From NCBI RefSeq assembly GCF_014839805.1, contig NC_051132.1:4030001-4094000 (forward strand): a DNA stretch of 64,000 nt. The letters are read 5' to 3'. Within the stretch, counting starts at the first letter, position 1, and each line of letters opens with the position of its first letter. The notes below the pieces were generated by a model, which did not search any database, was not told the DNA's origin, and saw only the letters and a list, made by a program, of their open reading frames with translations. The translations under genes were made by a program, and so were the position numbers. This document shows positions 1-64,000 of the stretch, piece by piece. Source of the stretch: Manduca sexta. Lineage: Eukaryota > Arthropoda > Insecta > Lepidoptera > Sphingidae.

Positions 1-3000
1 GCTCGGCCACTTAATTATTAAACCTTTAATTAGCCTGCCCAGAGACAGCTGTGAGCCGACCTTGCGCACCTTTGTATGCACTATTTGCATCGCAAAAAGT
101 ATACATTTTTAAGCACAATTCATGTGAGCTTTTTGCTCGGCGCATGTAAAAAATGTTGGTCTGATCTCCCGGTTCTTTGTTGACATTTTAACTCGGTTAT
201 GTTGGTTTGCATAATATCGAAATGAACGTTGAACGTACGACGTCTCGATTGCATCTGCTGGAATTTAAAATTGCACACAGCGGGCAATTAAATGTGTATG
301 TAAAATTTTTATGACTTATCTAATTGGTCTGGTCTATTTTATAGGTTGGCGTTGCCTGAGGGAATTTTGAGTCGTTCTTTAATGGGACACGCGTGTTTTT
401 TTATATTCAATTGGCGCACGCGAGACTAAGATAGCTCAATTATAAAACCAAATTTTCCATGTTTATAGAAAATAATTTATGTCATCTACAGTGATGGACA
501 CCATAAACTGATACTCCTTTACGAACACGTTTCACGATGAGCAACCTAATAAAAACCCTCATTATTTATTAAAAATAATAAAAAATCATAATTATTTTTA
601 CATCATGATTTCGTAACTTATGTCACGTCACATAAGATTAAATGATGCAACACTGATTGCACCTGACGTTAATTTATAACGTTGGCAACACGCTGACCGT
701 TCTACAATATTGGAAAAAAATCTCCTTTGAATGCAATTAGTCGCATGATTGATTAAAAACGCGGAATAAATTCTTTGTGAGTCAATGCCTTTATTGTGTT
801 ATGAGCGTGGCGAAAATAGCCTAATTCTTAATTGAACTTTTGATTTAAAGAGTGAATTTATATATAACTAATATAGATTATGATATCTAATCACATAACT
901 GGTTTAGAAATAAATTGTTTTTAAGCAGACATAAAATTTCATGAGACAAATGGTTGAAGATCGTGGCATGAGATTCTCCGTCTGTCAAATTACATAGCAC
1001 TTTATTTCCGCATACGGCATACCTGTTCTTTATTCCATTGTTCCCTGTTCTACCATTGTAATTAAACCCGATTACAATGCAGGTAAAATAGGACATGACT
1101 TTATACTTTGGTCAATTTAATATTCAAATATTGCTACCTATTTGTCTTTGTAAATATTGAATTAATATTAGTATGTAGTTATTTTTATATGTCGAAGTTT
1201 TGTGTCCATCTATAGTGAGATTTTTTTAGTCTGATATATCTATAGAACTATCTAGTATGAATAATAAAAAAAAAAATAGTTATGACTAATTCATATGATT
1301 ATAATTAAATATTTTGTTTTCACGGCTTGGTTCCTATCCCGCGTCTACAAAGTAAACGACTTTAAAGTTATAGTTGAGCGTGGTATACTAAAATTATCTA
1401 TTCACACGGCGTTATGTCTCTTAAACATGAAACTGACTCTTTGTGTCCACATATGCCATACTTTATAGCCACTAGATGCCCTTAAAAAGAAAATAAAATA
1501 GCGTTTTCGAGCTCAAGTTTTATCACAATCAAATTACGCCACATTAAGTTACGACACGGCCACGTCTCGACTATATTGAGTTACCAAAATAGCTAGCATG
1601 AGTTTAAATAGACTAACAAAGGAAGAACCCAACGTGCTAAGCATAAGTTTATGAGCAAAAAAATATGGCGGACTAGGTAGGTAGTGACCTATGATGACGC
1701 AATGCCAAAAACAGGCCACACTGCAGCCGACAGAGCCTCTGCCGGAGGTCAAGGAGGTTCATCGCGAAATATATTTCCCAATCTCACATGTGCTGACTGC
1801 CGACGTTGCTCGCTGCCGACGCAACATGCGAAAACGTCATTCATTTTGTCACTCCGACACGCGGCACGCGACTCGCGGCATCCAAATAAATGTAATCCAT
1901 TTTCAAAACCATCAAAACTTGTGACGTAAGCACAACCTATTCCATTTTCAAACATTAACAAATTGTTACGATTTAAAATGTATTTTTTTTTTTGTTAACG
2001 TTGGCGCGTTTTAAAACTTCATTTTGATATGTCGTCGAGGAGCGTCGTGGACTCGTGTCCGTGTCTATTTTGAACTCCCGATCGGACGTTCGCCCGGTTG
2101 TTGAACTGGAATAATTCGGCAAACACGGGCACATTACGCGCTTTTTAATCTCAAGATTTTACGATACCAGACCAGCTCGTGTGTTGTAATATGTGCATTT
2201 ATAATGTATTTGCGTTGTAATGATAATGTTTATTATTTTTTTCGACATGCTACTGTTTTGTAAATGATTTATATCGCGTAATTGTAATTTGGAACTGACA
2301 GATGTATTGTTTTTGACAAGTTACATTTAAAAGTTGTTCCTGCATTGGCAAATTATATGACACAATAATGTTAATTAATTGTAGCAACGATTACATTGGC
2401 GGTACAAATGAGCGCGGTGTTGTGTTTACGCGAAACTCCACGCAAACAAGCAGAGATGTTGCGCGTTAGTGTGTGTGACGCCGTGTGCAAGTGTGAGTTC
2501 GTAGTCTCTGTGTGTGTACGTGGAAGCGCGCGATGAAATAAAATATGTCCGGTCAACGAACTCGCGGTCGGTGCCATAAAAATCGCGATACTGGCCGAAA
2601 TTCAGACAGAAAACTTTAACATTACCTTATCACAGGAATAAAAATAAAACTGATATCTCGTCGCTACCCTAGGATAGTAGTTCTCCATTGAAATACACCA
2701 GACAAGTGTCCGAAAACAACCGAATATCGCGCCCGAGGAAATAGGATTACAGCTGTGCAATGAACTCTAATATGCAGCGTGCAGCTTCCGAGTTCGTCAC
2801 GGCGATAACTGTCCGCTTCTTTGTCTTAATGCTATAATCTTCAAATTGAAAAAAAAACACACACACACACACCACACAGTAACAAAAAAAATACTGCCAA
2901 ATCATTTCTGGAATTTAAATTTAGAAGCCAGGATGCCAATTTGATAAGTTGGCAGTAAATTAGATTTAAGAAATAAAAAGAAAATACTCACGTTCAAATT

Positions 3001-3110
3001 TGGAATGTTGAAACCGGAGCTATGATGCATGTGGTGAGAGATTTTTGTCCGCCGATGTTATTTCTATACATTTCCGGATTGCACGCGGCAGGCAGTCAGC
3101 TGATTTCCAT
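1..3110. other. Non-coding flank downstream of cluster B
   Basis: I find no LDPT motif, recognisable domain or repeat copy here. An (AC)n microsatellite lies at about 2858-2876. Two patches stand out by GC and CpG content against the AT-rich background: about 1680-1910 and about 2390-2580. The open frames over them (up to 81 codons) resemble nothing I recognise. Confidence 0.5.
2390..2580. promoter_or_regulatory. CpG-rich island, candidate promoter or 5' exon
   Basis: A GT- and CpG-rich stretch with repeated GTGTGTG and GCGCGCG-like words lies in an AT-rich context. It could be a promoter or first exon of a transcript not otherwise visible, or an enhancer. Only composition supports this. Confidence 0.2.
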
Positions 3111-3133
3111 CCGATGACCTTGTCACGTCCCTC

Positions 3134-3139
3134 TTTATT
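3134..3139 (-). terminator. AATAAA polyadenylation signal, cluster B
   Basis: AATAAA on the minus strand lies 32 nt after the stop of the last cluster B ORF. Cleavage 10-30 nt further would give an unspliced RNA of roughly 430-450 nt. More distal sites may also be used. Confidence 0.45.
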
Positions 3140-3170
3140 CATTCTATGTACAGGCGCGTGTTGTTATTGA

Positions 3171-3269
3171 TCAGTCAAAACGGTAATCGGTCCAAAACCT
3201 TCTTTTTCTACAGGACGATGTTTCCCCCGGACTGGAGCCTGTGAAAATTCTGCGTCGTCCGCAACACAT
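3171..3269 (-). CDS. Cluster B downstream ORF: 32-aa basic Cys-Cys peptide, hypothetical
   Basis: This ORF starts 8 nt after B4 with A at -3 and has 32 residues. It begins MCCGRRRIF, has SSCRKRR at residues 18-24, and ends in YRFD. It carries eight Arg/Lys and no LDPT motif, signal peptide or membrane segment. Its counterpart at 22540-22644 occupies the same last position in cluster A and shares Cys-Cys, Glu, SSxRK[K/R]R and a late Tyr. That parallel between diverged clusters is the main evidence for coding. Other insect mlpt/tal transcripts are reported to carry one extra, unrelated longer ORF; equivalence to those is possible but untested. The basic block could bind RNA or serve as a nuclear signal; function is unknown. 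Confidence 0.68.
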   Translation of the reverse strand: MCCGRRRIFTGSSPGETSSCRKRRFWTDYRFD

Positions 3270-3277
3270 GTTGATCG

Positions 3278-3310
3278 CTAGTAGATCTCTGTCGGGTCTA
3301 AGCCGATCAT
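3278..3310 (-). CDS. mlpt: Pri/Tal-type peptide B4, variant MIGLDPTEIY (10 aa)
   Basis: The fourth ORF reads MIGLDPTEIY and ends in TAG. It follows B3 by 8 nt and has A at -3. It keeps LDPT and the terminal Tyr, but Glu replaces the usual Gly. Placement and spacing say it belongs to the cluster. Whether the G-to-E peptide is active, weakened or an antagonist cannot be told from sequence. A stretch at 5' also differs from its neighbours: there is a single Ile-Gly before LDPT. Confidence 0.88.
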   Translation of the reverse strand: MIGLDPTEIY

Positions 3311-3318
3311 TGTTGTTT

Positions 3319-3354
3319 TTAATATTGCCCAGTAGGATCCAAAACTTTATCCAT
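3319..3354 (-). CDS. mlpt: Pri/Tal-type peptide B3, MDKVLDPTGQY (11 aa)
   Basis: The third ORF of cluster B reads MDKVLDPTGQY and ends in TAA, with G at -3. The spacer to B2 is 32 nt and has no ATG. The frame stays open upstream to about 3609, which would give a 96-residue protein. That longer frame would start upstream of the predicted start site and run through both TATA-like sequences, so the short ATG nearest the motif is preferred. Confidence 0.93.
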   Translation of the reverse strand: MDKVLDPTGQY

Positions 3355-3386
3355 TTCTAATAGGATTCTTATACAGACCGTATGAA

Positions 3387-3422
3387 TCAATACTGGCCGG
3401 TCGGGTCGAGGGTGAACTCCAT
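3387..3422 (-). CDS. mlpt: Pri/Tal-type peptide B2, MEFTLDPTGQY (11 aa)
   Basis: The second ORF of cluster B reads MEFTLDPTGQY and ends in TGA. It begins only 6 nt after the stop of B1, and A is at -3. The GQY ending is a form well known among insect members of the family. The tight spacing fits reinitiation or leaky scanning on one RNA. Nothing about it is degenerate. Confidence 0.94.
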   Translation of the reverse strand: MEFTLDPTGQY

Positions 3423-3428
3423 TGTAAT

Positions 3429-3467
3429 TTAGTAAAGTCCAGTAGGGTCCAGGGTGACAATATCCAT
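3429..3467 (-). CDS. mlpt: Pri/Tal-type peptide B1, MDIVTLDPTGLY (12 aa)
   Basis: This is the first ORF of cluster B. It reads MDIVTLDPTGLY and stops at TAA. Residues 6-12 are the LDPTGxY signature. The ATG has G at -3 and G at +4. It is the first ATG after the predicted start site. It shares the MDI opening and 12-residue length with the first ORF of cluster A (MDIKVLDPTGIY), which supports positional homology of the two leaders. In Drosophila such peptides work with Ubr3 to convert Shavenbaby into an activator. That role is inferred here from the family. Confidence 0.93.
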   Translation of the reverse strand: MDIVTLDPTGLY

Positions 3468-3505
3468 GACAGCACAGAACACAAAAGTTCGTAACACCGC
3501 GCGGG

Positions 3506-3513
3506 TTTTTATA
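3506..3513 (-). promoter_or_regulatory. Second TATA-like box, cluster B
   Basis: The minus strand reads TATAAAAA here. A start 30 nt downstream would fall near 3482 and give a leader of only about 15 nt. It could be an alternative promoter, or simply AT-rich leader sequence if the upstream TATA/initiator pair is used. Confidence 0.35.
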
Positions 3514-3551
3514 AAGCACAGTCGTGTAAACACGCGTACGTCTTCTCGGGC

Positions 3552-3583
3552 AATGAGTTGAGCGGCGCGGGCGCAGGTTTATA
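3552..3583 (-). promoter_or_regulatory. Core promoter of cluster B: TATA box plus initiator
   Basis: The minus strand has TATAAA (3583-3578) and, 29 nt downstream, TCATTG with its A at 3554. That is close to the arthropod initiator TCA[G/T]T[C/T]. Between them lies a CpG-rich stretch. The spacing is that of a classical focused RNA polymerase II promoter. The start gives an 87-nt leader without any ATG before ORF B1. Confidence 0.6.
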
Positions 3584-3673
3584 TGAGAAGCGGCATCCGC
3601 TACCGCCATCTGACGGCGAGTAGACGGAACCTCGGAATGTTTTCCTGACCAGTGATAGGGTTAACGCCGCGCC

Positions 3674-3702
3674 GGACAAAGTGAGTTCAACTGAGCTTGT
3701 CC
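3674..3702 (-). promoter_or_regulatory. Imperfect 29-bp palindrome with nuclear-receptor half-site
   Basis: Eleven of fourteen base pairs are symmetric around position 3688. It contains AGTTCA (3684-3689) followed after 2 nt by TGAGCT. The first matches the ecdysone-receptor half-site exactly. The second has one mismatch and a 2-nt rather than 1-nt spacer. It lies about 120-150 bp upstream of the predicted start. Pri is an ecdysone target in Drosophila, so an ecdysone response site is plausible but unproven. Confidence 0.3.
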
Positions 3703-6359
3703 GTTTCTTTATAAATCAATATTGCTTCAGATGACTCGCTTGGTGTTAAAGAGGTTCACATGTATTTTGTCGTTTTTATCTACAAATGATTTTTAAAACC
3801 AATGGAGTGCTTCAATGAATATACAAGAATCTGGTTTAACTAATTATTTAATTATACACATAGAATTAGCTCTAGTTCTACTGTTTGAACTTGAAAAAGT
3901 ATAAAATTTATAAAACATTTACTTCACCTTTTAATAGACCTGCTTTTTGTAATTTTTACTGAAGCACCCCATACAAGATCGTCATTTGAACAAAGAGCCA
4001 AGTTAATGAAATAAACATTAAAGATCGATAGCCTCGCAACATTTTCATCACAATAAGGGCAGGAACACACGTGATATTTAAGGCAAGGCTCGTCCATAAC
4101 GTCTACATTGTTGCGTGTATACACAGCTTAATATAGGACATTACCATAGAAATAGGGTAGAATACCTTCTGATCTCGGCTCTTTACTTCCTAGTGATATT
4201 TTATATCGAAGAATGTCGGTCGAATAATAGCGTGCGTTTAGAATAAGGCCTTGTTTAGCGTAAAAGGTGACTAAGATTCGGCGTCGTGGCGAAGTTCCTG
4301 TAAGTTTAATTTATTTGCAAGTTGCTGGATTTTTGCTGGAATGCGTGTGTTCCTGCAATCAATTACCCGAGTAACCATTCTTGAAAAAGTGCTTTGAGTC
4401 TAGTTCTGGGTATGGTATCCTAGATTAGGTTTTCGTTTTAAAAAATGTCCTGTCTAACTTTGAAATCTGAGTCCTTACTCAGATTTCAAAGTTAGACAGT
4501 GTTCTGAGTCTTAACTATATAGTTGGTAGGTCGCTAACATCATGCGACGAAAATAAACTTGGCAAAACGTCGGTGCACTACTTGCAACTGCTTTCTCTTT
4601 CGGGCTACATACAAGAGCCGGACTATATTATATGTTATGTTTATAAAAGTAAGCGAGAAGGCTAATTGGTTATCTGATGGTAAGTAAATCAGTAACGCCG
4701 AACAATAACAGATGTATTGAGAGTGCATCACCAAACTCGTGGAAAGAGTAATTAGATGAAAAGGCGATTATATAATTTATTTTATCATAATATAAAGTTT
4801 AGTCTTGTCTATTTACTAAATAGTGCTACAGATAAATAGAAAATTCTTTATTGTACACTACAAACAGCAAAAGAAAGTACTTAAAATACGTATAATGATA
4901 ATGGTATATTTTCGGTTCATCCATGACTTTATAATATAGATAAAATTACTTAAGTCTTGCTCTACCATATGTATCGAACTTAAGCCCTTAGTAACTGGCT
5001 TCCTAAGAAAGAACTTTATAAAACATTTTCCTTAAAATTGTGTTTTGTCTTCATAGTGCGTGAGTGCATGGGTTCAAACTCCTGTCCAAGCAGTTGGTGG
5101 GCAGAGGTCCAATTAATGCACCCACGGATTACTGAGGTTATTTACTTACCATGATGTAATGGAAGAGGCTATAGCTAAAAAAGTCTATTTGTGGGAAAAA
5201 CACGTATTTTTTTATTAAAACCATCATACAAATTTCCCTGAACAGGAGATGTAACTTAGCTCTCATCGCGCGCTGCGCAGTACAAGCTAAGTTTGAAGTA
5301 GTTAGAAGATAAAATAACATACACTAAGGTGCAAATTGAACTCTGACATCTAAGCAAAACATTTAAAGAAAGTGTTAAACTAATAAAGATAAATGAAAGA
5401 AAACAGACATTTAATTACTTAAGAAAGATACAAGCTCATAGAAAATGTCGTTAAAAGCAAGATTAACCCGTAAGATCAAATGAAAGTCATCAGCATTGAT
5501 TAAAATTTGCCTCGCACCCATCTGTGTAAAACTTTCTCTATCTTTGTAGTAATAGACGCGGCGGAATGCTGTTTTCCCTCCACTGTATCCACTGAGGGTC
5601 TAAAATATTTCCATACGCCATTAGCTGGTACAAAGTGAGAAATAACTCAAGGTCTGTTTTCAATAAATCTAGAATATGTGACCAAGACATAAAGGCCGGG
5701 AAATGTCGGAGAAATTACGAGATCGTAGTGTCGCCATGATTTAATATATCATTCAATTTGGATAGTCCGTTGCCTTGAGCAGTATTTTAATGGATTTTTA
5801 TTTTAATCTTGATGTTTATAAATGTGTTTTCATAGTGGATTAAATTTTAGATGTATTTATATGTAAATACATTATAAATATAGAAATAAATGTGAAACAT
5901 ATAATTCTATACACCGCTTGTGCGTAAAAGTAGATTTACATTACTATATTGATAATGGATGGATGTTGCTTAGATATGAGGGATGTCTCATTTTCCTTTA
6001 AAGATTATTTTACTCGGTTTTAAAAGATGTCAAGACGCGAATTGTTCCAAATAAATTATTATATAAAAATGTATACTGATTTGGTAACGAGCTATTTTCG
6101 CGTCTATATCCTGTTAATTTTAGTTGGATTAAACTAAATATTATTCTACGTATTAAATATCATTCTCTTCTTAACGTATAATTCCTCTTATTTCGATATT
6201 TTTTTTACTTGAAGTTATTTTATCGGATTATATAATAAATAATAATATGTAATTATTATAATAAATCTTTGTTTTACCAAAAATATTAATTGAACAAACA
6301 TCAAATACAGTACAGATTACAGATACTGAAAATGCAAAATAGTTAAATTGGGTATTAAA
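3703..6359. other. Non-coding region upstream of cluster B
   Basis: No coding signal is seen apart from the hairpin at 4450-4499. It lies directly 5' of cluster B and is a reasonable place for its enhancers, but no specific site is claimed. Confidence 0.4.
4450..4499. repeat. Perfect 23-bp inverted repeat with 4-nt loop
   Basis: The arms at 4450-4472 and 4477-4499 are exact reverse complements, separated by CCTT. The hairpin is unique in the window and not part of a repeat family seen here. It is shorter than a usual insect pre-miRNA. Confidence 0.85.
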
Positions 6360-6600
6360 ATTAAATTATTTTTTACGGATTTTATTGCGGTTTTAATATT
6401 TTAGTTTTCATCCCTCTCAGTAGTAGAGGAGGCCCGTGCTCAGCAGTGGGCGAGTATATAATACAGGGCTGATATTATTATTTCCCCCGACGTTTCGAAG
6501 ACTTTGCAGCCTTCATGGTCACGGGGGGGGGGGGACTGAGGTGTTGTTCAACCGCAAAGTCAAAGTTACAATATCTATCTACATTTTACAATTATACAAC
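6360..6600 (+). mobile_element. Small inverted-repeat element interrupted by a truncated SINE
   Basis: The left part (6360-6408) has TTTTACGGATTTTATTGCGG. The right part (6481 on) has CCCGACGTTTCGAAGACTTT followed by TTGCAGCCTTCATGG and a run of twelve G at 6523-6534. Between them sits a 72-bp SINE 3' end ending in CTGATATTATTA. The same GACGTTTCGAAGACTTTGCAG element recurs at 7.7, 17.6, 24.9, 26.0, 44.7 and 63.0 kb. Confidence 0.7.
6409..6480 (+). mobile_element. tRNA-derived SINE (family 1), 3' fragment
   Basis: Only the last 72 bp of the family is present, from ATCCCTCTCAGTAGTAGAGG to CTGATATTATTA. This is the usual 5'-truncated outcome of target-primed insertion. It sits inside the element at 6360-6600. 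Confidence 0.8.
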
Positions 6601-7659
6601 TTTTAAAATTTTAGCTGTTGGTGGTCCGATCTACGCAGAATGAGCTCACAGTGTCTTGAAGTCAAATTTCAAGTAAAATTGGGTGTTAATATTTTGATGA
6701 ACAAGTTTCCCTCGTGGCCACCCTACATGCCGGCAGCGATCAGCCTCTGGTTAGGAGCCAGTTGGCGTTTCCTTTTCCCTGTCCGAGTGAAAACTGCTTT
6801 CTTATCATGATATCCAATATGCGCAGATGTAATGCATATACCCTAGTATTTACGTGTGGGTATGGTCGCTAACAATCTATGTTGTTATTTATGTCTGTTT
6901 ATTAGATGTTTAATTATCTCTTGATATTGTTCGTGTCGTGAGTTAATTCTTAGCTTTTTGAGTTTCACTAACAGAGAGGTGACTTATTCTGGATAGTATT
7001 TGAAATACAGATACAAGATATAAAATATGTATTTTCATGTTATATCTAAAATATTTTTGAGTTTTTATTTATATCTTGAATTTAGATACAATGTTTTGAT
7101 ATTTTCGTATTTTATATATAAAATATTTACTAAAATACTTTTACTAATTTACGTATGCATTTGCAAATTTGAATGCAGCCGTAAAATTTTAATTTATTAA
7201 AGTCTATGATCAAGTAGATAGGTTTCCATTTAGGAGGGGGACACAATATCCAATTTTAACCTGGGAGGTGCAAAGCGTTTATTTACGTAGCAGGTAGTAA
7301 TAGTAAAAGTAGTAGGTAATCCCAATAATTTAACTTAAGTAAAGTTAAAGTTGAACTTAAGTAATTGGTAATAAGTCGCTGTGTTATTTGAAATCTCCGC
7401 ATGACAAGATGTCACAGCGTCCTTAGATGGTACAAAAATAATATATTTACTAAAAATACGCCCTTATTCGAATTAGAAATGTGCAAATCACGACATGGAT
7501 AAAAATGAGATATTTTACATTGATGTTTTTCTATTTCACGGTACATTGAGATTGAATAAACATTATAAAAGCGAAAAAAAATTGTATTACAATTCTCCAT
7601 GTCCGCTCTATATAATTTTACAACTCTTTGGTGAATATTATTAAATTTAAACAAAATAA

Positions 7660-7735
7660 CATTAAACTTAAACTATTTTTAGGATTTTATATTTTAATTT
7701 TCTCCCGACGTTTCGAAGAGTTTGCAGCCTTTGCA
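7660..7735 (+). mobile_element. Fragment of the GACGTTTCGAAGACTTTGCAG element
   Basis: It contains CCCGACGTTTCGAAGAGTTT and TTGCAGCC, matching the left half of the 6.4-kb copy. The 3' terminal part is missing. Confidence 0.65.
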
Positions 7736-10700
7736 CAAATTAAGATATAAAAACTTTGAAATATAGATTAATTTGAATGTCTTACATTTATGTTAACATA
7801 AGAATGATGTAAACAAAATAAATTTCCACATAACTGTACTCGATTGTATGTATTAGAAAACAAGTCTATACTTTAGATTTCTAGTTCCGCGATTTCTAAT
7901 CTGCGGACCGTTCCCTTTAACGCTACACAACGCTTGTTTGTAAGACCTTTGTCACATAACGTGTTTCCTTTAATTAGTAATTGTTATTATTGATTTTATG
8001 TCTTGGGATTACAGCTTAATTTTCTTTAGCAAATTGTTCATGTTAAAGAGAAGTGTGGAACATTTGTAATATTTTTTTTGGGTAATTGATCACAATTTAT
8101 AGATCATTATTTTTGATTAAGAAATGGAAAGATTACATGTAATTTTAAAGATTTATAAAGAATTATAAAAAATCTAATCTTTGTAACATTTTAATGTAAT
8201 TTTATTTCTTTTAAATTTCATGAATTGCAAATGCCCTGGACTACCGAAAATCTGAAGATAATGGAGAGTTCTTCGTTGACGAACAGTGGCTTGACTGCGT
8301 CCAAAGGGCACCGTGACCATCTACCAAGAACTGCTTTCATAGGCTACCATCGGCTCGACTTGACAATATCTATAGGCCACCGTGACCATCATGAATTACC
8401 TTGATAGACTACAACAAAACATTAATATGTGTTGTAATTATGTAACATTTAAATATTTTTACATAATTTGATAATCTATTAACAATAGAATTGCACCTGG
8501 TCAACGAACTGCACTTGTTCGAAGTAAAAAACAAATTTATGGGTATATCAAAATTTAGTTAAATTAGATAAGGTCGTAGAACCACGCCAAAATCTTAACC
8601 CACGTTATATACATATAGAGATAATACCACCAATCAAGATATTAATGGCTTTATAGCAAATTAAAGTTTTCTTAATAATCCGTTTACGCATTTGGTCAAG
8701 TATAGATAGATAAAAGTAACCTTTACGTCTTCACAACAACTTGGAATCCCTTCTACATTGTAATAGTCTGATCTATAACCAATGTAGTTTCAAAATCTGG
8801 TTGGTGCATAGAACTCTTGCTATATTTTGAAAGTCTTGTCATCTAACCATTGGCATTTGATTAAGTGGTTAGTTTCTCCTATGCAAGAGTCCATCTGCGA
8901 TCATATCGTCTGAGGTGTACAGGGCTCGTGTTGTAGCCTTTTAGCTAATAAATACATAAATTACTTAGTCATGTTCTGTACAAAACATTATAGATTGATA
9001 TTTGGACTATAATCAACTTGTCACTTCATCCAGCATAAATAGCACCTCTGTGTAAACACTTTCACATAATTTCATATAATACAAATAAAATATCAAGTTA
9101 GCCAAGAAACGTCGAGGTGCGGTCAAACTTTCTGATGAAGCCGATCTCATATGGCGTTCAGTTTCACCGCTCGCTGCGCACGCGCATCGTATAGTAATGG
9201 ACGGCTGTTAATTCCCAACGCGTCGCCTCTTGCGCAATATTCTGATATCCTCAGTTTAACACTAGACACGGGCGTTTTTTTACATTTGTCAGCGGAATTA
9301 CAAATGAGTTTTTTGGTAAAAGTTGATTGCTCCGTCTGTCATGAGTTCTTTGACATTGATTTGTTATATTGAATATGAATTTTGATATGCAAAACAATAA
9401 TCTATTGTCAGATTGTACTGAAGTAAATATTTATTTAATATTCCTGTATATTTCACGCACTTGTAGCAGTTACGTCTATATAAGAAGTTATGTCTTCAAA
9501 TTGGTCACTTAACCGTCAGTCGTCAAACGTGGTATATTCAAAATGGTTGTACGACCTGTCAAAGGAACGGATTACTTCCTTATTTTAAATTCTCCAAATT
9601 ATTTTAGAACATGGTCTGACTAGGAATTAGTTTTCAGAATCTAAGCCATTCCTTTTCAGAGCCTTGTTCTAAGTTCTTAAGTCTTCCGAAACTGTCGAAA
9701 TCCTTTACACGTGTCGTCATTCCCTTCACCTTAATAACGTAGTATGTAAAGTGCGACCGTTTCGAAAAATCCATTAGTAGGCACAAGGGCTTGGACTCGC
9801 GAGGACTCACGAGTAGCGCCAGTGTGGGTCACAGAATTCAAAATAAAAACTGTTGCTAGCGGCGAAAGGTTCATATTATAATGCTATGCAAACCTATCAC
9901 ATAGTTACCTAATATAAATAAATTATATTGCATAGTGTATAAACTGTATTCCTTTTTTAAAATTGTTTTGCTGTGTCTTGTTCCTTTAAGATTTCGTTAT
10001 AGGTTTCAGATGAACTGATGAAAAAATTATATTTATATATTCTTTCATATTCTAAGCTAGTTCCTTTTTCAAATATAATACTCATCAAGTTGGTTAAAAT
10101 GTATTAATTAAGATAACTGATTTTTTCTTATAGACAAAGGAAAACGTTATAATTAAATTTATAGAATAACTTTATAAAACATTTTGTTTGCAGCACACAA
10201 CTATTGAATCCGTCTATGCTTAAGTATATGTATATGGTATATATATGTATGTAGTGATAGCGTGCATGTTGCAGTGTCAATTTCTAACAAACGTGACGTC
10301 AGCATTGTAATTGAGAAGCGCACCAAGTAGTAAATATATATAATGGCGATTGGAGAGAGCGAGCTTACTTACGATGCGACACCTAGCTTTGTTTAGATGC
10401 ATTTTTAAACAGAGAAATGATTGGAGTCGACACAAATTAAAACAATGTTGACCAGATTTACTGAGATTGAATTTGTGAAATATGTGTTTTCGTATATGAT
10501 TTTAGATATTTTTTATTTGATTATTACCAAATAGTATCATTAGTGGATATTTTGTTCAAACTGTAACGAACAAATGTTGTGAGTTCCAGTTAATAAAAAA
10601 AAAACAAGTCTCGAGTATAAAACGAATTAAGATCTCTTCACGATGGAATGGATTCCTTGACGAATATAAATATAGACTATCCCAGTCATTAAGGTACGTA

Positions 10701-12535
10701 TTATATGTCTATCATAGTTGAAGAATGTTTTGTATTTTTATCATATATCAATGAAAATAAAAAGAGAAAATGTTGAAGTACTTTTACAATAAACAAAGTT
10801 TACGAGTAGGTAAGACGGCGTATTTTGTGCTTATAAATGTTATTTAATTTTTTATTTGGCCATTACTTCTATATAATTATCGTTCGAAGTATACAGCTTT
10901 GGCGTTCAATAAATTTGAACTTCATGATGTAAGAAGTTTTAATTTAAGTTTAAAGAAAAATAGTCCACCCTTAGATGAAAGATAACAAGAATAACAAACA
11001 CAATAACCAACAAATAATTATACTTCTTAATTATTCTCAAAGCTTGACACACTAAGGCAACTCCATAGCACCATGAAACGCAAAAGTAGGTTAGCACAAG
11101 AAAGCGTCGCGCCGCCGGCCGCGAACCGCGCATGACCGCAGACACCTGCGGCTCTCGCATGCGCCTGCGCATTCTACTCACTCCTATAATACAGATGCTC
11201 TTAATTTGAATTCATGGTAATTACGGTATAAGTATTGTCGTTAAATTTTTATACGGATATTATTGGAGGGGATAAAGTAGTAAGGGGGACATTGTCCCGT
11301 TTCCGTGGCCAGATAAAAGGACGTGTATTGTATACATTTTAATATTATTGGATGGTAATGTAGGTTTAAATAGTATTGGTAGATGCAATGCTCAGTTACT
11401 ATGAAATTGTACTGCATGTTTTTGCTGCAGCTTTTTTATTAAAGTGTTCAAATAAAAAGCATATTTTGCATTCATTTTGTCGTATACTTAAACGAAAATA
11501 TTTTACTAAATTTGTTAATTCTTGGCACGGCAGTGTGAGTAAGAATCGGACGTAATATTTGAAACTTTTGAAATCTTAGAGTGAATGAACTTTTGTTTGC
11601 GTATTTTGATTCGTTACTGTATTGGTAAACTGAAAATGGCGGTAAATGGTAATATCAAATTTGTTATTCAAAATATTTTCGGAAGATGTTAATACGATCT
11701 ACATTGGATCAGAAACTCAAATCCCAAATATTTATAAACAATTCCATTTGGAGCGGTCTTATAACTTCGCATATCCTATAACAACTGAACTGCCTTGCTC
11801 ATCACATTCTTAATTCATCACGAAATACTGTCAAAATAGCATCTTATGACCGCTGAAAAGCGACTAAATTGCAATGCAGTTCGGTTGCCTGGAAATGAGT
11901 TTGTTAGAAAGCAGGCCCCCGTGGTTTTATTGTGTCTACACTGGGCGAATGTGGGTTGCAAGACTTATACATTTTGTCAATCTAGATAGTCCTAGAGTTT
12001 ATGGTTAGCCCAAGTCTGAGATTTCTCATATGTTCAGATGCTCCTTGGAGGTTAAAGATGGCGGAAGACAGCTTATCTTCCTTTCTGCAACACGTAGTAG
12101 GAATTTCCTTGTATGAGAGTAGGAGATATATTTAATATTAACTGGATAGTAAACACCATACACATGATGAAGGATCCGCCATGCTGGCATGTCCTAAAGT
12201 CTTTACCGTTCAGCTGGCTTATATCCAATGAGACGTACCCCAGGCCGGCATAATTCTCGCGAGCGTCAATGCAACGTCTCTCGGCATTACATTTGCAATA
12301 TAACCTAACATCTAGTAGTATTGTTTAGCATTAAAATATTCTTTTTATTTTTTTTTTGTTTATTTACCAACGCTTTCACAAAAAACAAGCCAATTACAAG
12401 TCATCATAATGTAACAAAGCAATTATAGGTAAATACAGCATGGGTCAAATAATATTTTACTAGCTAATAAATTCACTAAAACTACCCCGAGCCTTATCAA
12501 ATATTATATGCACATAACACACACGTGCGTCGATT
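7736..12535. other. Non-coding spacer between the two mlpt clusters
   Basis: AT-rich, with no convincing coding frame. Around 8290-8400 a short phrase (CCGTGACCATC) recurs, suggesting decayed local duplication. A compact GC-rich island is at 11095-11185 and is listed separately. Confidence 0.4.
11095..11185. promoter_or_regulatory. Short CpG island with GCGCATGCG-like motifs
   Basis: About 90 bp of dense CpG contains CGCGCATGACCGCAG and CGCATGCGCCTGCGCATTC. The latter resembles the palindromic NRF1/Erect-wing site (TGCGCATGCGCA). It may be a promoter or insulator between the clusters. This is composition and motif evidence only. Confidence 0.25.
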
Positions 12536-12608
12536 TACGAAGGGGTAAGGGCGCAATTAGAGTAACCCAATTTTGGTTTATTCCGTCCCATAATGTAATA
12601 GGCGTTGA
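12536..12608 (-). mobile_element. Second SINE family (family 2), distal part of an interrupted copy
   Basis: It reads, in reverse, the family phrases for ACATTATGGGACGGAATA and the terminal GGGGT tail. The copy is split by the SINE at 12621-12948. Its other half continues at 12961. Confidence 0.6.
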
Positions 12609-12620
12609 TCTTATCGCAAT

Positions 12621-12948
12621 AAATAATAAATAATATCAGCCCTGTATTATATACTTGCCCACTGCTGAGTACGGGCCTCCTCTACTACTGAGAGGGATTA
12701 GGCCTTAGTCCACCACGCTAGCCTAGTGCGGATTGGTAGACTTCACACACCTTCGAAATTCCTATAGAGAACTTCTCAGTTGTGCAGCTTTCCTTAAGAT
12801 GTTTTCCTTCACCGTTAAAGCGAACGATAAATTCACAAAGAATACATACATGATTTTTTAGAAAAGTCAGAGGTGTGTGCCCTTGGGATTTGAACCGGCG
12901 GACATTCGTCTTGGCAGTCCGTTCCACACCCAACTAGGCTATCGCCGC
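12621..12948 (-). mobile_element. Full-length tRNA-derived SINE (family 1) nested in another SINE
   Basis: The minus strand begins with a tRNA-like head: GCGGCGATAGCCTAGTTGGG (A box TAGCCTAGTTGG) and a B box close to GGTTCAAATCC. It ends in CTGATATTATT and a short A/T tail. A 12-bp target-site duplication flanks it, TCTTATCGCAAT (12609-12620) and TCTTATCGTAAT (12949-12960), with one mismatch. The host sequence is a family 2 SINE, so this insertion is the younger. Confidence 0.9.
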
Positions 12949-12960
12949 TCTTATCGTAAT

Positions 12961-13083
12961 ATCGGGCACATATTCCAACCTCCAGGCTGATACTGAGCAG
13001 AAAAACTCAATAACACTCAACCTGATCATAGAAGTCCCACCACATCAGTCGTGCTGAAGAACAAGCCTACTGAGGCAATCATG
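12961..13083 (-). mobile_element. Family 2 SINE, head part of the interrupted copy
   Basis: It contains, in reverse, the CTGCTCAGTATCAGCCTGGA phrase shared with copies at 28.0, 31.7, 39.2 and 54.5 kb. The tRNA-like head is worn. Confidence 0.55.
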
Positions 13084-13326
13084 ACTCAGTACATAAGTAC
13101 TCTAAATACGGACTAATTACAAGTCCTTATCAAATACGTACGTAATTGACGATGAGATAAGCGAGAGACCAAAAAATTTAAACGAATTCCCGGAAATATA
13201 AATTACTGACGGGATAATTTGCGTTACTAAGTGAGGTTATGGTTTCCTTATCATTGTAATTAATATCCTCGGTTCCATTTGCCCTATCGCATTAAGGGTT
13301 AAATTTAATCAATTTATATGTTTCCA

Positions 13327-13665
13327 TGTATGTATGTATGTGTTAAGCAGGCGATAGCCTAGTCGGGTGTGGAACGGACTGCCAAGACGAATGTCCGCAG
13401 GTTCAAATCCCAAGGGCACACACTTCTGACTTTTCTAAAAATCATGTGTGTATTCTTTGTGAATTTATCGTTCGCTTTAACGGTGAAGGAAAACATCGTG
13501 AGGAAACCTGCACATTTGATTAGTTCTCTATAGGAATTTCGAAGGTGTGTGGAGTCTAGCAATCCGCACTAGGCCGGTGTGCTGGACTAAGGCCTAATCC
13601 CTCTCAGTAGTAGAGGAAGCCCGTGCTCAGCAGTGTGCAAGTATATAATACAGGGCTGATATTAT
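13327..13665 (+). mobile_element. Full-length tRNA-derived SINE (family 1)
   Basis: The head GCGATAGCCTAGTCGGG starts near 13350, the B box is GGTTCAAATCC, and the tail ends in CTGATATTATTA. Flanking copies of TATATGTTTCCA at 13315-13326 and 13666-13677 look like the target-site duplication. A short (TGTA)n lies between the left copy and the head. Confidence 0.88.
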
Positions 13666-13677
13666 TATATGTTTCCA

Positions 13678-14689
13678 AAGACGCTTTCCTTTCTCTCCCT
13701 CTTTCAGGGATAGGGTTGGGGTCCTATCGTACGAAGGTCTCCAATAATAAGATATTGGCGTCGTAAATGTTGCTATTGGCAAATGTTTTAAGAGAGGAAA
13801 GGTAACAGGAAATAGAACAATACGGTTAGGAAAAATAAAATGATAAAACTCTAGGTGCCATCAGTGTAGTAGCAAGGTTTACATTCCAATTTGAACCTTT
13901 CCATGTTTTAGATTAGTAACTTTAAAGGCAATTTTAGACTAAGAAATTTGTGCAGCAATATATTGTCCGTAAACTTATGCGTGTAACCGCAGTGTAAACT
14001 AGCGGCAATATTTCTATACACATGCGACTCGCCGCAAGTCGTGCAAGCTTGAAAATTTGCAGAAGTCAATTTCTCGTGATTGTAAGGTAAAAATAGCAGA
14101 ACTTATAGAAGTTATCTTGACCTAAACCTTACTTAAGGTGAATTGGGCTAAGAGCTCTCACTGTGCCAGGTTTCATTGGTCAGTATTATAAAAATGCGTG
14201 CCATTTTAAGCTGAGTCCGCGTCACAGCGTAGCCTCATTATATGGACGTTTTTGATAAGGAAAAATCCCCGTGAATTACGTTATAATAATTGCATAGTAA
14301 CAAGGATAATCCAAAACCCGCGATAAAACAGAATTAAGTTTGCTGTTAATAAATTAGTAATTCTACGAAATATGTTATAGTTTTTTATTTCATTTTTATT
14401 AATGGGGAAACCAAAAATTGTATAATACAATTATACATAATATAAAATGAAGTTAACTGAGTATAGATAAATATACGATCAACATTTACCGATTAATTTA
14501 ATAAGGATAATATGATAAAGGGTTATATTATTCATTGTTAATTGATGACAATTTTGGAAATATTTGGAACCTAACTAATCGATAATTGGTAATTGTATGA
14601 GTGTTCTCACTCAATCTATCAAATTTTTGATTTCCTAATACGACATGGATACATCATCAAATATAATTTTAGCTCAGATATATTTTTTT
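13678..14689. other. Non-coding, no recognised element
   Basis: AT-rich sequence without a coding frame or repeat that I can identify. Confidence 0.4.
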
Positions 14690-14975
14690 TAATGATTTGA
14701 ATGAGGAGACGAGCTTGCCATTCGCCTTATGGTAAGCGATACGAACGTCCATATACAGTAGAAACTCCATCCAACATCTCGAATTACAAAGTATTGTTTG
14801 GTATTCCATTGCGCTCGCCATCCTAAGACTTGAGATGTCTCATTATGTCCAGTAGTTACATAGTAGTTATATTTCCAGTAGTTAGCAGCAGCTTGGCGGC
14901 AGAAATAGACATTGTGGTGGTTCCTATCTAAGCGGTCTCTCACACGTGAGAGACCTACCACTAGTGTCAGCTGGG
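14690..14975 (-). mobile_element. Non-LTR-type repeat tail (GGCGAACGGCAAGCTCGTC family)
   Basis: The reverse strand carries the phrase around CTTACCATAAGGCGAATGGC, shared with copies at 30.0 and 40.8 kb. They share about 260-290 bp, including words for CGCTCGCCATC and GGCGGCAGAAATAG. The copy at 30 kb ends in an A-run, suggesting retrotransposition. Confidence 0.6.
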
Positions 14976-17566
14976 TTTTTTTAGTTTATTTGATAATTCT
15001 TTATATTTATATTAATCATCATTATTCAATAAATTGTCTACGCTAGTTTCATAAACCATGTATTTAATCCAAAAAGCTTTTAAAAATTAAAACGTACGTA
15101 AGGTAAACATTTAGTTGCTCTTCCATTGTATAGGGATTAATAAAACAGTGATCCAAAAATAGCTGCTACCAGGAATTCCTTTCTCCATAATAAAAATGTT
15201 TCATATTTTATTTCATTCTACGTAACCCGAAATGTAAATTGTTTGCCTACGATACAGGCAATGTATAGTGTAAGGAGCTAATGGTTTCGTCATATAATAT
15301 CAATTAAATATTATTATTATGTAATAACTTACTCATATATTAATTAGGTCATCAGGAATATTATTTTTTTGGTAATAAATAAATAATTTATTGCACTGAA
15401 GTCTATATGGCAGCACACCAACATTTCCTTCGACACTGTGGTGTTTATGAATAGTGCTTCGATTAGGTAATCTACTAATGCGTTGGTTTATCTTCGATTT
15501 AAAAAGAATTAATAAAGTAATATTTATTACAATAAATTGCATTATTATACCATCCATATACAAATATGTATTTTCTTTTTGGTCTTTTGACCTACCTTAC
15601 TTTTATTAGAATTTATACCTATTAGAGAAATCCACAAGCTAGGAGACATGACTAACTATTTCAATGAGTCTTATATAATTGCATATTCTGCATCTGTCAA
15701 GAAAGAAAAATTGCAGGTTTTTCATACAATGTCTACCAGTCCAAACCAATTGCATTTAATATCATATAACTTAGTAAATGTTGAATGAATACATTATTTC
15801 TGAGAAGTACACACCCACAGTCTCGATGCGAACCCGGTATTTGTTCCCGGATATCGACTTATGACATCCAAGGCCCTTTTAAACTATTTCGTTCTATTTA
15901 TAACTTAATTGTAGCGAGATTAAGACTATTTTACTTTATACGCGATAATTATGTGTAATTTTTACTCCTGATTTAACAAAGAGACGAATAAACATTTGAC
16001 TTGAACTCAAATTAAAATAAAATACGTAATTAAGCAAAACCGGAGGATATTCTAGTCATGCTTCCGTTTCGTGTTAAATCCATTCATCGATTGCACATTA
16101 CATAAGTAATTAATGTCGGGTTGTTCCAACGATTGTGTGATATAATTCATAGTAGTACCTATTAACAATTACTTCCGACAGTAGGACAAAATTAGATTTC
16201 AACGATTGCGAAAAATCATTATTCTTAAATTGACAATATTTTTACTAGCTTTTGCTTGCGGCTTTGCCTGCGTTAAATAGTTTTTCGGGGATGAAAGTGT
16301 CTAAATAAAAAGTAGCTAATGTCCTTCCCAGGATCTCTAAATCTCCATAACAAATTTCATCGAAATATATTCGCTAGGTTTTGTTTTTAGGTTTATCGCG
16401 TTCAGACAGATAGCTGCGGCAGGGGACTTTGTTTTATTTATAATACAAAATTATTTGACACGATATCAACAGTTAACACAAAATATATGTTAAATTTAAT
16501 ATAACATTCTTTTGCTTGATATAATTTGGGCAGCACTAAAATTTCATGATCGATTGAAAAATAATGAATTATTATATTTGATAGACAGGCATACAAAAAC
16601 TGTCTCAGTTGCCTATTTCCTAAATAAATGATTTGCTAAAATGTACAAAACAAGACTATGTTACAAAATAAAACTACCAAATATAATTTATTGCCTTTAT
16701 ATTTAGATGCTGTTGAATTAAAAAATGATAGTGGGCTGCAGACGCATTTGTCTTCAGCGAGCCACTTTCAAATGTATAAGAATAACATATTTATTATTCC
16801 TGTATAAATCAATTATAATTGTAAGCATTAAATCAGAAATAGTAATAACAATAGTATATTATAGCGTCGGTGACAAGTAAAATCTTCGTAAATGTTTTAA
16901 GCATAGCTATAATTGACTCTACTTTAAGATATCGTCATACAAAATGTAGAGTGTTTGTCAGTTATCTCGCTCTTACTAATATTATATAAAAATTAAACTT
17001 TGTAAATATGTTACAACATTAGAAGTAAACGTAGAAATCATTGAAAGTCTATGGATGTTTGTCACAAAGACAAAACTTTGAAGATACTTTGATCAATTTA
17101 TGTGTACGCTATATTTTAATTTAGGAAGTTATATCTTGATGTATTAATCCAAAAAATATATTTCACACGCACGGTGCTGAGAGCAATGTCCAGTAATTTA
17201 CAAATATGTAATCTTAAATTTAGTTTCCAAGTTACCTATACAATATACATGTATTTATATGTACGTCGAGAGCCTTAAAGTTCATACCCTCTCGTGGCGG
17301 CCTTGAGCTACTGGCTTCCATTTTTATTAAGCGCCATTGCCTTCGCGCGTGCCCACCTGCTCCCGCTATAAAAACTCCACAGAACTATACTTAGTGCACA
17401 TTCAATAAAACGTTTCGTATGCCATGTTAGGAGTAATATTTTCCTACATTTCATGTTTTTTTTTTGTACTTAAATGAGTGCAAATCGACACAACTGGTGA
17501 CTGAGCTGTAGTTGTGCAGGTAGAGACAAAGTATAGACAAATTTAACATAACCATGGATGACTTGT
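14976..17566. other. Non-coding with one retroelement tail
   Basis: Apart from the tail at 16244-16445 the region is AT-rich without a coding signal. Confidence 0.4.
16244..16445 (+). mobile_element. Non-LTR retroelement 3' tail
   Basis: It has the GCTTGCGGCTTTGCCTGCG opening and a CAAATTTCATCGAAAT core seen in many arthropod LINE-derived tails, and ends near CTTTGTTTTATTTATAATA. No coding part is attached. Confidence 0.55.
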
Positions 17567-17669
17567 TAAATAAAACTATTTTTCGTATTTTATCGCGGTT
17601 TTAATGTTATAGTTTTCTCTCTGCGTTTCCCGGAAAATAGTTTAATTTTAATGCCTAACATTCACATAA
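17567..17669 (+). mobile_element. Degraded GACGTTTCGAAGACTTTGCAG-family element
   Basis: It begins AAATAAAACTATTTTTCG with ATTTTATCGCGG and ends with an inverted AAAATAGTTTAATTTTAATG. The central phrase is mutated (CTGCGTTTCCCGG). A family 1 SINE abuts its right end. Confidence 0.55.
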
Positions 17670-17995
17670 TAATAAAAATAATATCAGCCCTGTATTTTAT
17701 ACTGTCCCAATGTAGGGCACGGGCCTCCTCTACTATTGAGAGGGATTAGGCCTTAGTCCACCACGCTGGTCTAGTGCGGATTGGTAGACTTCACACACCC
17801 TCGAAAATTCCTATAGAGAATTTTTCAGTTATGCAGGTTTCCTCACGATGTTTTCCTTTACCGTTAAAGCAAACGATAATTCACAAAGAATACACACATA
17901 ATTTTAGAAACGTCAGAAGTGTGTGGCTCTGGGGATTTGAACCTGCGGACATTCGTCTCGGCAGTCAGTTCCGCAACCAACTAGGCTATCGCCGC
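17670..17995 (-). mobile_element. Full-length tRNA-derived SINE (family 1)
   Basis: Head in reverse at the right end (AGCGGCGATAGCCTAGTTGG), B box region near 17940, tail CTGATATTATT at the left. CACATAA flanks both sides (17663-17669 and 18000-18006), a likely short target-site duplication. More diverged than the 12.6-kb copy. Confidence 0.85.
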
Positions 17996-19057
17996 TTTCC
18001 ACATAAACATAAGAAATCATTATGGAGGAGGAATCAATGGAAGTAAGACTATTGTATAGAAAATTCAAAAATATAGTTTTGCTGTACCATTTCCTGCTGT
18101 AATAGATTCGTAGAGCATTACTGGGTGATATAAAATGCCTGCCACTGTCTGTCCTGGATTAAAAATTACTGTGGCAAGTGAAGACGGTATAGTCTCCAAA
18201 AGGCCATGTCCTTTCCCTTCTACTTATTTGAAGACACTTTAAAACTACGAATTTGTTTTTATATCCTATCAGCGACTTGTCCTAGAATGTTAGCAGATAT
18301 ACGCTTAGATTGTTTTTCTGTCGTATAAAACATTAATGAATTATACACATGGACTTTCCCCTTGGCTTTCTTCTATTAGAAAAACCGTATTAAAATTTTG
18401 TCGATAATTTTTAGTTTGTTGTATTCAGACAGACGGTTGGGAGAATTGTTTTATATTATAGAAAGATGTTATTTTATTTATTTATTTTAATATCAACACA
18501 CAGCCATTATAGGTAACACTCAATTCGCCTGGCGGAACTACTAACAACATATAAAAACTTGGTGTAACATAAAGGTAGATTAAAAAATAAGAATTGTAGA
18601 GTTGTGTATGTTATGTAGGATTTTGTGTTTTTAATTTTTTATCTTTGTTCCAACAATAAACTTATTTCTTTCTGTGATTCCAAAGTATTTATTGCGAATA
18701 TCTCAGCTCACACTTTAACTGCATAAATGCATTGAATCGCATTTCTATAGGCGACCTAGCTCAAGGAACTTGTGAGTCAAGAGAAAGCTTACATTCCAAG
18801 AAATATTTATCTAAATAGGTAGCCTAACTAGTTTGTGGTGATCATATCATTTCTCAAACTAAATTAATACTTTTACTTTAGAAACAATAGGAGGAAAACT
18901 CGCTACAATATTAAAACAATGTGAGTCTCTAACACCTGTCATACTTGTAGTAATTATATATGACTAGTTATTACTCGCGGCTTGGCCCGTGAAAGTATGC
19001 TATAAACTGAATATTATTGAAACCTAACCCTATATTAAGGGGTTATTTTATAGTGGC

Positions 19058-19194
19058 AAAAAGTCCATACAGGCGTCCCTTTTAGGTTTATTAATGTTTG
19101 TCTTAGATTTCTGTTAAATAGACCGCGATATGATAACTAGGGCAATGTATGTTGCATCGGGTTACCTTTTGTAAAATTTCACCCTGCGCCACTG
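19058..19194 (-). repeat. Interspersed repeat shared with 35.1 kb
   Basis: The reverse strand reads CAGTGGCGCAGGGTGAAATT and continues with AAAAGGTAACCCGATGC and CTAAACCTAAAAGGG. The copy at 35125-35278 is in the opposite orientation with the same word order. The family is not identified. Confidence 0.6.
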
Positions 19195-19301
19195 GTATTT
19201 TAATAATAAATGAAATTATTAAAACCCGTTTAATAATGCCTGTTTATTCCGTATAGACTAATATAAAAATTATAATTACTTATGTTTATGCGAATTGAAA
19301 T

Positions 19302-19362
19302 TGAAATAAAACTGTTTTTCGGATTTTTTTTCGCGATAAAACCAGCAAAATACAGTTTTATT
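19302..19362 (+). mobile_element. Short fold-back fragment of the inverted-repeat element
   Basis: AAATAAAACTGTTTTTCGGA at the left faces TACAGTTTTATT at the right, with TCGCGATAAAA between. It looks like an internally deleted copy consisting mostly of the terminal inverted repeats. Confidence 0.5.
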
Positions 19363-20190
19363 AATAATATTAAATTTTACCATATCTGTGAACTGCCATG
19401 CATACTTCAATGTTAGTGGAGCCCCTCTCTAATTTGCTGTTTAGTCCTCTAAAATACACTATTCATTTTACTCATGACAAGAAAACTAATATACGTGCAG
19501 CGCCTCTAGCGGACTACGGAGACATCGTCTTCAAACATTTGTATAAAATTAAAACATCCCCAAACACATAAACCTTTAAACAATGTTTCAATTCATCTAT
19601 GCTTTAGAGCTTAGTTCGTTATGTAAACGTTTTGAGATGTAGAGATAACGCATAGGTATTGTGATGTTGCGATCAGGTGTATACGTAATTTTGTTGAATA
19701 CAAAAAGAAATTGCTACGAACACGAAGAAGGCGCATCTAATAGTGTAGCTATTTGTCTATTTCATTATATTCATGTATTTTGATTCATAAATTAGAGACG
19801 AAGCATAAACTTTGAATAATTTTTTTATCATTGAATTAAGGAGTATGCTAGTTTATTCAGGTTAAACACTATTAATGGAATCAATAAAATTTACGAAAAT
19901 TTCTATTTTGCAATCATTGATTTTGAATTCTGATTTCTCACACTAAAATCGGTAAACTTAAATACCACAAACATCAGCTAATCAAACAATTATTATAATT
20001 AAATCACATCAGTGGGGTCATTGAACGTGTCAATTCCATAGACAGGTGTTAATTCAATTACTTAAGTAGAATCAAGTCATGACTATTTTTTAATAGTCAT
20101 GATTATAACCCTATGTCCTGATTGTAAAACTTTACATAATTACGGGGCAAAAAGTCCAGGTATCACCACAAAATTCACTCATAGTTCCTT

Positions 20191-20526
20191 AAATAAATAA
20201 TAATAATAATATCAGCCCTGTATTATATACTTGCCCACTGCTGAGCACGGGCCTTCTCTACTACTGAGAGGGATTAGGCCTTCGTCCACCACGCTGGCCC
20301 AGTGCGGATTGGTAGACTTCACACACCTTCGAAATTCCTATAGAGACCTTCTCAGATGTGCAGGTTTCCTCACGATGGTTTCCTTCACCGTTAAAGCGAA
20401 CGATAAATTCACAAAGAATACACACATGATTTTTTTAGAAAAGTCAGAGGTTTGTGCCCTTGGGATTTGAACCTGCGGACATTCGTCTTGGCAGTCCGTT
20501 CCACACCCAACTAGGCTATCACCGCT
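20191..20526 (-). mobile_element. Full-length tRNA-derived SINE (family 1)
   Basis: It runs from the reversed tail (AATATCAGCCCTG) to the reversed head (CTAGGCTATCACCGCT). A (TAA)n stretch marks its 3' end. Sequence is close to the 12.6- and 21.2-kb copies. Confidence 0.88.
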
Positions 20527-21130
20527 AACTTCATTTTAATAAAATACGAAGGCGAAACTAAAGGGTGTTAACCCTGGCTATTTTTAGCGACGACAGCTGT
20601 TAAATTATAATGGAATTCATTTGTGCTAGTGTTTAAGTTTACATGTGATAGAGTGTGTTTTTTACTCGACTTTACCTAAAGCGAGGTAGAGTTGGCATGT
20701 TAAGTTCATCGCAATTTACTTGCGGAGAAGGGCATAATTACAAAATACAATGTTTGTAATCACTTTATAAACTAATCAGGAATCAAATGTAATGAGGGGA
20801 TTAAGAATTATTTAATTGCGTCTTTTGAGACATTGATGTTCTAAAACTTACTTCAAAATAATACTTCACATATTTTTGATCTTTTTATGAATGACGAAGC
20901 GAAGTTGCTCTTCTGATGTTAGGCACGACTGCCCAGGTCGTATCGTAAGCTATAATACCAAGATATTGAGAAAAGTATTAAATTGTGTTCCTAATCCTGA
21001 GACTAGACGTTCAGCCAAATAACGCCCAATAATTATCCTGCTTATAATATCCATCAAATCGAACTATATATTGCTATTATGTGGCAGAAATAGGTCAAGT
21101 CATACTATTAAGACTACGTAGTCTACGTAT

Positions 21131-21166
21131 ACTAATTAGTAAGTAAGTATACGTATACTAATTAGT
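21131..21166. promoter_or_regulatory. Paired palindromic TAATTA homeodomain-type sites
   Basis: ACTAATTAGT occurs at 21131-21140 and again at 21157-21166 within a 16-bp direct repeat (ACGTATACTAATTAGT). TAATTA is the core site of many homeodomain proteins. It lies about 1.4 kb downstream of cluster A. Duplication of a short AT-rich phrase by chance is also possible. Confidence 0.25.
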
Positions 21167-21216
21167 CAAACCTTACTCAAACTTTCACGTACGATACCAT
21201 CTATTGAATGACTTAT

Positions 21217-21543
21217 TACAGCAGCGATAGCCTAGTTGGGTGTGGAACGGACTGCCAAGACGAATGTCCGCAGGTTCAAATCCCAAGGGCACACACCTCT
21301 AACTTTGCTAAAAAATCATGTGTGTATTCTTTGTGAATTTATCGTTCGCTTTAACGGTGAAGGAAAACATCGTGAGGAAACCTGCACATATAAGAAATTC
21401 TCTTTAGGAATATCGAAGGAGTGTGAATTCTACCAATCCGCACTAGGCCAGCGTGGTGGACTAAGGCCTAATCCCTCTCAGTAGTAGAGGAGGCTCGTGC
21501 TCAGCAGTGGGCAAGTATATAATACTGGGCTGATATTATTATA
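21217..21543 (+). mobile_element. Full-length tRNA-derived SINE (family 1), intact target duplication
   Basis: Head GCAGCGATAGCCTAGTTGGG, B box GGTTCAAATCC, tail CTGATATTATTA. TGAATGACTTAT flanks it exactly at 21205-21216 and 21544-21555. The perfect duplication indicates a comparatively recent insertion. Confidence 0.92.
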
Positions 21544-22162
21544 TGAATGACTTATACTACGTATATGTAGTTCATACACATATCAATGATAATATTGCAC
21601 GCGTTAAGGAATTCCATATGAGGAAACACCTTAATGTTATTATGACGCGTAGTTTCTGCTGCGGCATGTTTTTTACCTTTAATTCCCTTGACACGGTTAC
21701 ATTAGGTTCATTCAGGAGGTACGCTGACTGCCGAGCGTGTTACCAAACTGTAGTAATATCAGCCGATGCAATAGGCTGATGCAATATTGAAGAAATTGTC
21801 ATATATATTAAGTAATTGTTTTTCGATATTAAAGTATTTATTTCTCTATAGTTCGTCTATGTTGATATTTAATTAATCATTATGTTCAATTTGTCTGTTT
21901 AATTGTTTATATTTGTTTTAATATTTTTTAATACATTCTGATCGAATATATTTTTAAACGTATCAAAAGCGGAATTAATTGTATTTAAATATTAAGCTTC
22001 ATGTAAGTCAATATTTCGAAAATGACTCAATTTACCATTAAGATTTTTTAATGTCATTGTGTATACAATAATGTAATAATGTGTTCATTATAAAAATAAT
22101 GTGGTATTCATATAGAGGGTAAGAAATTAAAAAAATAAAAGTAAAGTATTAAATTTATAAAG

Positions 22163-22168
22163 TTTAAT
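22163..22168 (-). terminator. Possible ATTAAA polyadenylation signal, cluster A
   Basis: This variant signal lies about 370 nt past the last ORF. No AATAAA occurs between the last ORF and 21842, where one does occur (21837-21842). The cluster A RNA may therefore have a 0.4-0.7 kb 3' UTR, longer than in cluster B. Confidence 0.25.
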
Positions 22169-22539
22169 TTACATTTTCATGTGTTTAGCAACATTTAGCT
22201 AGAGTATTTATCTAACAGTCTTATTATTTTACAGGAGTATAAAATTCGCTGCCAAAGTCAAAAGAAATGCAATCGGGTACAGTGAAATGCAACATAACAT
22301 TTGTTTTAACAGACAATAATAAAAATAACGTCGGAAACGTGAACATAACAAAACGTACGATTTCCGACGATTTTCAACTAAATTAAACTACTTACCTAGT
22401 GTTAGTCAATAAATAATCACTTAATCTAAGGTAACTTCAATAAATTAAGATGAACGCTGTTTCCAGTTCAATGCGGAGACATGCATTATGTTCGGAAAGG
22501 TATTTGCAGTCTTTGGTTCCCTATATACATAATTACAAA

Positions 22540-22644
22540 TCATTTAGAATATTTTATAACAATTTTCCTCTTTTTTCTATTAGACGACACTTCAGTTCTG
22601 CTTGTTGACAATAAGTTGTGGCGGATTGACGAGCAACAAGACAT
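22540..22644 (-). CDS. Cluster A downstream ORF: 34-aa basic Cys-Cys peptide, hypothetical
   Basis: This ORF has 34 codons, A at -3, starts MSCCSSIRH, has SSNRKKR at residues 20-26 and ends IKYSK. It carries nine Arg/Lys. It has no LDPT motif, signal peptide or hydrophobic segment. It aligns with the 32-codon ORF at 3171-3269: Met, Cys-Cys, an Arg at 7/8, Glu at 16/18, the SSxRK[K/R]R block and a late Tyr agree with small gaps. Both are the final ORF of their cluster. The pairwise similarity is short, so homology rests on the combination of motif and position. Function is unknown. Confidence 0.66.
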   Translation of the reverse strand: MSCCSSIRHNLLSTSRTEVSSNRKKRKIVIKYSK

Positions 22645-22704
22645 AATTTTGTTAATAATAAATGCGTTTTGTCTCTTAAAAATTAAACATTACCTTAAAT
22701 AATG

Positions 22705-22740
22705 TTAGTACACACCTGTGGGGTCTAAGCCGAAAGCCAT
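22705..22740 (-). CDS. mlpt: Pri/Tal-type peptide A7, MAFGLDPTGVY (11 aa)
   Basis: The last LDPT ORF of cluster A reads MAFGLDPTGVY and ends in TAA, with A at -3 and G at +4. It has an extra Ala after Met compared with the MF units. The 60-nt spacer to the next ORF holds the only stray ATG of the cluster, opening the four-codon ORF MFNF. Confidence 0.93.
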   Translation of the reverse strand: MAFGLDPTGVY

Positions 22741-22767
22741 TTTGACAATGGAAATTATAAATTTAAC

Positions 22768-22800
22768 CTAATACACGTTAGTAGGATCGAGAATAAACAT
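22768..22800 (-). CDS. mlpt: Pri/Tal-type peptide A6, variant MFILDPTNVY (10 aa)
   Basis: This ORF reads MFILDPTNVY and ends in TAG, with A at -3. Asn stands where Gly is normal. Cluster B has a parallel change at the same motif position in B4 (Glu). The ORF is otherwise intact in start context, length and spacing, so it may be a divergent functional form or an early stage of decay. Confidence 0.88.
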   Translation of the reverse strand: MFILDPTNVY

Positions 22801-22846
22801 TATGATTTTTTGAAAAAAATCTATAACACTTAACACTAAAATAGTC

Positions 22847-22879
22847 TCAGTACACTCCAGTGGGGTCTAGGCCGAACAT
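22847..22879 (-). CDS. mlpt: Pri/Tal-type peptide A5, MFGLDPTGVY (10 aa)
   Basis: This ORF reads MFGLDPTGVY and ends in TGA, with A at -3. It is identical in protein to A2. The spacer from A4 is 35 nt without an ATG. Confidence 0.93.
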   Translation of the reverse strand: MFGLDPTGVY

Positions 22880-22914
22880 CTTGATGCACTTCACTTTGTC
22901 TTCGCACTAATATT

Positions 22915-22947
22915 TCAGTACACACCGGTAGGGTCGAGGACGAACAT
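22915..22947 (-). CDS. mlpt: Pri/Tal-type peptide A4, MFVLDPTGVY (10 aa)
   Basis: This ORF reads MFVLDPTGVY and ends in TGA, with A at -3. It lies 33 nt after A3 and has the same peptide. The codons for the shared residues have drifted, so the copy is not recent. Confidence 0.93.
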   Translation of the reverse strand: MFVLDPTGVY

Positions 22948-22980
22948 TTTTGCTGAATTTCAGGAAATATTATAATTCTT

Positions 22981-23013
22981 CTAGTAGACTCCAGTTGGGT
23001 CTAGCACGAACAT
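22981..23013 (-). CDS. mlpt: Pri/Tal-type peptide A3, MFVLDPTGVY (10 aa)
   Basis: This ORF reads MFVLDPTGVY and ends in TAG, with A at -3 (AAG before ATG). The peptide equals A4, with different codons at Val, Leu, Pro, Thr, Gly and the second Val. It is one of five consecutive MF-type units that probably arose by local duplication. Confidence 0.93.
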   Translation of the reverse strand: MFVLDPTGVY

Positions 23014-23074
23014 CTTGGCTCCAAAAATCAACGAATCTTTAAAATAGATCTCGCCTTCGAAATCTCCAACTTTT

Positions 23075-23107
23075 TCAGTAGACACCAGTAGGATCCAGCC
23101 CGAACAT
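23075..23107 (-). CDS. mlpt: Pri/Tal-type peptide A2, MFGLDPTGVY (10 aa)
   Basis: This ORF reads MFGLDPTGVY and ends in TGA, with A at -3. The spacer from A1 is 76 nt, the longest in the cluster. The peptide is identical to A5 although codons differ (GGG CTG GAT CCT here against GGC CTA GAC CCC in A5). Synonymous divergence with an unchanged peptide suggests purifying selection. Confidence 0.93.
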   Translation of the reverse strand: MFGLDPTGVY

Positions 23108-23183
23108 TTTGGCAAAATATTATTTTAAAACTTTTTCAGAAAAATGTATATTGTATTTAATATAATACGATGATTTTCAATTT

Positions 23184-23222
23184 TTAGTAGATGCCAGTGG
23201 GATCCAGAACTTTGATATCCAT
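23184..23222 (-). CDS. mlpt: Pri/Tal-type peptide A1, MDIKVLDPTGIY (12 aa)
   Basis: The first ORF of cluster A reads MDIKVLDPTGIY and ends in TAA. The ATG is the first after the predicted start site and has G at -3 and +4. It pairs with B1 of the other cluster by position, length and MDI opening. Inferred role: a peptide co-factor for Ubr3-dependent Shavenbaby/Ovo processing, as in Drosophila. Confidence 0.93.
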   Translation of the reverse strand: MDIKVLDPTGIY

Positions 23223-23324
23223 AACTGAATGCGAGTTGAACTTGAAATATCGATCTTATTTACGATAGTAAGGGCGCGCGCGGAGCGGTTATTATACGTG
23301 CTCACGCTACAATGCTTGTCAGGC

Positions 23325-23361
23325 GACTGCTGGCTCCGCGCCCACGTGCCTTCCTTTTATA
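23325..23361 (-). promoter_or_regulatory. Core promoter of cluster A: TATA box, E-box and initiator-like site
   Basis: The minus strand has TATAAAAG (23361-23354), then the palindromic E-box CACGTG (23343-23348), then GCAGTC with its A at 23328, 33 nt from the first base of the TATA box. The surrounding 200 bp is CpG-rich, in contrast with AT-rich flanks. The predicted leader of 106 nt has no ATG before A1. Confidence 0.58.
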
Positions 23362-23449
23362 ATCGTTTCTCGTGCGCACTCGCGCATTTTTTTCGCGATT
23401 TGAATTTGGAAGCTTTCAGCCGGGTGGGCGACCGCGCGCCCCCGCCCTT

Positions 23450-24928
23450 ACACTATTTTTTATTTTTTGCAATAAAAAATGCCATGCTGCCAGTTGCCAT
23501 ATGCCGTATATGGCTGATTGTAATCAAATATTTAAATATTTACGTATTATGGAATTTACATTTTATGTGAATCAGTTTATTTGTACGTTATTGATATTTA
23601 AAAAATGTACATTTAATATTTAAAGAACAAAAATAAACATATTAATATAATTTTTATTTTAGTTCTATAATTTTGGAAAGGCAATGAACGCTTCTTCGGA
23701 GTGCAAATCGACAAATTTCCGTAAACACAAACATTGGATCCAATGTTGGCGAGTGTTGGGTGCCAACGAATGCTCATTTTACTATCAGATCGTGTTCTTT
23801 ATGAATTCACGCCTCGTCATCTTTGCGCCTTTAAGCGAATTTTCACCCGATTCAATAATAGAATACGTATAGCAAATATAATAATATAATCATATTATTG
23901 CCACAGATAAAAACTATTTTGGAAAAGTTTAGTTTCTTTTCTCTTCCTTCTAAAAATTATCACTCCCAAAGAAGTCCTTAATTTAGCAATAATTTTAATA
24001 TAAATTGTATTAACTGCTACATTAAACGAGTCACTCAATTTTTTTTTAATTCGGGACACGATTCGTCATAGCGGCTTTGATGACAGACACTATCATTATA
24101 TACTCGGAAATGATTATAATTATTTAAAATACGACTACCACGCAGATGAAGTACCTAGGGCCTTACCCGTATATTTTTAATTAATGTTATATCGCTATTT
24201 TGATTCATAATTGACGTAAGGACAACGTAAAAGATTAATTAAGTATTTTTATTGGTTAGAAAAGTAGGTAGATGGTGTTTATGAAGAGTTAAACATGTGT
24301 TAATCGAATCAGTTTATGTCTGTGTTGTTTATAAGTTTGTAGTAGGCGTCACGTATCCCTGAGGATTTCCTAAGGAAAAAACACATTTATATAAAGATAA
24401 CATTATGTACATTTACATAAACAATTGTAGTCCAAATCTATATTTTATCAGTACTTTTAAGATATAAATTGATGTGTTTTTTTTTTTCTTTTTACATCTT
24501 GCTTTCAAATATTTTGCCAGGACAATAATGTTAAATATATTTTTTTGTTTATTTTAATTTTCGAAATTGCTTAGTTTTATGTAGGTCAAGTACTCTGTGA
24601 TGTAATTAAAAACAAATATATGTGAAAAAGTCACGCACTGCGCAGCGTTTATTAAAATTTGTAGAATTAAATAATTATATTTTGCTGCCTGTCGTGGTGT
24701 ATTAGTACTATTTACATGATATTTTAACGTAAAGGTTTGTACACGCCTTAGTTTGCAGAAATTATTTTTAGAAAAGGCATCCTTTAATTGAGTTGTTTTT
24801 TGAGCCAGGTATATAATATAAATAAAAACCAAATAATTTTATGGAAATTAGACAAAATATGCTATAATTTTGCTTAAAAAACAAACCGAAATAAAAAGAG
24901 ATTATGCATTTAAATAATACTTGACAAG
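23450..24928. other. Non-coding, upstream of cluster A
   Basis: Beyond the CpG-rich promoter the DNA returns to AT-rich sequence. No coding frame is convincing. It is a plausible site for cluster A enhancers. Confidence 0.4.
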
Positions 24929-25036
24929 GAAATAAAACTATTTATGGATTTTATCGCGGTTATAATATTATTTTCTCCTGAAGTTTCGTAGACTTTGCAG
25001 TGTTCATGGTCGCGTCGGACTCATTCGCGTAAACGT
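24929..25036 (+). mobile_element. GACGTTTCGAAGACTTTGCAG-family element, partial
   Basis: It starts GAAATAAAACTATTTATGG with TTTTATCGCGG, then TCCTGAAGTTTCGTAGACTT and TGCAGTGTTCATGGTCGCG. The right terminal inverted repeat is not clear. Confidence 0.65.
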
Positions 25037-25959
25037 AAAAAACCATGACTACTTAACAGACCAAGTCGCAGCATGCAGTTAGTAAACAATTTATTTATCA
25101 TGTGCAGCAAGCAGTACGTGTTTTACGCGCTGCATTCAATAATATCTAATGACTGAAAATGTAAACAATGTCAATTAGGTTTTCCTACTACATATTGTTT
25201 AATTTATTTACCAGTAAAATCCGGTCGCATAATGTTGTTTTTCAGTTCATTCATAGTTATGATTCCCTCGTCTTTCCTCGTGCCATTCATTGTTTATTGT
25301 CATTATTTATCGTGAAGTCGTATATATATATAGTTGTATAATGTATTGTTAATTGATATAGATTAGGGAAGGAAATCTTCGTAATTCGGTTTTAGACGTA
25401 TTATCCAATACCCAAGTCCTTCTATCGCATGATAAAACACGCATTATTATTCTTCTTGTGAAATTAGCCGACTAAGCTCGGATTATGTGTGATCTGGGTG
25501 TGAGTGCGCCACCCAAATATACCCAATCTTTTGAGTAGTAGCAGTTGGCTGAGATGAACTATACCAGGTTATTATAGTGATTTTTGTGCTACGTATAATT
25601 AATTATATAATGTCTTGTATGAAGTCTAAGATGTTGCATATATATTTTCAACATGGCGGAAATTTATAAATGGCGGAAATTCGTTCGCTGACCACAATTT
25701 TCTGATGGCGGTGTTAAGTAGTCTTGGTCTAATTCATCTCAAGCGGTGCAGCAATGGGAAGTTTCGATCTGACAAGGACTAAGATTCGTGTAGTTTCCAT
25801 TTGTTTTGTTTGAAGTAAACTTTTGCTATATAATGTGATTTTCGTACACACATACAACATAGAAGTATATATCTGCATACCTTGTGTAAAAAACTGTACA
25901 CATATGCGGTAGCATCTGAACCACGTGTTCACTCAAGAAAATTATCATTCATTAATCAT

Positions 25960-26090
25960 GGAAACAAAAAAATAATCAGATTTTATCACGTTATTTAATA
26001 TTATTTTCTTCCGACGTTTCGAAGACTTTGTAGTCACGGAGGGATCCTCCGTAAAATTGTTTTATTTCAATGTCTAACATTCGCGTAAAT
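25960..26090 (+). mobile_element. GACGTTTCGAAGACTTTGCAG-family element, near complete
   Basis: The centre reads TTCCGACGTTTCGAAGACTT. The right end CCTCCGTAAAATTGTTTTAT followed by TTCAATG is the inverse of the usual left end, so the element carries terminal inverted repeats of about 20 bp. It has no coding capacity. Confidence 0.68.
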
Positions 26091-27892
26091 ATTAGAAATC
26101 AATATTACATCCATTAGAAAGTGACGTAGTAATATCGTCACAATGTTTCCCATATTATTGGCGCAAACGGGGTCCGCCAACGTCAGCATTTTGAAAAACA
26201 ATAGCGCATTACTTTTACGTCTGCGGTTGCACTATTTCCAATTATATAAAAATATTTCCTGTTGCATATGTCACAAGGTATATATTATATTTTTTACTTA
26301 GCACGCCTATAATTCAGGAATATTTATAATCTACGTTTTAATAATAGCTAGACTTCATTTTACTCCCGAAATCCTTAATATTTCTGTGTCAATTTTATAG
26401 TATTTTCAGATCCCTAATTTTTCGCATCAATCCGATATTAGTCGGTGTTTCTTGGATTTAACAAACATCTTTGAACGGTCACGCTACCTAATTACCTTAA
26501 CTAACAGTCAAAGGTATTAGGACAAATCTCGTTGTCGCCCACAAGTTCCTGCAAAACTTAATCTTCTTAAAAATAATGCCATGCGTAATCCTCGTGCTAC
26601 TGAAAGACGCGAAACTAAATCCGAAGGTTTTATCTAGTCAAGCCAATATCAAAATATTCCTTAATTTACGATGTTATTCTAAAAATTTTTCGAATTACGA
26701 ATCGGATTATAATTTTCGAACGGATTAAAATAAACAATGGATCTGATTTTGCGAGATGTTGGATGCGAAGCGTCGTTCGGATTAAATTTAAATCCTAGCT
26801 TCGGATTCTATGCGGGCGCTAATAAAATATGGAAAACAGATCCGATTTATATAATTCTGTTCGTAAATTGGGTGAAAAGCGTCACCTGAATTTTTAATCC
26901 TATTACTAGCGGTCGCTTCCTCTGCGGATTCTGCTGTTTTTGTTGTTGTAGAAGGGATTTCCTCAAATTACAGTGAAAGGGTTTAAGTTTTACTTATAAC
27001 TAGCCGGTGGCTTACGTAGATGATTATTGGCTATTTGGAGATAGTTTTGACTGATAACGTTGCCAGATAAAATGGTTGTTTATTACAAGGCGGTTGTAAT
27101 ATTTGATACACTTAAATTGGCTGCGACGATAGTAAGATCTATCCCGAAAATACAACAATTACTAGGGTACAAAAATATTATCAATACATGGCCTACCTGA
27201 TTACCAAATTTAATTTTAATCCACTCCGTTCCTGTTTTTACTTTTATCAATACGTCTTTAAATCAAGCATTTATAACATCGGCGCTTGAAGCAACTATAT
27301 CTAAGCGAAAAATATACCGAAAATGACATTGATTTGACATTTGAAATCGTCAGAATTTTCTGTGTCGTTTGATCTGGGTTTCATAGCCCTAAACAGGTTT
27401 GTATTATATTTTTATACAGAAAATAGTTACGATTTTTTTACTATTATCAACACTTCAAATCGCTCTACTGAAAGTTTGATAAAATTTCTAAAATAAGATT
27501 ACATTTCAACCATCAATTCAATTAAGATGGTGCAACTATATTTTATAACTGACGCTTGAACTTTTAACTAATAGTTAGAGTTCCGGTTTTTGACAGTGAA
27601 CTAGAAGCACATTGTTACCTTGGTCACATTTGCGGTTAAACTCGCACGTTCTGACATTTAAATGTAATCATTTGATAATAGATTTTATGATACTGTTATT
27701 TCATTAATGTATTATTTCATTTCCAGCAGCCATTCCTGGTAGTAATATTGCATATAATTACCCGCGTGATATATATCTATATAGGTCTAGGTATATTTAT
27801 ACATTATTTACTTAAACGTAAGAAAGCTTTTTGATTGGCGTTAGTTTTATAAAATAAATATATTCACATTACGCCTTTATTTCTAAGAGGGT
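26091..27892. other. Non-coding, no recognised element
   Basis: AT-rich, no motif, repeat or coding frame that I can support. Confidence 0.4.
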
Positions 27893-28110
27893 AAGCAAAG
27901 TTAGACCCAAGGTACCAACTTTTCGCCATATCTCTGCCATCACATAATGTGATAGAGGCGTCTCATTTACCATATGGGGCACAAATTGTCGACCCCAGGC
28001 CGATACTGAGCATAAACATAATATAATTTGCCCGATCGGGAATTCAAACCTGGGACTTTAGAGCGGTGTCATCCCGCACGCAATACAATCACTAAGCCAG
28101 TCAGGCCGGA
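27893..28110 (-). mobile_element. tRNA-derived SINE (family 2)
   Basis: In reverse it has a tRNA-like head (GGCCTGACTGGCTTAGTGAT), a B box region near CCAGGTTTGAATTCCC, then TTATGCTCAGTATCGGCCTG and a tail for CCCATATGGTAAATGAGACG. Same layout as the 39.2-kb copy. Confidence 0.75.
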
Positions 28111-29959
28111 TAAATCTATTTATAAAAACCCATACTATGTTACCTGGTCACTGCATTTACGCTACCATTGAACCAAAGAAGCGACATATAAAATAGGTGT
28201 AAATGATTGCAAAATTTGCGGAAGGAACATGAATATTAAATTGTATAATTTTGGGATTCACACAATTGAACATTATCCTGTATACTCAATGAAATAAATA
28301 CTCAATAACTCACAATAAAATAAATCTGTTTCCTCCACTTATTTTCCTGTAATACCTTTATAAATAAATATATACGTAAATACACAGCAACCCAAGTGTA
28401 TTGCGGTTGAGTTAAGACGTTGTTGAGCGGGAATTTTCTTTTGATAGTACATACTCGCCTTCGTTCCGGAAAAACTCGATATTAAGTTTTCCCAAACCAT
28501 TGGCCATTGCTCATACGATATGAGGATATTTTAAAAATATTGTGGGATTTCATGTTTCCAGAACTACTTTAGGTTGTTTGTTGTTTGTGAGTCTGCTTTA
28601 TCCTACTTAGTACAATTCTTAACGCTGACTGACTGTCTAATTACAGTTTATGCTCCTCGCGTAAATGTTCCCTTTTATACTTACAACACTTCCATGTACA
28701 AGAAAAAATAGTACAGACTATATGTTTAATAGACAAAGTCAAAATAAAATAAAACGTATAAATATCGTATATTATTTCGTTTTGCATGTCGACTCTTTTT
28801 TGTTTGCAATGTACACTAAAACATTGCCAGTTGCACGCGACAATACCGCTTAGATATTAATTACTACAAATAATGTCTCTTCAATAAATCTCTTCATGAG
28901 AATTACGTACAGGCGCCTAATCTATCGAGGTATTACATGTTACGTAACTCGGGAGAATCCACCCAGTTTTTCATAAAGAATGACCACTTTGTTTAGTTAA
29001 ATAAAATACCACATTACTTATACAATTTATTGGCCTACATCGCTACTCGACTTACATACTTAACGAAATAATTATGTAACAATATGCCGTATTTGAAAAA
29101 GACAATAGCCAAACAACACTACAGTCTCATAAGGAAAAAACTGAATGCTGATATTTCTGAATATACGTCATGTTTGAGTTCTAGTTGTAACATCAAGAAT
29201 AATAAGGATGTTAGGATTACAACATTTATGTCATACAAAACATATTGACGTATTAATAATAATTTAAATTATCATTTTACCAGTCAACGGGATGAATTTG
29301 ATTGTAAGTACATAAAATCAAACCATTTTCCCTATTAAAATAAACAGAAGTGTATCGACATTTAGGCAGCTATGGTTACTAGCTAGGTTTCAAATTATAG
29401 GAGACTATAGGAGCTGGACAGAAACCGGTGAAAGCAGACAATCCGTTCCAAATGCAAGCCTGATGCTGACCACGATACTCAGATATGAGGGACCGACTAG
29501 AGAGAGATAGGCATTTATGGGGCATAATTTGAAAATCTGGTGTAATTTTGAGCAGAGAACCAATATCATTTTAATGGCCCGTTAAGCCATATTGTAGCCA
29601 AATTGTAGGCAATCGCAAATATTATGACCTAATGAAGAAAAGATGCGTCTCGGTCTCAAGACCGCAAATTAATATAACAATTAAACACTTTGATAGCGAA
29701 ATTGTTTCGCAATTTATTTGTTATTAACGAAACGGTATCGTGTAGTCAAATAGATTTTTAATAGCATATTAATATCTTCGGCATACACAACAAAGGGAAA
29801 ATAATAAAAAACGTATACGTAATTGTTTATGTCTTTTACACTTATCTTTCAAATCATCAGTAACCATGAGATGTCAATCGTCGACTATTGAACAAAGACG
29901 TCCTCTAAGGATTTGCGGACCAACCTGTTGGAACTTGGCATTATATTATTTAAAATGTT
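28111..29959. other. Non-coding, no recognised element
   Basis: No coding frame or repeat recognised. Confidence 0.35.
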
Positions 29960-30198
29960 TTCTGCCGCCAAGCAGCAGTGTGTCAGTCACTGTTGTGTTC
30001 CGGTTTGAAAGACATTGTAGCCAGTATAACTACTGGACTTAACATCTCATGTCTCATGATGGCGAGCGCCGTGGAATAGCGAGCAATATTTAATAATTAA
30101 AGGTATTGGGTGGTGTTTTTGCTGTTTATAGGCGGTCGTATCGCTTACCATCAGGCGAACGGCAGGCTCATCTCGTCATTCAAAGCAAAAAAAAAAAT
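29960..30198 (+). mobile_element. Non-LTR-type repeat tail with poly-A end
   Basis: It begins TCTGCCGCCAAGCAGCAG and ends CAGGCGAACGGCAGGCTCAT then a run of A. It is the forward-strand relative of the copies at 14.8 and 40.8 kb. The A-tail identifies the 3' end. Confidence 0.65.
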
Positions 30199-31579
30199 GT
30201 TCGTAATAAAAATCAACAAAATCTAGATAATTGATTTGTTAGTACTGAGAACATCAAATATCAATATTAATAATACTGTATTAGATTCTTGCGATAAGGT
30301 TGAAAATATAAACACACGTTTTGCATAATCGTTTATTTGCACGTGTTTGTTTTTACTATAAAAAATGTTACGTGTGCACAAAGACAAAAGAACAAATTGC
30401 AAAAAACTATCTTTCATTGCCACCCCTTTAAATTAGCACCGATATCATAAAACGCAATTCTTGGGAATACAAAAGGTACCCATTCATCGAGGCATATGCC
30501 TGTACATGATTGTTCGGCCATTTTTTAAATTGTTTTATAACCCCAAAACTTGCATTGTGCAAATATTTTTTGAAGGTTATGTTAAAATTGCACTTTTTAT
30601 TGCATTTTTCTACACCTTCGTAATTGCCATTTTATTGTTAAAATAACATTTGCTTTGTGTATTTATTGCGCAAAAAATTGCACCACCCTAATGATGTACG
30701 ATTAGAAAGTCCGTAAGGGCTGACTTTCTAAGTTTTTAAGAAATGATTCCGTTCATTACGGAGAGTTTTTAATGTGCTGATAAATGTTTTTACAGCTTCA
30801 AATGTATTCGTACATTGCGCAACTAAAAACCATTACCATAAACCCTATGGTTTTGGGCGTTCAATTTGTGATTTTTAACTGTTTTTTTGCTTTACAAATT
30901 GCTTTTTTATTTACATATTTGTAACGAAAATATGAAAATATATTTCCAGTCTAAACTCAGGAAATAACAACTAATCTAGATGAAATTATCTTTCGGTTCT
31001 TAGCTGTCGAATACATTCCCATCTTCGTCTTCTCGTATATAAATTCTGTCCATTTTCTCTATATAATATTGATTACCCGTAATAAATAAAGTATGCAAAA
31101 ATATGCATCATCAATAAATGATTTATGAAATATTGATGCGAACGTCTTTCTAATTAAGTCAGCGAGTCGTTAAAAATTGTTTAGATAAAAATTTGAAAAA
31201 ATCATCATAATTTATTTGTCTGCTCATTTTATATATACAATTATTGGTTTCACTGTGAACAAATTTAAATAAAAGAAAGCAGACGGACGCGAGTGGAGAG
31301 CGTTTTTCGCGGATTGCGTCGTCCAAATTTAGACGCGCCCAGTATTTGTATGCAAAGTTTGACAGGGCACCGCCTTCCGAAAACAGTCGGGTTTCTGAGG
31401 CCTAAATTAGAAATGTCAAAGTCATTGACCCACGTTGCTAGGGTTCATGTACAACATATTTGGAAATTCCTAAACTCATACGACCCTATTATGTCATTCT
31501 TAAACCCAATATAGCTACAATGATGTCTGGATTATCGAATTTCTAGACACAAAAGATATTAGAGGTGTTTTTGATTGGG

Positions 31580-31775
31580 GCCGTTTCAGTGGTGATGTTT
31601 CGTGCGCGGTATGCCACTGCTCTAAGGTCCCAGGGTGAAATCCCAGGTCGAGCAAAGTGATATTGAGTTTTTCTGCTCAGTATAAGCTCGAAGTCACATG
31701 ACATTATCACATAATGGGACGGAAAATACATGGCGATAAATGGGTGCACTATTTGTATCGTAGCCTACCGCTTCA
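31580..31775 (+). mobile_element. tRNA-derived SINE (family 2), diverged
   Basis: GTGCGCGGTATGCCACTGCTC, B box-like GGTGAAATCCCAGG, then TTTTTCTGCTCAGTATAAGC and ACATAATGGGACGG. The order matches the 39.2-kb copy. Confidence 0.72.
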
Positions 31776-32329
31776 GGGATAATTCGTGTACTGATTTGTT
31801 GATTTGGACAAACTTAAAAATCAAAATTAAGAGGGCTGGACTTCTAATCTTCGATACTCTGTTCCGGGGCTTAAAATATATGAAATAGTAGAAATTGACA
31901 CACGAACAAACGTATTGACGTCAAAATATTAAAAAAAAATTACCGATGCAATTATATATTTAAATGTTTAACTTTACATAATATTGTAAATGAAACAAAT
32001 GACCACCGTATTAATTCTAATAAGTGTTAATAATACGTTTTGCGTCAATGCCACTTTCCTTAAGGAAGGTCAATAAAATATTTTTTGGGCATTTGATTGC
32101 ATGTTTTCATTGGTAATTAAAAATAATTAGTTTGTTTAGAACCTTCATTGGAACAGCGGCAGCGTATTTGGGCTATGGACCGCTACCTATTATGTTTAAG
32201 TCTTCGGTGGGGCAAAATTAAATATAGGTTTTCCTATCAAAAATTTCCCGACTCCATTAGAGACGATTGATGTCAGGCAAGAAAAGGAATTTCTCGCTAG
32301 GAATTTGCCGTCATCATTATCTACATTAG

Positions 32330-32580
32330 CCGCAGAATGTTCATTGCTGAGCATGAGCCTCCCCCAAAGATTTTCAGATCGACGTATTGAAATCAGCTCG
32401 CATCCAGCGACCCCTTGCGGCTTTTATTAGACATCTGTCCACCTCGTGGTTGGACGTCCGACGCTGCGCTTGCCAATTCGTGGCCTCTACTCCAGAACCT
32501 TCGTGACCCATCGGCCATTAGTTCTGCGAGCTATGTGCCCAACCCACTGCTACTTCAGCTTACAAACCCGATGGGATATG
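32330..32580 (-). pseudogene. Decayed LINE reverse-transcriptase C-terminal remnant
   Basis: On the minus strand, about 32561-32435 reads KLK-stop-QWVGHIARRTNGRWV, then TKVLE-stop-RPRIGKRSVG and RPTTRWT. This is the typical end of a non-LTR retrotransposon polymerase ORF (WxGHxxR...GRW...RP...GRPxxRW). Two in-frame stops replace Trp-type codons, so it is a fossil. No upstream polymerase domain is visible. Confidence 0.78.
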
Positions 32581-35124
32581 TCAGTATATAGAACTTCTAG
32601 TAAATGTAATAATTAGGTATTGAGTTGGTATCTCGTCGGATGTCGCATACAAGAGCTACCTACACAATAATATTTCGCATCTCAATGTGTTTTCCAACCG
32701 CAATCATTAACGCGAGCGCCGATACGCCTCATGTTATGTTTAATTATTATTTAACGAGTTTATGACGCTACAACCCGTTTTTTGTGACGTATTTATTTCA
32801 TTCATTATGTTGGAGACATAATTGATTCAATTTATATGATGATTTTGATTTATGAATTGGCTATCGACATAGAAATAGTCCTGCCGTTAGCATTGCTTGC
32901 AAAATAAGACTTGGTACACAAATAATAGGTACACCTTCAAATCACGTAGCTCTAAGACTCCCATAGGAGTATGTCTCAGACAGACCTACAAACAAATGAT
33001 TAAAAATCACAAAATATTTTATAAGCCAATTCAACCTCTACCTATCTACTTTACGGCTGAAATATAGTTCCATATCCCAAGATGGCTACTGATAAAAATC
33101 ATCGTTCTTCTAAGTTTTAGATAGCTGAATTATTTTTGACGCTATGTTTAAAGTTCAGTATCCTATAACTGACCGATATAATTCCAGCGACCGTCAAGAT
33201 TCTGTCTCTTGTAAAATATTGTTTAAACTAGTGTAGTCACTGTTCTGTTCTGAGCAAAGAAAGATCCACGATCATCCCTAAGTTTTTCAATTGACCGACT
33301 CAAAAATTGTTTCTAATTGCGGTTCAGGCCTTTCCAGAACCAAGCTGGGATAATTAATCGCCTTACGTCATTCATTAAAATAATTAAGGGCCTATATCAA
33401 TTTAATTACAGCAGTTAGCAATCGTCTTGTATTAGTATCAAGTTAGCAACACATTGGTCACTATGAGGAAAACGTTTTTAAGCTGAATACGTAATTGGGT
33501 ACGATTATATTTATCTGCATAATTTTAGGAATACTTGAATAAATTAGTGTTATATTATAAATTATACTAATGATTAAAAAACTCTGTATTTTATCGCGAT
33601 TTTTAGGGTACCTCAAAAGGAACCTTATAGAATCGCTTTGTTGTTCGTCTGACTCTCAAGAACGCGTAGACGTAACCGAAATTTATATCAAATACACGAG
33701 TCTATGCTTTCTTGGAGCTGTGAAGAAAAAAATAGTAAGTTAACGTAATCAAAAGATGACCATCTATGTCGTATATTTTGCGATTTTACAAAGGATTCAA
33801 ACTGTTGACATTTGGCAAGAAGCAAGTTTTACAGCACATGAAAAGGAAAACTCTGTAAACTGTAAATATTACTTTAATTTATTATTGCAAACTTTTCACT
33901 TCAGGTTTATGCAATAATGGAGTCTAGGAAAGGCACGGGAAAGCTAAGTTTGTCAAGTTTGACCTCATATACCTACTTAAATATGTATTTAGATATGTAT
34001 CTTACCTACGAATTTGTATGGAATCCTCTTAGCGCGAGACCAACTCGGACTTGTTCGATTTTAGTTTTATTTTACTTCCGACGTATGGATTTGCAACCTT
34101 GGTCAAGGTGGTAACTGAGGTGTGGTCGTCCGAAAAGTTAATGTTACAAAATAAATTGTCCAGCTAAAATATGGACCTATACTTGTAACTAGTTACAAGA
34201 ACATTTCCAATTGTTTCCAACTTACAACTTATTTAACTTAAGTAAGTAAAAATTAAAAATGTAATTCCCGCCATAGATTAGTAATTAGTATTATAATTAA
34301 GAGTTCCAGGATTAATAAAAATAAGATAATAAAAAAAAATAAGATCTAGATCAGATTTAGTCAATAAAATCATTGCTACGAACGTCCCAAAAGCGCTGTC
34401 TTGACTTTCTTCAAGAAGATATGACATCTGATAGTCTTATTGGTGATGATCAAGGTCGAGTCAAATGGAACCTGCAACATAGGAAGGCTCACTCTGCCTA
34501 AGAGCGGAATAATGCTAGGCAGCATGAGCCCGGCGTCTGTGCCCGGTATGGCCATAACTGCTCCCTATCACATGACGAAAAATTAGTGCGATAGTTCTGC
34601 CTCTATCGTGAGATGTATGTTATGCCAGGCAGAAAATTTAAAGTACAAACGTATATGCTCGCACACTTGCAAGTTGCGGTTTAAAAACATTTGAAGTATT
34701 TTAAACGTATTAAGTATTAAAAGCTATATAATATTACAAATTAAAATATTAATTCATTAGAACAGATTAATGTAAAGAGGAACTTTGGTCTGCCAGCGCG
34801 GGAGTTAAACGAGCTTAGGATTTTAGAAATGGATTTTGGGAAGATTTAACACAATATTTAGAAGCCATTTGGTAAGATTTATTTCGTTTAAATATTGCCG
34901 ACTGACAAATCCGATTAGGTTTATCTTCGTTTATAGATTAGGAACACGGGTTTTTTTATGTATGCAATGTTCGGCTATAACGATGTAATTATGGAGCGAT
35001 ATAGTCATCAGCTTACGACAAAGCTCTTGAAATGAGCATATATATAAAAATATATATTTTCGATATAAATGCGATGTTTTCTTGAACTTAAATTATTTAT
35101 TTATTTTGATGAACGATAGTATGT
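32581..35124. other. Non-coding with repeat fragments
   Basis: Fragments resembling the GACGTTTCGAAGACTTTGCAG element lie near 33573-33610 and 34060-34150. Near 34440-34640 a moderately GC-rich unidentified stretch may be an old repeat. No gene. Confidence 0.35.
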
Positions 35125-35278
35125 AGCAGTGGCGAAGGGTGAAATTTTTCAAAAGGTAAGCCGAGGCAAAAAGTATTTATCGCGCCCAATTTAACAGAAA
35201 ACAAAAACTAAGACCATCGGAACTAAACCTAGAAGGGAAGCCGGTAAGAATCGGGTCGTATGGACGCTTCGCTACTGA
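35125..35278 (+). repeat. Interspersed repeat shared with 19.1 kb
   Basis: AGCAGTGGCGAAGGGTGAAA to TATGGACGCTTCGCTACTG. It is the opposite-strand relative of 19058-19194. Confidence 0.6.
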
Positions 35279-38200
35279 TGTATTGAAATATATTAAAATT
35301 AATAAAAATATAAACATTTGAGTATATTATATTAAAATCTCTAGTTATTTTTTTTTACATAACCATACATTTATTACCCTGGCAAGGCCCGGCTTATACA
35401 ACCACACCGGAGTTTTGAGTGAGCGCTTTAGGCGTTCGTAGTCCTTTGTATATGATGGCATACGAGCTCCTGATGGTAATTGAATGTTCCAAGAACAAAA
35501 CACAAGACTATAAAACAAACTCAATATACCACGAATGAAGCTGTCGCCTTCGGTTACCTATCCAAAAAATGTATGTAAATAACAAAATTATTTTACAATT
35601 GTCATACAAAAAACGCAGTCATCTCGGCACCCAATAAATGCCACACGACGTTTTTTAAGGGTTGGCATACACTAATGTCCCAGTTCATCAAACTATATTA
35701 TCTAAAAACATTATTTGTTATAGCAACACTAAGCCTTTGTCATTGCAACATTGTGTAACGTCTTTTACTGCTTGTACTGTTTGCTATCATTTAAAACTGT
35801 TTGCACAGTTTAGTACCTTACTAATAAAGCATTTTTTACGGATACCTGAGAATTTATATCCTCTACGCAAACAGCTAAATGTCCAAGGGCAGGAACTGTT
35901 TTATTGCGTTAACAAAATTATGCAAAACATATTTATTTGTAATAAAAACATATTTTTAAAACGATTGTGAGTGATTCTTGTTAGTTGGCGGCGACTTTAA
36001 AGTGACGGTAATTGCAGGACCACAGATTTTTTATGGACCCCAAACACGTTTTAGTCGCAGAAATAAAAAACGTTATAGACAGAAACATATTTCTTTAATG
36101 ATAGGCGTAAAACTACAAGTAAGTAAAATAGCATCGTCATTGAATAAAATTCATTAAAAAAGAACAGGCTGGGATCAGATTTTAATTACTTTATAATAAA
36201 AATTATAAATAATTTTCACAAGTAGTTCAAACTTCTGTGTTTTGTGGTTTATACTCAATATTGTTCTAGAAACTAAAAGGGACACAAGGGACTGCAATAT
36301 TAAACAACAACATTCCATATAAATTGTATTAAAAACGAAACAAACAATAGTGTACAACTTTTAATAAATATAAGGTACACTTCGTTACTTTTTGGAGTTA
36401 CAATAACCTAGATTTAAAACTGCCTAGAATAAAGGAGGAATAAATAAATAATAAATAAAGGAGCATATATTTTTTTTCATATTTGCAAACAACAAATCTA
36501 TTTCCTGAATTATATCCGTCAAGTTTAAATGACAAATAAATGTTCCCATAACATCAACCAAATGCTGTTTAATTTATAACACGGTTAAAATACTCTTACA
36601 ATCCTTCTCAAAGGCAATTTCACTATTGCACCTTAAACTGTGAAACAATCAGTATTATCTCGGAAAGATTTATCCCTCAACCACGGCCATATAAAAATAC
36701 CGCTTCTCGTAAAATTTGGCCACTGTACCGTTTCAACCCTTTTCATAATTTACTGTCCTTTTACAAATCAGCACCGTTAGATTTCGGAAAAGGGTCAATT
36801 ATAATATTCATAAGACAACTGTTCCGCACAATGGGCCGCTACCGTCTTATTGTCACCCATTGTGCCATTTCGTTTTTATCAAAAATGTCTTGGTACCTGA
36901 CATTTGTCGCCCTAATTGTTTAAAACTGCAGACGGCTACTTGTTTTGTGATTAAAATTTGTCACGTTTTGCGAACTGCTGACTACTTGCAACGATTTAGT
37001 TTTGATACAAAAAATTGTAGATGCAAATTTACATTTCAAAGAATTTGATGATAAAGACTTTAGGTTTTTACATGTCGTAATTAGCGGAGCATTTTATATT
37101 GGCAATATTAAACTGCGGTATTGATTTAATGGAATATTATTAACTACATGTAACGTAGTACGCACTTGCAGTGATTTGATTTAAATGTTTCTAAGAAGTT
37201 TGGTTACATAAATTGTTGAAGGAATATTACTCTTGAAGTTACTATGTCTTAAAGTTAGTTTTAAAAACTATCATAGTGTGTAGGGTAGTTAAAAAACATC
37301 CTAGAGGTTAAAAAGGTTCAAGGACATAAATGATTAAGAATTTAAAGACTAACTCTGGTAACAAGCCTATGTCGACTTTATGTGGCTGATGATAATGATG
37401 ATGACCATGATGATGTTCTGGAAACATTTTGATAAGTACGTGAAGTTTCACGTACTAAAAAACGTTAAAGAGTTCTTTATGGTCTTAGCATGCACACATT
37501 TTTATAGTCCTCATCAAACAAGATGTACCTTTATACATTATTTTTAGAAAAGAAAACTTCTGCTAAGGTGTAACTGATAGCACGTTTTATAGCTTGCCTA
37601 TACGAATTAAAGTAATTTAAATTTCAAGATTGAATATTTGAAATTCTTCTGCTGAACCTCATAAAGGTGATAGGAATAGAGACGTTTATCAACAAGCAGA
37701 TATGTTATAATAGTATGGTCGATGTATAGTAGAATGACACTGTAGATTGTGTCGTTTGCAGAATAAGATTGATGGAGTCTCAATGAATACCTATCCTTTT
37801 ACCTATTCTTCATTCTTAGGGATATAGACCCTACATCCTAAAGGTATACAGATAATACTTATAAGGTCTCTGACCATGTAGGCAGTTAAGGATAATGGTT
37901 TTCAACCATAAGTAACTTATCAGTTTGATTAGATATTTTATTAGTACATATTACTTCGAGCTATGCAAATCATTTCACACCGTTCATTATAAATCCATAT
38001 TTCGTTTTGCTTTTTGAGGACTGACACGTATTCAAATAATTAATTCCCCATTTAATTGGAATTAGTAATAAAGTATAATAACAAATTGCAAGCATGTTTC
38101 AAATGTCAAATGAGTCATAACAAGACGTAACAAAATTTGTCGCGGTATAACATGGAGTTGTTAAAACCAATTCGTGTAGCGAGAACAAATGACAAATGAC

Positions 38201-39135
38201 CAACATGAACAAACTTAGCTCTTTCTTTTATAATTTACTGTACTCATGGGACGCTTTTAGTGCTTTAAGATAAAGTTTGTTTTTGTTTAAATATTTATTT
38301 AACAACATTTGTCTCGGAATGCTACGTCATCGATCCCAATGGGTTACAAAAAAACCTAAGTACAGTTTTACAAATGTTCCCGTTCATTATATTTGTTTGA
38401 TTTATGATCGTGCGGGCGCACTGTGCCAACGGTATGTCAAATAGCATACCGCTATTGAACAGTGGGCAATGCGTCGCTCGCCGGACAAAATCTCGACAAT
38501 TTTTTCGTAAAACAACACTCTTTGGAAATTTTTATTGCGTGAAATTTGACAGTGGCCGTTTCCGAAAACTTCTTTGAAATTTAAATGTCATCATCCTTTA
38601 TTTAAAGTAGCTGGGAATATGAAATAACAAAAGTTCAATGGTTTTTGAAATGGTTTTGTCTTGTGGGTAATGTTGAGTTGGTGTTTGGTAAAAAAAACCA
38701 TATCATAAATAAATATTTTTGCCAAAAATATGTTGACCAATTATAAATTATGGAATGGTATTCAATCCTTCGTATATTATAGTGTGCTATAATATTTTCA
38801 CTGCACAGAGAACAGAACTAACAACGAAGTATGAATATTTAGAATTATAATGAGGTTAGCTCTGAAACATGAAAAATGTACGTAAGCGCATAAAAAAATG
38901 TTAGGCGAAAAAAACTTATTATATGATATTAAAGTGGTGACATGAATTGTTAAAAATAGACGGTTTAGGTAGGACAGAAAAGAATATTATAAATGCTTGT
39001 TGGTATCTAAGGAACATATGGATTTTTATTCGGTTTTGTTTTTTACGTATATTGTTATACACATTGTTTATGACGCATGCGTAACGGTAATGTTTGTAAT
39101 ATCACCATTATTATATAGTTAGAATTTTGACGTCA
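35279..39135. other. Non-coding, no recognised element
   Basis: AT-rich. A short GAT-rich microsatellite lies at about 37388-37415. Slightly GC-richer patches at 36770-36870 and 38400-38520 might be regulatory, on composition only. Confidence 0.35.
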
Positions 39136-39147
39136 TGAATTTTGACT

Positions 39148-39381
39148 GCCTCTGTGGCGTAGTTGTCCTGCGTGCGCGATACGGCAGCGCTCTGGGGTCC
39201 TGGGTTCGAATCCCAGGCCGGGTAGTGATAATTGAGTTTTCCTGTTCAGTATCACCGGGAGTCTGGAATTTGTGCCCGACAAAATAATAGGCTTGCCCCC
39301 TATCCACATCACAGGACGAAACATAATTGATAAAAAGTGGGTGCCGTGGTTGCAACTCTACATAACTCGTATCTGTAGTTT
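39148..39381 (+). mobile_element. tRNA-derived SINE (family 2), best-preserved copy
   Basis: Head GCCTCTGTGGCGTAGTTGTC (A box TGGCGTAGTTGT), B box GGGTTCGAATCCC, then CCTGTTCAGTATCACCGGGA and ACAGGACGAAAC. TGAATTTTGACT flanks it exactly at 39136-39147 and 39382-39393, a clean target-site duplication. Confidence 0.9.
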
Positions 39382-40144
39382 TGAATTTTGACTTTCGTAT
39401 CCACATGGGGGATACATTTTCAAAAAGCCCCACTAACGCCATCCTGTGGCGTTAGAATGAATTAGTAAACTATTATATTCAATCGAATCCTTTAAAATTT
39501 TTACTGAATTTAAATAAAAGAATCAATTAAATAATAAACAGATTATAAATTTATTTACATTTAACCTTAGTAGCAGATTGATTTTCACTATTATAAAAAA
39601 AAGAAATGCACACATTAGTATTGTATAACTAAATCATAACACGATAATTTCAGATTTGTTGATAAAATTAATAATATCATGGCGTATTTAAATATCATCG
39701 CAGTTGTCATAGTCGTGTTTCTTTATAAAAAACGTAGAATAATTGAAATGCTTTCGATGCGAACTTAATTGTCAGAATTATACATGTTGGCATTGAAAAT
39801 CGTTTGGCTTAGTTCTTAATCGAATTACCAATTGTAAACAGTTTTAGGCTGTTGAATAAGAACAGGGTTCAAGAAACGGTCATTTCGGTTTAATAGAGGT
39901 AAATTATAACGCCATTGACTCTGAAATATCTTATTACGCAATAGATGAATGTATTTTTGACCGGAGAGAACTTTCGCGAAGTCACGAATAATTTTATTTC
40001 TTGTCCAACTTGACCCTGTTTTGTAACAGTGTGCGTTATCTAAATGCATTATGTTAATTTAATAGTGATTAAGAGTTAAGATGAACCTATAACCTATCGG
40101 TATGTTAAAAATATCCTGAAAATAATTTATTCGTAAATTCGAAT

Positions 40145-40438
40145 AGCGGCGATAGCCGTGGGTGTGGAACGGTGAGAAGTCGAATGTCCACAGCTTCAAA
40201 TCCCAAGGAAAAACACACCTCTGACTTTTCGGAATTTATGTGTGTATTCTTTGTGAATTATCGCTTGCTTTAGCGGTGAAGGAAAACATCGTGGGAAAAC
40301 CTGCATACCCGAGAAGTTCTCTACAGGAGTTTTGAGGGTATGTGAATTCTACAAATCAGCACTAGGCCAGCGTGGTGGACTAAGGCTCTATCCCTCTCAG
40401 GAGTAGAGGAGGCCCGTGTTTAGGACTGCAATAGGCAA
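40145..40438 (+). mobile_element. tRNA-derived SINE (family 1), older copy
   Basis: Head GCGGCGATAGCCGTGGGTGT with a damaged A box, B box region CTTCAAATCCC, and the body up to GGCCCGTGTTTAGGACTGC. The terminal CTGATATTATTA is lost. Confidence 0.8.
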
Positions 40439-40735
40439 ACTGAGAAATTTTAGAATAATTAAAAATGAATATATTTTTTACAATACAATATTACAAGCAA
40501 GCTTAAGCACGAAACAGTGAACACATATTTATACATATTAAATACTGAATTTAATATTGGAAAGCTATTTTCTGTTTTTTAAGTAGACAGTTAATGTATG
40601 GGTAATGAATAGTCTGTAGTAATTTAGGTGTTAATGAATCTAAGACCTTGTTCAGATGAAAATACCACACGTATTTTGTCTAAACCGCGTTAAGCGCGAG
40701 TCGTCAACACCTCGAGTATGTGGTGATTTCTTTTT

Positions 40736-41028
40736 CATTGCTTTGTATGACGAGACGAGCTTGCCGTTCGCCTGGTGGTAAGCGATACGACGGCCCATAA
40801 ACAGTAGAAATTCCATCCAACACCTTGAATGACAAAGTATTGTTTGGTGTTCCACTGCGCTCGCCATCCTGAGACATGAGATGTTAAGTCTCATTGTCCA
40901 GTAGTTATACTGGCTACAATGTCCTTCAAACCGGAACACAACAGTGACTACATACTATAGCTTGGCGGCCGAAATAGACATTACAATGGTATCTATTCAG
41001 GCGAACTCTCACATATGAGACACCACAA
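40736..41028 (-). mobile_element. Non-LTR-type repeat tail (same family as 14.8 and 30.0 kb)
   Basis: In reverse it reads CTTACCACCAGGCGAACGGC with AAGCTCGTCTCGTC, and has the CGCTCGCCATCCTGAGACAT and CCTTCAAACCGGAACACAAC words on the plus strand. Confidence 0.65.
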
Positions 41029-41225
41029 GTAAGTGTGCGGTTAAGGCACTTTTTGTTACTTTTCTTTAGCTCGTAAAATATATTTAATGATGTGGCTTCC
41101 GAGTAGTACCTATATTGGCCGGTTTGTTTTGTTTTCGATTGATCGATATAATAGACGCCATGGTCGCAATTTATCTAGTAGACGTCTGGTTTTTCCAGAG
41201 GTATATATATGGCACTTGACAGGTG

Positions 41226-41294
41226 GTAAAAATATTACTAAATTTATTATGAATATATATATTATGAATATAATAAATTTAGTAATATTTTTAC
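41226..41294. repeat. Perfect 25-bp inverted repeat with 19-nt loop
   Basis: Arms 41226-41250 and 41270-41294 are exact reverse complements (GTAAAAATATTACTAAATTT start). At 69 nt overall the foldback is in the size range of pre-miRNA hairpins, but the stem is very AT-rich and perfectly paired. That is more typical of a palindromic insertion or recent template-switch event. Confidence 0.85.
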
Positions 41295-41557
41295 TCGAAT
41301 ATAAAAATATGGGGCATTTAGTGCTTGATCTTTATTTAGTAGAGTGGCATCTTACGGCAGAGACTAAAAATACTTTCCGCATAAAAGTACGTAGGTATTT
41401 TTATTATTACTAAATATTTGTTTGTAAATATTATTGAATGTTGATTGTGAGTTATTAAATGTATTTCAGAAATTCTGCAAAATTGACATTATAACCTTTA
41501 TAATGTTCAGGTAACTCAAATCCATATTCAAAAGTTGTAATTAATCTCAGTCAAATG

Positions 41558-41620
41558 CATCATCATCATCATCAACCCGCTGCAGTCCACTGCTGGACAT
41601 AGGCCTCTCCCAATTTAGTG
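41558..41620 (+). repeat. (CAT)n and SINE-related fragment
   Basis: Five CAT repeats are followed by AACCCGCTGCAGTCCACTGC and TGGACATAGGCCTCTCCC. This is a phrase common at the ends of lepidopteran interspersed repeats. Confidence 0.5.
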
Positions 41621-42439
41621 CATATTGATTATACATCTATTAATTTAATGGAAAACAGATGTAATATAGTTTTCTGACCCGGTATAGTGCTAATCAGACA
41701 CCATTCTTAAAGCTTTTCTTCGTTATAAGATCTAAATAATTTTCACGAGTAAGATCAACGAACTCATCTCTTCTGCCGCGGACACAACTTTAATATCATA
41801 TTGTGAATAAACTGCCTTGTAATAAAATTGTTTTATTGTCAAAAACAAGCGTATAACACGTCAAGTTAGTGCAAGATCAGTTAAAACAAATTTGAAGTGT
41901 TAAACAAATTAGTTCTATAGCGACTTGCTGTTGCTATGCCAAAGATGATGCTAGTAATTGTTTGGTTGTGAAAAATTGATTTTTTATCACACATCCTACT
42001 CATGTCCAGTGTTGACCCCTCACCTGTCCTGCTCTCACTTATGGGTATCCTCAAATGTAAGAATGAGAGGCAATTAAAAAATTCCGTCACGTAAAGTATG
42101 AGAGCTAGCCAAAAGTTGGATGCGCTAGCGTCGGGTCGTTGACCTGAACTGCAAGCATTTGGAAGAGGTGGTCCGATGGTGAGGTCTCCGTGGTAGTCGC
42201 TTAATTGAATTATTAAATTCATAGATACTAAATTATTGCGTGTAATAAAAATTAAACAGTAGCATAAACAACTTTTTATATAAAGGTAAGATATATTTTA
42301 TAACTTTTTCTAGATATAACGCGAACTCGTTTGAAAAAAAATATTACCATTCTTTATTAACGTTGCCATTCTATTAATTTCTGGAAAAATTAACGAACAC
42401 TATTACTGATCATTAAAACGCAAGATTTTAATCTTTGGT

Positions 42440-42790
42440 TTTTTTACCATTAACAACCGAGCACTACCAATTTAAACCCGGGCCATTTTATTACCCTTAT
42501 AAAACGGTATCAGCGCGAAACCATTTCTATGATGTTTGATGTGACCAATTAATTTTAGACCGTGTGCTCGCGAATTAACTGCCATTGATGTAATTAGGAG
42601 CTCAATAAACCGTGTTTAATTAAGACGTATATAAACTAGTTGGGTGGAATACAAGCTATTTCCTAAACAAGGTCCGCGCAGATTTCTTCCGCGGCGGTCG
42701 ACGCGCCGCGCCCGCCCAAATAGAAATAGGTGAAATGCCGCTGACCGCATGCGTTTCGAACTTTTGGACACGCGGTTCATATTTTATTTG
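42440..42790. promoter_or_regulatory. GC-rich island, candidate enhancer or promoter
   Basis: CGCGGCGGTCGACGCGCCGC at about 42690 lies next to a stretch with several AATTAA/TTAATTA-type sites. The contrast with surrounding AT-rich DNA and the absence of repeat similarity suggest constraint. No coding frame fits. Confidence 0.25.
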
Positions 42791-43540
42791 AATACAGATA
42801 TTAGATAAATAAATGTGTGCTTTGTATTGTAGCTTTATAGAATACTACAGATATTTAGAAAAAACAAGAATATATATATATTTTTTTATTTCTTGTTTTG
42901 ATGGGACGTAAAAAGTTGCAAGAATATCCTCTAAAATTTTAATACTAGCATATGAATTGGAAAAGAGTATGTTGTGACTGTATTTAAAAACAAAAATAGA
43001 TAACTCATATCTCCGAGATCCTCCAACTTTATAGAAGAGATGAAGAAAGAAGAGAAGATTTATAAGTCATAATATTGTATTACATGCATAGATGTGGTAA
43101 TATTTCGTATTATAAATGTGCATCAAAAATTCGTTAAAGAGTGCAGTGTAGACGATACGACAAACTCTAATTCGTAATTTATTATTCATAAACCTATTAC
43201 TCAGGCCTAACTAGCACATCTTCAGTAACTATACTTTATTGCAAAAATAAACATAATGAAAAATATGTGATACAAAAAAGAAAGAACTTTATGATAGTCA
43301 TTTGTTTAACATATTTTTTACATTTTATGTATTGGACAGATGTTTATCGGATGGTTATCAATAAAATATGGATTAACACGGCAATATAGGTAGAAATTAT
43401 ATGAAATCTGACATTTCTATATCGAACGATGACACAAGGTCATATAATGTGTTGGTGATAAAATACATTAAAGAGAAAGATAGAGATGATAATAGTATAG
43501 ATTCGCATGAAATGGAGATAGGAAACTTTATTTTTATATG

Positions 43541-43745
43541 TGCCCAACAATGTGACCCCACTGCACCTGACGGTAAATGGTGTGAGGTCAAATAGAATGT
43601 TGACTGACGAGAAATAATAACTCTACGGCAGTTGATGCAATTATGCCGGCCTGTTGGAACCGGATATACACAGGCTGATCCCGGAACGCGACACTTACGC
43701 GGCCCACTACGGCGGGTTACGGTGAAAACTATTTGGACGGATATA
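43541..43745 (+). repeat. Interspersed repeat shared with 50.3 kb
   Basis: It reads CAATGTGACCCCACTGCACC, then GGAACCGGATATACACAGGC and TCCCGGAACGCGACACTTAC. The reverse-strand copy at 50238-50515 has GGATATACACAATCAGATCT and CGGATCGCGATACATTTACG in the same order. The 64-codon frame ending at 43595 runs into this repeat. Confidence 0.6.
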
Positions 43746-44081
43746 AAATATATTCTACCAGCAAACTGAGAAAGTATTGTGTTAAGGCTTGTATATCCTT
43801 AAGGAGATCTCTTTCGTGTAACGTTTTGTGAAGAGTATCCGGCTGTCAACAATGTTTCATTCATAGTCGTAATCGTACCCTTAGAACTAATGTGACCTAA
43901 CTCAAAATTTATACATTTTCTGATTTTGTAAATAAACTACCTTCCAAAGCATGCTCGATAACTATGACGATGGGAATTTCTGTTATTTTGATATGCATAA
44001 GATCATTTAAATTCCGCAATAATTACATAAATAAAACGTCGTGGTAGATTTTTATCAATTATTAAAAATTAAACTAAAACG

Positions 44082-44339
44082 ATGAGCAATTCAGCTTTGT
44101 GGTCTAATGATGTACATGAACTTGGTCTAAAATGGCTCTTCAATCACGTTTCAAATGAAACAACTATATTAAAATCGCTTCAACCGTACAGGAACTACGA
44201 TGCTATAGATATACACGTTAAATACCTCTTAATGTGTCAGGAGCCAAAAAGAGTTTCAGCCGTCAAACACTTCCGAAAGATTGGCATGTTTTATTTCATC
44301 TCCTGTTCATTCTTAAACACTAAAACCAAGCTCTCCTAG
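44082..44339 (+). CDS. Uncertain 85-aa ORF
   Basis: An ATG-initiated frame of 85 codons in a repeat-free gap, opening MSNSALWSNDVHELGLKWLF. Composition is protein-like, with no signal peptide, domain or motif I recognise. Length is within what chance yields in 64 kb. Splice and polyadenylation support is absent. Confidence 0.15.
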   Translation: MSNSALWSNDVHELGLKWLFNHVSNETTILKSLQPYRNYDAIDIHVKYLLMCQEPKRVSAVKHFRKIGMFYFISCSFLNTKTKLS

Positions 44340-44371
44340 GTCTCTTTAATTCCAAAATGCCACTAGGGTGA

Positions 44372-44828
44372 CAATAAACTGTTTTGCGGATTTTATTATT
44401 AACTACTAGCGACCCGCCCCGGCTTCGCACGGGTGCAATGCTGATACTAAATACACTACAGAAAAACTGTGTATATAAAAACATAGCGGCCCGCTCTGGT
44501 TTTGCACGGGTATAACATAACAAAATAACAGTATTTCTCCACTATTTAATGGATGTTATTATACATATAAACCTTCCTCTTGAATCACTCTATCTAATAA
44601 AAAAAACCGCATCAAAATCCGTTGCGTAGTTTTAACTATTTAAGCATACAAACGGACATAGGGACAGAGAAAGCGACTTTGTTTTATACTATGTAGTGAT
44701 TTTACGGAGCGGTTCGCCTCGGACAACGAATGCTGCAGTCTTCGAAACATCGGGAGAAAATTATATTAAAAAAAACGCGATATATCCTAAAAATAGTTTT
44801 ATTTTAATGTTTAATTCGTGTAAACATA
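44372..44828 (-). mobile_element. GACGTTTCGAAGACTTTGCAG-family element split by a retroelement tail
   Basis: In reverse, 44828-44701 reads AAAACTATTTTTAGGATATA, TCCCGATGTTTCGAAGACTG and CATTCGTTGTCCGAGGCG. The terminal part CCGCAAAACAGTTTATTG lies at 44372-44392 on the other side of the insertion at 44403-44698. This shows the inverted terminal repeats well. Confidence 0.6.
44403..44698 (+). mobile_element. Non-LTR retroelement-type tail (CCCGCCCCGGCTTCGCACGGG family)
   Basis: It starts TACTAGCGACCCGCCCCGGC with TTCGCACGGGT, repeats a diverged CCCGCTCTGGTTTTGCACGG at about 44490, and ends with AAAGCGACTTTGTTTTATAC. The layout is of a widespread arthropod retroelement tail. It is younger than the element it interrupts. 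Confidence 0.65.
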
Positions 44829-47800
44829 AATCATTTCTCTCTAATCGAGCCTCTTATCCTCGATTTCAAAACATAACTAAAATATATTACCCAGGAAGCA
44901 TATTTGGCAACCGAATGTTGCGAATGACTGAGTTGATTTCCGATCGGATCACATGTCCAGAGGTCATTAACACCGGAGATTTTGTTCATCTAAACACTTT
45001 CCGCTCAAGTCGAAAGCACAAACAATATTTACATGCCGGCTATCGGCATAAGCGTCTGAAAGTGTTAACGGAAATTCGAATCTGAATATATTGTTCAATC
45101 GTTTTTGTATGTGGTAAGGGATATTCTGAATCAATTAGAATGGAAAGGGTTTATATATTGTAATATGTTTATTGGTTTGCGGATGGTCTGAAATGTTTTT
45201 TTGTTATTATGTGCATTGATTTTTTATTTTTATAATAAATAATTATGTATCACTATAAGCGTTTTATTTTGAAGATTCTGATATGTCGTACTGTTAAAAT
45301 TTTATTGCTAGATAACTTAATTGTTGTCCTACCATATTTGAGACAACGAATAAAATGCTCTACAACGATAGATATATTAAAAACTGAATTTTGTTTATCT
45401 ACGGACAAAGGTATTGTTTAATCCACGTTTAATTTACTTATTGATGGAAAAATCTTATTCGATAATTATTAATTATAATTGTCCGGCACTATGATAATAA
45501 CTTTTTCACGTCGAAAGTTTCCCACATATTTTATTTATTTTAAAGAAAACTAAAGCGAAAATACTTCTAATACATAACTAAACGATTTACATAAACAAAT
45601 ACATTATAATCTTATTGGAAATTTTATTCGCGTAAAAATAACCATGGACCGCAAATTAATATTTAATATCGGTTGAAATTTATAGGCTAATGCAAATCCT
45701 AAAACGATTATTAAATAAAAAAAAAGAAATATTTTAATTCGAAATTTAAAACGCGAAAGGAAACGTAGAAATATAGATCTAGTCGTTACTACACCTAACT
45801 GAAAAAAAAGAAAACATGTTAAATAGTTAACACATTCATACACAAAGAATGAATGAAACGTGAACAATGAATGCCAATACCATATTAATACAAAGCCGCA
45901 GTGATGTAACGCGGTGGAAGGACGCAAATAGTTTCATTCAATAAATATAATATCCTGAATGGAATGCACGCATGCTTTTATTGATAAAATAAAATTGTTT
46001 ACGACTAATTGAGGACAAGCAAAATTGTTCAAAGTATGTTTCATTTATAGTCTATATATTATATCTTTACGTTATCAATTAATATGCTTAATGATTTATT
46101 TTAAAAAAATCTGTTAATGATGAAAATAAACAAAAATATTTTAGGAAAATGGTTAATATTTTTCTCAAAAAAAAAATGTTGATGTGAGCCGAAAGAAGTG
46201 TAACAGAAGGCCGACATAACACTATTTAGTTTCCTACACATTTATTCCAAAATGTTGTTAATTCACGTCATATCTTTAAAAATTATGGACAGTCTCCTTC
46301 GATTTATTTCCTATAGATACAGCGGGCAAGGTAATTGCCCTATTGCCTCAATCAACCTCGTATACGGCAACCGTCAAGGGCACATTCTCTACGAAAAAGG
46401 ATGATAATATGGCGCAGTGGCGTTATTCAAAGCAGACGCGGGCTTTCCTCAAGGTTAACTAGGTCCGGGCTTGGGGCAGCGAAATCCGAAAGGAAACGAC
46501 TGAAATAAAGAATATTATATTTTAAATTATACACGTGTATTTTTCGTCTACAACGAATGTACTAGGGATATTGGGCTTTTCCGCTCAGTATCATCATGGA
46601 GTCTGGAATTGTGCCCAGTAAGTAATAGGCTTACTACCTTTGTTTTTATACGTGTGATCCTACCTATCCTAAATATATCCTACCACCAGCAAACCTACAT
46701 AACATAGCTTTAAATCTGAAGATACATCACTGCCTACCCTTGAAAAATGAAAAAGGCATGAAGTCGTGTAACATTTTATTTTCCTGTTTACATATCAGAC
46801 TAGTCTTCATTTTCGTAACAATCGCGTGTTTTCGCATACACTGCGTCATTCCCATCGCATCCTTATTCCGGCACTGACATACTAACAACGTATCATGAAT
46901 GAAACTAAAAGTTCAAGGAAACTGACTCAGTCTATCGTTTCATAAGATGCTAACGTAAACACAACTTTCGCAACGATGGTGTACCATGAAATGGCGTGAT
47001 TCATCGCATAACGAAGGTCGCTTTTGGAAACAGATTATGCAACGTGATATTCATGTGTTATATCAGTCATAGTGACAGTATGACGTCATTATAATGTTTA
47101 ATGTCATAATAATAAAGTATATATTTGTCTATACCTTCAATCATTCGATTCTACAGAGTTTTTTTTACAAATACAGACCCCGCAGTTAACATCGGTGGAA
47201 AAGGTGAATGTGATACTAGAATCCCCCGGCTTAGCAACAACAGGGCCCTGAAGGAAAGTTAGGAGGGGATAGTTGGGAAGGAAGTGTGGGGGAAGGACAA
47301 GGAAACTTCTTAGGATGGGAGGAGGGGATAAGGCTAGGAACTCTTCGCGAGCCGTTATGGTCCTCAATGTGAATTGGCAACCATGAGGTATACACACTTA
47401 ACTGTGTGTCTAGGGCCGCGTCAATTTCCCGCCGTGCATGGGCGTGCAATCGATGTGTGGACACACAAGAATTTCCTTCGATGGTGGGGGGGGGGGTTCT
47501 TGGTCGAGTGTCAGCTTAACAAGAGAGAATTTTATACGGTGAGTGAAATGTACGAAAGTTCAAACCTCAGAAGTCCCTTGCCTATTCCATTTTCAAATTC
47601 TCAAACGACGTAACAAAATTACGATCATGTAGTGTGCTTCTCTGGCGCATGAGGCATATCACAAGGCATTACCCTCGGTTAGTACCGAAACGGATCCTGC
47701 GTCATGCCGCCTGGGTAATGCTCTTGCACTGAAGATCGCTTGCGTCCGTACTAGCGGGGCCGGTTACCCGTCATTCACCTTAGGAACATCCATTAATTAC

Positions 47801-50237
47801 GTGACATTACTTTTATGTTTATATTGTAGATTGTGATGTGACGTCACGACACTTATGATCACCCGCCCTCTTGTCACATAATGTCAGACTTCATTGGGGG
47901 TCAACCTTCTAAACGTGTGACGTAATCTATGGATGGCACCTCAAAGATTTTTTGGTGTGCATATTATTAACCAATGTATATTTGTGATAGTAATTAGATG
48001 GTACGATAATGTTCAACTTCGTTCCTTATTCTTTTCTGTCGTCTATATTTGCTGGTGGTAGAAAATTAATGCTGGATAACGACTACTTACAGTGTAAAAC
48101 CCGCCATAATGGCCTATTTCATTATTATTTCTGGAAACAGCCTTTGTATTTACGGTTTCGAACAGGCATAATTGTGGCGACTTGCGAGGGATAATCATCT
48201 CTCGTCAATCGATACTCTATCTGGCAGCCTCTCCACTACCATCAGGTGTAAAGGAATAACGGCGAGTGCGTATAATAAAATGGTGATTCTCAGGTCATGA
48301 GTGCAGGGCAATGTCAAGCAGTTAAAGTTATAGGTGGTAATTCCGGTGTCAGTATGCTGTTATGGCTCATCGTGTCAATGCCTTTATAAAAAACATAAAC
48401 ATATACCTTTATAAATAAAACAAGTGCGCGATCTGAATGATTATATAACTGTGCTATATAATTGCAACACAACTAAAAAAAATCAAAATAGTTTATCACT
48501 AATCACATTTATATAAAAGCTTAACATTATACAAAAATAAATAAAATAACATGGCTATATGATTTTGATGTAAATATTAATTTATTGAGTGATTTTATAT
48601 TCCCTTGCAATTAAAATGTACATAAAAATTAGGTTTATGAATAAAGATAATACAACATCAAAACTGATACTTATCACCGTAGTATTATCTTGATTTTTAC
48701 CGACGAATCATATTGTGTTTCATTGTAAAGCATTTTTTCTTGACTTTTCTTGAAAATTACGCACATAAGGTAATCAAAATTTAATGAAGATAAAATGAAA
48801 TACATCATATTTTTGGCGTTTTAAAAATCACCCCAAATTTCCACGCAAATTCCGAAGAACCGGCCGCGTCGTCTACTTTCTTTTTAAAACCTGATTAAAC
48901 ACATCATTTTTGGTGCCATTGGTTTTTACATGAAGTACTTGGTAGTACAAAGCAATGCGCTTTCGCTTAACAAATAGGCAATTCCCTAACTTTCTACAAG
49001 TACGAAGTCCCAATGAAAGTCACTTGTCTGCGAACGCTTGCGTACGCCGCGTATTGCTAGTTGTAGCAATTTGACTCTAAATTGAAATAACTTTGCTGGT
49101 AGAAGAATATTGTCTAAGAAACGTGTAGAAATATTTTTTACATTTTAAAAGATTGTATGATTATGTTAATTAATTGAGTAAAAAAACGAATTATATTAAG
49201 AGATTAAAGTAAAATGTCTTCTTAATATGCAAATAAAATCACATTTTAAATTTGAATTTTTATTTTTTATATCCTGACCATTAAGAACTTTAATAACTAA
49301 TTAAATTGCTTTTTGCATCACGCCTAAAAAAAATTTAATGCCTTCAAATAAAATTCCAAAATATTTCATAGCACAATTTTAATAGTCGCTCATAGTCGTT
49401 ATAACTGAAAATTTCAATACATACGAGCCGATACCGTTGAACGCTTTCTTAAAAAAGCAAATAAAAAAAAATAAAAATGAATTTTACTGTTAAAAATTAC
49501 AATTTGAACACATATAAAAAAAAAAACAACGCATACAGCCGTTTGTATTTCGGCCAGTAATGATAGCGCTGTAATCTCACTACGATGAGTCAACGGCCGG
49601 TGAAATGATTCGGTGGGTTCGTTCACCTTTCACCCAATTTGCCTAAAAGCACCGCGTCGCGAACACTTGATATCACATTCGGAGCATTGCGCTAACAAAT
49701 ACGTGCGTACTATTATTTGTCGGATTTTAACGAGTAGAACAGTAGTGGCGTGTTTGAGTTTTTTTCACACGCCCCATAAAATAGACAATGTGGAGTTGGT
49801 TTTTTGTGTTCGATTAGCCACTCTAGTAGCGGGCATACATGGACTTATGTTGTGGTGGACACGGAGATTTCGGACTCGAATCGTTTGTTTAGGTGCGATG
49901 ACCTAGGATACATGCAAAACGGAGGTTAACATTAAATTTGACTATTACAACTATAGTTCTAGGTTTATCAGGTTCTAGCCCTAAGGTGTTGTAAGCCTTA
50001 ATTGCATTTTATTGAATAGTTTGATAAGTCGTTGCGAACAATATTTTTTAATCTTCCCTCGACCTTGCCATGACCTCTGATTTTTTTTACTGTCACCGAC
50101 ATTAATGGATTATGAATACATTACCTTTGAACACAATAGGCGAATTTGCGTTCACTTTGAAAAGTATCGGCCTTTGCTGTCGCCTCTTTAAAATTATAGA
50201 CGAGTAACAAGAAGTTAATTAAGCTGTCGCCAGAAAA
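44829..50237. other. Non-coding with scattered repeat fragments
   Basis: A family 2 SINE fragment is at 46565-46640. A GC-richer block at 47210-47530, with a run of eleven G at 47486-47496, and another at 47640-47960 resemble old LINE or SINE debris but are not identified. A 107-codon minus frame at 45604-45927 lacks an ATG at its start. Confidence 0.35.
46565..46640 (+). mobile_element. Family 2 SINE fragment
   Basis: TTGGGCTTTTCCGCTCAGTA and GGAGTCTGGAATTGTGCCC match the middle of the 39.2-kb copy. Head and tail are missing. Confidence 0.65.
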
Positions 50238-50515
50238 GCAGCTGACATCGCCATATCTACAGGCTCAGGCACGGACCACTTTTAGTTGTGGTGGGATCCG
50301 CCCATAATAGAGCCCACGTAAATGTATCGCGATCCGAGATCTGATTGTGTATATCCGGCTTCAAACAGGCTGGCTGATTCTGCCTGGTGATGGTTAACCA
50401 TGTCTTGTCAGACGGCCTATTATCTGGACCAACTCTACTTACCATCAGGTGCAGCGAGGTCACTTTTCCGTAAGCGCCGGTAGCTCTGGCGATAGCCGTA
50501 ACCAAAAGTTGCAAA
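50238..50515 (-). repeat. Interspersed repeat shared with 43.6 kb
   Basis: The reverse-strand relative of 43541-43745, somewhat longer, with ACTTACCATCAGGTGCAGCG near one side on the plus strand. It is probably the 3' part of a retroelement. Confidence 0.55.
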
Positions 50516-50660
50516 CCTCACGCTATATACACTGGGAGATCATAGACCGAGAGTATATTGTAACCTGAAATCACTGTTATAACTACAAGTTGTAAGCCCC
50601 ACACCAGGTACACTTGAAGATTCCTGACCGAGACTTATTTTGCAACCTAGAATCACTGTA
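50513..50660 (+). repeat. Two diverged tandem units of about 72 bp
   Basis: Unit one has ATAGACCGAGAGTATATTGT and AACCTGAAATCACTGT. Unit two has CTGACCGAGACTTATTTTGC and AACCTAGAATCACTGT. They lie directly after the repeat at 50238-50515. Confidence 0.55.
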
Positions 50661-53600
50661 CGTTCTGCCATGGAAATAACTATTCTTTTAATTGGATTTC
50701 TTTTATAATAGAAACATAGGAGGCCTTTTGAGTTTTATATTAGGAACGAATAGAAAAGTATGGACAGTTTTTAATCCACAAGTCATTCGTATTAACTTTG
50801 AATTAAATACCAGTTCAGACGTCTATACATACTTACCGATATGTATGCAGATTGGAAGCGGAATATTGTACAAACATTTTCTTTTTCCGTGATGCGTGGG
50901 CAGTATGGCCTGAATTTCTCTTCGCTGTCGGGTCAGCGTACCAATAGTAGAACTAAAGAACCTGATATTTGTTAGGTACATATTATTATAATAATAATTT
51001 GTATGTGTTGTAAGGTTTAATTTCGCGTACATACGTATAATATAACATATACATATTCTGTTTACCTCCTACCTCGTCGCTGGCAGTGCTAGTCGCGATT
51101 ACATTTACCAATTATTGGCCTTTTAGGATTAACCCGTAAGTCAGTGTTAAGAGAAGCCACTGATCGTCTATTGTTGACAGTTAATTCAATTCGTCAATGA
51201 GTAACTTTTAAATAGAATAAGTAATTTTTTTGAATATAATTGTATTAGATAACTGAAACATGACCATTATAGGTTTAAATCAGTAATGATATAATCATAA
51301 ATAAGTAAAATAACAAATAAATATCCTCTATGGCATTTATTATATCATAAAATAAATTTACGATCAGACAACGTAATTCATTGCTTTATTAAACTTTTTC
51401 CTTTACGAAATCACCTCCATATACACGAGATGACCTGTTAAGAGGCTGAAAAAGCGCATTCCCGAAGCCGATGGAGCACGCCCGCACCAACTTTACAACC
51501 TGCTGAAAGTTTGGAATTCTTTAACTGCAATGGGTTTTTGTGTCGGCCTCCGCGACGAATATAAACTGTTTCTGCGAACTTAACGCGGCTACCACTTTAT
51601 ATTCAATCAATGAAACACCGGCCTACATATCACGTATGCTAAATAATATTTGTCAGTTTTTAGAATCGTTTCACCACTTTATTGTTGTTTTAAATAACAA
51701 CTGTAAACAAACATTCACTGAGCTTTCTACAAACCGCGCCCGCGACGCCTCTCACTGTCGCCATAATATATGAGGGTACAGAAGATTAGGTTTGAGCAAT
51801 TAGTGTTTATTATTAGCCTCTAATCAGACTATGTCTTATCGGTGTAGTCTAAGCGAGTTTATTAACAAGGCCGAGCGGAAGAAGTGTGGGTGAGTTCTAT
51901 AAATTGAGAAACATACGTCAGCTCTAGTCTTTTCCCGATATTGCGATATGCTCGCCCCCTACCACGCCTAGGGTCGGATTTAAGATAGGCTTATATTGAG
52001 TACTCCCAGCACTTTTATCGTATGATTAGCTAATAATAACTATATATAATAAGCATTCTTTAACTTGTTTAGAGAAGATTCTAAACGTTTTTTCCTAAAG
52101 ATGTTTTAATTTTCCTAAACGATGAGTATAGTAACTATAATTTATTGTAGATTAAAAGTATTAACACTGGCCTTTGGCTGAACAACGTTAACACAACCAT
52201 GCGCTAACAAAAAACTCATTAATATTTCTCAGTATTGTCTACACTGATCCTTCTGTACATGATGCAAGCCGAAACCCAACCTTTCTCTATTCATTTTCCC
52301 CTGGTACCGCCGGTGGCGATACATTTTTTTTTAAAGCCTTACATCGAATTGCGCGGTCGTTGTGCCAGTTTCCAAGTTCATTGCCGGTACCGTTTGCCGA
52401 CCTACCTTACAATTCGCTGGTATTTATTTTCGGCGGACAGTTAGCCACACCAAAGTTAGTTAAAATGCTACGCGAGATGAGATCGCCAGTACGATAGCGT
52501 ATTGAGTGACGTGGCGCGTGACACGACACGTGACCTAACCCCATACATTCTATTGTCAGTAAAAAGTTAGGCGGTGTAGAGTTACTGTTATTCACCGTTA
52601 GTGTGGATGGTCATTATTTTTATTGTGCTTGAACGAAATTACTATACGTTCATACGTCAATGTGTAGTGACGTTGCTAATTTTCATTAGTTGCTGTTGTT
52701 ATAGCGGCTTGTTAAATAACTGGATATCAATTAAATGCTTTGTCAAATGAATATTACTGACTGCGTTTGAAACACGACTTCGGTAATGCGTTGGTTAAAC
52801 TGCACCAATCCATACTAATAATCGAGTGCTAATAAGGTTTATTGTTGCTGACTTTTCATGAACTTCTCTTTTTTCGATTATGATACCAGTGTAATATTTG
52901 CGAGCATGTTGCAGAAAATCCAATGGGCTTCTTATCGAATGCCTTCAGAAGAATCCCATGCTAAGCAAATTCTGTTAAAAAGCAACCCAAACATACTATC
53001 ACTAAACTTACAAGACGTAGTCTAACTCATAACAACTAAGATCTACCTTAACACCTTCGGGACGAGAATACCCAGAGGCGAAAAAGTGTTAACGCGCCAA
53101 ACTTTCTAGCACGTGAGAATTAAATATTCATTCATCTCGTGACTGACAGCGTCTGCGCAGCACTTTAGATACCATCACCTTAATACAAACAACGTAAACG
53201 ACTCACGCGTAAAACAATTACGGACAACCATCATATTTACATTTTTTATCGAACGCATTTTCCCGACGCGAGCTGTTTCACTTCCATAATTAGACCGCGT
53301 TGTGTAAAAGTGATCCAATGCACTGGTCAAAAAGTATTGATTCCAATCGAGAATTATCTTTATTTTCATATATCGAAGACCCATTTTACCGTAACGACGT
53401 AATTTTCAGAACTCTATAGAATATTTCCATAACAATATAAATACTGCCGTGGTAAACGAGAGAGCAGTAAGTCAAAGGCGGCCAATTTTTTTATTACTCA
53501 TTTGGAATGTGCATTAAACAAACTTTCTTCCTAGGTTTCATACATAAACGTAAATTAGAAATGCATTTTCTTTTTTATTTCATTTAATAGAAAAGAACTG

Positions 53601-54414
53601 ACTTTTCTGATTTACTGCCTTCTCGATTAACATGGCAATATAATTGTCGTTCTTAATTTTAACTTTGAGTAGTTTGGTTCATTACTGAATAATACGGTCC
53701 ATAATTGATTTCCGTAGCTGATTTGTTTACGCGCTCATTCATGACGCTGATGGCCGGGTTAGTTTTTCTCGTATCGCCCAGAGATCTTATCACTGACTAA
53801 TTGATAATGCTGACGGCATATAGAAAGATATGTTGTAAGTAATTGGTATATATGTTCTGAGTTATCTATAAAATTAAGTAAAAAGGATGTGTTATTGACA
53901 CGAGTGTTTATTTCAGAGTAAGTATGTAACTAGGCAAACAACAAAACAACAACATTCAAATATTTATAAAAATAGAACACATAAAAAATATTTGTCACAA
54001 TAAAGGTTACATTCTGCAACAAGGTATATTGATAAAGCAATGACTTGATATTATGAGCTTCATGGGAAACCTTATGAAGATACTAGTTTATTTTATTTAC
54101 TTTTGATTAAAATGTTTATCAAAGGTTTTAGTCTTTATGTTTTGAATGGTTCTATCGTGGGACACTTGTATGCAAGTATTTTGTAGTAGGTTTGAATGTT
54201 TCATCATATTCATAATTTCTGGTAGTTCATGATGTCATATCTGGCACCGAGCTGATTTAGGCCGTGCATTTTATTGTTCTTACTGTTTTGTTTTGCTTTC
54301 AAAGGTTGCTTGTAATTTATATTTTACCAGATAATGAATATCATGGAATAACGATAATGGAATTTTGAAATACTGTTTATATTCTAAATATACACGCACA
54401 CACATCACGCATTC
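50661..54414. other. Non-coding with GC-richer patches
   Basis: No gene recognised. Patches at about 51420-51590, 52280-52560 and 53040-53330 have more CpG than their surroundings and carry no repeat I know. They are weak candidates for regulatory elements. Confidence 0.35.
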
Positions 54415-54563
54415 ATCCCCAAAGGGGTATGCAGAGGCGCAACCAGGGCACCCACTTTTCGCCAACTGTGTTTCGTCCCATGATGTGATAAGGTGCGTGC
54501 CTATCTCCATATCGGACATAAATTCTAGACTCCGAGCTTGATACTGAGCAAAAATACCTTGTA
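54415..54563 (-). mobile_element. Family 2 SINE, 3' part
   Basis: The reverse strand reads GCTCAGTATCAAGCTCGGAG, then ATCACATCATGGGACGAAAC and GCGCCTCTGCATACCCCTTT. The tRNA-like head is absent. Confidence 0.72.
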
Positions 54564-54846
54564 CTCTAAATACTTAACGTTAAATGAATTAAAAACAAAT
54601 ACAATAGCTTTGTTGCTGGACGCACTGTATGGTAGCTCGTAGATGATGCGTATCATCGCACACGACATTGCAGTTGGCACAGATGCATCCGGATTGCAGC
54701 GAAAACAAAAGTAAACAAAAACTGACAGCTCAGAACGTATGTGTTGGTACAGTGTTCAGTATAAAATGATTTGAAAGGACGTCACGACCGTATCGCAATA
54801 TCAGATGTGCAGAATTTTATACCAAGAATATTCGTTCTGGCATTAT

Positions 54847-55104
54847 TTATTTAGAAATGTCTCCGAATGGTAGAGCTACACTCATAATACATGCTTGAAT
54901 ACACTGGGGTCTAGCTGTCTTATAAAAAAGGTCGTCATAGTCTTTTCTCAGCTTCATAGAATCCAGAACAACTACTTCATCTTTCCTTTCTTCTTCTCGG
55001 TGTTGGCTTGCCAACGTACAATAAACCTTCTTGCTCTTTGCCTTCTCTTTCTTTTTCTTCTCTTCTAAATAATAAAGCGAGTTTTTTAAAAACTTTGTTA
55101 ACAT
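54847..55104 (-). CDS. Candidate 85-aa lysine-rich protein, hypothetical
   Basis: The first ATG of this frame is at 55104. It encodes 85 residues opening MLTKFLKNSLYYLEEKKKKE, with a charged coiled-coil-like N-terminal half, then VVVLDSMKLRKDYDDLF and a C-terminal part with two Cys (ARPQCIQACIMSVALPFG). The TAA stop overlaps an AATAAA (CTAAATAAATAA). The frame stays open a further 28 codons upstream without an ATG, so it could be the last exon of a spliced gene. I recognise no family. The skewed, protein-like composition sets it apart from other frames in the window, but it may still be chance. Confidence 0.3.
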   Translation of the reverse strand: MLTKFLKNSLYYLEEKKKKEKAKSKKVYCTLASQHREEERKDEVVVLDSMKLRKDYDDLFYKTARPQCIQACIMSVALPFGDISK

Positions 55105-55477
55105 AGCAATTTTATAATTTTGGTGAATAAAATTGATATTTTTAAAGACTTTCACATGCGGCTTTTCCGTCGAAATGCGGAACCACACAACCGCAGCAGA
55201 AAAACGAAGCGGTAAATATGGAATGCATTTTCCTACACAGAGCTATTTTATTTACATGAAAGCACATTTAGTACGTATCGTAATACGACAGGCGTCGTGT
55301 TTCACACTGAGAAACTAATTATAGGAGATGTAACCCTGCTTTAACAGAGATGCAAATGTACTGTTATTTTAATATAACATTAATATTATTTATATATTTT
55401 ACTTTTTTGTTATCTGAGGTTATGAGTCGATACTTAACTACCAATATTATTGTTGGTTATGGTCTAAATTATTCGTG

Positions 55478-55570
55478 CCGATATGGCGATAGACTCCTAT
55501 TACATCCTGGGACGGAACATACACGGCGCAAAGTGGGAGCACTAGTTATACCTCTGGCTACCCCTTCAGG
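55478..55570 (+). mobile_element. Family 2 SINE, 3' fragment
   Basis: TGGCGATAGACTCCTATTAC, CTGGGACGGAACATACACGG and CTGGCTACCCCTTCAGGG match the terminal part of the family. A 105-codon open frame across it is a shadow of the repeat. Confidence 0.7.
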
Positions 55571-57291
55571 GAATAATACTTGTTGTGTTTTTTTTATGAT
55601 CTTACAAATTGAGTGTGTAGGAAGAATAATACCACACTATACTATGCGCAAAATAAAAGATGATTAACATCTATTAGAAATCGGATCTATTAGAAATCTA
55701 TTCTTGAGCAAATGTATCTCAGATATAGAGACAGTAAGGGTAAAGGCATATGAGTGGACACAAAGGTCTCCCTTCCGTGGATGGGGGGTATAGGTTCTTC
55801 CACGAATTAAATTGTTAATCGGAGCTATTATTACCTTACGGCAAAGCTGTCTCATGCGTCAAACACCGTGGGATTTTGGAATACGCGTATACCATTTAAA
55901 ACGAACTTCGCAAAACCCGCCAATATCTCCTAGGGCATTATTTAACCACAACAATATTAAAATAATGCGTATTCGTGGAAGTGAACAAAATCCCTAGAAC
56001 AAAGATATTTATTATGCAAACCACACGCATGTAAGTGTCAGGTTTTTCCTTTGCAAAGTATAATAAAAAATTAAGGCCTTCCCAGTTATTAATTGATTTC
56101 CCTGGCGTAAACTGACTCGTGAACATTAATGTCAATGCCTATAATGATAATTTCAATACAGTCCACCAATGATGATAATGTATGGGTATCTGATTGATCA
56201 CGATACGCCATACACACCGATAGTACTTCGAAAACTTACATACCTTGACGTCGCTATATATCCCTCCAGTGCACCTCCTTACTTTTATGCGCCTCTAGTA
56301 CCTTCTATACATGTTAATGAACGTTAATTGTCCAATCAATCTGATAACATTGATAAAGTAGACGTTCAAGTGTTTTTACTTACTAACGATTATGATACCC
56401 TGGTGTATCGGTAATTTATTTTCTATTAAATACAAAGTTAATTACTTTTAATCGCTAATTGAATAATTCATTTGTAATTTGATAAGTGAATTAGGTTATC
56501 TACGAGCTGTCGAGCGGCCGCTTCACCTCGCTACGACAAATTAATGACTCTTGGTATTTACTGAAATGTGTTATTGAACGTCCGTATTTGGCAAATCCTT
56601 TATTAGGGTTTATTTTTTATTTTATAAGGCTAAACTGTTAAAGCATTCTATTTGATGGTTGACTAGTATAGGCCACACATTACGAGATAAAAAAACTAAT
56701 AGTAACTAATGTACTATGGTAGTAGTCAGTGGTCACAAATAGCCAGCTAGTAACAAAGAAAAAATAGCTAAAAAAAACGTATCTTTAAAGTTCTGCTCAG
56801 TCCTCAAGTTGCTAGAATATACCAGTCTTTATGAACATCAAAACACAATAAATGACTACCAAAGCATTACAAATTATTGACGACGAAGCCAAATTGATTC
56901 TAACATAAAATTATTTCAGAAATATACATACTTATTCGCTAATAGGTAACGTAGTATGGCATACTAAGTAGACAAATCAATAACCGCGTATCATAATCAT
57001 GAATGAACTGATGAATGAAACGTTTTCAATGTCATTTTTCAACATTTTCTCATATCTGAATTTGTAAACCTTCGGCAGCCAGTATTATTTATTCATCTTG
57101 TTATTTATTCAGAATTATTTATTGGTCAATTTTGTTTAATTATTATACAATTTAATTGTTAATTTTATGCGTCACTAACTTTGAATGAGGACAATGTCTG
57201 TGGTATTACGTTGGAAGAGATATAAATAATGATTGTATTATCCTGTATTGTAATATAGGCTAAAATTGTTTAAAAATATGTATTATTTCCC

Positions 57292-57380
57292 ATTGCTGGA
57301 CATTAACATTCTGTTTTACCTAGAGGCTTAATTCTTTAATCTACTACGCTGACCTAGTGCGGATTGGCATGCAATGTGTT
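57292..57380 (-). mobile_element. Worn SINE (family 1 or relative) fragment
   Basis: CCCATTGCTGGACATTAAC and CTACTACGCTGACCTAGTGC followed by GGATTGGCATGC retain the order of the family 1 tail in reverse. Divergence is high. Confidence 0.6.
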
Positions 57381-57739
57381 AAATAAATAAAGTGTTTAAA
57401 CTATAATGAAACTAGTATCTCATCGATGCTCTCCAATTAAAATTAAAAAACCAATACAAAGCACCAAAATGTTGGATTTTTTAGTTATAAATAAAAAAAT
57501 ATAATAAAACAAAAATATTTTTGAATAATTATAGTTTAAATTGAATCTGGGAACTGAAGATAATGTAGTTATTAGATTAAAATTATAATGCTGTAAGTAC
57601 TGCTAAGATGGCAGAATATAGGCTAATACAAAATGATATGCATCTACTCTCCATAATGAGAACCTTACACGATATAGATACCTTCGCATTACATTATCAG
57701 CCTTAGTTACATTAAACATAATATTATCACGCAACTGTT

Positions 57740-58080
57740 TATTCATAATTGGACGCATTCCCCCGTACACATGTTCGCGACAGTTACATAACCTCATTCG
57801 TTCCAACCTTCTTGGATTACATACTATCACCCACCGGCATAAGTTGGCCCCTCCTCCGGCGGGCGATATTACCCCGTCCCAGTGGTTCGAGAGGCCAACA
57901 GCGCTGGTGCCTTAGACACAAATGTCGAGATCACTTGATCGCTAACGGTATTCGCCGCGATGATATTAGCAAAGCCTTGTGACCTAGTTCGCGTGGCCCG
58001 TTAGCCGGACGCTTGCACCCTGCCCGCTTGACATTTACGGCTGATAATGACGAGAAATGATTGCGGCGGGCGGGAGCTGT
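57740..58080. promoter_or_regulatory. GC-rich island, candidate enhancer
   Basis: About 340 bp of GC- and CpG-rich sequence, including CTCCTCCGGCGGGCGATATT and GATTGCGGCGGGCGGGAG, in strongly AT-rich surroundings and unlike any repeat in the window. The 77-codon frame across it has no known motif. A conserved regulatory module or promoter is the likeliest reading. Confidence 0.28.
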
Positions 58081-61000
58081 TATATCTAATTTATACTAGA
58101 CAGAGAAGACGTTAACTTATTACTGGTGTATATTTACTCAGGTTTGTAGGTATCTACATACAAATTAGCGTGATAGGACCTAGGATTTTCTTAAGACTTT
58201 AATTGTTTCAAAGCTCAGATCTATTGAGCTGTGAATAGGAGTATAGAACTGAATTTTCCTATTATTAGGATATGATTACAATTTTTAAAAATTATGCCAT
58301 GGCATTTAAGAGTCATAATTTCACCAAAGTATATAATATATGTATTCATTATAGCTCTTAATAACAAACGAATTGAAAGGAAGATTGTATTCCATACTGA
58401 ATACTAGCGACGAAAATAACAATTTCCTTAACAATTTGATTTGTAAATATGCAGTCATGTGTACATATAGGAGTTAGCCAAACAAATTCTTATTACAATA
58501 TACTCACGAGGAATTGTACATTTGACCTCACATTCGCAATAATTTGTCCATTATAGGTTGTTTAGTTTCTATATTTGTCAGATATTATCATAAACGTGGC
58601 TATAACATAAACAATTAATTCCTTAGTTTCGCCATACATGGAATTTTCTAAACAATAATGTAAATAATTTTCGTTTATTTATGAATATTATTTTAATTAT
58701 AATTGCGGCATGTATTTAGTTGAATTATGTAAATTAAAATGTTTAATGCATTATGAATATTTTTAAACAATGTATTCTTAAAACGGTCTTTTTTCAATAG
58801 ATATATAATTTTAATTTATAAAGTTTTTGCTATTTACAAATAAAACTAACAGGCAAAAAGCATTAAAAACTTCACACTAATGTGCTATTTTCTCACGAGT
58901 GTTTTTAATTTATTCTTTTTTTAATTATCTACTAACTGTTTTTGCGCAAAGAAATGGGTACGAATTAGACTAACTAAAAACCACTCTGCTAAGGCAGATT
59001 ACTTTAAGTAGATTATTTAATAATATTGACAATACAATGATTAAGAAAAAAAGTTCTCTCCATAAGAATTCTTGTCAGCCTACAATACTTGGCATGATTA
59101 CTGTGGTAGCATCAGATCAAACCATGGAGCCGACAAAAACCACTACCACAGTATTCCTTAACTACAAATGATACACCTAGCTAACTAGCTCGATTCAGAC
59201 TCAAATGTTATCGAACCCCTAATAATACGCAGGATTCGAAAAAAAAGACCAAAACGTGACTCACAAGGAAGCAACCGTTATATGACCCACTGTAGCACCA
59301 AATTTCATATCATTAATAAAAAATGATGCATAATAAAAATATCTTAATGCGTTTCCTTCATCCAAGTATTTGGGTCAATCTCAGGTTTTATTTTGTCGCG
59401 TTCGTTTATTTATGCGGTGATAATAAATTTATTTGCATTTTATTGCTAGTCTGTAGTGTTTTTGAATTTATGTTTCCAGGATGCAGCTTTCGATAATGTT
59501 AATATATAGATATATTGCATGTAGTTAGATATACGTATCTTTAGATTATGCTCGAAGTTCCTTGCTCAGTTACTCTATCCAATTCCTAACATAATATGCA
59601 TAAAAACGTGAAAACGTGTATATCAAAATTAATATTAAGTAATTTATTTAAAATCTAGCAAAATATTTTTCTACATAATCATAAAACCCAAATAAGGAAC
59701 AGAAACTTTTCTAAATACAATCCTGAAGCAATTCAATCGATCACTAACTCAATTTATAACATAACCCTGGTTGTTTATCTGTCGGCTCCCATCGGTTTAT
59801 GTAAGAAAATATATCTCCATGTAAGCTAAAGATCCGCAAACACTTCCAGCAAACACCATAATGAAACGTTTGGGACGCATAGAGATCAACTGGAAAGTGC
59901 ATGGGTGTAGCTGTATAGGAATTGTAAGCGTGGTTGGTAAATTAAATTCCTTACTGGCTTATATTCCATTGTTTCATGAGATATTTTTCATCAAGAATAT
60001 ACCCTTTTTTACGCTGCTGAATAATGAGACGAGCAAATAACTCTTCTGGTGTTTTCACGACTGCAGGTAAACAACAGCAATACCTCCCAAACTTTAAATG
60101 AACCTCTACTCAACAGTACACTTTGATACACTAAATATTGCGTATCACCATTCCCACTATTACAAATACATTTAATACATTATCCTTTACAATTTTACTA
60201 AGTTATAGTGATAAATAACTCTTTAATCTAGGTTTATTTACATTAAATCTGAAAGATGAAAATTTATTGTGCACTCTCATTTACCAAGAGTAGTTTAGTT
60301 CAATGTGATAGAGGGCGCTACTGTCATATTCATCGATCAATTCTCGAAAAAATATTCAAGCTTTTTAAAGAACTTCACTACATAAAATCCCATTTTTGCT
60401 TGAAATAATTATACGATTAAGCAGTGAATGACTACATATCTCGGGTGTAACATCAGCCAAGTTACTTAATTAGTTTCTTAAATAACTTTATTTACTTAAT
60501 TCAAAATAAGCATTAAATCTAGTGATTACTTTATTAATACTAGGCTATCGTCTAGAAACCATAGTTTGAACGCTAGAGTCGTAAAAGGATGATCAGCTCA
60601 AGACAAGTTTCTGCTTATAAACTGACTCTTTGCAACTAAATTGAACCTGAATTTTAAATGACTACATAATATTATAAAGAAACATGTTTCTGGATGAAAC
60701 GTAACCTTACGTGGTATGAGAAAGATGGACAAATGTCATGTTCAGTGGTTTCATAAAAAAATAATTTTAAACTTTTTTTATTGTCTCGAAGTTCAGTACT
60801 TTGATATCCAAACCAAGACTATTGAAGACATATTAGTTTTCCCTGAGACTCGCCGAGCTTCACTGCTCGGTGTCATAAAATGCATGCCACTGCTGATCCT
60901 GGCTTACAGGAGTTGTAGTTGCATGTGTAAGGACGGGAAAAAGTCTTTTATTGTAATGAATATGAATAGGTTAACAAAGATATTTAAAAAATCTTAAAGA

Positions 61001-62959
61001 AATTTCTATTATTTTCTAACCATGCCCCATCCAGACGAGCTACATGCACGCAATAAAGCCGTGTCCAGACACCCGTTATCTCGCCATCCATGTTCCGAGA
61101 GGCCCCATATCAGGATGTGAGGTGTAACTGTTAGTTAACTCGTTAAGTACCCCCCGTATGTAGGTCAACCGTTACCGCCAGCTTAACTTATAACTTAGTG
61201 CCGCTAAATGATGCTCCGATAAGGTGATGGGTATAACATGTCCGCTTTTTGCTAACTTGTGCCATTATGTTCTCCAGTGTTTATGTCCTGTTCAATTGAC
61301 TGCCTAAGGGTTATTAATGCGGTACTAAGGGCTTAGGCTTCCCGGTAAAGGTGTGCTAGGAAAACTTCAACAAATAGCATCGCTCGCTTTTATCGTCACT
61401 TATAAGGTGCTACTATTCGTAGATTTAAAGGGTAGAGCAATTCTCGCTTTTGTAGACAATTTTGAACGTATCTATGTCATGTTTAGTTTGATTTTAATGT
61501 GAGGCTGGTTAATCTTGAGCCATGCTAGCAATAGATACAGTGTCATACTTTATGTGGTATTTTAAAGTCAGAAGGCAAACAAATATGTTATTGCTAATTA
61601 TATTGATATATTGAATGTTGTTATTTCTCCTTAACTTTAATGTGTCACTAGACGAAGCAGTATTTAATAAATTACAACTACAGCCGATATTAAAGGAAGA
61701 TTAGGTTAGATGCCTACTCAATGAACATTACGAAAACCCTATCGCCCCCAATATAAATAAGCCTTTAATTTTCTTCATGTTTTCCCTAAGCTTGCAATAA
61801 ATTTTCAATGAAACGTGATTCACAACATATCATTTAATATGTTTGTGTAATACATTCAAAATATAATATGAATTAATAACATATATAAAACAAATATTTG
61901 AATTCGAACAATACACAATCTGTTTGTATTGGAATATTCCAGTATTACAATTTAGAGATATTCAAGGAAAAAGGCTGTACCTCAAAAGCGATATATCGAT
62001 GATTCCTGTGATATTTACATATAGGTGGCAATGATTTTAGTATCTGATTTCTCATTTGCCCATTTTCCCCTTTTTTATAGGGCAATATGATCCCAACACA
62101 CGATGGTGAGCGGAATGGAGTTCAGCTAAGTCTCAACTAAAGATGACTTTGCCAGTCAGTCTTATATAAAAATTTACCTCACATAACATAAATTTGTCGT
62201 ACCCATCTATTCTTTTATATTTTCGCCAATATTCATCGATATTTAATTATATATTACAATTCCTGGGATTTGGTAATAATAATAATCATTGACTAACTTG
62301 ATCATTGTATTGACGTTTTTAGTAAATACCTGGGACTTATCAAAAACTAATATTAATCAGTGACTAATTTGATCACTGTTTTGTCGTTTCGCTTTATATT
62401 TACCTTAAGGATAAAGTTGCAACAGTAATTAGCTAAACACTTTATACCCTTTAATGATAGAGATAATGTTTAGTAAATCCTCTAATAAATACTACATTTC
62501 ATGTAATAAAATTTGTCTTTGCGTATTTTTTTACAATTCTTTGACGTGTTAATATTTATATTATGGTGCGTGGCCAAGAGTCCGAGTCTGACTGGAATCT
62601 GTAAACAAATATTGCTGTCCAAAAAAGAGTTCTTCATCTAATCTAACCAACCTGCTTTCAGCTCTCAGGTATGTAAATCTCTACTTAACTTTAATGATTT
62701 AATTAAAAATATTTACGCTGCAACTCTGAAAATGAATATGAGCGTCTTTTAGGATCAAATCCATCATCCTCCTTTAGAATATATATCGCTGGTTCACTAT
62801 TACAAGACTCTATATTATATTTCATGTACAAATTGAATATATAGATCATATGATTCTAAGTCTTTTTCAGAGAAAATTTCCAGTAATCTCGAAAGATCAA
62901 GGGGGAATGATGAATTATCTTAATAATTTTTACGAACATTAAAGTTTGAAATATAATTA
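58081..62959. other. Non-coding, mostly unrecognised
   Basis: AT-rich. A moderately GC-rich stretch at 61020-61400 looks like old repeat debris. Part near 60880 (AAATGCATGCCACTGCTGAT) resembles 18130-18170. No coding signal. Confidence 0.35.
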
Positions 62960-63087
62960 AAATAAATCTATTTTACGGATTTTTTCGCGATTATTTATAT
63001 TATTGTTTTCCGCCGACGATTCAAAAACTTTGCAGCGTTCATGGTCCCCCCGTAAAGTAATTTTATTTCAATTTCTAAGATTCTCGA
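62960..63087 (+). mobile_element. GACGTTTCGAAGACTTTGCAG-family element, complete-looking copy
   Basis: The left end AAATAAATCTATTTTACGGA faces the right end CCGTAAAGTAATTTTATTT as an inverted pair. The centre reads GCCGACGATTCAAAAACTTT then GCAGCGTTCATGGTCCCCC. About 125 bp, non-coding, MITE-like. Confidence 0.68.
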
Positions 63088-64000
63088 ACATACGAAATCG
63101 TTATTCAAGTATCATTTTTGCAACATAAATATAAATTAATATAGGCCCTTGCAATATGCCAGCGGCATATCATTTATACAAGAAGTTCATCACCTATTTC
63201 CAACGAGAAAAGAAATCAAATCTATAGTCATATACATAAGGTTCTAATAATCGTGCCAGTGTCTATAAACCGTTCAGAAACATTGACGTGTATTCTATAG
63301 ACACGAACGTCCATACAAACTATTTGTTCGAAATCTGAACTAACATGGCAACCAAAACGTTACTGTTAAAACTTATTTATTCACTTGAACAACAAATATT
63401 TTGACTTATTTGACTAATATTTTTTATTCAAATCCAGGTTGACAATCAGACTCGAGTTCTTATATCATGAGCGCCACTCCATACACAACCACAAGCTGTC
63501 AAATTGACCATACTAAAGTCAGTTTGAATGGATTGCAGTGCAATTGAAACACAGTGAATGTCCGGAACGCCAAATCTAGTACGTAGTACATATACTGGGT
63601 CATTTTGACATTGCGTTACTAAACGAAACCACATACTCGTCTTCACCTTTGTTGACATTGGGTACAATTTTTGGTACAAAATTCATTAATAACTAATATT
63701 TTCACGAAAAATCCTGGTTTTTAAGTTGTGAAATTTTTTGATCATTTTGTAGTTTAATGAGAATATGACGTGTGCGTGGGTGTATTTCTGACTGAAATAT
63801 GTTGCCACTGCAACAAATTATCTTAAAGTAGTATTAGTGGCATTAGGGCGCGTAAAATTAAAATTATTTTTTATTATTTATTTTGTTCGAAACTTAAATT
63901 TTTTTTCTACATCTACGGCTCAAGAAACTTATTGTAAAGTGTTATTTCCAAGTAGATAAGTATGGCTTCATTTAGTAACGCGATGTCAAAATGACCCTGT
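63088..64000. other. Non-coding to the window edge
   Basis: Nothing recognised. A 77-codon minus frame at 63446-63679 has no motif or other support. Confidence 0.35.

Follow-up and report, generated by a model that had tools for sequence, protein, structure and literature searches.

The tarsal-less/mille-pattes gene is among the founding examples of genes whose only products are micropeptides. In Drosophila, tarsal-less/polished rice has clustered smORFs with the motif LDPTGQ(T)Y on an intron-less transcript of 1.5 kb, with enhancers spread over more than 50 kb (PMC8435736), and was described as having one exon and four smORFs, of which the final one carries a double motif (PMC3136413). A comparison of Clogmia with Drosophila, Aedes, Bombyx, and Tribolium revealed that the number of LDPTGXY ORFs varies and that a single C-terminal peptide, with the consensus GREETSSCRRRR, comes after them (PMC6124123). 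The tal-like gene of Bombyx mori (NM_001099847 in PMC5469737, printed as NM_0010998471 in PMC6503385) comprises the sORFs 1A-4A and B. In Bombyx cells, constructs with sORFs 1A-4A plus B abolished the OVO-N28::DsRed signal while sORF B alone did not; unlike the shorter constructs, the full-length tal construct did not abolish it either, and degradation of the OVO N-terminus by Tal-like was reported (all PMC6503385). For Drosophila Pri, a Ubr3-dependent action on Svb has been reported (PMC11475943). The tal literature, in the portions that we draw on, speaks of one gene per insect, and a second unit is named for no insect in the tal literature searched, which is weak evidence of absence.

The window studied here, a 64 kb stretch of the Manduca sexta genome, displayed exactly 11 micro-ORFs of the form M(0-6)LDPTxxY-stop in its six frames, all of them on the minus strand and, as in Drosophila, clustered. 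They form two groups, B (n = 4, 3278-3467) and A (n = 7, 22705-23222), with A upstream of B on the same strand and their first ATGs 19,755 nt apart, in agreement with the first-pass annotation, which had placed two minus-strand clusters of LDPT small ORFs about 19.7 kb from each other. The exact LDPTGXY motif is found in three of the four B copies (the other being LDPTEIY) and in six of the seven A copies (the other being LDPTNVY). A chance clustering was rejected, as 100 simulated windows of the same length (order-1 Markov) yielded no such micro-ORF, and a relaxed LDPT motif added no ORF, which leaves the window with neither a third unit nor remnants of further copies. Unlike Drosophila, the window has a pair of units, each followed by candidate splice donors, and lacks an ORF with a double motif.

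Unit B reveals, in the direction of transcription on the minus strand, four smORFs detected by the motif scan, namely MDIVTLDPTGLY (12 aa, 3429..3467; opened by the first ATG past the preferred predicted start site), MEFTLDPTGQY (11 aa, 3387..3422), MDKVLDPTGQY (11 aa, 3319..3354), and MIGLDPTEIY (10 aa, 3278..3310), followed by a C-terminal ORF, MCCGRRRIFTGSSPGETSSCRKRRFWTDYRFD (32 aa, 3171..3269, minus strand), recognized by its similarity to the tal C-terminal consensus. Their lengths of 12, 11, 11, 10, and 32 residues match Bombyx tal-like (NM_001099847) in number, order, and length, and because this is the same ORF series as that of the published transcript, unit B is very likely the canonical gene and the ortholog of Bombyx tal-like. 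The ORF offsets are also similar, at 198 and 297 nt for unit B versus 187 and 289 nt according to the published Bombyx construct coordinates (PMC6503385). The Bombyx tal qPCR primers (PMC5469737) read GLY-stop..ME and VY-stop..MC and, by translation and gapped alignment, span junctions of the same kind as those between B1 and B2 and between B4 and the C-terminal ORF of unit B; in an ungapped comparison with the window they gave no match, the best placements, none of them in unit B, having 7 and 6 mismatches.

Nothing like unit A is described for Bombyx, where tal-like is presented as one gene in the passages concerned (PMC5469737, PMC6503385). The motif scan detected seven smORFs in unit A, again on the minus strand: MDIKVLDPTGIY (12 aa, 23184..23222; the first ATG past the predicted start site), MFGLDPTGVY (23075..23107), MFVLDPTGVY twice (22981..23013 and 22915..22947), MFGLDPTGVY again (22847..22879), MFILDPTNVY (22768..22800), and MAFGLDPTGVY (22705..22740). 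They are followed, after an extra four-codon ORF (MFNF, 22690), by a diverged C-terminal ORF, MSCCSSIRHNLLSTSRTEVSSNRKKRKIVIKYSK (34 aa, 22540..22644, minus strand), with weak similarity to the consensus. The resulting lengths of 12, 10, 10, 10, 10, 10, 11, and 34 residues are unlike the one-to-one layout shared with Bombyx; likewise, one described Clogmia transcript has four N-terminal peptides (PMC6124123) versus seven in unit A, whose C-terminal peptide is degenerate. The Clogmia layout is thus matched by unit B and more loosely by unit A. An MDI-type 12-mer does come first in both units, as had been noted before (MDIVTLDPTGLY in B, MDIKVLDPTGIY in A), but at the DNA level A1 aligned slightly better with B3 (23.9) than with B1 (21.3), so that the common MDI opening alone is no proof that the first ORFs correspond. 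All seven peptides of unit A end in V/I-Tyr. The earlier division into GQY/GLY (B) and GVY/GIY (A) sets stands as a trend and not as a rule, B4 ending in EIY and the last LDPT-type ORF of Bombyx in VY.

The first-pass annotation was also right that a basic ORF with two adjacent Cys near its start closes both units (MCC.., 3171-3269, in B; MSCC.., 22540-22644, in A), while its description of both units as complete is fair for B and less so for A, whose C-terminal peptide is only weakly conserved. With the published consensus GREETSSCRRRR (PMC6124123), the B ORF, which contains ETSSCRKRR, scored 44, a value reached by 0 of 20,000 shuffles and ranking first among 507 ORFs. The A ORF scored 28 (227 of 20,000 shuffles as good, P about 0.011) and ranked second among the 507; compared directly with the B ORF, it was equaled by 28 of 20,000 shuffles. 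It lies in the right place and has a similar length, but the Cys of the SSC motif is gone. Nine sequences were submitted to the Pfam tal models PF22856 and PF21899, A2, A4, A5, and B2 being left out because their frames are too short, and seven of the nine had no match. None of the nine exceeded the curated 27-bit cut-off, the best being B3 with 15.7 bits (PF22856 E 0.016, PF21899 E 0.19) and A7 with 13.3 bits (PF22856 E 0.11), all below it; these are detection models and not a biological definition, and we claim family membership from motif and layout.

Signs of coding constraint are present in both units. Within the seven-codon core, all third positions vary among the seven copies of A (7/7) versus 4/14 first and second positions (Fisher P 0.003), with identical figures for the four copies of B (7/7 versus 4/14, Fisher P 0.003) and 7/7 versus 5/14 for all 11 smORFs together (P 0.007). 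Within A, pS was 0.75 and pN 0.07, and between A and B the values were 0.86 and 0.16, with synonymous sites near saturation. A recent tandem amplification within A is unlikely given these near-saturated synonymous sites, and no tandem array was found. The first five ATGs of B and the first seven of A all open family ORFs. Up to A7, the spacers of unit A contain no ATG versus 7.1 expected (Poisson P about 8 × 10^-4), and only 0.3 percent of 1273 stretches of similar size on the same strand are free of ATGs; pooling both units gave 0 ATGs versus 9.7 expected (P 6 × 10^-5), the B spacer alone being too short to show a depletion (2.6 expected). A purine stands at -3 in each of the 13 ORFs (background 0.52, P 2 × 10^-4), the start context of the first ORF being weaker, with G at -3 and a pyrimidine at -1. 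Order, strand, and, for A, the depletion of ATGs agree with a polycistronic reading. With synonymous sites near saturation, residues conserved, and no stray ATG before A7, unit A looks old and maintained. The earlier assignment of both clusters to the tarsal-less/mille-pattes type is thereby upheld, B having the Bombyx layout and A the same anatomy together with signs of purifying selection. Unit A is likely a diverged and undescribed second unit, an old second copy with seven peptides of its own.

Core promoters were predicted for both units on the minus strand. The unit B promoter pairs TATAAA at 3583 with an initiator-like TCATTG at 3554 (3554..3583, spacing 29), giving a leader of 87 nt with no ATG; this is close to the leader of roughly 79 nt that the construct coordinates imply for Bombyx tal-like (PMC6503385). 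A rival pair, 3713 with TCACTT at 3682, has an equal score and yields a longer leader containing the ATG at 3609. For the TATA box at 3513, proposed previously as the promoter of unit B, the scan showed no initiator-like site 27-34 nt away, and its leader would measure just about 15 nt; 3583 fits better. The unit A promoter, TATAAAAG at 23361 with an initiator-like GCAGTC at 23328 (23328..23361, spacing 33), is weak alone and has a predicted leader of 106 nt with no ATG. As about 0.09 TATA/initiator-like pairs of such quality are found per 150 nt, all these promoter calls are weak. Each unit is predicted to yield one polycistronic mRNA, starting at about 3554 (B) and 23328 (A).

Judging from the sequence, the window probably holds two neighboring tarsal-less/mille-pattes genes that arose by an old tandem duplication, B being the canonical gene and A an extra, diverged copy. 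The two units might instead belong to one gene with two promoters, A being an alternative 5' exon whose donor at 22395 joins, for example, the acceptor at 3610 some 19 kb away, an arrangement which we consider rather unlikely. Splice sites were ranked with a splice-site matrix, the donors among GT sites of the minus strand. The candidate 5' splice site TAG/GTAAGT (22390..22398, minus strand), 144 nt past the last ORF of A, ranks 3/3485, and the acceptor at 3610, upstream of B, is tied at rank 9/3089; a joined A-B transcript is therefore allowed, and the position of A upstream of B on the same strand suits it. Donor rank alone is no proof, however, since a GT site inside smORF A7 ranks 7/3485, and the A donor need not reach B, because an equally good acceptor (22249, also tied at rank 9 and among five listed for 20000-22540) lies only 146 nt past it. 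Unit B has a candidate donor of its own, AAC/GTGAGT (2986..2994, minus strand), 179 nt past its last ORF, with rank 25/3485 and third best in its 3' region. Further points against a single gene are the C-terminal-type ORF that A possesses, as in a terminal unit, and the Bombyx tal-like cDNA, which as described contains the B set only (PMC6503385). An exon past 3610 would moreover start with the ATG at 3609, opening a 96-residue frame over B1 and B2 and breaking the clean order, and 11 poly(A)-signal hexamers (AATAAA or ATTAAA) lie in 20000-22540, though AT-rich DNA commonly contains them.

That A is a decaying duplicate, little used or not used at all, with B alone working, appears improbable. 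Its strongly diverged C-terminal peptide and the one smORF with LDPTNVY instead of LDPTGVY point in this direction, but what is found here should not persist for long in a dead copy: all seven smORFs are open and retain LDPT and the last Tyr in spite of nearly saturated third positions, no ATG in the spacer up to A7 where about seven are expected, and good start contexts. Least of all do we believe in an assembly artifact, a misplaced haplotype copy or a mis-join, as A and B have different peptides, spacers, and C-terminal ORFs and unequal numbers of ORFs, with synonymous sites near saturation, and the only blastn matches between 21000-30000 and 1-10000 were seven pieces of 38-72 nt that touch neither smORFs nor predicted promoters and are not allelic DNA.

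For two neighboring genes, a course of action can be proposed on the model of Pri in Drosophila and Tal-like in Bombyx. Ribosomes would scan from the cap and encounter the family ORFs in succession, the first in a weaker start context, and would pass or reinitiate from ORF to ORF, releasing several peptides of 10-12 residues. These may bind the E3 ligase Ubr3, upon which the N-terminus of Svb/OVO would be trimmed and the repressor turned into an activator. Two promoters about 19.8 kb apart could allow the same switch to be fired by different enhancers. More tentatively, Lepidoptera may have two tarsal-less genes, with A a retained, independently switched, and subfunctionalized paralog whose seven V/I-Tyr peptides, as a second ligand set, might steer Ubr3 to a different target, tissue, or molt from that of the canonical unit B peptides. 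Two units would provide the animal with a key developmental switch from two sources, each under its own control, and an old, constrained second unit would demonstrate that an entire polycistronic smORF gene can duplicate and diverge in the manner of ordinary genes. Such a unit would further offer a natural experiment on the role of the residue before the final Tyr and of the C-terminal peptide, and on the reason for the many peptide copies, and tal RNAi, knock-out, and qPCR studies in species with both units would need to reckon with similar peptides from a second source.

A duplication of flanking or enhancer sequence shared by the two units was dismissed, the blastn pieces being short and the longest belonging to a dispersed repeat. 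Palindromic ecdysone-receptor elements were absent from the window under a strict pattern, which half-sites would escape, and no known RNAs or tRNAs were found in it. The DNA pattern had 0 matches in two scans of bacterial and archaeal genomes and in two of three scans of virus contigs, sets that include no insect genomes and so say little. The one match in a virus contig, at the end of a 172-residue frame and with no second motif on the 14.2 kb locus, was dismissed as chance. In the region of the two predicted promoters, no other clear gene was recognized. Of 26 stop-to-stop frames with 90 codons or more, 10 were searched with Pfam for neighboring genes, and nothing was returned beyond the tal model and a weak Thioredoxin_14 match.

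The whole window was searched in six frames for M(0-6)LDPTxxY-stop, which recovered 11 ORFs, all on the minus strand and falling into two clusters, unit B with four (3278-3467) and unit A with seven (22705-23222). Relaxing the motif added no further LDPT-type ORF in the six frames of the window, and none of 100 windows simulated with its dinucleotide frequencies contained a motif ORF. This confirms the two units of the tarsal-less/mille-pattes/polished rice (tal) type proposed in the first-pass annotation, whose cluster coordinates were also correct. In minus-strand order (5' to 3'), unit B encodes MDIVTLDPTGLY, MEFTLDPTGQY, MDKVLDPTGQY and MIGLDPTEIY (B1 to B4) and then a 32-residue ORF, while unit A encodes MDIKVLDPTGIY, MFGLDPTGVY, MFVLDPTGVY, MFVLDPTGVY, MFGLDPTGVY, MFILDPTNVY and MAFGLDPTGVY (A1 to A7) and then a 34-residue ORF. 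Pfam tal models match B3 and A7, both below the model cut-offs. The contrast of GQY/GLY endings in B with GVY/GIY in A, drawn earlier, holds as a trend but is no clean split, as B4 also ends in IY.

For the one C-terminal peptide that tal genes encode, the Clogmia tal paper (PMC6124123) gives the consensus GREETSSCRRRR, and the 507 ORFs of 20 to 199 residues that start with ATG, on either strand of the window, were scored for their fit to it. At the top of the ranking stood the closing ORFs of unit B (3171-3269, minus strand; score 44) and unit A (22540-22644, minus strand; score 28), the next reaching 25. In unit B, the match of ETSSCRKRR is unmistakable, its score being equalled by 0 of 20000 shuffles; RTEVSSNRKKR of unit A is weak by itself (227/20000 shuffles as good), and the two closing ORFs resemble one another (28/20000). 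Given these ranks, what had been described as a basic Cys-Cys ORF is the known tal C-terminal peptide, intact in B but degenerate in A.

The canonical tal gene known from Bombyx very likely corresponds to unit B: PMC6503385 describes a tal-like transcript with five sORFs of 12, 11, 11, 10 and 32 residues, lengths that unit B shares, order included. From the construct coordinates of that paper, the first-to-last ORF offset is about 187 nt in Bombyx and 198 nt in unit B, and the coding stretch about 289 and 297 nt, respectively. Two Bombyx tal qPCR primers from PMC5469737 translate as GLY*..ME and VY*..MC, junctions of the same kind as GLY*..ME and EIY*..MC of unit B, with short indels; neither primer has an ungapped match in the window, which is therefore not Bombyx mori DNA. 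The assignment of the window to Lepidoptera draws on this comparison and on a repeated element, presumably a lepidopteran SINE.

Within the seven-codon core, third positions vary at 7/7 sites and first and second positions at 4/14, in unit A as in unit B (Fisher P 0.003 each); with the copies of both units pooled, the counts are 7/7 and 5/14 (P 0.007). Among copy pairs, which are non-independent, pS is 0.75 within A, 1.04 within B and 0.86 between them, and pN 0.07, 0.16 and 0.16. Within each unit and between the two, synonymous differences approach saturation while pN stays low; the smORF copies are thus probably old and constrained in their peptide sequence. Unit A is likely to be a real, old second unit, undescribed in the open-access literature searched, which misses several key papers, and is likely an extra, maintained one.

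Units A and B agree in strand and order, open with an MDI 12-mer and close with a C-terminal-type ORF, a layout favouring duplication of a whole unit. Since the DNA of A1 aligns slightly better with B3 (23.9) than with B1 (21.3), and blastn comparison of the flanks returned no more than seven short matches (38-72 nt), all of them away from smORFs and predicted promoters, such a duplication would be old, or else the ORF order would have been partly rebuilt. A short interspersed element, presumably a lepidopteran SINE, has eight matches in the window, the query's own source included (21429-21512, 20233-20316, 17706-17788, 13555-13638, 12657-12740, 40348-40418, 6410-6451 and 57336-57367). Three are partial and five near-full-length, the latter at 92-100 percent identity (the query's own source is the copy at 100 percent); six of the eight lie between units A and B.

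TATA/initiator-like pairs of the quality found occur by chance about 0.09 times per 150 nt, so the promoters of both units are predictions. For unit A, the pair is TATAAAAG at 23361 and GCAGTC at 23328 (minus strand). For unit B, the first-pass annotation had chosen a TATA box at 3513; we prefer the pair of TATAAA at 3583 and TCATTG at 3554 (minus strand), because its 87-nt leader lacks ATG and is close to the length of roughly 79 nt that the Bombyx cDNA constructs imply. A minus-strand alternative at 3713, with TCACTT at 3682, scores equally, and its leader would include ATG 3609. This ATG opens a 96-codon minus-strand frame (3319-3609), in frame with B3, which overlaps B1 and B2 and ends in MDKVLDPTGQY; it is probably due to chance in a GC-rich stretch, and its translation would require a transcription start upstream of 3609.

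A strong candidate splice donor (rank 3/3485) lies 144 nt past the last ORF of unit A. For unit B, the candidate 179 nt past the last ORF is weaker, ranking 25 overall and third in the 3' region of B; a donor-like site inside A7 ranks 7, so donor rank alone proves little. A transcript from unit A could run via its strong donor into unit B, using the acceptor at 3610 (joint rank 9/3089). The resulting exon would, however, begin with the ATG of the 96-residue frame that crosses B1 and B2, and 22249, an acceptor of equal rank, lies much closer to the donor; such a joint transcript is improbable. A predicted 3' intron would also differ from Drosophila tal, which has one exon (PMC3136413).

The unit A spacer from predicted start site to last LDPT ORF (384 nt) contains 0 ATG vs 7.1 expected; empirically, of 1273 same-strand stretches of 387 nt, 0.3 percent lack ATG, somewhat above the Poisson value. 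Extended to the C-terminal ORF, it has one (8.3 expected, P 0.002), and a 4-codon ORF lies between A7 and the C-terminal ORF. The corresponding 141 nt of unit B, with 0 ATG vs 2.6 expected, are uninformative by themselves; pooled with the 384 nt of A, 0 are found vs 9.7 expected (P 6e-5). Counted from the 5' end, ATGs 1 to 7 in A and 1 to 5 in B each start an ORF of the family. At -3, every one of the 13 ORFs carries a purine (background 0.52, P 2e-4); in the opening ORF of each unit this purine is G, with a pyrimidine at -1, a context less favourable for initiation than those of most later ORFs. Such ATG order and start contexts would be what scanning with leaky or repeated initiation requires.

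In Drosophila, Ubr3 recognises Svb once it has bound the peptides, and the N-terminal repression domain of Svb is degraded (PMC11475943, PMC6428570). In the Bombyx experiments of PMC6503385, a reporter bearing residues 1-28 of BmOVO-1 was abolished by constructs with the Bombyx sORFs A1-4+B but not by B alone; full-length tal did not abolish this OVO-DsRed signal, unlike the shorter versions ending at nt 368, a possible sign that the long 3' UTR is repressive. By extension from both insects, unit B peptides would act through Ubr3 on degradation of the Svb/OVO N-terminus, and those of unit A would most likely do the same, because LDPT and Tyr are kept; a different target choice for the V/I peptides of unit A is possible.

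Among the examined frames of the window (26 with 90 codons or more, of which 10 went through a Pfam scan), there was no clear other gene, a setting comparable to the >50 kb of enhancers that serve Drosophila pri (PMC8435736), so two predicted promoters in one regulatory landscape would be a reasonable picture. One minus-strand frame of 131 codons (54850-55242) matched the Pfam family Thioredoxin_14 weakly (E 0.0015, 19 bits vs a cut-off of 30), and a search of solved structures found no relative at E 0.1; the frame is lysine-rich and may be spurious, an exon or a relic.
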